Virus record (IMG/VR): IMGVR_UViG_3300010392_000661 | Location: 1-36,518 of that record | Source of the DNA: a virus | Length of the DNA stretch: 36,518 bases | Strand: one strand, 5' to 3' | Shown here: positions 1 through 36,518 of the stretch, in pieces | Position numbering within the stretch: the first letter of the stretch is position 1 | Layout of the letters: every line of letters begins with the position of its first letter | Position numbers and translations under genes: made by a program | The notes under the pieces: generated by a model | The model's database searches: none | What the model was told of the DNA's origin: nothing | Seen by the model: only the letters and a program-made list of their open reading frames with translations

Positions 1-3000
1 ATTTTCAATGTAGTTAATATTAATGGTTAAATCAGCCGTCATTGTTATTGTTTCCGAATCCTGATATTGTCTTGTATCAAAATTCACTGTTGATCCCGTC
101 GATTGTGCTGCTGCTGGTGGCGTGATAACTCTGTTTGTAATAACTTCCCCTTCCACTGTAAGAGTAGAGTCTGTTAGCGTAAATTTATCCGTGTAATCAA
201 AATCATTGGTTGCAGAGTTAGTAATAGGTATTTGGTCTACTAATCCAAAACTCACGCTTCCCCCGCCTGTTGAATGTTCCCCTACGAAGTCTATAAAGTT
301 AGCCCTGTTGATATTAGTTGCGAGGGTATCAACTAAAGCCCACGACCCTAATCCTGTTGCATCTGATTGGAAAAATGCGCCTGCGCTTGCTCCTGTGGTG
401 AATTTACCTGTTGCTGCCGTAACACCAGCACTTGCGTTGAGTGTTGTAATATTGTCAACAGCGCCCGCATTTTCAGTCATTGTACTAAACTCAAGGGCAG
501 CTTCCCCTGATGCAACCTTTGGGAAAGTATGTGCCTGACTAGCGAAGCTAGATGGAGTATCGGTGAGTCCAAGCCACGTGGTAGAGCCTCCACCGCCACC
601 GCCTGAGCCACCTGCTGTTGTGTTCGGAATCTTGCCACGCAGGTCTTCTGTATCATATAAAGATATCACACCGCCATTGTCAATAAACGTAAACCTAGCA
701 ATCAAAAAGCCCTTACCCTGAAACGCTGTTGGTATGTCGTACACTGAATACCCAAGCGCATCATTAACCGCATTGTCTGGAAAGTTTTTTGAGTATGTGC
801 CTGAGGGTACGTTAATCATCATGTGACTTGCCTCTCCTGTTTTATTTATCACACCCCATAGCACCCATGAATAAGATGTGTTCGCATAAGAATTGCCAAG
901 GGCGTCTGTGGTAACATCTTCTGGATCAGACGTAGTATAATAAGCAGTAGTAAAATCATTTGGAAAATGTACATCATCTCCCGTCCCTGTGTTCATTGCA
1001 GGGAATGTTTGTTCGTGTAATTGGAACACCTGTCCGCCGGTAATAGCAACATCAATCGTAGTGCCGCCTGTGACATTGGCAGAACCTTCTGCTCCGCTAG
1101 TCCACTGCGCTTCAAATTTTCTTAGTTTTTCAGCTATGTGGGATATGTGCCCCATCCCGTCAGTTCCCTGTATGTGGTCATTCCAGTTTCTATTAACAAA
1201 AGCATCCTCTGTCTGCGTAGTCGCTGCTGACCTTAAATAAAGATCGGCTATCTTGACGTGCTCTGTAGCAGGCCATCCTGCCGTGGATGAGGTTATAGTC
1301 TTCGTGCTCTTTGGAAAATAAACGTAATTCGTCTGTGGGTTGGCGTCTGTTCCGGCTGTCAATAAAACTGTGTCTTTTGGTGTGCAGTCAATGTCAGCAA
1401 AGCCATCTGAATAAATTAACGTCATGTCTCCGCCACCCGACCTCTCAAATAACCCCCGTATCACAGACCCATCTGACTCTACTGTAAAATCAAATGCTTC
1501 TCTCACGGCTCCATTCCATGCGTTTCTTAATGTATTGTGGTAATCCACACCGTCTGCCCTAAACTGTATCACCCCGTTCACTGCGTCTGATACAATACAC
1601 GCTCCTAAAGGATACTCATATGACGGGAATTCTGGTTTTGTGTTAGTCACCCCTCCATTACTACCTAAATAAATAGGCCCAGTGCTGATTCCAGATGTAT
1701 TAATTCCTCTCACAGTTCCGGCTATTTCCACACCAAGCCCGTATGTGCTTGGTAATATATCCTCAGTGGCCATAATCAGTGCCGTATGTCTACCGTCAAA
1801 GCCCGCTGTGTCAACGGTAATCGCCTGACCGTTTATACCAGTACCGTACAAAACACTGCCATTAACAAGAGTATCAGATGTGTTATTATACGCCCTAATA
1901 AGAGTCTCTTGCCCGACCTGTAAGACCACACCGTTCCCAAGATTAATACTCCATGTCCTATTTGTGGTGTCGGCATACGCAGAATAGGGAACACTTGCCA
2001 GTGTACTTGCGTCTGGGTTTAAATAAATTGAATCTACAGGCCAACTGAGCGTGGGTGCGCTTAGCACTGTTAATTGATCGTTGGTTACTGTTATAGTAGA
2101 GTCATCTGTCTTTTGGTTCAGATATCCCAGTAAAGGATCACTGCCACTGGCTAACACACGCCCCATTCCTGCCGCCGCAAGCGACAGTGAGTCCACTGGG
2201 CGTATCGCTAAGTAATGCACGTCTGCCTCGCTTAACACACCTAGTACACGAAACCCGTCCGCAGCCAAGCTGTCGTAGATAAGATTCTGTCGTGTCGTGT
2301 CAGGATATAAGGCATACGCATTAGCCACCACATAATTGCTGTCAGGTAGCGGTGAAGAAAATGTTAAGAACGTATCTCCTGCGCTCACCGTCACTGTGTC
2401 CGTTCGGTAAAAGTCCTGTGCGCCAGACACGGGTTCTAGCGTAAAATCTATACTCACGCTTCCCGCACCGTTATCCGTTAGCTTACCGTTCTCTATTATT
2501 ATATCTATAACGTTATTAACATCGGGTGCGCCGTCATACTCTCGGACTCTGAGGTATCCACTCGCCCCTCCTGCGATCAAGTCATTAGCCGGTTCCCATA
2601 ACCCTGTTACTGAATTCCATTTAATTACCTGTCCGTTAGTCACACCCGTGGTGTCCACATCCTCGTTGTCGTTTATTGAAATCACTAACTCATGTGTATG
2701 GAGAACTGAGTCTTGGTAATTGGTGCTTGTTCCACTAACCGTATCGGGTGCTGTTATAAATATCTCCGCTGTTCCACTGGTGATCGTGTCCAATACACCT
2801 CCGACAGAAATTATTACCGTGTCAATATCGCTTGTTCCGCTTCCGCCTATCGCACCGTTGCAGGTGCAGAAGTTAAACACCCACCAATCCTGTCTGTCTC
2901 CGTCTGTGTTAACAGTGTTGGAAAATCTAACGTAACAATCACCAACTTGAAAGTCTTTTCTCCACACTAAACTGTCAGCACTAAACTCGTGATACGTTAA

Positions 3001-3150
3001 ATCCAGTACATCTATATCATGTCCTTGGAATATAAAAGATACGCCCGTCTCAAGCGTCTCTACAGCTTTGACGTAACGTTCTATTGTTTGTGAGGATAAT
3101 GTACCCGCAAACAGTAAAAGTGCCGCTATGATGCTTAAAATATGCTTCAT
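1..3150 (-). CDS. Tail fibre-like protein with signal peptide (partial)
   Basis: An open frame runs from an ATG at 3150 to the left edge without a stop, so at least 1050 residues are encoded and the C-terminus lies outside. Residues 1-20 look like a signal peptide: a Lys-His n-region, a hydrophobic core (ILSIIAALLLFAG) and an SSQ-type cleavage site. The rest is rich in Gly, Ser, Thr, Asp and Val with few Lys, typical of beta-structured fibres. A natural glycine-serine linker lies near residues 842-858, followed by a WLGLTDTPS motif of the kind common in phage fibre proteins. The start is 2 nt after the stop of the preceding gene, so it is the fourth gene of the leftward unit that begins near 4.75 kb. 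Its place after the ejection-protein genes matches gp17 in T7. Fibre identity is inferred from composition and position. A signal peptide on a virion protein is unusual. Confidence 0.72.
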   Translation of the reverse strand, partial: MKHILSIIAALLLFAGTLSSQTIERYVKAVETLETGVSFIFQGHDIDVLDLTYHEFSADSLVWRKDFQVGDCYVRFSNTVNTDGDRQDWWVFNFCTCNGAIGGSGTSDIDTVIISVGGVLDTITSGTAEIFITAPDTVSGTSTNYQDSVLHTHELVISINDNEDVDTTGVTNGQVIKWNSVTGLWEPANDLIAGGASGYLRVREYDGAPDVNNVIDIIIENGKLTDNGAGSVSIDFTLEPVSGAQDFYRTDTVTVSAGDTFLTFSSPLPDSNYVVANAYALYPDTTRQNLIYDSLAADGFRVLGVLSEADVHYLAIRPVDSLSLAAAGMGRVLASGSDPLLGYLNQKTDDSTITVTNDQLTVLSAPTLSWPVDSIYLNPDASTLASVPYSAYADTTNRTWSINLGNGVVLQVGQETLIRAYNNTSDTLVNGSVLYGTGINGQAITVDTAGFDGRHTALIMATEDILPSTYGLGVEIAGTVRGINTSGISTGPIYLGSNGGVTNTKPEFPSYEYPLGACIVSDAVNGVIQFRADGVDYHNTLRNAWNGAVREAFDFTVESDGSVIRGLFERSGGGDMTLIYSDGFADIDCTPKDTVLLTAGTDANPQTNYVYFPKSTKTITSSTAGWPATEHVKIADLYLRSAATTQTEDAFVNRNWNDHIQGTDGMGHISHIAEKLRKFEAQWTSGAEGSANVTGGTTIDVAITGGQVFQLHEQTFPAMNTGTGDDVHFPNDFTTAYYTTSDPEDVTTDALGNSYANTSYSWVLWGVINKTGEASHMMINVPSGTYSKNFPDNAVNDALGYSVYDIPTAFQGKGFLIARFTFIDNGGVISLYDTEDLRGKIPNTTAGGSGGGGGGSTTWLGLTDTPSSFASQAHTFPKVASGEAALEFSTMTENAGAVDNITTLNASAGVTAATGKFTTGASAGAFFQSDATGLGSWALVDTLATNINRANFIDFVGEHSTGGGSVSFGLVDQIPITNSATNDFDYTDKFTLTDSTLTVEGEVITNRVITPPAAAQSTGSTVNFDTRQYQDSETITMTADLTININYIEN

Positions 3151-3152
3151 GC

Positions 3153-3743
3153 CTATGTATTTAGTACCGCTTGGTATCTTATTAATCCTGCCTCTAATAC
3201 ATCGTCCACAACGAATCCACTCGCTACGTAAGTTGATGGTTGTAAATTACTCTGTCTAAATCCAGAGTCTCCCTCTACCCATGCGATAACAGTATAGTCA
3301 TTGCTAGGTAATGGACTAGCCACGCCGTCTTTAATAAACGTAACTACATTCTGTCCAATAGTGACCCTCTGGCTTCCCACCCTGTGGTCATCAAGAGTAT
3401 CTGCTGTTTCTCCGGGTTGTACCGCACCGCCCTCACCATCATCTGCTACAATAGTGGAATAATCACTTAAATCCACATCAGCAAACTGTCCTGAGTAGTG
3501 CCATAGCTTCGTACTTGCTTCAAATACGTAAGCATCGGTGACTGCTGTTCCTCCTATATACGGAGTGGTGCCGTCTAAATACGTGTAGTTAATTACTCCC
3601 CATAGATAAATCACACGCTTACAGTGATCGGCAATCTCCTCTGAATTACCGCCCCTGAGCATAGCGTTCTCCCTGCCATTCGTATACTGTATAGCGATAC
3701 GGGCAGCTTGTTCCCTTATATTATCTAATACCGCCTGTATCAT
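3153..3743 (-). CDS. Hypothetical protein in tail unit, 196 aa
   Basis: I do not recognise the family. Residues 1-45 are helical and mixed-charge (IREQAARIAIQYTNG onwards); the rest is Gly/Asp/Val-rich and probably beta-structured. It overlaps the 171-aa gene by 4 nt (ATGA-type junction) and ends 2 nt before the fibre start, so the genes are probably translationally coupled. No signal peptide or membrane segment is visible. Position between a membrane-anchored coiled-coil protein and the fibre suggests a tail accessory, adaptor or fibre-assembly protein, but nothing in the sequence proves this. Confidence 0.75.
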   Translation of the reverse strand: MIQAVLDNIREQAARIAIQYTNGRENAMLRGGNSEEIADHCKRVIYLWGVINYTYLDGTTPYIGGTAVTDAYVFEASTKLWHYSGQFADVDLSDYSTIVADDGEGGAVQPGETADTLDDHRVGSQRVTIGQNVVTFIKDGVASPLPSNDYTVIAWVEGDSGFRQSNLQPSTYVASGFVVDDVLEAGLIRYQAVLNT

Positions 3744-4255
3744 GCGTAGTTAAGTATATTTTTCAAAGTATCATGCCTTGTTGCAAAGTCTGCTCTTTTT
3801 TGAAGTGAAGAATCCTGTAATTCAAGATTATCCATTTCATACACCAACATAAACGCAGAAATTAAAACGCTGTCCGTCCTAAAGTCAGGAGAATATACGT
3901 CAATAAATCCCTGATTGCTTAGCGCCCTATACAGAGCGTCTAGTGTTATCGCCACACCCGCGTCCTCTGCCACGTAGGCATCTGCGTTACCGCTTAAAGA
4001 CACTGTGTAGAACTCGTCATCAGGAGTAGCACTGCCGATCAGACTAAGGGTGGAAATATCCACCGTTCCCGCAATGAAATCGGTTACGTTCTGTGCTGTA
4101 AATGTATAAGTATTCTCTGCTGTCGCCCTGTCGTCTGTGTACACACTGGCTACAATAGCGGTTACAGCACTTAAATCCACGTTATCGTCACGGACAATGG
4201 TTATAGTCTGCTGATTCGTGGTCTTGCTTAATTTGATTTTAAAACTTACTGCCAT
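3740..4255 (-). CDS. Hypothetical protein in tail unit, 171 aa
   Basis: Unrecognised family. Residues 1-100 look beta-rich (KIKLSKTTNQQTITIVRDD, then alternating Thr/Val/Asp), and the last 60 residues look helical, ending in a charged stretch (LQKRADFATRHDTLKNILNYA-like). A beta domain followed by a helical tail would suit a small baseplate, head-tail or fibre-attachment protein. The start overlaps the end of the 163-aa gene by 17 nt and the stop overlaps the next start by 4 nt. It therefore belongs to the fibre transcription unit. No enzymatic motif was seen. Confidence 0.75.
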   Translation of the reverse strand: MAVSFKIKLSKTTNQQTITIVRDDNVDLSAVTAIVASVYTDDRATAENTYTFTAQNVTDFIAGTVDISTLSLIGSATPDDEFYTVSLSGNADAYVAEDAGVAITLDALYRALSNQGFIDVYSPDFRTDSVLISAFMLVYEMDNLELQDSSLQKRADFATRHDTLKNILNYA

Positions 4256-4730
4256 CTTGTTGTGGTGTTCGTGTTCTATAACTAGGTAATATCTCTTTTA
4301 CTATATTTCTATTTGCTGCCCCCTTTGCTGCTTCGGCTTCTTCGTGTGTCATCTGATCCATTGTCTCAAAGGAGTCATAGGTATCACTTATCACGCTGCC
4401 AAATCCCCTTAACACTTCTTCTTTTGTCGTGATGTCTGCGTTGTCTAAAGCATCCTGTACGTAATCCTTACTTGCTTTTCTATCCACTATTGCACCTCCG
4501 CCAAGTATCGAAAGAAATAATCCACCCACTAACGACAAAACAACATTTCTAAGCTGAGTCCATTTTCTGTCACTGGACTCAATGCGCTTATCGTAGTGCC
4601 CAATCTTGTCGTCAAGCGTCTCTCGATACATCTGTAATTGCTTAGCGCTCATTTCACGCTCTGTTTCCATACGATGTAATATAGCCTCCATTTTAATCAA
4701 TCCTTCTTCCATATTCTCTAAGTTACCCAT
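4239..4730 (-). CDS. Coiled-coil protein with one membrane segment (holin/anchor-like)
   Basis: Residues 1-58 are a charged coiled coil with regular hydrophobic spacing. Residues 62-82 (VVLSLVGGLFLSILGGGAIV) form a single glycine-rich membrane segment. The C-terminal 80 residues are acidic to neutral and soluble. It is the first gene after the promoter at 4764-4799, with a leader of roughly 27 nt. No lysis gene is otherwise visible in the window, so a holin-like or membrane-anchor role is possible. A coiled coil plus one membrane helix also fits a tail or ejection accessory protein. Role is inference only; that the gene is real is well supported by the promoter and the coupled downstream genes. 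Confidence 0.7.
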   Translation of the reverse strand: MGNLENMEEGLIKMEAILHRMETEREMSAKQLQMYRETLDDKIGHYDKRIESSDRKWTQLRNVVLSLVGGLFLSILGGGAIVDRKASKDYVQDALDNADITTKEEVLRGFGSVISDTYDSFETMDQMTHEEAEAAKGAANRNIVKEILPSYRTRTPQQDGSKF

Positions 4731-4763
4731 GACGCCTTCCGCTTATTTTATCTTCATCTAACA

Positions 4764-4799
4764 CAAAGATACCACGCTAAATGTAAACAATGAAAAAAG
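4764..4799 (-). promoter_or_regulatory. Late-class promoter CTTTTTT-N21-TATCTTTG
   Basis: Read on the minus strand, TATCTTTG lies at 4771-4764 and CTTTTTT at 4799-4793, with exactly 21 nt between. TATCTTTG fits the Bacteroidota -7 consensus TAnnTTTG. The T-run is also the U-tract of the terminator ending the 2852-aa gene. The start site would be near 4757, giving a 27-nt leader for the 163-aa gene. Confidence 0.75.
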
Positions 4800-4822
4800 C
4801 CATGCTTTTTTAGCACGGCTTT
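4793..4822 (-). terminator. Rho-independent terminator after the 2852-aa gene
   Basis: A 10-bp inverted repeat (4797-4806 with 4812-4821, one G-U pair on the minus strand, 5-nt loop) is followed on the minus strand by TTTTTT. It sits about 15 nt past the stop of the giant ejection protein and runs directly into the next promoter. Confidence 0.85.
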
Positions 4823-4837
4823 GGGTGTAGTTTTCTG

Positions 4838-7800
4838 TTACTCAACTTCCTCTGCGTCTCGATCCTTTTTCACAGGATGGTCGTATGAGTAGTCATATAC
4901 GTTCGCCTTGGCTGCTTTCTGAATCTTTAACCAACGCGACTTCATTTCATTAACAAACTCTTCGTCTTTCAACCCGTCTTCACGCAATTCTACTACAGCT
5001 TCTTTGAAGTTCTGTCCTAATTCACGCTCATAGCTATTGAACATCTCGACTTCTTTCTTGTCACGTGTGTTCAGATCACGCCTTACTGTCCGTCCTGTCT
5101 TGTCTTCTAATATAAATTTGGTATCACCCATAGTCACCGCAGGACGGTAATACCCTTGGTTGATATAGTACTGAACGTTTTTATCTTTCTTCGCAATATC
5201 CACTAATTGACTTATAGATAGCTTTGTCGGAACTGGCTCACCGAACACATCGTAAGCTATTCTACCTCTGTCTAAATCAATAAATGGTATATACTGTAAA
5301 GCACGGGCAATCGCTGTCTCTGGATTATCTTTTGGTTCTTCCCCTATAACATCAAATAAATCCTTCATGTCTTTTACTGCTTTTGGAGATACAAACCCTG
5401 TTGCCATTCCTCCTGCCGTCTGAGATAGCTTTTTGAGTAATTTTTCCTCTTTGCCTGTCATAAAATCGCCAACCATCTCGAACATCTTATTAATAGTGTA
5501 TATAGGGGTTGTTTTAATGACGTGTCCTATGGTTACGAAATTACCAAGTGCATATAACTCTAAATCATTCATGTCCGTATCAGTGTATTTGCGCTTGTCT
5601 CTCATATATCCTATTGGCATTAGTATCATAGACATCCCTCCGAGCGTTCTATAGTCAAAACTAAACGTGCCGATCTGTATAGAATACGGACGCCACCCCT
5701 GTTTCTCTAATTGCTTGTTCTTTTGATAATCACCTGTTCCGTTAAGCGTTATTTTTATAAATGAGTCCCCGTCGTCATCTGGCTGTGTGAGCATATATAA
5801 CACCGAGTGAATTATCCCCACTTTTAGAATCTTCTGCCACGCAGCCTGTTTCTCCTCTTTTGTCATATCGACATAATACGGATTATCCTTTTTCATCCAC
5901 AGTCCGTAATTCCCTTTGTACGCCCGTATCGCACCTATATACATATTCCACCCTAAATTCCTAACAGAGACGTTGGCCACAATTCTAGTAAAGGCTATTA
6001 CCAGAGACACAGGCCGTATCGTAACCTTAGATGTTTGGTTAAAGCGCAGCCTTGGAATACCCCTTTGCATAACAATTTCTGGCTTCCCGATAGTAAACTG
6101 ACGATTTCTTAGCCACCTAGAAACACCATCCACTATTGACCCAATAGTTCCGTAAGCCTTTATGTTGCCGATAGCCCTGCCCGCAAGGTCAAACGCATCG
6201 TCGGATATATCAAGTCCTCTTTCTTGGTCAATTAACTCAAACACGCGAAGGTTCTTCTCTCTCTGATTATACCCGGTGGGCTCCTCTCCGAATTCCTTTT
6301 GTGTATCCTTGTAATCATCCGACTCTTGCTCAACTTCCTTGCGAATACGATTCATAGATGCCTCGTCTACATATAATTTTTCATCTAATTGTGACCGTAG
6401 TGTTCTTTTTTCATCTCTATTCAGTTTTCTGCCCTTTTGTTCCTCTAGCATAGCCCTTATTCGCTTGGCCGTCAATACATCAGCAAAGGCTTCTTTCGCA
6501 CCTGCGTATAGCATTGCGTCAAACGCTGCTAGTGCCCTAGGAACGTACTTAAATAAATTCTTGTACGTATTCATTACGGCTGCAATTATCTTAGCAGATC
6601 GCTTTTCACTTGCTGGCTCGGCATTTATTCTTTCAAGTATGGATGGTATCTCTAGTTTTTTAGCCAACGGAGTAAAGCCCGTTGTCCATGTCTCCATAAA
6701 CCTTTGCACACCCTCTTGTCTCGTGCCGCGTATGTGTGCGCGTATTGCTCTCGCAATATACCGCACATTCCATCCGGCCATATTCAACGGCTCCATATAA
6801 GACGATATAAACGCGTCAGAAATATTCCTTCCGTGCGTTGCTACTCCCGAAAGAACGTGCGCATACCAAAAACCGGTCATCACTTCGGCCATGTTCACGC
6901 CCTTTAATTCTAAGATATACGCCATGAGCTTCTGTTCTTCCTTATGCTTGACGTCGGCACTCTTGATCTTCTGTATCTTTTTACCCTGTTTTATTATTGT
7001 TTGTTTCTGTTCTTCTGTCAGGCTCGGCACACCGTACATCTCCTCAAATAACGCATCAAATTCAGGTGTTTCCAATGCACCTATATTAACCAACTCGATC
7101 AACTCTGCTACAGGATTCTTTTTCGCACCGCCCTTTTTCTTGACTGTTTTGTTTTTGATATACTTTTTAACCAACGCCTCGCCCTTCTGTGTCATTAACG
7201 TCTGAAAAGCATGGTCGATAACATCAGCCAACTCAGTAGCGGCTTCTTCCGTTAGTCCAGATTTCTTCACAAGGTCGTCGATCAACTCTTTCTTGTGTAA
7301 ATCCCTTCGTTCGTAATGGTCGCGTACTACATCATCAATAGATATATCTCTTTCTTTAAGGGACTCTCTTATTAATTGCTGCACACGGCGCTCGGATACA
7401 GAAAAAGTAGTAGCCTTCTTATAAGAGTCTTCTACACGTTGCTTATAGACCTCCGCTTGTTTCTCGGTTATCTTTTCATCAGCAACCAACTTATCAATCA
7501 AATCCATTGCCTCTTGACGTGCCTCTTTCCACACTTCCATGTAGTCAGTCTTGTTCAAGATGGCTTCCGTAATAACATCCATATTACTACGCGGTGCGGG
7601 TCTGTTGCCCTCTTTTGCTCTTTCCCTAAATTTAGACACAAGTGTTTTTACCATTTGTGCTATCGGGTCAGTCTTTGGCGCACGGCGATCAGCTACATAT
7701 CCAAATTCTTCCTGTGCAAGTCTCTCCGCTGCTTCGGCAAGTACCTGCTCTTTTTCCAGCTCCTCTGCCTTTTTACCCTCTATTTCGGGGATCATGGACT

Positions 7801-10800
7801 TGGCTTCGGTGTCGGTTATCTCAAACCCTGCTTTGTTGAATTCCTTTTTAAGTTTCTGTATTAATTCTTTTACGTTAATAACTCCTAATTCTATATACTT
7901 ACCAACGATTTTAGTTCCTATCTCTATTTGTTCGCTATTTAGTCCACCTGTAGTAAGAGTTGTCCCTCTTGTCGCACGAAGCATATCCGTTAATTCAGAT
8001 ATCTCTGCTTTTAGTTTTACCTTCCGCGGGTCGGCTGCTGTTTTCCGTACTGCTTTCTTCTTAGCTGCTTGTACTCTTTTTTGCTTACCGACTACTTTCA
8101 GCACCTTCGGACGTACCTTTTGTAATTCGTCCTGTATAACTTCTTTTGTTTTCTTGTACCCACGCGACTTCCTAACTTTGTCAGCCTCGTCTTCCATTGC
8201 CTTTTCAACCTGACGCGCTGTTTTATATGGAGTCAGTCTTTCGGTCACGAATTCCGCTGCAAAGAACTGAACATCTCTACCTGATTCTATAGCAAGGTCT
8301 TTCTGAATGGTCTTCATTATATCCTTTTCTTTGGCTATGAATCTATCACCCTCTACGGTATTCCCCTCTCTAAGTGCGCTTTCTGCTGACTGCGAATAAC
8401 TGTCTGCTAACAATAACCCCAACGCAACCCTCACGCGCCTCGGCAGGTCAGGATTCCTAAACAGATCGTCCACTTCCTCGATAGGATTCATTTTAAATAT
8501 TGACTCCGCTATCTGAACAACCTCTTTGTTAGACTCTGGCACGTATTCATGTAAATCTTCTTCCCGGTACTGTCTTTTTGATTCCTCTGAGAATCCTTCA
8601 CCAAAAGCATATCGCACACCGAACTTAGAAGACTCCATTTCATCGCCTACTTTCTTGTCGCCTTTCTTTTGTGTGGTTTTTGCCCCGTCGCCTTCACGCA
8701 CACCGCCCACGGGTTTACCTTTTTCTTTTTTCCTCTCTGTTGGCTTTTTACCTTCGCCACGCACCTCTTTAGCTTCTTCGGCATAACCTCTTTGTTTTAA
8801 TACATTGTCAGATTGCTCTGTCTTAATAGGAAGTTTTAATTCCTTTATCTTTGCCTCTAATAATTCACGCGGGTTAACACCTCTTTGCTCGGCAGCGTCA
8901 ACCACGGTGTTCATCCACTGTTCGGGTGTAATCGCACCCTGAAACTTGGCATCCACTTGAAAGGCTATATTGTCAGCCATGTCGGATATATCGTTATCAG
9001 ATATACCCTTCTTGTCGACTTCTGTTTTCTTCTTACTTGGTCGCACCACGCCCTCTCCAAGCATCGCATCGTACACGCGCCTCATCTCATCGTTCAACTC
9101 AATGTCAATCTCGCTACCTGTTATTCCGTTGTAGATATCTGTAAGCCACTCCTTAAATCTCCTAAACACACCTTCTAATGCTTTAGTCGGCGCCACGCCC
9201 TCGGCGAAGTACTTCTCAGACCCCCTTGCAAACTTCTCGCTTGTCTCCGTGTTCCACTCTTTCTGTTTTGTCCATTTCAATACAGCGTCACGCTCGGATT
9301 TTGTCATGTACTTCTCGTACACGTGGGCAATCTCGTGTAGCGGTGTGGACACATTCGGGTCGGTTAACGCATGGATAATAGTATTGCCGTTGGCTAGGGT
9401 CTGCATTGCGCCCTTTGCGCCCTGTGGTACGGTACGGTCTTTCTGAAACTTAATATGGTCTTCTATTTCTGCTATATTTTCATCGAAGATTACGTAGTTA
9501 AAACTTTCTTCATGTGTTCCTTTTCTTGTTATTTCTGTTGGGTATTTTATTCCGTCAATACCTGCGCGGAGTAAAAATAGAGAAGATTCTTTAGGACTTG
9601 GGAACACCGTATTCAACCCCATATATGCTATTTTGCCATCGGTTATATTCCAATTTATCTTCGGCAATGTCACTCCCTCTTTTTCTGCTTGTGCAAAAAT
9701 CTTGTCCCTCTGTTCCTTTGTAATGCTCTTGTCCCACCTCAAGTAGTTAAAGTCATCTATCGCACGTTCTCCGTGGAGTTTTACTTTGTAAATATTCCTA
9801 TGTGGTTGATTTCTTGAATGATCTAATAGCCTCTTCCTTGTGCCCTCCCAGCTTTCTATAAAATAATCTGCCGTTACACCACCTTTTTTTCTTAATCTAT
9901 TTATTTTTTCATCAACTGTATCATTTATTTTTTGTTCTCTTTCCTCCCTGTTCATATTCGACACACGAATAACATCATCCATTTCATATGCCTTTCCGTA
10001 CAGCAATTCGGCTATATGATACATTCCAGCCCCTTCCTGAGATGTCATTCCCGAATATGCTTCCGCAATCCCCTTCTTATCAGTAAAATATAATCCCCAT
10101 CCAAACGCCTGTGCTCCTTCTCCTGTGCCTATCTTGTCTAATGTGAATTTATCAAACGTATGAGGACTACCATGCCATACTGCTTGATATAGACTTTGTG
10201 CTTCTTTACCCAACTGTTCGGGTGTGGTCTTCTTATATTCAAGACTATCGTATATACGCTTTTTACTCTTACCTGTACGCTTGCTTATCTTGCCTATAAT
10301 TCTATCCGTTATAATAGCCTGTGCTAATGCTTGCACACGGTTTAATCCGAATACTTCGCGCCCTGCCTTATAAACATCACGCAAATTCTTAGGCTTGATT
10401 CCTGTTGCTTTCTCAATCTTCTCTTCAACTTGCTTACCAAGAGCCTTCGCCTGTTCCTCGGTAACCACCTCCGTAGCCTCCTTCTCTATCTCACGCTCTC
10501 TCTCGGCAGACCTTACCATCGTTTTCTTAAACTCTTCTATGGATGCTGTTTGTCGAGCATACCCCGCTGCCACTGTTGCAGTAAAAGATACTTCATTCTT
10601 GTCAAACGCTTCCTTCAACGAGTACATAAGGGTTTCACGCGCCACTGACTCCTTGTTGTTTTTAATATCACGGATGGCTTGGGTAATTTGTACCTTAGTT
10701 AATCCACCCACGTCCACGCCGATCAGATTCACCTCGTCCGATATCACGTCTTTCACGAAGTCCTCAAATGAGCCTTTTTCAGCCGCTTTCTCCTTCGGTG

Positions 10801-13396
10801 GTGGAAATACACCTTTGCCGGGAGATGTTGGCTCTGATGGCTTCTGCGGGGCCGTGGCGGGCTTGTCATGTGTGTACGTATCTCTCCTGATAGAAGACAA
10901 GAACTCATTTTGGGATGGGGCAATCATCATAACAGACGAGTTTTCTTTCCTTCTGTCCTTTGTTTCTTGCAAAGATTGTTCCTTGCCGCTTTCATCAAAA
11001 GACCTAAACCCCATCTTGTAATGTAAGTCAACAGAACCATCGTTGCTAACTTGTGATACCAAGTTATCTCCATGCTCCATGATAGCACTCCCAAGCAACT
11101 TAGTGGCTACCCCCTTCCTTCTTTTCTCTCTTGGCACTTCAAGCTCTACCACAGAATACCTGCCACCTTCCTTTATCTGTCCTATACTTAACACACCCCC
11201 TGATAGAGAAAAATTTGTTCTGTCGTTAAAGTTTCCCTTTGGTGGTTTTTCTCTCTTTACGTCGGGAAGGCCTTTTTCAACTACCTCCGCTTCGCCTGCC
11301 TCTGCCGCTTCTTCTGCTGCTTTTGTATCTCCTTTTGCCTCTTTCTCACGTCCCTTGGTAACTTTGTCTTCGGGTTCTGTGATGTCGTCTTTCTCTTGCA
11401 CCTTTGACTCTTGCACTTTTTTGCCATCTTCTTTTTCTTTTAAAGTTGTTTTTTCACTCGGGACTTCCTCTTTCTGGATAGCCTCGTCTGTTACAGCCTT
11501 GTCTTCTTCTGACTTGGCTTTGTTATAAATCTTTTCTAATTGTTCTGCATTTGTACCATCGGGTACTTTTATACCTTTTTCTTGTAGGTATTTAAGCTGG
11601 TCTGTCATATTTAACACACCCTCGACCTCGCCAATGGTCATTTCGCCATCTTTCACCACGGCGTTCTCGTCAGTTATTTCCGACACAGATTGTGACACCC
11701 TGTGATTCATGTACGCCATTGCATTTGCAGTGGTGGTTGCGGGGTCTTCACCCAACTCCTGTGTGTCAATTCTATCACTTATCGCATCAGCTACCATTCC
11801 ATACTGCTGATCGAGCGTTAAATCCTTATTGCTTGTTATTACGTCTATCTCTGCACGTAAATCACTTGGAATATATTTCTCTAATCTTTTAACCCTCGCT
11901 TTTCGCCTTGTTTCTGCTAAAGAGTTTCCCGCCACGGCAACCGACCCCATGAATCCAGTCATGGAAGCCACCGACCCCATCATTATCTTATTCTGCTTTT
12001 TGTCGGTAAAGCCTTCCCAGAACCCCTTAAAACTATCATAATCTTTAGGTGCGGTGATTATCTCTCCTACCTTTTCTTCTGCTGTTTCTTCGAGAACGTT
12101 CTTTAATACACCCACGCCACCTTTGTCGATATTGAAGTTGATACCCATGCGCTGCATGATTGCATTAGTTGTGTTCCCTGACATTCCCTTAACGGGGTTA
12201 CGCATGAATACTCTTTCTGATAGGGTTTCTGCGCCAGTTTCCCAATAGGAATCCAACACGGCTTCACCGAAATTCATACCATTGGACACGTTCTCTGCTG
12301 TCTTTTTGTAAAACGATGGCATAGCTGCCGTTTGCACACCCGCCTGTGCGAGTTTAACCGCCGTACCCACACCAACTTTACCAACAGCTTTCTTCATGCC
12401 AACCTTGGCTGCTTGTTTTAACGCAACCTTGCCCGCTGCGGCTGCTGCACCACCCGTTAACACAAATTCACCCATAAACCCAAGTGACGTGCCAACTGCT
12501 TCACCCATCTTGTATTTGTCGGGTATTTGGTCGTCAAGTTTTTCGTGCATCTCTGCGTTTTCGACAACAGCTTTTAGTAGTAATTTATCGTCTGTTGATA
12601 ATTTAACATCCTCACCCTGCTCAATGCGGTCAATCTTACCCATTAAGTCAACAACGGCTTTGTTTCCTTTCAGGGTAGATGTTAATTCTCCATAGTCTCT
12701 CACGTAGTCTTCCACGCCCTTGCCAATACCCTCAAAAAAACCTTGCTCGGTTGCAACTTCCAAGTCCCCTGTGTCTTGGAATAGCTGTCTAGACGCCATG
12801 GTAGCGTCGTTGTCAGTTTCGGAAACGTACTCGTTCCACTCTTTGCTGTAAACAGGTACGGGTGACGGAGTTGGAGTTGTCACTTGCTCCTGCTGTCTAA
12901 CCGCCATCTCAAGATTAGCAACCTGCTCGGATACGTCGTCTATGTTCCTTGAATCTAAGTTTGGTAATATCTTTTTTATTTCGGCTGCCTCTATCTGTGC
13001 TTGTGGAAACTTCTTTAAGGCCTCTACCCTTCTTTTAATATCATTAGCTTCCACAAGGAATTCAGTAGGTCTTTCGGCCTGTGACGCAGATTTGCCAACC
13101 TCTTCATAAAAAGAAAGAGACACACCGCTTTCGTCGGCAATCTCCATATCCTCTTTTTTATCGAATAGTCCCATGTAATTCACGGGTTGCTTTTCTTCTG
13201 CTTGGAATGATAATTCTTCGGACACACGCGGCTCAAATTCAGCACGGCGTTCCATTTCCTCTTGGGTCAGGAATTCTTGGTCAGGTGTAGAAACAAGAGT
13301 AGACTCTACTTTTTTTTTATCAACAGGAACAGAATCATCCCATGTGGGCGTAAGTGCCACGCTGTCCTCCCATTTCGGTATCTGTTCTACTGCCAT
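4838..13396 (-). CDS. Giant polyvalent ejection protein (GNAT + ART + zincin), 2852 aa
   Basis: Domains seen in order: an acidic N-terminus; a Gly/Ala-rich hydrophobic segment near residues 296-352; a Lys/Glu low-complexity linker (about 610-710); a GNAT acetyltransferase at about 715-800 with motif A R759-K-K-type RxxGxA (R759, G762, A764); an ADP-ribosyltransferase of the ART-PolyVal type at about 1068-1312 (W1074-H1075-G-S-P, GWGLYF with Y1103, terminal YVIFDEN); a zincin metallopeptidase with H1354-E-I-A-H1358 and a downstream E1387/E1394 region; long charged helical linkers; and a large C-terminal helical region starting near 2176 (WYAHVLSG, THGRN) as in other polyvalent proteins. The start overlaps the 556-aa gene by 10 nt. 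It is last in an order matching T7 gp14-15-16, so it is probably packaged and injected with the DNA; gp16 is about half its length. Domain calls rest on recognised motifs; packaging and targets are inference. No lytic transglycosylase motif was seen. Confidence 0.88.
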   Translation of the reverse strand: MAVEQIPKWEDSVALTPTWDDSVPVDKKKVESTLVSTPDQEFLTQEEMERRAEFEPRVSEELSFQAEEKQPVNYMGLFDKKEDMEIADESGVSLSFYEEVGKSASQAERPTEFLVEANDIKRRVEALKKFPQAQIEAAEIKKILPNLDSRNIDDVSEQVANLEMAVRQQEQVTTPTPSPVPVYSKEWNEYVSETDNDATMASRQLFQDTGDLEVATEQGFFEGIGKGVEDYVRDYGELTSTLKGNKAVVDLMGKIDRIEQGEDVKLSTDDKLLLKAVVENAEMHEKLDDQIPDKYKMGEAVGTSLGFMGEFVLTGGAAAAAGKVALKQAAKVGMKKAVGKVGVGTAVKLAQAGVQTAAMPSFYKKTAENVSNGMNFGEAVLDSYWETGAETLSERVFMRNPVKGMSGNTTNAIMQRMGINFNIDKGGVGVLKNVLEETAEEKVGEIITAPKDYDSFKGFWEGFTDKKQNKIMMGSVASMTGFMGSVAVAGNSLAETRRKARVKRLEKYIPSDLRAEIDVITSNKDLTLDQQYGMVADAISDRIDTQELGEDPATTTANAMAYMNHRVSQSVSEITDENAVVKDGEMTIGEVEGVLNMTDQLKYLQEKGIKVPDGTNAEQLEKIYNKAKSEEDKAVTDEAIQKEEVPSEKTTLKEKEDGKKVQESKVQEKDDITEPEDKVTKGREKEAKGDTKAAEEAAEAGEAEVVEKGLPDVKREKPPKGNFNDRTNFSLSGGVLSIGQIKEGGRYSVVELEVPREKRRKGVATKLLGSAIMEHGDNLVSQVSNDGSVDLHYKMGFRSFDESGKEQSLQETKDRRKENSSVMMIAPSQNEFLSSIRRDTYTHDKPATAPQKPSEPTSPGKGVFPPPKEKAAEKGSFEDFVKDVISDEVNLIGVDVGGLTKVQITQAIRDIKNNKESVARETLMYSLKEAFDKNEVSFTATVAAGYARQTASIEEFKKTMVRSAEREREIEKEATEVVTEEQAKALGKQVEEKIEKATGIKPKNLRDVYKAGREVFGLNRVQALAQAIITDRIIGKISKRTGKSKKRIYDSLEYKKTTPEQLGKEAQSLYQAVWHGSPHTFDKFTLDKIGTGEGAQAFGWGLYFTDKKGIAEAYSGMTSQEGAGMYHIAELLYGKAYEMDDVIRVSNMNREEREQKINDTVDEKINRLRKKGGVTADYFIESWEGTRKRLLDHSRNQPHRNIYKVKLHGERAIDDFNYLRWDKSITKEQRDKIFAQAEKEGVTLPKINWNITDGKIAYMGLNTVFPSPKESSLFLLRAGIDGIKYPTEITRKGTHEESFNYVIFDENIAEIEDHIKFQKDRTVPQGAKGAMQTLANGNTIIHALTDPNVSTPLHEIAHVYEKYMTKSERDAVLKWTKQKEWNTETSEKFARGSEKYFAEGVAPTKALEGVFRRFKEWLTDIYNGITGSEIDIELNDEMRRVYDAMLGEGVVRPSKKKTEVDKKGISDNDISDMADNIAFQVDAKFQGAITPEQWMNTVVDAAEQRGVNPRELLEAKIKELKLPIKTEQSDNVLKQRGYAEEAKEVRGEGKKPTERKKEKGKPVGGVREGDGAKTTQKKGDKKVGDEMESSKFGVRYAFGEGFSEESKRQYREEDLHEYVPESNKEVVQIAESIFKMNPIEEVDDLFRNPDLPRRVRVALGLLLADSYSQSAESALREGNTVEGDRFIAKEKDIMKTIQKDLAIESGRDVQFFAAEFVTERLTPYKTARQVEKAMEDEADKVRKSRGYKKTKEVIQDELQKVRPKVLKVVGKQKRVQAAKKKAVRKTAADPRKVKLKAEISELTDMLRATRGTTLTTGGLNSEQIEIGTKIVGKYIELGVINVKELIQKLKKEFNKAGFEITDTEAKSMIPEIEGKKAEELEKEQVLAEAAERLAQEEFGYVADRRAPKTDPIAQMVKTLVSKFRERAKEGNRPAPRSNMDVITEAILNKTDYMEVWKEARQEAMDLIDKLVADEKITEKQAEVYKQRVEDSYKKATTFSVSERRVQQLIRESLKERDISIDDVVRDHYERRDLHKKELIDDLVKKSGLTEEAATELADVIDHAFQTLMTQKGEALVKKYIKNKTVKKKGGAKKNPVAELIELVNIGALETPEFDALFEEMYGVPSLTEEQKQTIIKQGKKIQKIKSADVKHKEEQKLMAYILELKGVNMAEVMTGFWYAHVLSGVATHGRNISDAFISSYMEPLNMAGWNVRYIARAIRAHIRGTRQEGVQRFMETWTTGFTPLAKKLEIPSILERINAEPASEKRSAKIIAAVMNTYKNLFKYVPRALAAFDAMLYAGAKEAFADVLTAKRIRAMLEEQKGRKLNRDEKRTLRSQLDEKLYVDEASMNRIRKEVEQESDDYKDTQKEFGEEPTGYNQREKNLRVFELIDQERGLDISDDAFDLAGRAIGNIKAYGTIGSIVDGVSRWLRNRQFTIGKPEIVMQRGIPRLRFNQTSKVTIRPVSLVIAFTRIVANVSVRNLGWNMYIGAIRAYKGNYGLWMKKDNPYYVDMTKEEKQAAWQKILKVGIIHSVLYMLTQPDDDGDSFIKITLNGTGDYQKNKQLEKQGWRPYSIQIGTFSFDYRTLGGMSMILMPIGYMRDKRKYTDTDMNDLELYALGNFVTIGHVIKTTPIYTINKMFEMVGDFMTGKEEKLLKKLSQTAGGMATGFVSPKAVKDMKDLFDVIGEEPKDNPETAIARALQYIPFIDLDRGRIAYDVFGEPVPTKLSISQLVDIAKKDKNVQYYINQGYYRPAVTMGDTKFILEDKTGRTVRRDLNTRDKKEVEMFNSYERELGQNFKEAVVELREDGLKDEEFVNEMKSRWLKIQKAAKANVYDYSYDHPVKKDRDAEEVE

Positions 13397-15057
13397 CTTA
13401 TAAACTTTTTCGTGTTTTTGTCGAATATGCCCATCTTGCCATTAACTGATCGCACAACCTCGTCTACGGGTGCTTTTCTGCCCTTGGCGTACTGCCACAT
13501 ATTCTTACCGCCTACGCCGTAACCCCTTTTACCAAGCTCTCCAATAACCTCTGGTCTATCCCTAAGGCTGGTGGAATACCTTGTAGTACCTTTTTCGTCG
13601 TGTAGTGGGTTAATAAGCACGGAAACCTCTTCTGAATCTCTTAGCTTGTGAGACTTAGTGTCGAGGTCAGCTTCTTTTATAGCACCCGGACTCCATAGCC
13701 TCCCTAATTCTGTTTTCTTCTGCCATTTCTCGACTGTTCCTGTCATGGTATAAGTTCCGTCGCCGTTTGGAGTAACACTAATACCCGTCACGCGAGTCGC
13801 ATTGTCAGAGTCACCAAACTTAGACATTTTTCCGAGCTTAGTCAGTGCGTATTCGGTGTCAACCTCTAGCTCCTGTATCGTTTTGCCGTCCTTTTTTCTT
13901 TTACTGATGTCGTCCTCGTTTGAAACCTCTCCTTCTATTCCATAAAGCACCTCTCCGCCCTTTTTCAACTCACCGCCCTCGGCAATATAATAAGCCCTGT
14001 CATTCACCACATCAAAGCCTATCATCCTAAGAGTTGTTGCTGAATCAAAGGTATCATCACGCCCCGTTTCTTCATTCCTCATTCCCATTGCTGTTAGAAA
14101 TATGGGAGACTGAGCGCTTCCTTCTGGAATAGCAACGTATGAATCAGTGGCAACCCCGCTTGGGAACTCCTGCCTTGTTTCGGCTAATTCTATAACAGGT
14201 GGCTTGTCTGTTACACTAGACCCTCTTGTGGACTGCCTATAAGCCTTGCTCTCCTGAATTATACGGCTTATCCTGTCTTCTACTATTTGTTTTTGTTCTT
14301 CGTATCTCTGTTGGTCAATGCTACCGTCGGGTGCGATATACTGATTCCTAAATTGTGGGTCTTGTAACATATTATCTCTGTACCGCTCTGCTTTCGCACG
14401 ACTTTCGGGTGACATGACATCCGTGCCTTGATATTGCGTCGTGGTAAATATGTTGCCCTTAAAGTCACCAACGGTTTCTATATTCAGAGATTTTATGTCT
14501 TCGCCGTATATCTTCGCAATATACTCACCCGCGCTAGGCGTCTTGAATGTCTGTGCCATTTCTGCGTCAAAGTCACCGAGTGGTTTGCCCTCCATTAACC
14601 GCTTCCACCCCGCGCCAGCGACCTGTTCTGCTCTGTCTAAATCATATAACTGCCACGAATTAGGCTTCTTTAGCTGCTGCACTCCACTTTGGAATCGCTT
14701 TAAGTCATTCACCTCGCCAGCCATTCTGTTCTGCATGTCCACGAAACCATCTTGTATCTCCGTCTGTTGCTTCATGGTCAGCTTCCCGCCACTATCACGA
14801 AACTTATTAACGACTTCTTTACGATAGTCCTCTATTTCGGTCTGATATCGGTCACGCTGTGCTCTTGCCAATTCGGGTAGCGCCTTAATCGAAAGTGCTT
14901 TTAAAACATTCTTCTTGTTTTCTGATATCTGCTCTTGTGAGGTAGCTATCTCATTCAAGCGTGCTTCTACGGCAGACTGCATAAATGCCTGAGCACCCGA
15001 TGTGACATCTATTGGTTGCGCTGAAACTCCTGTTGGGTACATTAATCCGTTTGCCAT
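13387..15057 (-). CDS. Internal virion (ejection) protein, T7 gp15-position, 556 aa
   Basis: No catalytic motif is recognised. Residues 1-280 are Gln/Glu/Lys/Arg-rich and strongly helical (for example QRDRYQTEIEDYRKEV), suggesting long coiled coils. The remainder is mixed alpha/beta and polar. It begins 2 nt after the stop of the glycine-rich 267-aa gene and overlaps the start of the 2852-aa gene by 10 nt, so the three genes form a coupled block. The small-medium-giant arrangement directly after the tail-tube gene matches the T7 ejection proteins gp14, gp15 and gp16. Assignment to the gp15 position is by order, length rank and helical composition, not by sequence similarity. Confidence 0.75.
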   Translation of the reverse strand: MANGLMYPTGVSAQPIDVTSGAQAFMQSAVEARLNEIATSQEQISENKKNVLKALSIKALPELARAQRDRYQTEIEDYRKEVVNKFRDSGGKLTMKQQTEIQDGFVDMQNRMAGEVNDLKRFQSGVQQLKKPNSWQLYDLDRAEQVAGAGWKRLMEGKPLGDFDAEMAQTFKTPSAGEYIAKIYGEDIKSLNIETVGDFKGNIFTTTQYQGTDVMSPESRAKAERYRDNMLQDPQFRNQYIAPDGSIDQQRYEEQKQIVEDRISRIIQESKAYRQSTRGSSVTDKPPVIELAETRQEFPSGVATDSYVAIPEGSAQSPIFLTAMGMRNEETGRDDTFDSATTLRMIGFDVVNDRAYYIAEGGELKKGGEVLYGIEGEVSNEDDISKRKKDGKTIQELEVDTEYALTKLGKMSKFGDSDNATRVTGISVTPNGDGTYTMTGTVEKWQKKTELGRLWSPGAIKEADLDTKSHKLRDSEEVSVLINPLHDEKGTTRYSTSLRDRPEVIGELGKRGYGVGGKNMWQYAKGRKAPVDEVVRSVNGKMGIFDKNTKKFIRWQ

Positions 15058-15059
15058 AA

Positions 15060-15863
15060 CTACCTATATGTTTGAGGTTTCAACTGTGTTCTATATGCCG
15101 GGTCTGCAAAACCAACATTATCTTGCATAGAATAAGACGGTAGGGCTTTTCTACCCGCAAGTCCCTGTGCCCTTGCCCCTGCCATGGTTGAAGGAGTCCA
15201 CTGCTCACCTAAACCCATTTGCTGCATAAACTGTTGATTCATGTTCTGTGCACTCGATAATTGTGCAAAACCGCCCGCAGCACTTCCCAACGCCCCTAGT
15301 CCTGCACTTATTCCTTGTGCGCCTCTTGTTTGATACGCCTCTGCCTGTCCCAACATCTGTTGATATGGATAGAGAGAATTATACTGCCACCTTTCTCTTT
15401 CTAAATCAGACATGCGACCTAACTCTTCCCTAAGCATAGACTGATTCCTGTCAAATCTTTCTGCACCCGCCATGGCGATATCCTGTTCTCCTTCCATTTG
15501 CTGACCATATAACCCAGACAAAACTCCCAATACGTCTGAGCTAGAGGTAGCTGCCTGTTGCGCTGCACCAACACCCTGTGCAGTGGTCGCCGCTAACCTT
15601 GTACGTGCGATGTCCTCTCCGGGCATCCTTGTCCCTTGTGCCTGTCTCTCGGCAACGCCCAATGCAGAACGAGCCGCTTCTGGAATCTCGTACTTATTTT
15701 TCTCATAAAAGGACTGTGCTTCCTTTTGTTTTTTCTTTCCTTTTGCCAAGTCAAGAGCACCGAGTCCCGCACCTATAACACCACCTATCGCAGCCCCCCA
15801 TGGCCCAAGCATTGCACCTGCTGATGCACCCGACGCCGCCCCTTTTAAAACACCACTTGCCAT
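15060..15863 (-). CDS. Glycine-zipper internal virion protein, T7 gp14-position, 267 aa
   Basis: Residues 1-38 are a Gly/Ala-rich hydrophobic stretch with GxxxG/AxxxG spacing (GAASGASAGAMLGPWG, then GGVIGAGLGALDLAKG), a glycine zipper that could insert into a membrane. It is followed by a basic KKKQK cluster. The middle is Ala/Gln/Arg/Glu-rich helix with a second Gly/Ala patch near 185-200 (GLGALGSAAGG). Such proteins are common as small ejection proteins that open the host outer membrane. A possible weak promoter (TAATTTTG, 15879-15886) precedes the ATG. It starts the 267-556-2852 block after the 1123-aa tail protein. Confidence 0.75.
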   Translation of the reverse strand: MASGVLKGAASGASAGAMLGPWGAAIGGVIGAGLGALDLAKGKKKQKEAQSFYEKNKYEIPEAARSALGVAERQAQGTRMPGEDIARTRLAATTAQGVGAAQQAATSSSDVLGVLSGLYGQQMEGEQDIAMAGAERFDRNQSMLREELGRMSDLERERWQYNSLYPYQQMLGQAEAYQTRGAQGISAGLGALGSAAGGFAQLSSAQNMNQQFMQQMGLGEQWTPSTMAGARAQGLAGRKALPSYSMQDNVGFADPAYRTQLKPQTYR

Positions 15864-15878
15864 ATCTATTCTTTTTTA

Positions 15879-15886
15879 CAAAATTA
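15879..15886 (-). promoter_or_regulatory. Possible weak promoter before the ejection-protein block
   Basis: TAATTTTG on the minus strand fits TAnnTTTG and lies in the 28-nt gap between the 1123-aa gene and the 267-aa gene, about 16 nt before the ATG. Neither the CTTTTTT-N21 nor the TTG-N20 upstream element is present; only CTTTT at a slightly different spacing is seen. In AT-rich DNA this may be chance. Confidence 0.3.
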
Positions 15887-15891
15887 TCAAA

Positions 15892-18800
15892 TTACTTGTT
15901 TATAGTAAAAGAAGCCGTTACAAGCCGCAGCTGCGCCTCTGTTACTCCGTTGTCGTTAAGCTCTATTTCGATGTACTTCCCTACAATATCATTATTCGCG
16001 TGGATTTGGTTTATATCCTCACCACCGACTATCAATATATTCTTAAACACCGCGCTCGTAAAACTACCGTCCCTTTCCCTATATGTGCCGGGATACAAAT
16101 ACGTCTTCTGTCCCAGTGTATTAGTTACAGTAACGGGTGTTGTTATAATTGTATTAAACGCCCTGTTTGAGTCCATTTCAAGCGCCCTGAGACACTTTTC
16201 TTCTCTTGGCTCTACATTCACCACTCCCTTCACAGAAGCTATCTTAGACTCCCCGTAAAAGCTGTTGTACGAGCTATTGTCTTCATGCTTCCACACGCTG
16301 TCAAACCCAAACGACAAACTCTGTTCTGCTAGGTTTCCATACAAATCTGCGCTGTTATCGCTTTTTGTCCAATCAATTTCCTGTGTCCACCCGTCTGCGC
16401 CCTCTTTAAACACCCATGTCTCCACTGCACCGCGTATGTCAAATGTAATTACATACTCATCGTTTCTTATATCATATAAGGCTATAATATCCACCGAGCT
16501 ACTATCGACAAGCAACGCATCGTCAATGTCGTCTTTTATTCTTAGAAACTCTGACTTCATGCCATACTCTGATATAGGATGTATCCCGTTAGGAGAGCTT
16601 CTGACTACTTCTCCGTGGTCGTTATCCCAATAGTACAGGTTTCTGTTATACCGCACGATTGACTGTGGGTACGATGACCCATAATCGGTTTGGCTTGGGT
16701 ACACTGTTCCGATAAAGTCATTTGATTTGACAACTTGCAGGTTTCCCCGTGCGTCCGATATCTGTGCTTTTCCAACATATAGAGATGTTTCTTTGTCAAC
16801 TTGGATAACCTTTATCACATCGCCAACCAAGCGTATTCGCTGTATTTCCCCACTCTTTTCGTCGAGCTGTTTTCTGTTTAATGAATTAAACGTGGATATT
16901 CCATTAATCTTTGTGTTGTCGAGATAATTAAAGCTCCATACAACGTCCTGTAGGCGAATCTGTCCAAGTGTATCAAATTCAACAACAGCCCTTCCTTTTG
17001 AATATGCACGTATCGCGTCGTCTACGTTTATATAAAAATCTTCAACTACCTTTGTTATGCTTCCGATAACGGTATCCCACTCGAATTCTCTTTCCACATA
17101 CCAAGCGTCCTCACCGCCCACATATCCCGATAATGTTTGCATAACACCGCCGGTAATATCATAAGTATTAGAATCCTCGAAGTAAACCAAGTCTTCGACG
17201 GTATTCTTGAGTCTATATATATACATAAGGGCGTCGGTGTAGTCAGCGACTATCTCTGTTCCGGCAGGAACTATTAGCCAGAATCCAGAGTATTCAGTAC
17301 TTCCTATGGTAAGAAGAGTCCGTGTGCCTATTATGTTTTTAACAATAGTTTTTGTTATATCAGTTGGCGTAGCTGGATCGTCTAATACTTCAAAATGCAG
17401 GTAGTCACCTTTGGTAAACTCGTATTGAAGGTTAGTGGGCATATTTATAGCCAAAACCTTTTGTCCGTCTAACCAAAGTTGTTTCACGTCATCAGTGTCT
17501 CCCGAAACAAACGGGAATACGCCTGTAAAGTTTACCGATTCGGTAACCGCAAACCTATATTTTGTAGCCCAGCTCGGAACGCCCACTGATCCGTCAGGAA
17601 TAGTAAACGCTATCCTCGCACGATCAAAGGCGTCTGCAAACGCTCTCTCTCCCGCATGGGGTACATAAACAGATTGCGAAGAAAGTACTCCCGATGTCCT
17701 ACTAAAATCGTCATAAAAAAGCACTCCTACGTTATAATAACTTCCGCCCTTAAATGTGCTTACACCTGTCGGCAGCGTTTCTTCGGACGCCGTACTTACT
17801 AGGATGTCAACATACGACCCTGCTCCACCGCCCTCTCCGTCGTCTCCCGAATCGTCCCATACGGGTGTAAACGAAATAGCAACGTAATTCGACGTGAGTC
17901 CTGTAGACCCATAAACCAGATACCCGCTTCCTGCCACATAAGTGCCGTAATCAGTCTCTATTATAGATATTCCTTTAGTATTAATATCATATATGAACGC
18001 GTTCTGAACGTCAACCAAGCTGTCGCCCGCGTTAACCGTATAAGAGAACTCATACCTCCACCTAAACCGATAGCTCGCTGCGCCGATAAACTGCTCATAC
18101 CTTCCTGACAAACTTACTGAAATAACCGTATCGGCAACGGGTGGGCTGGGAATCTCAAATTCCACATAATAATCTCCTGTCGGGTCGCCGGGGTCGTCTA
18201 TCCCGCTATTCACGTTCAGCGCATTACTGCTTCCGCTTACATCAACGTCTTCATATTCTACTGCGTACTCCACAATAGGAGATGTTTTATCATATCCCTT
18301 TAACACATTCCCCAACACAATCCTGTTCTCTACTGTCTCTACGGTTTTTGCAAGCAACGGAACATCGCTATACAGAGCCAACGCCTCTGTCTCTACAAGC
18401 CCCTGTCTCGCCACGTCATTAAAAAACGAATACGTCCTTGTGCCGCCTGAACCGCCTGTGTCGTACTCCTCTACAACAAACCAGTTCCCGCTGTTTCCCT
18501 CTCTTGCGATAAGTTTTACAGTCCTTACCTCGTCGTTCCCTAAACCATACTCTACCTGAACATAGTTACCAACGGCATTGTCAATGTACGTATTGTCTTT
18601 CGCATCAAACACCGCACTCGACACCACAATATCAGAATAGGGCGATAATACAGAATAAGTATAATCATTGTATATGTAAAAATAAGCAAACTGAAATGTC
18701 TTGCCAACTAATTTATTAACCACCTTTGTCGCATCGCTGCCTAAAACAGTAGCAGGTTTCGTGCTTGGCGGTCTGACCGCTAGCTGAATGTCAAATGCGT

Positions 18801-19263
18801 CCTTGCCCGCAAGAGACGTTTGTGTGTCTGTGTCAGAATTCCACACCCTGATTTTTCTTGGTGGGTTAAAATCACTAACAAAAACACAATAGTCTCCTAA
18901 AATCGTTGCATCTATGACTTCCGTAGCAGTAAAGCCAAGGGCAGAAGAAACAGCCCCCATATTAATAACATTACTACCATTGAAAGCATATATGCCGTGA
19001 TCGCCGTTGTTGTTATAATTAAAGAAAATGCCCTGTTCTCTTTCAGTGTCTTCCACATAACCTATTATTCTATTTGTTCCACTCGGTAATCCAGCAGACA
19101 CCTCTGTCATGCCCTTTATGGACACATTTATGCCTTGTCGCCCACCGTCAGACGAAGCTACCCTGCAATTTTTGCGGTGAATAACCTCCCCTTTCGCCGC
19201 ATCTACATAGAGCGGGTTGACGTCCTTGTTAATAGCTCCATTTAAGGGTAATATTGTCTTCAT
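15892..19263 (-). CDS. Tail tube / stabilisation-like protein, 1123 aa
   Basis: A large, Gly/Asp/Tyr/Val-rich, almost wholly beta-like protein with short repeated strand-turn patterns (YVQVEYGLGNDEVRTVKLIAR and similar). The N-terminus (NGAINKDVNPLYVDAAKGE, then a KNCRV-type segment) resembles the start of phage 'stabilisation' and tail-tubular-protein-B-like proteins, which form the tail nozzle and often contain beta-propellers. Its start overlaps the stop of the 244-aa connector-like gene by 4 nt. Position between connector-like genes and ejection proteins matches T7 gp12. The fold is inferred from composition and the N-terminal pattern. Confidence 0.7.
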   Translation of the reverse strand: MKTILPLNGAINKDVNPLYVDAAKGEVIHRKNCRVASSDGGRQGINVSIKGMTEVSAGLPSGTNRIIGYVEDTEREQGIFFNYNNNGDHGIYAFNGSNVINMGAVSSALGFTATEVIDATILGDYCVFVSDFNPPRKIRVWNSDTDTQTSLAGKDAFDIQLAVRPPSTKPATVLGSDATKVVNKLVGKTFQFAYFYIYNDYTYSVLSPYSDIVVSSAVFDAKDNTYIDNAVGNYVQVEYGLGNDEVRTVKLIAREGNSGNWFVVEEYDTGGSGGTRTYSFFNDVARQGLVETEALALYSDVPLLAKTVETVENRIVLGNVLKGYDKTSPIVEYAVEYEDVDVSGSSNALNVNSGIDDPGDPTGDYYVEFEIPSPPVADTVISVSLSGRYEQFIGAASYRFRWRYEFSYTVNAGDSLVDVQNAFIYDINTKGISIIETDYGTYVAGSGYLVYGSTGLTSNYVAISFTPVWDDSGDDGEGGGAGSYVDILVSTASEETLPTGVSTFKGGSYYNVGVLFYDDFSRTSGVLSSQSVYVPHAGERAFADAFDRARIAFTIPDGSVGVPSWATKYRFAVTESVNFTGVFPFVSGDTDDVKQLWLDGQKVLAINMPTNLQYEFTKGDYLHFEVLDDPATPTDITKTIVKNIIGTRTLLTIGSTEYSGFWLIVPAGTEIVADYTDALMYIYRLKNTVEDLVYFEDSNTYDITGGVMQTLSGYVGGEDAWYVEREFEWDTVIGSITKVVEDFYINVDDAIRAYSKGRAVVEFDTLGQIRLQDVVWSFNYLDNTKINGISTFNSLNRKQLDEKSGEIQRIRLVGDVIKVIQVDKETSLYVGKAQISDARGNLQVVKSNDFIGTVYPSQTDYGSSYPQSIVRYNRNLYYWDNDHGEVVRSSPNGIHPISEYGMKSEFLRIKDDIDDALLVDSSSVDIIALYDIRNDEYVITFDIRGAVETWVFKEGADGWTQEIDWTKSDNSADLYGNLAEQSLSFGFDSVWKHEDNSSYNSFYGESKIASVKGVVNVEPREEKCLRALEMDSNRAFNTIITTPVTVTNTLGQKTYLYPGTYRERDGSFTSAVFKNILIVGGEDINQIHANNDIVGKYIEIELNDNGVTEAQLRLVTASFTINK

Positions 19264-19994
19264 CTACGAACGTTTTGCCCTGACGATTCATAAATCATAT
19301 CCTCTAACTCCTGCAAACTCGGCATTTCTAGCGCACGGTACATCCTCAAATGCTCTATGTACTCTTCTTTCTTCACTGCCATATATGTAGGATTGTATTT
19401 CTCAGGACGTGCTTGTACGAGTTTGTACGCCACGTAAGCCACGAGCATGTTCCCCGCATCAGCCGCAATATACGTACTATTAAAATCATCCATTCCTGTA
19501 GCAACGTATCGCACCAAAACCTCTGTCCTGTCTGCGAATAACGTTTGGTCAAGTGCCATTCTGCTAAGGATTATCCGTCTCTTCGCCCTGTCCTCCTTAT
19601 AGTAGTATTCTAAGTTATTCCCTTGTGCACCGTACCCAACGGAAGGAGAACGTCTCAGTGTGTCATCCTCGCCCCTTGTGGTGTCCCTTGTTTTATCAAG
19701 TGGGTCAGTAATTGGGTCAACCAATATGTCGCTTTTAGTAAACGAGAAATACTCCCCGTCTAAAACAATAGAAACATCAATCAATCTCAGTAAATCTTCT
19801 GGGAACGGCACGGTGTTAATTGCCGTAATATCTCTCCATGCCTCTTTGACCTGTGCCCCTGCTTCAAATATCTGAAAGTCGCGCCACCCTTTTAAAAAGT
19901 AAACCGATGCCTCCTTGAAATTCGCTCTCTCGAAGTCCCTTATTTCCACAAGAGCCTCGTCAATGATATTATTTGGTGTTAATACTCCTTTCAT
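19260..19994 (-). CDS. Tail tubular protein A / gp11-like connector, 244 aa
   Basis: The N-terminus (LTPNNIIDEALVEIRDFERANF) followed by a W-R-D-F segment, a central beta region (PFPEDLLRLIDVSIVLDGEYF) and a helical C-terminal half ending in a Tyr/Met/Leu-rich helix resembles gatekeeper/adaptor proteins placed between portal and nozzle. Length and location immediately before the nozzle-like 1123-aa protein match T7 gp11 (tail tubular protein A). It starts 2 nt after the stop of the 213-aa gene and overlaps the next gene by 4 nt. The family call rests on pattern and order. Confidence 0.65.
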   Translation of the reverse strand: MKGVLTPNNIIDEALVEIRDFERANFKEASVYFLKGWRDFQIFEAGAQVKEAWRDITAINTVPFPEDLLRLIDVSIVLDGEYFSFTKSDILVDPITDPLDKTRDTTRGEDDTLRRSPSVGYGAQGNNLEYYYKEDRAKRRIILSRMALDQTLFADRTEVLVRYVATGMDDFNSTYIAADAGNMLVAYVAYKLVQARPEKYNPTYMAVKKEEYIEHLRMYRALEMPSLQELEDMIYESSGQNVRR

Positions 19995-19996
19995 AG

Positions 19997-20638
19997 CTAC
20001 TGATTATTATTGGTCTTATCCACGTAAACTGGCGACATCCATTCTGTCACCATCTGAATAAGAAGGTCATTTCTTCCGTCAGGAACGATCACTTCCTCTG
20101 TGTCTCCGTAAGATGTAAACGCACGGACAATGCCGTAGTCCACTAATCTTATATCCGTGTTCGGTGAATCTCCGATATTCTCTAAAACTATCTGCTTCTT
20201 TGTAGCAATATTACCAAATCTCCACGTGGTCATGTTCATCGCCCCTCCCACTGCCATATTAGCAAAGAAAGAAACGTGTGGTCTATTGGAGTACACAAAC
20301 ACACTCCCGCTTATATTCTTATTCCCATTATTCGTTTGGCTTGGCTGTACATACCATACCCCTTTTCCCTCGCCCACTGAAACCACGTCATCGGATACAC
20401 CGAAGTACCTATAACCGCTTGATTCGGCAACTGGCTGATTGTAATAGTGTTTCACGTAAAAAGCCTCTATCTTCGCCTTTCCTTCCGGTGTCATTGGAAT
20501 CTGTGCAAGTAGAGTGTCAAAAGCATATCCCACAGCCTGAGCAACCCTTTGATAATGTAGGGTTTTTTGGTTGTCTGAAACTGCCTCTGATTTAAGTATA
20601 GAGACGCGCACAAATTCTATTAGTTGCGACTTATTCAT
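19997..20638 (-). CDS. Head-tail/ring-like structural protein, 213 aa
   Basis: The N-terminal 65 residues are helical and include VAQAVGYAFDTLLAQIP; the rest is a beta-rich domain with many aromatic residues (GYRYFGVSDDVVSVGEG, KGVWYVQPS). This helix-then-beta layout recurs in ring/connector proteins of Bacteroidota phages. The start overlaps the end of the 228-aa gene by 8 nt, and the next gene starts 2 nt after its stop. No enzyme motif is visible. The structural role is inferred from position between capsid and tail genes. Confidence 0.65.
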   Translation of the reverse strand: MNKSQLIEFVRVSILKSEAVSDNQKTLHYQRVAQAVGYAFDTLLAQIPMTPEGKAKIEAFYVKHYYNQPVAESSGYRYFGVSDDVVSVGEGKGVWYVQPSQTNNGNKNISGSVFVYSNRPHVSFFANMAVGGAMNMTTWRFGNIATKKQIVLENIGDSPNTDIRLVDYGIVRAFTSYGDTEEVIVPDGRNDLLIQMVTEWMSPVYVDKTNNNQ

Positions 20639-21317
20639 TGTTTATAATATTTTGAGCGTATGCGGCTACATCTTGTCTTTCGGTATTAATACCCAAGTCG
20701 CGTAGGCACATATATGCTATTTCTATTAACTCTTTATCCTCCCACCCCGTTTCAGTACTAGCACCTGCACTGTACTCAGGTTGCAGTGTTATCGCATTGG
20801 TCGTAAATACCACAACAGCGTCAGTTGGGAAAGTATAGTACGAAATGGTAATCGGAGTCAACGTGGACGGATAAACAAGAATCGTGTTCTCTCCCGACCA
20901 CATATAGACAGGATCGGCTGCCGTGGGGGATACAACCGAACTCCCTAGCCTGTCAGCAACTTCGTCAGGCTCTAGTTCATCAAAGCCACGTCCTGTGATA
21001 GATGACGGGTCAATGGCTAACATATATCCTATATTCTTAGCGCTAAAATCGGCAGACCCTCCAACTACGGGTACATTCTCTCGAACAAAGAATGGTCTTA
21101 ATTCTTCTGATAGTTTTCTAGACACACCGGCACCCTTCTGTTCGACAGGTGCGTTCACCTGATATCTCGTTGGTAATCCGAGCTTCATGGCAAATAACTT
21201 CTGGCTATTAGCGTTAATTAAAGTCTGCCACTCGGCTGCCGTGAAGTCCTCGCCTTGGAGGTCTTTGTTGCGTATGGTGTTAACTATGGTTATAATACTG
21301 TCATTTGTAAGTGCCAT
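20631..21317 (-). CDS. Head-tail connector/ring-like protein, 228 aa
   Basis: First gene of the tail/ejection unit. The N-terminal helix region (DFTAAEWQTLINANSQKLFAMKLG) is followed by a beta-rich middle and an acidic C-terminal helix (EDKELIEIAYMCLRDLGIN). The layout and size fit adaptor or ring proteins that bind the portal. A late-class promoter at 21337-21372 gives a leader of about 13 nt, which confirms the ATG at 21317. It overlaps the following gene by 8 nt. Specific family is not recognised with certainty. Confidence 0.65.
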   Translation of the reverse strand: MALTNDSIITIVNTIRNKDLQGEDFTAAEWQTLINANSQKLFAMKLGLPTRYQVNAPVEQKGAGVSRKLSEELRPFFVRENVPVVGGSADFSAKNIGYMLAIDPSSITGRGFDELEPDEVADRLGSSVVSPTAADPVYMWSGENTILVYPSTLTPITISYYTFPTDAVVVFTTNAITLQPEYSAGASTETGWEDKELIEIAYMCLRDLGINTERQDVAAYAQNIINNE

Positions 21318-21336
21318 CTACTTATTTCTTTTAACA

Positions 21337-21372
21337 CAAAGATACACACGAAAATCTTTTACATGAAAAAAG
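21337..21372 (-). promoter_or_regulatory. Late-class promoter CTTTTTT-N21-TATCTTTG
   Basis: On the minus strand TATCTTTG is at 21344-21337 and CTTTTTT at 21372-21366, 21 nt apart. The T-run overlaps the terminator of the 340-aa gene. The predicted start site is near 21330, which yields a short leader for the 228-aa gene and opens the roughly 16.5-kb tail/ejection unit. Confidence 0.75.
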
Positions 21373-21390
21373 GGGAGCAAACGCCCCCCT
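21366..21390 (-). terminator. Rho-independent terminator after the 340-aa gene
   Basis: An 8-bp stem (21371-21378 with 21383-21390, one G-U pair on the minus strand, 4-nt loop) is followed on the minus strand by TTTTTT. It lies about 35 nt past the 340-aa gene stop and abuts the next promoter. Confidence 0.85.
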
Positions 21391-21423
21391 TCTCGCAAAC
21401 AACAAAAATCTAAACGAAGAAAC

Positions 21424-22446
21424 CTATGTCGGTTGGACATATTCTAATTCTAGCTCATCACAAATGAGCGCTACTAATTCCTCTTTCTTGATATTTTTAA
21501 ATTCCCCCGTTAAATCCCTGTATCTCTTTTGTAACGCAGGACGGTCTAATTCTCTCAGAACATCCATTGTAATTTCTTCTTCTTCGCCCATGGCTGAAAA
21601 TAGCCTATCACGCAGCGATGGGTTGCTTCCCACCTCGTCAATAAACACCTGATCCCTGAACTGACGCTCGGATGATTTTAGTGTCATTAGTTTCTCTTCG
21701 TAGTTTCTTCCTGCCATTACCCACCACGCGCTGTCCTTGTAGCCTACAATCCTGTCAGCAATAGCACGTCTGGCTGTGTGAGCAACTCTCCGCACGGTGT
21801 CACCGTCAGTGAGTGCATCAAATCTTTCGTAGTTAACAAACTTGTCTCCTACGGACTGTCCATCCTTTAAGGCATCCAATAGGGCAACTTTTACTTGATT
21901 TGGTTGCATTGTTTCCACACCGCGAACACCAAAGATATCGGCTACTTCTCTCAGTAATCCGTCATTCTTGGCAATAGGCGACTTGCTACCCATGATCATA
22001 AACCTGATATCAGCGTCAGTAGCGATCTCATCCACCTGTCCCTTGGCGTCTGCCTCTTTGTCTTCAATAAAGACATACTTGTTCATTACGGCAGAACGGT
22101 TCTTTAAGAACCACAGGAACTCCACGTCTTTTTCATGTAAGATATCACCATGCCTGATTGATCTGTGGTGGTCTACGTACCCCTTGTTAGTCATTCTGTT
22201 GGCTGACCATCTCCACTGTCCGTCAGCACTGTTTAGTGGCACTTGGAACATCCTAGGACGCTCATAGCCCAAGTTACTACCATCAGATATTTCTCCCTTA
22301 GGGTATAAAATACGCACACGCTTCTCAGTGCCGTCTGCAAAATACTGGTTTCTGATTTCAATGATTTCTTCACGAACAAGTTTCTCGTCCCGCGACAGAC
22401 CATCACCCTTGCTCCAATCAATTAATACGTCATTTCGGTAAATCAT
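21424..22446 (-). CDS. Hypothetical capsid-region protein with HeH/Rho-N-like C-terminus, 340 aa
   Basis: No family is recognised for residues 1-300, which are mixed alpha/beta and charged. The last 45 residues (LDRPALQKRYRDLTG, then KKEELVALICDELEL) resemble the small helix-extended-helix (HeH/LEM/Rho-N/SAP-like) fold used for nucleic-acid or protein binding. The leader contains AAACGAAGAAA one nt before the ATG, the same 11-mer found before the 238-aa and scaffold genes. No TAnnTTTG promoter is seen between the upstream terminator (22465-22492) and the start, so expression probably depends on read-through from the capsid transcript. A second terminator follows the gene. A minor, DNA-contacting virion protein is one possibility; this is inference. 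Confidence 0.7.
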   Translation of the reverse strand: MIYRNDVLIDWSKGDGLSRDEKLVREEIIEIRNQYFADGTEKRVRILYPKGEISDGSNLGYERPRMFQVPLNSADGQWRWSANRMTNKGYVDHHRSIRHGDILHEKDVEFLWFLKNRSAVMNKYVFIEDKEADAKGQVDEIATDADIRFMIMGSKSPIAKNDGLLREVADIFGVRGVETMQPNQVKVALLDALKDGQSVGDKFVNYERFDALTDGDTVRRVAHTARRAIADRIVGYKDSAWWVMAGRNYEEKLMTLKSSERQFRDQVFIDEVGSNPSLRDRLFSAMGEEEEITMDVLRELDRPALQKRYRDLTGEFKNIKKEELVALICDELELEYVQPT

Positions 22447-22464
22447 GTTTCTTCGTTTTCGTTT

Positions 22465-22492
22465 AAAAAGAGTGGGGGACTAAGCCCCCACT
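22465..22492 (-). terminator. Terminator/attenuator after the signal-peptide gene
   Basis: A perfect 8-bp inverted repeat (22471-22478 with 22485-22492, 6-nt loop) is followed on the minus strand by CTTTTT. It starts 4 nt past the stop of the 161-aa gene. With no promoter visible downstream, it probably lets part of the capsid transcript through to the 340-aa gene. Confidence 0.85.
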
Positions 22493-22495
22493 TTA

Positions 22496-22981
22496 TTATT
22501 TGCTTACACCAATCTCGATGTAGTTTACTTTAGACTTTTGCGCCGTAGCAGTACCATCTAACAGAATATTCAAAAACCGATAATTCTTATTAGTGCCATT
22601 GGTGATAACAATAGTTGTATCACTTGACGTACCTGCCCACGTAGCCGTCCCTAAAGAAGAATACGAGTCGTTATAAGAGTACTTCCCTTGCAGCGTAACC
22701 GTCACTGCGGGTGATCCACTCACGCTGTCCAATTTAATACGCAGCTCGTGGTCAAGAGCATCATACAGATTCTCAATGGCTACGTCGTAGTTCCAAAGGG
22801 AATCGTTGTTGGATACAGTGTCAGCGGCAGAACCGTAGTAATACCTGAATGTTACATTGTCCTTAATGTCAAACGTAGTATTAAAATTGCTTTTAACACC
22901 TTTAACAGTCAAGTCTGTGTTCTGTCCATAGCTCACAACCGCGAACAGAATCGAAGCGAATATAATTAATGCTTTTCTCAT
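22496..22981 (-). CDS. Signal-peptide beta protein next to capsid gene, 161 aa
   Basis: Residues 1-19 form a clear type I signal peptide: RK n-region, hydrophobic core (ALIIFASILFAVV) and an SYGQ cleavage site typical of secreted Bacteroidota proteins. The mature part (about 141 aa) is Thr/Ser/Asp/Tyr-rich and beta-like, with VTVTLQGKYSYNDSYSSLG and a terminal KVNYIEIGVSK. It has the best Shine-Dalgarno in the window (AGGAGG at 22996-22991, 9 nt from the ATG) and lies 20 nt after the major capsid stop, so it should be strongly expressed. Its position would suit a head decoration or fibre protein, but a signal peptide implies export. It may instead be a surface or periplasmic factor such as a superinfection-exclusion protein. 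Function unknown. Confidence 0.7.
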   Translation of the reverse strand: MRKALIIFASILFAVVSYGQNTDLTVKGVKSNFNTTFDIKDNVTFRYYYGSAADTVSNNDSLWNYDVAIENLYDALDHELRIKLDSVSGSPAVTVTLQGKYSYNDSYSSLGTATWAGTSSDTTIVITNGTNKNYRFLNILLDGTATAQKSKVNYIEIGVSK

Positions 22982-22990
22982 TTCTACTGC

Positions 22991-22996
22991 CCTCCT
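22991..22996 (-). promoter_or_regulatory. Strong Shine-Dalgarno AGGAGG for the 161-aa gene
   Basis: AGGAGG on the minus strand lies 9 nt before the ATG of the signal-peptide gene. Most other starts in the window lack a recognisable Shine-Dalgarno, as expected for Bacteroidota, so this one stands out. Confidence 0.6.
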
Positions 22997-23001
22997 ATTA
23001 T

Positions 23002-24429
23002 TTATGATCCACCTCCTGCGTCGGCGTCATATTTGATTTGAATAGTCTTGTAGATATGATTCCAAATTGGGATCATGTGAGCAAGAGCATACATACGGTA
23101 TCCGTCGTATCCATTAACAGCAACGTTTGGAAGTCCCTGTACGCCATGTACACCCGGAGACATCATAAACACACGCTGACGGTTTTCACCGTTTCCATTA
23201 GGATAACCCAAAGTCAGGTGAGGAAGTCTCAGCTTGTGCTGATCTCCACCGTCTTGCAGAGTAGCTGCATATTCACCCTGTGTGAACAGGAATCCACGCT
23301 TCTTATAATCATAAGAGCTAAGTCCGAATTTATTAGGATTGGACAGAGAATGAAGTACAGCAACGTTTGTCTGAACACCGTCCAGTTTAATATTGTTTAC
23401 CATGAACCCTACTTCTCCAATTTCGTTCCAATACTTAGTTCCACCCGCGTTGGTTTTCAAGAAGTCGATCATTTCTGTTTCGATACTTGAATTCAGGTCT
23501 GAACCTGCAAACATATCCAATGCTTGGTTTACAACACCCACGTTTTCCAACAGTGGTCTTAACGCACGGAATTTATCTGCACCGAATCCTGTGCCATCCC
23601 AAGTCAGTTCTTGTGCCAAACTTTCCATGATATTGATAAGACCTTCTGCTGACTTAACAGCTTTGGTCGAACCATCTACAGAAGCCTGAGTGATAGAAGT
23701 ATTGGTAATAGGCTGACCTACTAACAGCGCACTGTCAATTTGGTCATCCAATCGGAAGTCCATTTCTCCAATCGAGCGAGTCCACACACCACGTCCACCG
23801 TGTTTCAGTGCGAAATCTTCCCACTCTTCTTGATAAAGAACTCCACCTTCGATACCTACTGTATCTTTCAAGATTCTTTCATTGGTAGTACGGCTGTACG
23901 TACCAGTGCTCATTGGGGATGGTTGGTCTGAACCAAATCCGAATGAACTCGCACCAACAGCTACATACACATCGCTCAATGCGGTTGTGATAGCAGCGGT
24001 AATGTCTGCGAAAGTACCCTTCCAAGCACCTGCTGTTCCAGTAAGACGTAATTCCTGATCTACAGCCTTATTGGTATAAGACGCAGGAATCACAAGGTTA
24101 AACGACGCACGTAAATACGCGTTTGATCCGTCAGTTACATCTGCTGTTACGGTAGTAGCATCTACAGGAGCAGCGTCAAGTGCAATCGACACTTTTACAG
24201 GACGCGTCGGAGCACCCTTTTCAAAAATTGTTATCGTTGGGCTTTTCACACCCATAGTCCTACCCGCCAAGTTAGAGAACGAGCATAATGACAATCCAAT
24301 ACCATAACGATCAATTACCTCCCCAAATGTTTGAGGCTTTAATTCGAGATCGTAAGTAGAACGGAACGTCGAGTTATACCAACTCTGATTGGCAGTTGAC
24401 TCTCTAAAATTACTATTTACTAAAGCCAT
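23002..24429 (-). CDS. Major capsid protein, 475 aa
   Basis: Order (portal, acidic scaffold-like gene, this gene), length and composition identify the major capsid protein, probably HK97 fold. Features include an N-terminal FRSTYDLELKPQTFGEVI segment, a Gly/Ala/Thr-rich central region, the pattern GTKYWNEIGEVGFMVNNI, and a C-terminal region (QRVFMMSPGVHGVQGLPN, then MIPIWNHIYKTIQIKY) like capsid proteins of Bacteroidota podoviruses. It lies 33 nt after the scaffold stop with no promoter between, so both are co-transcribed from 25570-25605. The leader carries only a weak GAG. The call rests on gene order and general resemblance; no search was run. Confidence 0.8.
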   Translation of the reverse strand: MALVNSNFRESTANQSWYNSTFRSTYDLELKPQTFGEVIDRYGIGLSLCSFSNLAGRTMGVKSPTITIFEKGAPTRPVKVSIALDAAPVDATTVTADVTDGSNAYLRASFNLVIPASYTNKAVDQELRLTGTAGAWKGTFADITAAITTALSDVYVAVGASSFGFGSDQPSPMSTGTYSRTTNERILKDTVGIEGGVLYQEEWEDFALKHGGRGVWTRSIGEMDFRLDDQIDSALLVGQPITNTSITQASVDGSTKAVKSAEGLINIMESLAQELTWDGTGFGADKFRALRPLLENVGVVNQALDMFAGSDLNSSIETEMIDFLKTNAGGTKYWNEIGEVGFMVNNIKLDGVQTNVAVLHSLSNPNKFGLSSYDYKKRGFLFTQGEYAATLQDGGDQHKLRLPHLTLGYPNGNGENRQRVFMMSPGVHGVQGLPNVAVNGYDGYRMYALAHMIPIWNHIYKTIQIKYDADAGGGS

Positions 24430-24462
24430 GTTCTAATCTCTTTTTTAATTAATACAACATTT

Positions 24463-25548
24463 TTATCCCAAAATGCGAGACATCTTTTCGTCGTTGCTGA
24501 TCTCCTCCTTACCCGGACGAGTATCTTCACTAAGCGGCTTGTCGTTGTGAATCTCTTTGCGTGTTTCCGATTTCACTTGCTCAGCTAAATCAGCCTTCAC
24601 GCTTTTGATTACTTTGTCGATGTTTTTTAATAGTATTTGGTCTTTTATCATCCCTGCTAATTCCGCACCCGCTTCCTCGCTTGGCGCAATCTGCTTGGAC
24701 ATTACCCAATTCAGAGTGCTTTCTGTAAGCCCGTCTTTCATCTCATCGGTAACAACGAAGTCCACGCCCTCGTCCAACTGTATCTTGTCAATGCTTTTGA
24801 TTAATTCTGGAATAGGTTTCTCCCAAGACTCTTTCAACTGCGTCCTTGCAGTCTCGTAATCTGTTTTGCTCGGAACCTCTATCCCATCGTACAGCTTCGA
24901 TACTTCTCTCTTAGCATCAATAGCATCGACCTTGATTGTAGTTTTCACACCGTCCTCAATATCATCAGTACCGAACTCCGAAATGTCGTACTTATGTAAA
25001 AGGTAATCTTTCGCGTCCTTGCTACTTAACCCCTTATCAACCATAAGCTGTGTTGTCAACGCATCGACATCTGACAAATTATCAATCTCACTTGGAGTTA
25101 AAACAGACAGAGCCTTGATTGCATCCTTGCTCAAATTATCTCCCTGTTTTATTAACAACTGCTGCCTTTTATACTCGTCCTCGTTTAAGAAGTTTGACAT
25201 AGGGTCTAACTTCTCTGTCAGGGATTGGTATTCTGTCAGCTTTTGCGCTGTCTCCTCGTAAGATGATTTTGTCTCATCGTACTTCTCAGCCTTTTCAAAC
25301 AACGTACTAAAAGCGTCTTCGCTTTCAAATTCTTTTCCAAATTTCTTATTAAATGCCGCAAGATCAAACTTTACTTCTTCTTCGGTTTTTTCTTGCACTG
25401 TCTCTTTTTCGGCATCTTTTGTTTCTTTTATTTCTTCTTTCTGTGTCTCTGCGGGTTTTTCTTCCTCTTTGGGCGCCATCCCCGCCGACTCTAAGTCACC
25501 ACGCATAACGGCGTCTTTCTCCTCGTTAGATAATTTCCTGCCTTCCAT
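24463..25548 (-). CDS. Scaffold-like protein, 361 aa
   Basis: Very rich in Glu, Lys, Asp and Ala, low in aromatic residues, and predicted helical with a coiled-coil stretch at about 85-115 (FEKAEKYDETKSSYEETAQKL). The first 55 residues are almost wholly charged low complexity (EEKPAETQKEEIKETKDAEKE). The C-terminus is charged (GKEEISNDEKMSRILG), as in scaffolds whose last helix binds the capsid protein. It lies directly between portal and capsid genes, the classical scaffold position. The leader has AAACGAAGAAA two nt before the ATG, and a late-class promoter lies just upstream. No protease motif was seen. Confidence 0.75.
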   Translation of the reverse strand: MEGRKLSNEEKDAVMRGDLESAGMAPKEEEKPAETQKEEIKETKDAEKETVQEKTEEEVKFDLAAFNKKFGKEFESEDAFSTLFEKAEKYDETKSSYEETAQKLTEYQSLTEKLDPMSNFLNEDEYKRQQLLIKQGDNLSKDAIKALSVLTPSEIDNLSDVDALTTQLMVDKGLSSKDAKDYLLHKYDISEFGTDDIEDGVKTTIKVDAIDAKREVSKLYDGIEVPSKTDYETARTQLKESWEKPIPELIKSIDKIQLDEGVDFVVTDEMKDGLTESTLNWVMSKQIAPSEEAGAELAGMIKDQILLKNIDKVIKSVKADLAEQVKSETRKEIHNDKPLSEDTRPGKEEISNDEKMSRILG

Positions 25549-25569
25549 GTTTTCTTCGTTTTATGTTTA

Positions 25570-25605
25570 CAAAAATATGTTAATATTTTCTTTTTGCTAA
25601 AAAAG
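25570..25605 (-). promoter_or_regulatory. Late-class promoter CTTTTTT-N21-TATTTTTG
   Basis: On the minus strand TATTTTTG is at 25577-25570 and CTTTTTT at 25605-25599, exactly 21 nt apart. No terminator hairpin adjoins the T-run here, which argues that the T-run is itself a promoter element. It drives the scaffold-capsid-161-aa transcript with a leader of about 15 nt. Confidence 0.7.
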
Positions 25606-25607
25606 GT

Positions 25608-27998
25608 CTAAATGCCGCCCTGCCCCGCAGGAAGCAGTCTGTCCTCTTTTTCTTCAATTTGCTGTTGTTCTGCCTGTTGTGGCGGTGCTTGTGGCGGTTG
25701 CTGAATTCCCATCATTGCCAACGCCTCTACCGCAGTCATTTCGTTGTTGCTTACCGCTTGTTCTAATATTGAGTTTCTGCCCTTAATGTTTTCTTTCGCC
25801 AATTCAGCCTCAGTCTCCATTGCCACCTCTTGCTGTTTCTGTTGCGCTTTCTGTTGCTCAAGCATCTGAGTGCCTTGGATGTTTTCTTGCTGCAATCTTG
25901 ACGCCTTAGCCTCTGCTTCCTCTTGTGCTTTTTGGTGTGCAAAGTCAAGTAACAATGCTATTCTCTTATAGCTCTCGCCCGACTCCATCATTTGCTTAAA
26001 TCGCATATAATCAGCTTCGGTAATTCCTACTTTACCATCACGCCCGTTCTTTAGAGACAATGCCAACATTTCTTCCAACGCTCTCTTCTCTTCGTAGGTT
26101 GGTCGTGCGTGTGTCCGAATTCCATACGTCGCATCGTGTCCCTGAGCTATTTTAAGCGTCTCTAAGCGAGTTTCGCCTACGATCTGCTTATATGTGTCGT
26201 AAGCTCTTTTATCGGCGTGTACGACGTGTGACAGCCTCAGACAAGCTGCTCGTGCTACATTTGATTTAAGTATATTGGCTCTTCTTAATACTCCCTTTAA
26301 GATGTCATTCGTACCCATGATGGCAAACTCAGTAACAGCTTTGCCAACTTCGGGAGTAGGTTGAGCGCCCATTGACACAGGGTTAATTCCTGTCAACTCT
26401 TCTATCTGTCGCATGGCTACATCCATTACCTGCAATGCTTCGTTGATAACCGCACCCGCACCACCCTGTAGTTGCTCGATTGGTCTAACCTGTCCCATAT
26501 TCGGTCTACCGGCGACATCGGTTGGTTTAAAGAATAGGTTACCTGTTTGCCTCCAAATCCTAAGTACTTCTTTCGGGTGTAGCTTCTCGTCACCCATTTT
26601 AAGATTAGAAACCGCATCCATATTAATAGCGTAACCATTCATGGCTGCCATTGATAGTCCCTGTTGTAGCTTCATCCACCCGTTCATGTACTGATCGAGC
26701 GAAGGAATTAATCTAGGAACAATAGGTCTGTTGGTTACCTGTACCATGTGAATAGGAAGAACAGGCTCGTTCTTTCCGTCTCGTGCTTGGAACTCACTTT
26801 TACCGTAATCATAAACAATATCAGACCCTATAATCCAATGTACCTGACGTATCATTTTCACGCGAGTCTCAATCTCTTTCTCGCCTTTCTTGAATTTGTA
26901 GTTATTCTTAACAGGCTTGGTTCTTGCCTTGCCTTGACGGTTCTTGTATTGTTTTTCTGTTTTAAAGTCAACGTCCTTCCAATAAACTACAAACACGGGA
27001 ACAATCCATTTGTCCAGCGTGCTGTAATAAATATTCGCAGGGACTTTGTTTTGTTTGTTCCAATCCTCGAAACTTGGATTGCCGTATTGACTTGCGTATG
27101 TTTTTGCCAGTTCCTCTAATCTTTCCACCGGGATGCCCTTTTTGGCTAAGTCAGATATTTTAGTCATATCTACGTAAAACCCGTAATCAGGATTGTTATT
27201 AGAGTCTTGCCTTGAATACTGTACACCCGTGTACTCAGCATCTAAGTATTTCACCTTGACCTGTCCGGTGTACTTATCATACTCGTCCATGACAGCCGCG
27301 TATCCCAAAGTAACAACATCCCTCAGCACCATCTCCACCGTCTGTTCCTCCCATGTGGACTGCTCAAAGACATATTTCAACAGAGACTCCATTGTTTCCT
27401 CATAGCCAAGTTTAAATCCCCCCTCGGCTTCATAAAGATTCAATTCCTCTACGTTTTTCGGTGTATATGCCTTCTCTCCTGTGGGTATTGCAGCGAGAAG
27501 TTTTAGGGAGTCCATTTGCTCTTTATATTTCCCGTCAACATAAGCACCCCACTTCATATTCTCTTTCTCCGCACCCGAGTATTCATCAGTAGCATCTACC
27601 GACACGCGGTTAACCAACTCGACAAGTTTATTAACTATCGAATCCATTACGCGTGGCATGGGAGACTGAATGGTGAAATTTAGGTTAGCATACGCTTTTC
27701 TACGAGCGTAACGAGAATTATTCCTATTAGCTAAACTCTCAAGGGTGTTGTTGTCCGACTCTTTCCCATAGAACGAATCCTCGTAAATACTTTGGTCTTG
27801 GAGTCCGAGTGCGTACTCCCTGTTCCTACGTACGCTGGTATAATAGTCGTGTGATATAAACGTAGACCCCTTGGCAAACAGCCGATAAGTATACTGAGCT
27901 ACCTGTAAATTATACTCTTCGGAGTCTTTGTTTATACTTTTGTCTTCTTTGTCAGGCGCGTGATAATCGCCATCCTTATACTTGTCTGCCAATATCAT
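25608..27998 (-). CDS. Portal protein, 796 aa
   Basis: Gene order (after the large terminase, before scaffold and capsid) and size point to the portal. The N-terminal half contains YTSVRRNREYALG and a helical region with SPMPRVMDSIVNKLVELV; the middle is mixed with KVKYLDAEYTGVQYS. Residues from about 683 on are a Gln/Glu/Ala-rich coiled coil ending in a PPQAPPQQ tract. The frame is open further upstream to a GTG at 28031, but the -7 promoter element (28018-28025) lies between the two, so transcription would begin after that codon. The ATG at 27998 is therefore chosen, with a leader of about 13 nt. It would form the dodecameric DNA gate at one capsid vertex. Confidence 0.82.
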   Translation of the reverse strand: MILADKYKDGDYHAPDKEDKSINKDSEEYNLQVAQYTYRLFAKGSTFISHDYYTSVRRNREYALGLQDQSIYEDSFYGKESDNNTLESLANRNNSRYARRKAYANLNFTIQSPMPRVMDSIVNKLVELVNRVSVDATDEYSGAEKENMKWGAYVDGKYKEQMDSLKLLAAIPTGEKAYTPKNVEELNLYEAEGGFKLGYEETMESLLKYVFEQSTWEEQTVEMVLRDVVTLGYAAVMDEYDKYTGQVKVKYLDAEYTGVQYSRQDSNNNPDYGFYVDMTKISDLAKKGIPVERLEELAKTYASQYGNPSFEDWNKQNKVPANIYYSTLDKWIVPVFVVYWKDVDFKTEKQYKNRQGKARTKPVKNNYKFKKGEKEIETRVKMIRQVHWIIGSDIVYDYGKSEFQARDGKNEPVLPIHMVQVTNRPIVPRLIPSLDQYMNGWMKLQQGLSMAAMNGYAINMDAVSNLKMGDEKLHPKEVLRIWRQTGNLFFKPTDVAGRPNMGQVRPIEQLQGGAGAVINEALQVMDVAMRQIEELTGINPVSMGAQPTPEVGKAVTEFAIMGTNDILKGVLRRANILKSNVARAACLRLSHVVHADKRAYDTYKQIVGETRLETLKIAQGHDATYGIRTHARPTYEEKRALEEMLALSLKNGRDGKVGITEADYMRFKQMMESGESYKRIALLLDFAHQKAQEEAEAKASRLQQENIQGTQMLEQQKAQQKQQEVAMETEAELAKENIKGRNSILEQAVSNNEMTAVEALAMMGIQQPPQAPPQQAEQQQIEEKEDRLLPAGQGGI

Positions 27999-28017
27999 CT
28001 CGTATCTTTTATTTATA

Positions 28018-28053
28018 CAAAGATAACACACCTAAAAACAAACAGTAAAAAAG
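28018..28053 (-). promoter_or_regulatory. Late-class promoter CTTTTTT-N21-TATCTTTG
   Basis: On the minus strand TATCTTTG is at 28025-28018 and CTTTTTT at 28053-28047, 21 nt apart. It fills the gap between the terminase stop and the portal start. No convincing terminator stem precedes the T-run. It fixes the portal start at 27998. Confidence 0.72.
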
Positions 28054-28058
28054 GGGTG

Positions 28059-30356
28059 TTACACAAAATCACTTATGTCATAATCGTCATTCTGTATTCG
28101 CATCAAATCCTGCACATACGTACTCTTCGCCCCCATCAAAGACATACCACCAGCAGCAATTAGGTCAAAGTGTCTCATCTGCTCAATGCCCCTAATGGTC
28201 TTTAATTCGTTTAGTATATCCATGTGCTGTTCTTTGTGAATCCTGTTCTCCACGTAATCCCTCCATAAACTAAACAACTCCTGCTTTGACCTCTCTAGTG
28301 AGTCACACCCCGGCTTCTCTTTTAGCTTGTTCGTGTATTTGTCCTTGTCATACAATAGATATCCCCCAAAATTGTGCCTTATAAAATACTCATACGTTGT
28401 CCTAATATTAGTTTCAGGGTACACCATTGCCCCGAAATATATAGCGGCTTTTAGTACTTCTTCATTATACTCGTCTGTGTTGGCAGTCCTGTGCCTATAA
28501 GAGTGAACGAACCTATATGACTCCCACTCGGTTATCGGTTTGCCTTCGTCAAGCTCTGGGTCAAAATTCCATAATATTGTTATACCACCATCAGATAATC
28601 TACTACTTTTTTGCAGTGCCTTGCCGACCTTCTCGTCCTGTTTGTTCCCAAATCTAAACGGGTCTGATCCTAAAGTGAACATACCGGGATACATCGGTCT
28701 CCACATGGGGACGTTTTTTTGCTCAAACGTACTAAAGTGCATCACCTGTGATTTCTTATTCGACACAGAGTCAAGTGGGCGCTTGGATATAATATGCTTG
28801 CCGTTTTCGTCATCTATCTTGGAATACACGTCGCCACCAAATTCTTGCTTCCAGTACAGATTAACCCTTAATACATCGTTATTTCGTCTAAGATTGGTGA
28901 CCTGCATGTCTATCTTCTCCATATTAAACCCAATATCACCGCTTTCGCCAAGCCAACAATCCGCGTACTTCATTGGAAACAGCTTTTTCTCCTGCCTAAG
29001 AAGCCTTGTGGACTCGGCGCTTCCGTCCTTAATATAAGCATCCCTCTTTGCGTTAATTGCGTCTGTGGCTGTCTCCTTAAATCCCTCTTTGGACTGATCT
29101 TTTGTGATTTCGCCCTTGACACTATTTCCGTATGAGTCAATATATTTATCATTACCGTCGTCGGCAGATAAAAACAGCCTAAATAAACCAGAGTATGTCT
29201 GACCAGACGGAAGTCTCCTGTAAAAATTAGACGTATTGGATAGCGCCCTGTAGTATGCAGCCCCGTCGGACGTTTCCGACACGGTGCTCGGATAAGAACA
29301 ATACCCGTGTAACAAGCTCCCCGCCTGTGATAGTGTATGCTTCGTCACCTCGTGTCGTTCTGCCACATCAACCTCATCGGTCTTCCCGGCTTCTTCGATC
29401 AACAGGTACATCATCTTTTTCGAGTCGTAAAACTTCTCATTCGCTGTCGTGGCGTATGTCACCTGCGTTTGCAGAGATGGCTCTCCGTACTCGTTCTTAC
29501 CAACATTAAACTTCAATGAATCAGATGTTCTTCCTGATGTCGTGTTTGGTTTTACCCATATAGGATAGGCGTCAAAGGCGGGCATGAGTAAATTATCAAA
29601 TGTCTCCTTTGCGTTCTGATTGGAAAACGACTGAATACCGCCACCATGATTTAAGGCATTTCTCATAACTATTTCTAGCATATTAGATATAGCCTTGTTG
29701 GTGTTTCCTGACCTCCTGTGCTTTGGTTGCATTTTGCCAAAACACACACGATCTACAGTGTCAGTCATCTTATAAGTCCCATTATCTTCTCTTATGGCGT
29801 ATCCTTCCTCGTCTATCCTTGCAAATGTCTCTGTTGACTCCATGCAGTACTTCTCAAATACGTACTCACGCCTGTCCCTGTCCCTGTACGACGGTCTATT
29901 AGTGCCGTCTTTAGTGTTCATGGTGTGTAGGTTCAGGTAGAAGAAATGCTGTCCTGTAAGATAGGTTGGTTTCCCGTTTATGAATATCCAATAACCGTTT
30001 AGTCTGTGCCACCAAAACCTCCTTATAAACGCTATCTCCTTCCTCATCGTCTTGTGCCTACTATACAATAGCTCCCAAAACGTCTTTTGAATTTTAAGTA
30101 GGGTTATAACGTTATTCCTATTACTAGAAAGATATTCTTTGGTTTTAGCCACCGCCTCCTTCTCCAAGTCTGCTAACTTCCTAGGAATAACCAATCTCCG
30201 AAAACGCTGTTCCTCTGGCGGTAATCCGTATCCGTCTATCAAGTGAAGTGCCGGTGGCCTTGGTAGACTCAGTATAACTGATTGCAGGTCGGGATCATTG
30301 TCGTTTACAACAATAAACTTATCTGCCTCTTCGTATTTATGCTTTGTCTGGGTCAT
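28059..30356 (-). CDS. terL: Terminase large subunit, 765 aa
   Basis: Packaging ATPase and nuclease. The N-terminal region has the aromatic segment GYWIFINGKPTYLTGQHFF near residues 115-140, as in large terminases of Bacteroidota phages including crAss-like ones. The ATPase shows a deviant Walker A (about 211-221, KHRRSGNTNK, two Arg before the loop, no GKT) and a Walker B-like LLIEEAG near 317-324. The RNase H-like nuclease begins at LGSDPFRF with catalytic D565, and a later acidic block is DEYNEEVLKAA. The start overlaps the 238-aa gene by 20 nt. At 765 aa it is longer than typical terminases because of the N-terminal extension. Motif residues are read from the sequence; the family link is from knowledge. 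Confidence 0.88.
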   Translation of the reverse strand: MTQTKHKYEEADKFIVVNDNDPDLQSVILSLPRPPALHLIDGYGLPPEEQRFRRLVIPRKLADLEKEAVAKTKEYLSSNRNNVITLLKIQKTFWELLYSRHKTMRKEIAFIRRFWWHRLNGYWIFINGKPTYLTGQHFFYLNLHTMNTKDGTNRPSYRDRDRREYVFEKYCMESTETFARIDEEGYAIREDNGTYKMTDTVDRVCFGKMQPKHRRSGNTNKAISNMLEIVMRNALNHGGGIQSFSNQNAKETFDNLLMPAFDAYPIWVKPNTTSGRTSDSLKFNVGKNEYGEPSLQTQVTYATTANEKFYDSKKMMYLLIEEAGKTDEVDVAERHEVTKHTLSQAGSLLHGYCSYPSTVSETSDGAAYYRALSNTSNFYRRLPSGQTYSGLFRLFLSADDGNDKYIDSYGNSVKGEITKDQSKEGFKETATDAINAKRDAYIKDGSAESTRLLRQEKKLFPMKYADCWLGESGDIGFNMEKIDMQVTNLRRNNDVLRVNLYWKQEFGGDVYSKIDDENGKHIISKRPLDSVSNKKSQVMHFSTFEQKNVPMWRPMYPGMFTLGSDPFRFGNKQDEKVGKALQKSSRLSDGGITILWNFDPELDEGKPITEWESYRFVHSYRHRTANTDEYNEEVLKAAIYFGAMVYPETNIRTTYEYFIRHNFGGYLLYDKDKYTNKLKEKPGCDSLERSKQELFSLWRDYVENRIHKEQHMDILNELKTIRGIEQMRHFDLIAAGGMSLMGAKSTYVQDLMRIQNDDYDISDFV

Positions 30357-31053
30357 CGCCTAGAAACCTTATTTTATCCACTACATATCCCACAGTGTAA
30401 GGAGAGTCACCACGAAGGTCACCGTTGTCTGCCAACGCCCTTGCATAATCTTCTGGACGTATCGCTAGCCTAGAAGTTTCGATGTGATGATAAAAACGAG
30501 ACACAAATTCCTCTGTCTCATCAAACGTTCTGCCTATCTCGTTAGATATCTTATAATAGTCGTCATATAGCTTCATGTAGTCTTGCGACGACTTGTGTTT
30601 GGTTATTTTTCTACCCACTGAGTCACGCGTCAATGCCAACATCGACTCATGCAAGAACACTAAGTAGTTCCACTTTGCCTTGTTGATCCACCCTAAAAAC
30701 TCAATTATCATGTCGTTAATAGGGGTTATCTTGCCCATAACCATTTCATCCACACGCTTGTCAAAACGAAAGTATCCGTCGTTTGCCTTTTTTAGCTTAA
30801 ACCCTGCATATCCACAGGCTTCATATTTCTTCGCAAACCATTCGAGTTGCTGCATGTTGGCTATCTCCGAGTTCGGGTCATACATTAATAGTATATACCG
30901 ATACACCATGCTTTTAGTAAACACTATGTCTTGGTATTCTACGTTGGCTTTCTTGAGTGCGGGAATGTTTTTCTCCATAAACGACACCAATCGTGGGCTT
31001 TTTGGATTTAGCAACATTTTATCGCAGTCAATGTTCTTGAGATCGAATTCCAT
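30337..31053 (-). CDS. Hypothetical protein upstream of terminase, 238 aa
   Basis: Family not recognised. The protein is largely helical, with many Lys, Asp, Tyr and Met residues, and contains QQLEWFAKKYEACGYAGF and FLGWINKAKWNYLVFLHES. The ATG at 31053 is chosen over an upstream GTG at 31155, because the terminator (31100-31126) and promoter (31072-31107) lie between them. The leader carries AAACGAAGAAA three nt before the ATG. It overlaps terL by 20 nt. Small-terminase genes often sit here, so that is the leading positional guess, but no DNA-binding helix-turn-helix is obvious. Confidence 0.75.
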   Translation of the reverse strand: MEFDLKNIDCDKMLLNPKSPRLVSFMEKNIPALKKANVEYQDIVFTKSMVYRYILLMYDPNSEIANMQQLEWFAKKYEACGYAGFKLKKANDGYFRFDKRVDEMVMGKITPINDMIIEFLGWINKAKWNYLVFLHESMLALTRDSVGRKITKHKSSQDYMKLYDDYYKISNEIGRTFDETEEFVSRFYHHIETSRLAIRPEDYARALADNGDLRGDSPYTVGYVVDKIRFLGDDPDKA

Positions 31054-31071
31054 TTGTTTCTTCGTTTGCCA

Positions 31072-31107
31072 CAAAGGTAACACATACGATTTTATGTATA
31101 AAAAAAG
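31072..31107 (-). promoter_or_regulatory. Late-class promoter CTTTTTT-N21-TACCTTTG
   Basis: On the minus strand TACCTTTG is at 31079-31072 and CTTTTTT at 31107-31101, 21 nt apart. The T-run is the U-tract of the terminator closing the co-chaperonin operon. It opens the terminase unit with a leader of about 12 nt. Confidence 0.75.
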
Positions 31108-31126
31108 CCACCCCTTATGGGATGGC
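31100..31126 (-). terminator. Terminator of the SSB/co-chaperonin operon
   Basis: An 8-bp stem (31107-31114 with 31119-31126, one G-U pair on the minus strand, 4-nt loop) is followed by seven T on the minus strand. It lies about 30 nt past the stop of the last GroES-like gene. Confidence 0.87.
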
Positions 31127-31154
31127 TTCGGCTTTGCACAATAAGAAAAGGTCA

Positions 31155-31400
31155 CTACTCGTTGTAGAGCACGTCCTTCTCTCTTAGTATGAAATACTCC
31201 TCATCTTCGATCACAACCTTAATAGGAAATGTTTTCTTCACATTATAATATACAGTGCCATCCTGCACCTCGTCACCGCCAATCACAACTTTGGCTGTTT
31301 TCTGATCGCTCTCTTCTGTTAGTATTATTCCCGATGCTGTTTCTGTCTCCTGTGGAATAGCTTTGATTAATATTTTCCCCTTAGGTATTCTTCCTTTCAT
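31155..31400 (-). CDS. GroES-like co-chaperonin, 81 aa
   Basis: A single GroES-type domain: IPKGKILIKAIP, then a mobile-loop-like segment with the GroES hallmark ETASGIIL, then KTAKVVIGGDEVQDG and the C-terminal EDEEYFILREKDVLYNE, which matches the GroES ending. Length is slightly below bacterial GroES. The ATG at 31400 is chosen; extension to a TTG at 31418 would overlap the preceding gene. It would cap a host GroEL ring and help fold phage proteins, most plausibly the capsid protein, as T4 gp31 does. Third of three adjacent GroES-like genes and last before the terminator. Confidence 0.8.
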   Translation of the reverse strand: MKGRIPKGKILIKAIPQETETASGIILTEESDQKTAKVVIGGDEVQDGTVYYNVKKTFPIKVVIEDEEYFILREKDVLYNE

Positions 31401-31404
31401 ATTT

Positions 31405-32103
31405 TTATTCTTTTGCAATTATCCAACACTGTTGTACAAATCCCGTATTCTTCGGTAATGTGGCAAACATCTCGTCTTCCAACACACCGAAAAAGTCACC
31501 ACCAAAGGCTACTGTATCACCAACTTTCACTTTCGCATCCACCGCATCAGTACCAAAATACCAATCGTTGCGTCTCCCCACGTGCGTAACAATGCCTCTT
31601 CGCTTGTTTCTTTTATCACCCATGTCCAATACAAGTCCATCCACGCGTGTTTTGTCAATGACTTCTTCTAAAAGGCAATATCCGTTGATCGGAATAAGAT
31701 CGTCGCCCCTGCGGACTACCATGATCCTAGAATAAGGCATTACGTAGTACATATCGTCTCCTACATATAGTATTTCTGAATTAGCGCTTGACATTATTCC
31801 AAACCACACGGCATCGCCGACCTCCAACTCCATCTCAGTACCCCATTCCATCATCGCCTCTGAATCATTGTCTGCCGTGCGGTTTTTCAACATATCTGAA
31901 ACCATTACAACTTCTCCATATCTCGCTACACGCGCCGATTCATTCCACTCGCTTCCTGCGAGGATAATATTTAGATTCTTTGCCTTATACTCCACACCGT
32001 CGTCAGGAAGATTATCTACCCTCACTAACACGCGGTTGTTAAGCATCTTTTTCGGTAAAGACCCTAGTGTGTATTCTACTCTTTCTCCTGCGCTAGTTTT
32101 CAT
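31405..32103 (-). CDS. Tandem GroES-domain protein, 232 aa
   Basis: Two consecutive GroES-like beta-barrel units appear to be fused. Unit one, about residues 15-130, reads KKMLNNRVLVRVDN, then GDAVWFGIMSS and YYVMPYSRIMVVRRG. Unit two, about residues 132-228, reads IPINGYCLLEEVID, GLVLDMG, RRGIVTHVGR, KVGDTVAFGG and DEMFATLP. The opening strand, V-G-D barrel turn and closing strand recur in each half. Its start overlaps the previous GroES-like gene by 11 nt, and it ends 4 nt before the next. The mobile loop is clear in unit two but poorly conserved in unit one. Fusion of two units could give an asymmetric or hetero-oligomeric cap on GroEL; that is inference. Confidence 0.65.
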   Translation of the reverse strand: MKTSAGERVEYTLGSLPKKMLNNRVLVRVDNLPDDGVEYKAKNLNIILAGSEWNESARVARYGEVVMVSDMLKNRTADNDSEAMMEWGTEMELEVGDAVWFGIMSSANSEILYVGDDMYYVMPYSRIMVVRRGDDLIPINGYCLLEEVIDKTRVDGLVLDMGDKRNKRRGIVTHVGRRNDWYFGTDAVDAKVKVGDTVAFGGDFFGVLEDEMFATLPKNTGFVQQCWIIAKE

Positions 32104-32332
32104 GCCAATATAAACATTTTTTAATACTTACTATTGTCTCTTCTCCGTCTACTAAATTCTGTAATGAGAAAAATAACACACGCCACCCGTCAGGTAAGTG
32201 TCCGTTGCCGTCAAGTACGACACCCCATTGTTGATTGGTCTGGGTTACCGTGTCCGGTAAAATAATACCGCTTTTCAGCACCCGTTCAACAGGCTTGATC
32301 TTTATTTTTATGTTGTTTCCGAGTGGGGTCAT
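32093..32332 (-). CDS. GroES-like co-chaperonin, 79 aa
   Basis: GroES-type pattern: LGNNIKIKIKPVERV, the mobile-loop hallmark KSGIILPDTV, then WGVVLDGNGHLPDGWRVLF and the closing strand VSIKKCLYW. The start overlaps the stop of the 37-aa ORF in an ATGA junction, and the stop overlaps the start of the tandem GroES gene by 11 nt. As with its neighbours, the likely partner is host GroEL. Slightly shorter than bacterial GroES (about 95 aa), mainly through a shortened middle. Confidence 0.75.
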   Translation of the reverse strand: MTPLGNNIKIKIKPVERVLKSGIILPDTVTQTNQQWGVVLDGNGHLPDGWRVLFFSLQNLVDGEETIVSIKKCLYWHEN

Positions 32333-32442
32333 ATCAGCTCTAAGTCAAATGTTTCAACTAACTTTGAAAATCCTTTGTTCTCCATCAATACCTCTAATTT
32401 ATCACGCGGTGTTAAGGTAATCTCTTTAAAAGGGAAGGTCAT
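32329..32442 (-). CDS. Small protein, 37 aa, between SSB and co-chaperonins
   Basis: An ATG inside the last codons of the SSB gene opens a 37-codon frame with ordinary protein-like composition (MTFPFKEITLTPRDKLEVL, then MENKGFSKLVETFDLELI). It overlaps SSB by 17 nt and shares ATGA with the next start, so it fills the only gap in an otherwise fully overlapping operon. That packing is the main reason to believe it. No function can be suggested. Confidence 0.5.
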   Translation of the reverse strand: MTFPFKEITLTPRDKLEVLMENKGFSKLVETFDLELI

Positions 32443-32812
32443 CGTCTTCCGTCTTAACCACAGTAGCCCTCTCGTATTGCTTATTGTGCATCTGTGCGAT
32501 CTGGTTTACACCGGCGTGATCGTCAGTGTCAGTGCTCCGACTAACCTCAATCTTCCATGCAGTGACATTAGTGTACCACTTTCCTTGATACTCCCGACTT
32601 GCTACATCAAACGTAACATCTACGTCGGCGCCAACACTCGTGTCGGAGACGTTGCGTATCATTTCTGCATTTAACGTATCAAACGCTACCTGTTTTGGAA
32701 ACTTAGAATCCTTCACTTGGATTACAAATGTCATTTTCTCCCAATTCTTTCCCGTCTTACTCACGCCGTTTGCTATCGGCAGCTTCTCAATTAATTTCCC
32801 TGCTATTTGCAT
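32426..32812 (-). CDS. ssb: Single-stranded DNA-binding protein, DUF3127-like, 128 aa
   Basis: An OB-fold-type single-stranded DNA-binding protein. It begins MQIAGKLIEKLPIANG, contains WEKMTFVIQVKDSKFPKQV and REYQGKWYTNVTAWKIEV, and ends in an acidic tail with DDDLPF. The body matches the DUF3127 family common in Bacteroidota, and the acidic -DLPF tip matches SSB tails that recruit replication partners. The ATG at 32812 is chosen because it lies one nt after the stop of the 55-aa gene; an upstream TTG at 32836 would overlap that gene. It probably coats ssDNA during phage replication. Confidence 0.85.
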   Translation of the reverse strand: MQIAGKLIEKLPIANGVSKTGKNWEKMTFVIQVKDSKFPKQVAFDTLNAEMIRNVSDTSVGADVDVTFDVASREYQGKWYTNVTAWKIEVSRSTDTDDHAGVNQIAQMHNKQYERATVVKTEDDDLPF

Positions 32813-32813
32813 A

Positions 32814-32981
32814 TTATTTCTTATTATAGGTTTCAAACCATGTCCAATCTCCCTCCATAGCGGCTATTAGTAATTGCATCCTTACCTCCGCTAAGTGTTC
32901 ATCACACGCACCGATACCCTCGATATCTAAATCAGGTGAGAACACCCTAACAGCCTCCTTCTTACACATGAAGCACTCCAT
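32814..32981 (-). CDS. Small CxxC protein, 55 aa
   Basis: Starts MECFMCKKEAV and has a C26-D-E-H29 element (GACDEHLAEVRM), so C3-x2-C6 and C26-x2-H29 could bind one zinc ion. The rest is helical, ending DWTWFETYNKK. The start shares a TAATG junction with the preceding 52-aa gene, and the SSB start follows the stop by one nt. The tight coupling supports a real gene. Function unknown; small zinc proteins of this kind often act in nucleic-acid binding or host takeover. Confidence 0.7.
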   Translation of the reverse strand: MECFMCKKEAVRVFSPDLDIEGIGACDEHLAEVRMQLLIAAMEGDWTWFETYNKK

Positions 32982-33139
32982 TAGTTCATTACCTCAAAGA
33001 GTCCCCACGACATATACCACCCGTCAATTCTGTTCTCCTCTATCCACCGGAGGCGATATCCTTTAGCCCTTAAATTATTAAGCTGTTCCACGAGTTCCGT
33101 GCGTGTCTGGTACCTAAGAGTTTTCTCCTCGTAATACAT
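32981..33139 (-). CDS. Small hypothetical protein, 52 aa
   Basis: Translated as MYYEEKTLRYQTRTELVEQL, then an RAKGYRLRWIEE segment and a Trp/Tyr-rich end (GWYMSWGLFEVMN). A short helix plus strands is likely. It overlaps the 76-aa gene by 26 nt and its TAA overlaps the next ATG by one nt. Composition (many Arg, Glu, Trp) and coupling support it as real. No family recognised. Confidence 0.65.
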   Translation of the reverse strand: MYYEEKTLRYQTRTELVEQLNNLRAKGYRLRWIEENRIDGWYMSWGLFEVMN

Positions 33140-33344
33140 TTTCACCTGTTTTTAGATAATCAATTACTTTGTCTGTTACGATGTAATTAACACGAGATTC
33201 CTGCGTGTCCTCCTCTACTAAAATATCGTAGAAGTCTCCATAATACACACACATCAAAAACCCAGTGTTATTATATCTCCTCCCCTCTAATCGGCAGATC
33301 ACAATATCGCCATATTCAAGTTTGTTATCTGTCTCCCACTTCAT
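33114..33344 (-). CDS. Small hypothetical protein, first gene of the SSB operon, 76 aa
   Basis: A short beta-rich protein: KLEYGDIVICRLEGRRYNN, then LMCVYYGDFYDILVEED, resembling a small SH3-like barrel, followed by an acidic and helical tail (DKVIDYLKTGENVLRG). The early-class promoter at 33364-33394 gives a leader of about 13 nt, so the ATG at 33344 is well placed. It leads the operon of ssDNA-binding and co-chaperonin-like genes. Barrel fold is a guess from strand pattern; function unknown. Confidence 0.7.
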   Translation of the reverse strand: MKWETDNKLEYGDIVICRLEGRRYNNTGFLMCVYYGDFYDILVEEDTQESRVNYIVTDKVIDYLKTGENVLRGENS

Positions 33345-33363
33345 TTTATTGTTTTTGTTTCTG

Positions 33364-33394
33364 CAAAGATAGCCTATAATACAACACGGTGCAA
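33364..33394 (-). promoter_or_regulatory. Early-class promoter TTG-N20-TATCTTTG
   Basis: On the minus strand TTGC begins at 33394 and TATCTTTG is at 33371-33364, with 20 nt between TTG and the -7 element. This matches the classical Bacteroidota promoter layout. It drives the leftward SSB/co-chaperonin operon. Confidence 0.8.
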
Positions 33395-33736
33395 GTTATT
33401 TTTTATGTTGTTTAGCATGTTTAGTTCAAATATGGACATACCACCCCATTATCCTGTTTTTTCCTTTAAGTTAAGAATTGATATTGCACGCTAGTTGTTG
33501 TGTGTCTACTCAGTGCTGTAGGCGAGGTGTTGTATTATACACTTAGAGGAAAATACTATACAAATAAACAGAATCCGTTCCCTCCCCCGTATCTGTCCCC
33601 ACCAACATTGTTTGGAACATTATCATATAAGTGTTCCGCATGTAACCTCGGCGCCTACACGAGACTTTCCTTACGCTTTTTGATAACCCGCAACAGCTTT
33701 ATCGGGTGTAGAGAAATCATTCATATATATCCATTG
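33395..33736. other. Gene-less stretch with strong hairpins
   Basis: No convincing gene is seen on either strand. Inverted repeats include GGAACA(33614-33619)/TGTTCC(33632-33637), with TTAT/ATAA pairing inside the loop; CTACAC(33655-33660)/GTGTAG(33706-33711); and, enclosed by that pair, GATAA(33682-33686)/TTATC(33699-33703), with a competing CCCG/CGGG pairing. It lies between a leftward terminator and the promoter of the SSB operon. A structured RNA or protein-binding control region is possible; nothing is proved. Confidence 0.35.
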
Positions 33737-33764
33737 AAAAAGCCCGCCGCATCTGCGACGGGCT
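33737..33764 (-). terminator. Terminator of a short leftward transcript
   Basis: A strong GC-rich stem (33741-33750 with 33755-33764, one G-U pair on the minus strand, 4-nt loop) is followed by TTTTT on the minus strand. It lies about 230 nt downstream of the leftward promoter at 33974-34004. Confidence 0.85.
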
Positions 33765-33966
33765 GACTAAATAACATAAACAATGCCGTGACAAACATTG
33801 TCTCTCTAACTGTTTCCTTATGTTTTTTTCTATCTGCCACTGCTTATTTCTGCTTTTTAGTTGTGACAAATATAGTAATTTTTTTTTATCTCCTAAAATT
33901 ATATCATACAATGTGCATTATTTTATACAAAATCGACTTATTTGTGTACTATTATACACATTGTCT
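33737..33966 (-). ncRNA. Candidate small leftward RNA, about 230 nt
   Basis: Bounded by an early-class promoter (33974-34004) and a strong terminator (33737-33764). The minus-strand sequence carries an inverted repeat (ACAATG/CATTGT, loop 10 nt, about 33779-33800) shortly before the terminator. The only frame of note, a 64-codon one starting at 33911, continues about 20 nt past the terminator T-run and so would lack a stop on the terminated transcript. A regulatory RNA is therefore preferred, but a small-protein mRNA or a leader for the whole leftward operon is possible. Confidence 0.4.
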
Positions 33967-33973
33967 ATGTCAT

Positions 33974-34004
33974 CAAAGGTACTTAAAACACTAGCTGTAT
34001 GCAA
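33974..34004 (-). promoter_or_regulatory. Early-class promoter TTG-N20-TACCTTTG (leftward)
   Basis: On the minus strand TTGC begins at 34004 and TACCTTTG lies at 33981-33974, 20 nt apart. It has the same spacing and elements as the SSB-operon promoter and the rightward promoter at 34462-34492. The expected start site is near 33966. Confidence 0.75.
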
Positions 34005-34043
34005 TTAGTTAGATATGATTATATGGAAAGTTATCAACAAGTG

Positions 34044-34130
34044 GTTAGATAATCGCCGTTAACGCAGCAAAAATCACTCGTTAGATAATATATTCGCTAT
34101 TAACGCAGCAAAGATCACTCGTTGGCTAAT
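34044..34130. repeat. Direct repeats (about 42-bp period) between divergent promoters
   Basis: The core AACGCAGCAAARATCACTC occurs at 34061-34079 and 34102-34120, each followed by GTT-AGATAAT or a variant. GTTAGATAAT occurs at 34044 and 34080, and a decayed copy (GTTGGCTAAT) follows at 34121. A DnaA-box-like TTATCAACA (one mismatch to TTATNCACA) lies at 34031-34039. The block sits midway between leftward and rightward promoters, so it could be an operator for a phage regulator or iterons of a replication origin. Confidence 0.65.
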
Positions 34131-34153
34131 ATGTTATACAACACTTCTTTTTA

Positions 34154-34185
34154 TTTGTTTCGCGTGGGTTAATTGATTATTTTTG
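34154..34185 (+). promoter_or_regulatory. Early-class promoter TTTG-N20-TATTTTTG (rightward)
   Basis: TTTG at 34154-34157 is followed after exactly 20 nt by TATTTTTG at 34178-34185. A start site near 34192 would give a leader of about 88 nt before the small ORF at 34280; that leader contains an 8-bp inverted repeat. Confidence 0.7.
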
Positions 34186-34225
34186 TTGCAACCATAGGAA
34201 TCAATTCTGCTCGATGATTTGCAAT

Positions 34226-34258
34226 ATACTGCTTATTGTCGGTGATTTTGAGCAGTAT
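34226..34258 (+). repeat. Inverted repeat in the rightward leader
   Basis: ATACTGCT (34226-34233) and AGCAGTAT (34251-34258) are perfect complements around a 17-nt loop. It lies downstream of the 34154 promoter and before the ORF at 34280. There is no T-run, so it is not a typical terminator; it may be an operator or leader hairpin. Confidence 0.5.
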
Positions 34259-34279
34259 TCTAAAACAATTTGACACAAA

Positions 34280-34522
34280 ATGGAAAAACTAGAGGAAGAC
34301 GCAAGGATGATATTAAAATATATATTGGTTCCAGACAGCTTGGTTAACGAGCCACCACTTTTATCCTTCGAGGTGGGAAGGGCGTGGTGTTTAATCCTCA
34401 CCTATTATGCCGGAACTCGTGTGTTGAATATAGTATTTTTATTTATATGTTTTGTAACACGTTGCACGCGGATAAAATGTTTCGTACCTTTGTTAAAAAT
34501 GAAAAACAGTTACTATACATGA
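34280..34522 (+). CDS. Possible small early protein, 80 aa
   Basis: The ATG lies 88 nt after the start expected from the 34154 promoter. The first 35 residues look protein-like (EKLEEDARMILKYILVPDSL), and residues 48-62 (VLNIVFLFICFVTRC) could be a membrane segment. The basic tail overlaps the next promoter (34462-34492), which weakens the case for its 3' part. No Shine-Dalgarno and no family recognised. It may be a small membrane protein or a non-coding leader. Confidence 0.4.
   Translation: MEKLEEDARMILKYILVPDSLVNEPPLLSFEVGRAWCLILTYYAGTRVLNIVFLFICFVTRCTRIKCFVPLLKMKNSYYT
34462..34492 (+). promoter_or_regulatory. Early-class promoter TTG-N20-TACCTTTG (rightward)
   Basis: TTGC begins at 34462 and TACCTTTG lies at 34485-34492, with 20 nt between TTG and the -7 element. 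It has the same two elements as the leftward promoter at 33974-34004. The predicted start near 34499 leaves a 50-nt leader for the zinc-ribbon gene, containing a 7-codon ATG frame. Confidence 0.8.
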
Positions 34523-34548
34523 AAAATAGGTATAAATAACACTTTGAT

Positions 34549-34737
34549 ATGAAATGCGATCTATGCGAAGAACACGAAGCAGTGGAATTCTACACCGATC
34601 AGTCGGTGTGTGAAAAATGCGACAACAGTTACGACTATCTTTATTGTTATAGATGTGACAGGCTTATAGCAGAAGACGAAATAGAGTGGTTTTCAGACAC
34701 GGCAAGGTGTTCGTGTGGAAGTAAGATGGATATGTAA
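34549..34737 (+). CDS. Small zinc-ribbon protein, 62 aa
   Basis: Cysteine pairs at C3-x2-C6, C21-x2-C24, C33-x2-C36 and C54-x-C56 could bind two zinc ions in 62 residues. The remainder is acidic and Tyr/Asp-rich. It is the first gene of the rightward early unit behind a well-formed promoter. Treble-clef or rubredoxin-like knuckles of this size in phages often act as adaptors that bind host proteins or nucleic acid. No specific family is recognised; the acidic charge argues against simple DNA binding. Confidence 0.75.
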   Translation: MKCDLCEEHEAVEFYTDQSVCEKCDNSYDYLYCYRCDRLIAEDEIEWFSDTARCSCGSKMDM

Positions 34738-34752
34738 TTTTGACTAATTTTG
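34735..34752 (+). promoter_or_regulatory. Tandem TAATTTTG elements before the cysteine hydrolase gene
   Basis: TAATTTTG occurs at 34735-34742 and again at 34745-34752, a 10-bp tandem repeat. Both fit TAnnTTTG. The second ends 4 nt before the ATG at 34757, so a transcript from it would be almost leaderless. No TTG element lies at the expected -33 position. Confidence 0.4.
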
Positions 34753-34756
34753 TAGT

Positions 34757-35287
34757 ATGACGATAGGAGATATTATAATCACGAGAGACAGGGGGTTTGT
34801 CCCACGGTCAATTAGAGTATTTATGCGTAAATACAGGAAGCGACTAGGGCTTCCACCGGCGAAAGTATTTAATCACTGTGCTGTTATTATAGAGAATGAC
34901 GGCAATACGATAGTAGCTGAGTCTGCTATTAAAGGAGTTGTGGCTACTATGACACCCGCACAGTATTTGATGAAACACCCAGATCATAAGATAATGACGT
35001 GGGTGGAGCCGTTAACGTATTTCGAGCAAGAGGATATTAGCGATATCGCAATGGAGTATATAATGAAGGGAACACGGTATGACTTCAAGAACTTCATTGA
35101 CCAGATTATTCTAATCACCACAGGGATTTGGACAGGCAGAAAAGGTGAAAAGAGCAAAAGGCGCTTGTACTGCTCTGAACTTGCAGCGGTGTGTATGGAT
35201 GGCGTGAGAGCTAGCTTTGATGGAAAAACATGGGACGTAAACCCACTTGACGTGGAGATAAACAGAGACTTACATGAAGAAAGTTGA
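34757..35287 (+). CDS. Permuted NlpC/P60-type (YiiX-like) cysteine hydrolase, 176 aa
   Basis: The motif order fits permuted papain-like NlpC/P60 enzymes (YaeF/YiiX, C92 group): N-terminal GDIIITR, then a catalytic His in FNHCAVII (H40), an acidic residue in IVAES (E55), a YDF element (108-110) and the nucleophile in LYCSELAA (C139). It has no signal peptide. Known members cleave amide or thioester bonds in lipids, peptides or cell-wall fragments. Being early and cytoplasmic, it is more likely aimed at a host component than at lysis; that is inference. It follows the zinc-ribbon gene by 19 nt and overlaps the 96-aa gene by 14 nt. Confidence 0.78.
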   Translation: MTIGDIIITRDRGFVPRSIRVFMRKYRKRLGLPPAKVFNHCAVIIENDGNTIVAESAIKGVVATMTPAQYLMKHPDHKIMTWVEPLTYFEQEDISDIAMEYIMKGTRYDFKNFIDQIILITTGIWTGRKGEKSKRRLYCSELAAVCMDGVRASFDGKTWDVNPLDVEINRDLHEES

Positions 35288-35564
35288 CACCGACCTAGAT
35301 GTAGTTAATTTGGCTAAAGAAATGGATGGCAGTGAAACAGAGTCGATACTATATATTCGCATAGAGGACAGTCAGGCGTTTACCTGTATGTATGGAATAG
35401 AAACCATACTTTCTGATGGGCTGTTGACTGTTATGATGCGCGACCCGGAATTCGTTAGCGTAATGTCTGACGCGATGCTAAGGTATCAGGACGAGACTGA
35501 GGCGTGTGAGATATGTGGCTCATTGTTTCATAACTCAGATAGATGTAGGACATGCGAAAATTAG
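35274..35564 (+). CDS. Zinc-knuckle protein, 96 aa
   Basis: The C-terminal end holds two Cys pairs (CEIC, then CRTC about 12 residues later), a short zinc knuckle. The first 75 residues are acidic and helical with a run of Met/Leu/Val (TILSDGLLTVMMRDPEFVSVM). It overlaps the cysteine hydrolase by 14 nt and the metallopeptidase by 13 nt, so translation is probably coupled across the three genes. No family recognised. Confidence 0.7.
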   Translation: MKKVDTDLDVVNLAKEMDGSETESILYIRIEDSQAFTCMYGIETILSDGLLTVMMRDPEFVSVMSDAMLRYQDETEACEICGSLFHNSDRCRTCEN

Positions 35565-35896
35565 TATTTGACGGCGTAGATGTTTTAGTATATGACGACG
35601 TGGAGGAATTCACACGCGACTACTACACTATCAAAACCGAAGACAACGGACTGCTACCTAGATGTTGTGGATTCGCGTGTATGGAAGAAAGGGAAATAGC
35701 CATTTATTTAAGAGAGCCATTCTTCTGTGAATTACTTGCTACTGTTGCACACGAATTGGGACACATAGCGACGAGTGGGTATCAATTTGACCCACCCGAC
35801 TACGAAGACAGGGAGAAAAAAGCACTCCACTATGAGAAGTTTGTAGTGGACGCGTGGGAATTAACAAAATTAATTTATGACACTAGAAGAGATTAA
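35552..35896 (+). CDS. Small HELGH metallopeptidase, 114 aa
   Basis: A zincin active-site motif AHELGH lies at 66-71 (H67, E68, H71). A downstream helix with HYEKFVVDAWEL supplies a possible third ligand (E95). The preceding strand-rich part reads EREIAIYLREPFFCELLATV. Size and motif context resemble minimal ImmA/IrrE-type or SprT-like proteases; three extra cysteines at C38, C39 and C43 are unexplained. ImmA-type enzymes cut repressors or anti-sigma factors, so a regulatory or host-takeover role is plausible. It overlaps the primase start by 20 nt. Confidence 0.75.
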   Translation: MRKLVFDGVDVLVYDDVEEFTRDYYTIKTEDNGLLPRCCGFACMEEREIAIYLREPFFCELLATVAHELGHIATSGYQFDPPDYEDREKKALHYEKFVVDAWELTKLIYDTRRD

Positions 35897-36518
35897 AAGC
35901 ATAGACTTTATTGCTTATTTAGCGAAGAGTGGATTGCACCCGAAAAGGAATTCTGGCAAACACGCGTTTTACCTTACTCCGCTTGGTGAAGAGAGAGTGC
36001 CGTCTTTTGTTGTCAATAAGGTTAATAATACATTCAGATGTTATCACTCCGACAAGGCGGGAAGCATAATAGACTACATTATGGCAAAGGAGGGCATGAC
36101 GTTCAAAGAGGCTGTTAGGTTTCTTGAGGGAGATAATGTTTCTGACATAGAGCCATACGTTCCACAAAAGCCACGTCCGGGTGTGATTATTCATTCAGTA
36201 GAAGATATATCCTCTAAGGAGCTATTGGATTATTTTTGTGGTGTGAGGAAGATCAGCGAGAAAGTATTGCGCCACTTCTGCTCTCAGGTAGAGTATTCGT
36301 TTCCATTTGGCAAGAACCCGGATAACACACACGAGGCGATTGGCTTTAAGTCAGACCTTGGGGGATATGAATTAAGATCGTCATGGGCAAAGGTAGCACA
36401 GGGAACAAAATCACATACAACTATTAAGGGAAGCGGCAACGCGTATTTGCTTACAGAAGGATTCACCGATGCTCTTTCGTATTTTACTTATTACGATATA
36501 CTAACCCCACCGCACACG
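35877..36518 (+). CDS. DnaG-type primase, N-terminal 214 aa (partial)
   Basis: The start at 35877 lies within the last codons of the metallopeptidase gene, and the frame stays open to the right edge. Residues 1-75 align with the DnaG zinc-binding domain layout (GEERVPSFVVNKVNNTFRCY, then GSIIDYIMAKEGMTFKEAV). The cysteine/histidine ligands are mostly absent: the usual CxxH is YLTP, and the second pair is reduced to C-Y-H-S. A TOPRIM motif begins near residue 190-197 (LLTEGFTDALSY), with the catalytic Glu in TEGF. It would synthesise RNA primers for phage replication, together with the leftward ssb product. Whether a helicase is fused beyond the edge cannot be seen. Confidence 0.85.
   Translation, partial: MTLEEIKSIDFIAYLAKSGLHPKRNSGKHAFYLTPLGEERVPSFVVNKVNNTFRCYHSDKAGSIIDYIMAKEGMTFKEAVRFLEGDNVSDIEPYVPQKPRPGVIIHSVEDISSKELLDYFCGVRKISEKVLRHFCSQVEYSFPFGKNPDNTHEAIGFKSDLGGYELRSSWAKVAQGTKSHTTIKGSGNAYLLTEGFTDALSYFTYYDILTPPHT

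Follow-up and report, generated by a model that had tools for sequence, protein, structure and literature searches.

Proposed late promoters in the window

A run of T's precedes the -7 box of several virion transcription units in this phage, always at the same distance, and the locus raises the question of whether these sites represent a dedicated class of late promoter, a by-product of the terminators of the preceding genes or ordinary promoters of the host. The window analyzed here is a 36.5-kb IMG/VR virus fragment (record IMGVR_UViG_3300010392_000661, 36,518 nt), an incomplete genome from which part of the early region is absent. The minus-strand genes follow the order SSB/GroES middle genes, 238-aa ORF, TerL, portal, scaffold-like ORF and capsid, and continue through virion proteins, muzzle, a giant 2852-aa protein and small ORFs to an ORF of at least 1050 aa. 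The left end carries 163-, 171- and 196-aa ORFs, followed by this last ORF, which is open at the window edge. The principal late genes are as follows.

30337-31053, minus strand: 238-aa ORF, directly before the TerL unit
28059..30356, minus strand: TerL, 765 aa, matching phrog_6681
25608..27998, minus strand: portal, matching phrog_6547
24463-25548, minus strand: scaffold-like ORF
23002-24429, minus strand: major capsid ORF
20631-21317, minus strand: virion protein ORF, 228 aa
15892..19263, minus strand: muzzle-like protein, 1123 aa, with a weak match to Pfam crAss_MUZ_C (Crassvirus muzzle)
15060-15863, minus strand: 267-aa ORF
4838-13396, minus strand: giant protein, 2852 aa

The same gene order occurs in Cellulophaga phi38:1 (Callevirus, Pervagoviridae), in Flavobacterium Elemovirus and in the podovirus MW202828, at ~19-26% protein identity. 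By the order and homology of its TerL, portal, capsid and muzzle genes, the window is assigned to a crAss-like / Pervagoviridae-like podovirus. A nucleotide search of GenBank phages with the window gave no match.

The sequence-only reading had reported five minus-strand sites with the architecture CTTTTTT-N21-TAnnTTTG, and a pattern scan recovered all five, exact in motif, spacing and coordinates. No instance beyond these five was found on either strand of the window with spacers of 15-27 nt. Chance accounts poorly for them: in dinucleotide shuffles 0.02 matches are expected, the maximum was 1, and none of 100 shuffles reached five. A sixth, imperfect site was also found, and the six are listed below; the term "late" denotes a class assigned by gene content.

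31072..31107, minus strand: late promoter, C(T)7-N20-TACCTTTG, before the 238-aa ORF and TerL
28018..28053, minus strand: late promoter, CTTTTTT-N21-TATCTTTG, ahead of the portal ORF; T-run without a hairpin
25570..25605, minus strand: late promoter, CTTTTTT-N21-TATTTTTG, before the scaffold-like and capsid ORFs; no hairpin at the T-run
21337..21372, minus strand: late promoter, CTTTTTT-N21-TATCTTTG, before the 228-aa ORF and downstream tail/muzzle genes
15879..15914, minus strand: sixth, imperfect late promoter, CTTCTTTT-N20-TAATTTTG, -7 box at 15879-15886, before the 267-aa ORF (15060-15863)
4764..4799, minus strand: late promoter, CTTTTTT-N21-TATCTTTG, ahead of the tail unit, in which the 163/171/196-aa ORFs are followed by the open ORF (at least 1050 aa)

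At every site, a TAnnTTTG box is present a short distance ahead of the start codon. The earlier description of the five sites as preceding most of the virion units holds for the 238-aa/TerL, portal, scaffold/capsid, virion/tail and tail-fibre-side units, and the name "tail fibre" at 4764 is plausible rather than proven.

The primary sigma factor of the Bacteroidota and its promoters differ from those of E. coli, and Bayley 2000 is reportedly the source of the sigma-ABfr promoter, TTTG / TAnnTTTG. The same form is given in two further accounts (PMC7366714, PMC6847099); in F. johnsoniae the -7 box extends from T-12 to G-5, and the transcript starts 4-5 nt later (PMC6847099). The canonical -33 TTTG had been described as missing from the window sites, and indeed none of the five has it at N19-N21. 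At N20, the G place is taken by C at 4764 and 21337, by A at 25570 and 28018, and by T at 31072. Since the 31072 site carries seven T's, what all five have in common is a C at -40 and, directly after it, six or more T's. In the F. johnsoniae numbering, the C is at position -40, the six T's occupy -39 to -34 and the -7 box spans -12 to -5. A canonical TTTG with a 20-nt spacer would fall at -36 to -33, so that its TTT coincides with the final three T's of the run.

Conservation among related phages

Relatives were collected by protein searches: L006 and L007 (portal 68-70% identical), L091 (57%) and G001 (portal 51%, TerL 53%), the last being an incomplete 53-kb contig with the gene order of the window. 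Single-protein searches (TerL against viral contigs, portal against genomes) returned nothing, and alignments were needed to reach the relatives. In a scan of these four, the orthologous late promoters hold the T-run register while spacer and flanks diverge. At the portal promoter, the CTTTTTT of the window corresponds to CTTTTTC in L006, CTTTTTTT in L007, an exact CTTTTTT-N21 in L091 and TTTTT-N20 in G001. At the scaffold promoter, it corresponds to CTATTTTT-N21 in both L006 and L007 and to an exact CTTTTTT-N21 in L091, and is lost in G001. Counterparts of the 21337 promoter stand before the orthologous gene in L006 (CTTTTTG-N21) and in G001 (CTTTTTTT-N20). Four further late promoters of G001 have CTTTTTTT-N20 in the same register, before the orthologues of the 238-, 228-, 163- and 171-aa ORFs; the counterpart of the 31072 site lies at G001 19124, and that of the 4764 site at G001 45732, before a homologous 165-aa ORF.

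When orthologous promoters are aligned, the spacer varies, whereas the -7 box and some of the T-run do not; across the six genomes in the portal-promoter alignment, most of the invariant columns belong to the -7 box or to three T's of the run. This pattern bears on the idea that the late promoters are simply duplicates of one ancestral promoter, in which the T-run survives as a neutral relic. Paralogous promoters do share spacer letters (T near -21, AA near -25, TGn), as such descent would lead one to expect, but the spacers and flanks of orthologues have strongly diverged and the T-run and -7 box have not, which makes descent by itself a scarcely credible explanation.

The element is not absolute, given that the T-run is absent from the G001 scaffold promoter and from G001 35479. 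Three late sites of the relatives show TTTG at N19 or N21, and in L092 (45% identical) the run is shifted by three bases, to N18. In the distant relatives (Callevirus, Elemovirus, L010, L011 and L021) the late TAnnTTTG boxes are kept, but the T-run register is not.

The late promoters of Elemovirus (L009 24808 and 25647) and of MW202828 (L010 25024 and 25859) have no -33 box. A terminator T-run lies only a few nucleotides (1-6) before the -7 box TATCTTTG at these sites, versus 21 in the window, and the Elemovirus sites have a common TTTCG/TTTTG-TATCTTTG-CAAA context. To judge from this layout, they are a different style of late promoter within the same phage group.

Two observations on coding sequences were made during these comparisons. 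A stop codon near 1890 breaks the portal frame of L007 (L007:1557-3944), which might reflect an assembly error. The TerL of G001 (L226:1859-5371), at 1170 aa, is interrupted by an intein with Hint and LAGLIDADG homing-endonuclease domains, and the 765-aa TerL of the window has no intein.

T-runs and terminator hairpins

The T-runs might be nothing other than U-tracts that belong to upstream terminators and lie at similar distances from the -7 box because the genes are compactly packed. Folding gives this idea some substance, in that stems of -12 to -14 kcal/mol end at the T-run at 4764, 21337 and 31072. At 4764 the run doubles as part of the terminator hairpin of the giant 2852-aa gene, and at 21337 and 31072 it is common to the promoter and a terminator hairpin. 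A stem also ends at the T-run at the L006 connector, the L007 portal and G001 19124, 30134 and 45732 (weakly at 46636).

An intrinsic-terminator stem is thus found upstream of the T-run at three of the five window sites, and is missing at 25570 and 28018 and at six sites of the relatives. The two window sites had been singled out as lacking an adjoining hairpin, and folding agrees, with no stem abutting either run. The six sites that keep the register with no abutting stem are the L006 portal and scaffold, the L007 scaffold, both L091 sites and the G001 portal. At the portal site, the hairpin has been gained or lost between relatives and the T-run is unchanged; the hairpin therefore turns over among the relatives while the T-run stays. 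The terminator T-runs of Elemovirus and L010 also count against packing, as they lie 1-6 nt, and not 21, from the -7 box. The register is conserved across five related genomes, also where hairpins are lacking, and the original contention that the T-run is not a mere by-product of terminators is borne out; the by-product explanation is very unlikely. Where a terminator does stand before a late promoter, the two would share the U-tract, and the same T's would serve as promoter element.

A strong inverted repeat, terminator-like on both strands, is located at 22469-22494 of the window, between the 161-aa and 340-aa virion genes. No T-run promoter follows it.

The register in a set of 20 late promoters

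A set of 20 late promoters was chosen by the -7 box and by position before a late ORF, and not by the T-run. T occurs in 16-19 of the 20 at each of the five central positions of the run; C precedes the run in 15, and G stands in the -33 G place in none. Upstream of the -7 box, the TGn motif is represented by T in 15/20 and G in 9/20. The tetramer TTTT falls in one register in 16 of the 20, whereas 20,000 random-offset controls averaged 4.5 and never exceeded 9 (p<5e-5). The 11 late promoters that have no terminator stem are significant in their own right (p<=1e-4), although these p values overstate independence, since the late sites share ancestry within a genome and across orthologues. Given how far the spacers have diverged, ancestry is unlikely to account fully for the conserved register.

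A position weight matrix built from the relatives only, applied to both strands of the window, ranks its six late promoters 1, 2, 3, 4, 6 and 7, the sixth promoter (15879) being at rank 7. Conversely, with a matrix built without G001, six late promoters of G001 fill the top six places in its 53 kb. In neither case did an early or middle promoter attain a comparable score.

Early and middle promoters, hosts and other phages

For contrast, 20 -7 boxes were taken from the window and G001, each preceding an ORF that does not belong to a late module. The T-run is present in 17/20 late promoters versus 0/20 of this contrast set (p=2.6e-8), some members of which are perhaps not real promoters. TTG occurs exactly at N20 in 8 of the 20 early/middle promoters; at N19-21 it occurs in 9 of them, versus 3/20 late promoters (p=0.08). 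Examples from the window are given below.

33364..33394, minus strand: middle promoter, TTG-N20-TATCTTTG, before the 76-aa / SSB (DUF3127) / GroES operon
34154..34185, plus strand: early-side promoter, TTTG-N20-TATTTTTG, on the strand opposite to the late genes
34462..34492, plus strand: early-side promoter, TTG-N20-TACCTTTG, on the strand opposite to the late genes

Three consecutive GroES-like (Cpn10) ORFs of different lengths lie at 31155-32332 (minus strand), upstream of the 238-aa/TerL unit, and GroES-like ORFs are also found in G001.

In 118 Bacteroidota genomes, a T6 not followed by G occurs before TATCTTTG 39 times in this register, compared with 28 and 42 times at two off-register distances; the hosts therefore make no preferential use of the T6-not-G register. 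An apparent two-fold host enrichment (52 versus 27 for a reversed-pattern control) was dropped in view of the off-register forward controls of 28 and 42. Among the host T-runs at this register, G is the next base in 13 of 52 sites. In viral contigs, the spacers between CTTTTTT and TATCTTTG are flat, with 9 of 80 at N21 among the matches listed, and the late model, run over 2.1 Mb of other phage loci, produced only single scattered matches. The T-run class is therefore not widespread in those viral contigs and phage loci.

On these comparisons of sequence, the C(T)6 block keeps a fixed distance from the -7 box, is confined to the late class, differs from the TTG-N20 of early and middle promoters and does not depend on terminators. 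We estimate a probability of about 0.7 that the sites form a dedicated late promoter class of this crAss-like podovirus lineage, in which a sigma-ABfr -7 box is combined with C(T)6 over the -33 position. The sequence-only reading had proposed such a class, and most of what it implied stands: the element appears to be selected, marks the virion units, is absent from early and middle promoters and is not a general host feature. Less settled is its proposal that a modified sigma or a phage activator reads the T-run, which is one of two readings; the other is direct use by host sigma-ABfr.

How the T-run might be read

The promoter would comprise two parts. The first would be the host sigma-ABfr -7 box, TAnnTTTG, at -12 to -5, often with an extended TGn; the second would be C(T)6 at -40 to -34, in which the TTT of the host TTTG is retained and its G replaced. 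Host RNA polymerase would then transcribe the late genes with its own sigma engaging the -7 box and the T-run supplying an upstream contact. The TGn may compensate for the absent -33 G, in the manner of extended -10 elements in E. coli.

These sites could instead be ordinary sigma-ABfr promoters with a degenerate -33 box, in which TTTn at N20 is read by region 4 or through bending of the T-tract and no phage factor is involved; late timing would come from gene dosage or early repression. Direct reading by the host sigma is favoured by the TTT of TTTG, which is kept in register, and by the three sites of relatives with TTTG at N19/N21, which plain sigma-ABfr could use. It also accords with reports that the -33 box is weak in part of the phylum, Flavobacterium having only a poorly defined one (PMC6847099), and that its spacing is variable in B. 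thetaiotaomicron (PMC7366714). Set against this, the G place lacks G in 20/20 late promoters while TTG stands at N20 in 8/20 early/middle ones, and the hosts show no preference for T6-not-G at the register, with G next in 13 of 52 of their T-run sites. Both the ordinary-promoter account as a whole and the narrower proposal of unaided reading, by sigma-ABfr region 4 or through bent T-tract DNA, are realistic, though each is put well below an even chance.

The late-only restriction, the absence from hosts and the constant loss of the G favour the need for a phage middle product or a phage-modified polymerase to use the T-run, to which we give even odds; it is somewhat likelier than reading by unaided sigma-ABfr or a bent T-tract. 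More specifically, and with a little less than even confidence, C(T)6 is predicted to bind either a late regulator encoded by the phage or region 4 of sigma-ABfr after remodelling by the phage; the bound factor would switch host RNA polymerase from TTG-N20 early promoters to the late ones.

Searches of the window and of the early and middle genes of G001, both incomplete genomes, with Pfam and PHROGs found no activator or sigma gene. Matches to HTH/sigma-r4 in L225:1129-1695 were rejected, being weak and situated in a T5orf172-domain protein. The giant proteins of the window and G001 contain no DFDxD-type motif of a virion RNA polymerase. A DUF3127/SSB-like protein (window 32426-32812, minus strand) and a 76-aa protein (33114-33344, minus strand) are also present in the middle operon of G001; as two of the few shared non-structural genes, they are candidate late regulators. 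In the giant 2852-aa protein of the window, residues 1072-1122 give a sub-threshold match to ART-PolyVal (ADP-ribosyltransferase of polyvalent proteins), and its G001 counterpart gives none. The T4 Alt protein is an injected ADP-ribosyltransferase that modifies host RNA polymerase, and by this analogy the match points to the giant protein as a possible partner of phage transcription.

The element would matter in several respects. As a conserved, class-specific feature, it offers a mutable target for late-gene activation in crAss-like phages, makes it possible to predict the late genes and operons of uncultured relatives from their sequence, and provides a handle for finding the phage factor, if any, that redirects sigma-ABfr. 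The architecture may also serve as a stringent sequence signature of this phage lineage. If reading by a late regulator is true, it would represent a sigma-appropriation-like switch in the Bacteroidota.

Comparison with known promoter systems

In the open literature searched, of partial coverage, no T-run late promoter was described for Bacteroidota phages. On the activation of late genes in crAss-like phages, reviews go no further than naming host RNA polymerase as the probable agent. In the cultured crAss-like phages phi14:2 and PhicrAss001, the late structural module is probably read by host RNA polymerase, as is proposed here, and the available parts of the two accounts describe no late promoter element (PMC8375218, PMC10136315). 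Intrinsic terminators overlap with the class in that several T-runs are the U-tract of a stem-loop, but a stem is missing from about half of the conserved sites.

The host sigma-ABfr promoter resembles the T-run class in its identical -7 box, the TTT of the -33 box in register and an AT-rich spacer. The class differs from it in having no G at N20, in being extended to C(T)6, in its occurrence before late phage genes only, and in its fixed 21-nt spacing, the host spacing being reported as variable. The T4 middle promoters (MotA box and sigma-70 -10; PMC2988021) likewise keep a host -10-type element, often with TGn, which occurs in about half of them (PMC2988021), and, to judge from the sequences, appear to share with the T-run class a conserved phage element in place of the upstream sigma box. 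Unlike them, the T-run class has another sequence and position (the MotA box is centred at -30) and serves late rather than middle genes; no AsiA/MotA-like gene was identified, and the class is not counted as a member of the sigma-appropriation systems. On the sequence evidence, it is best described as a class of phage late promoters that builds on sigma-ABfr.
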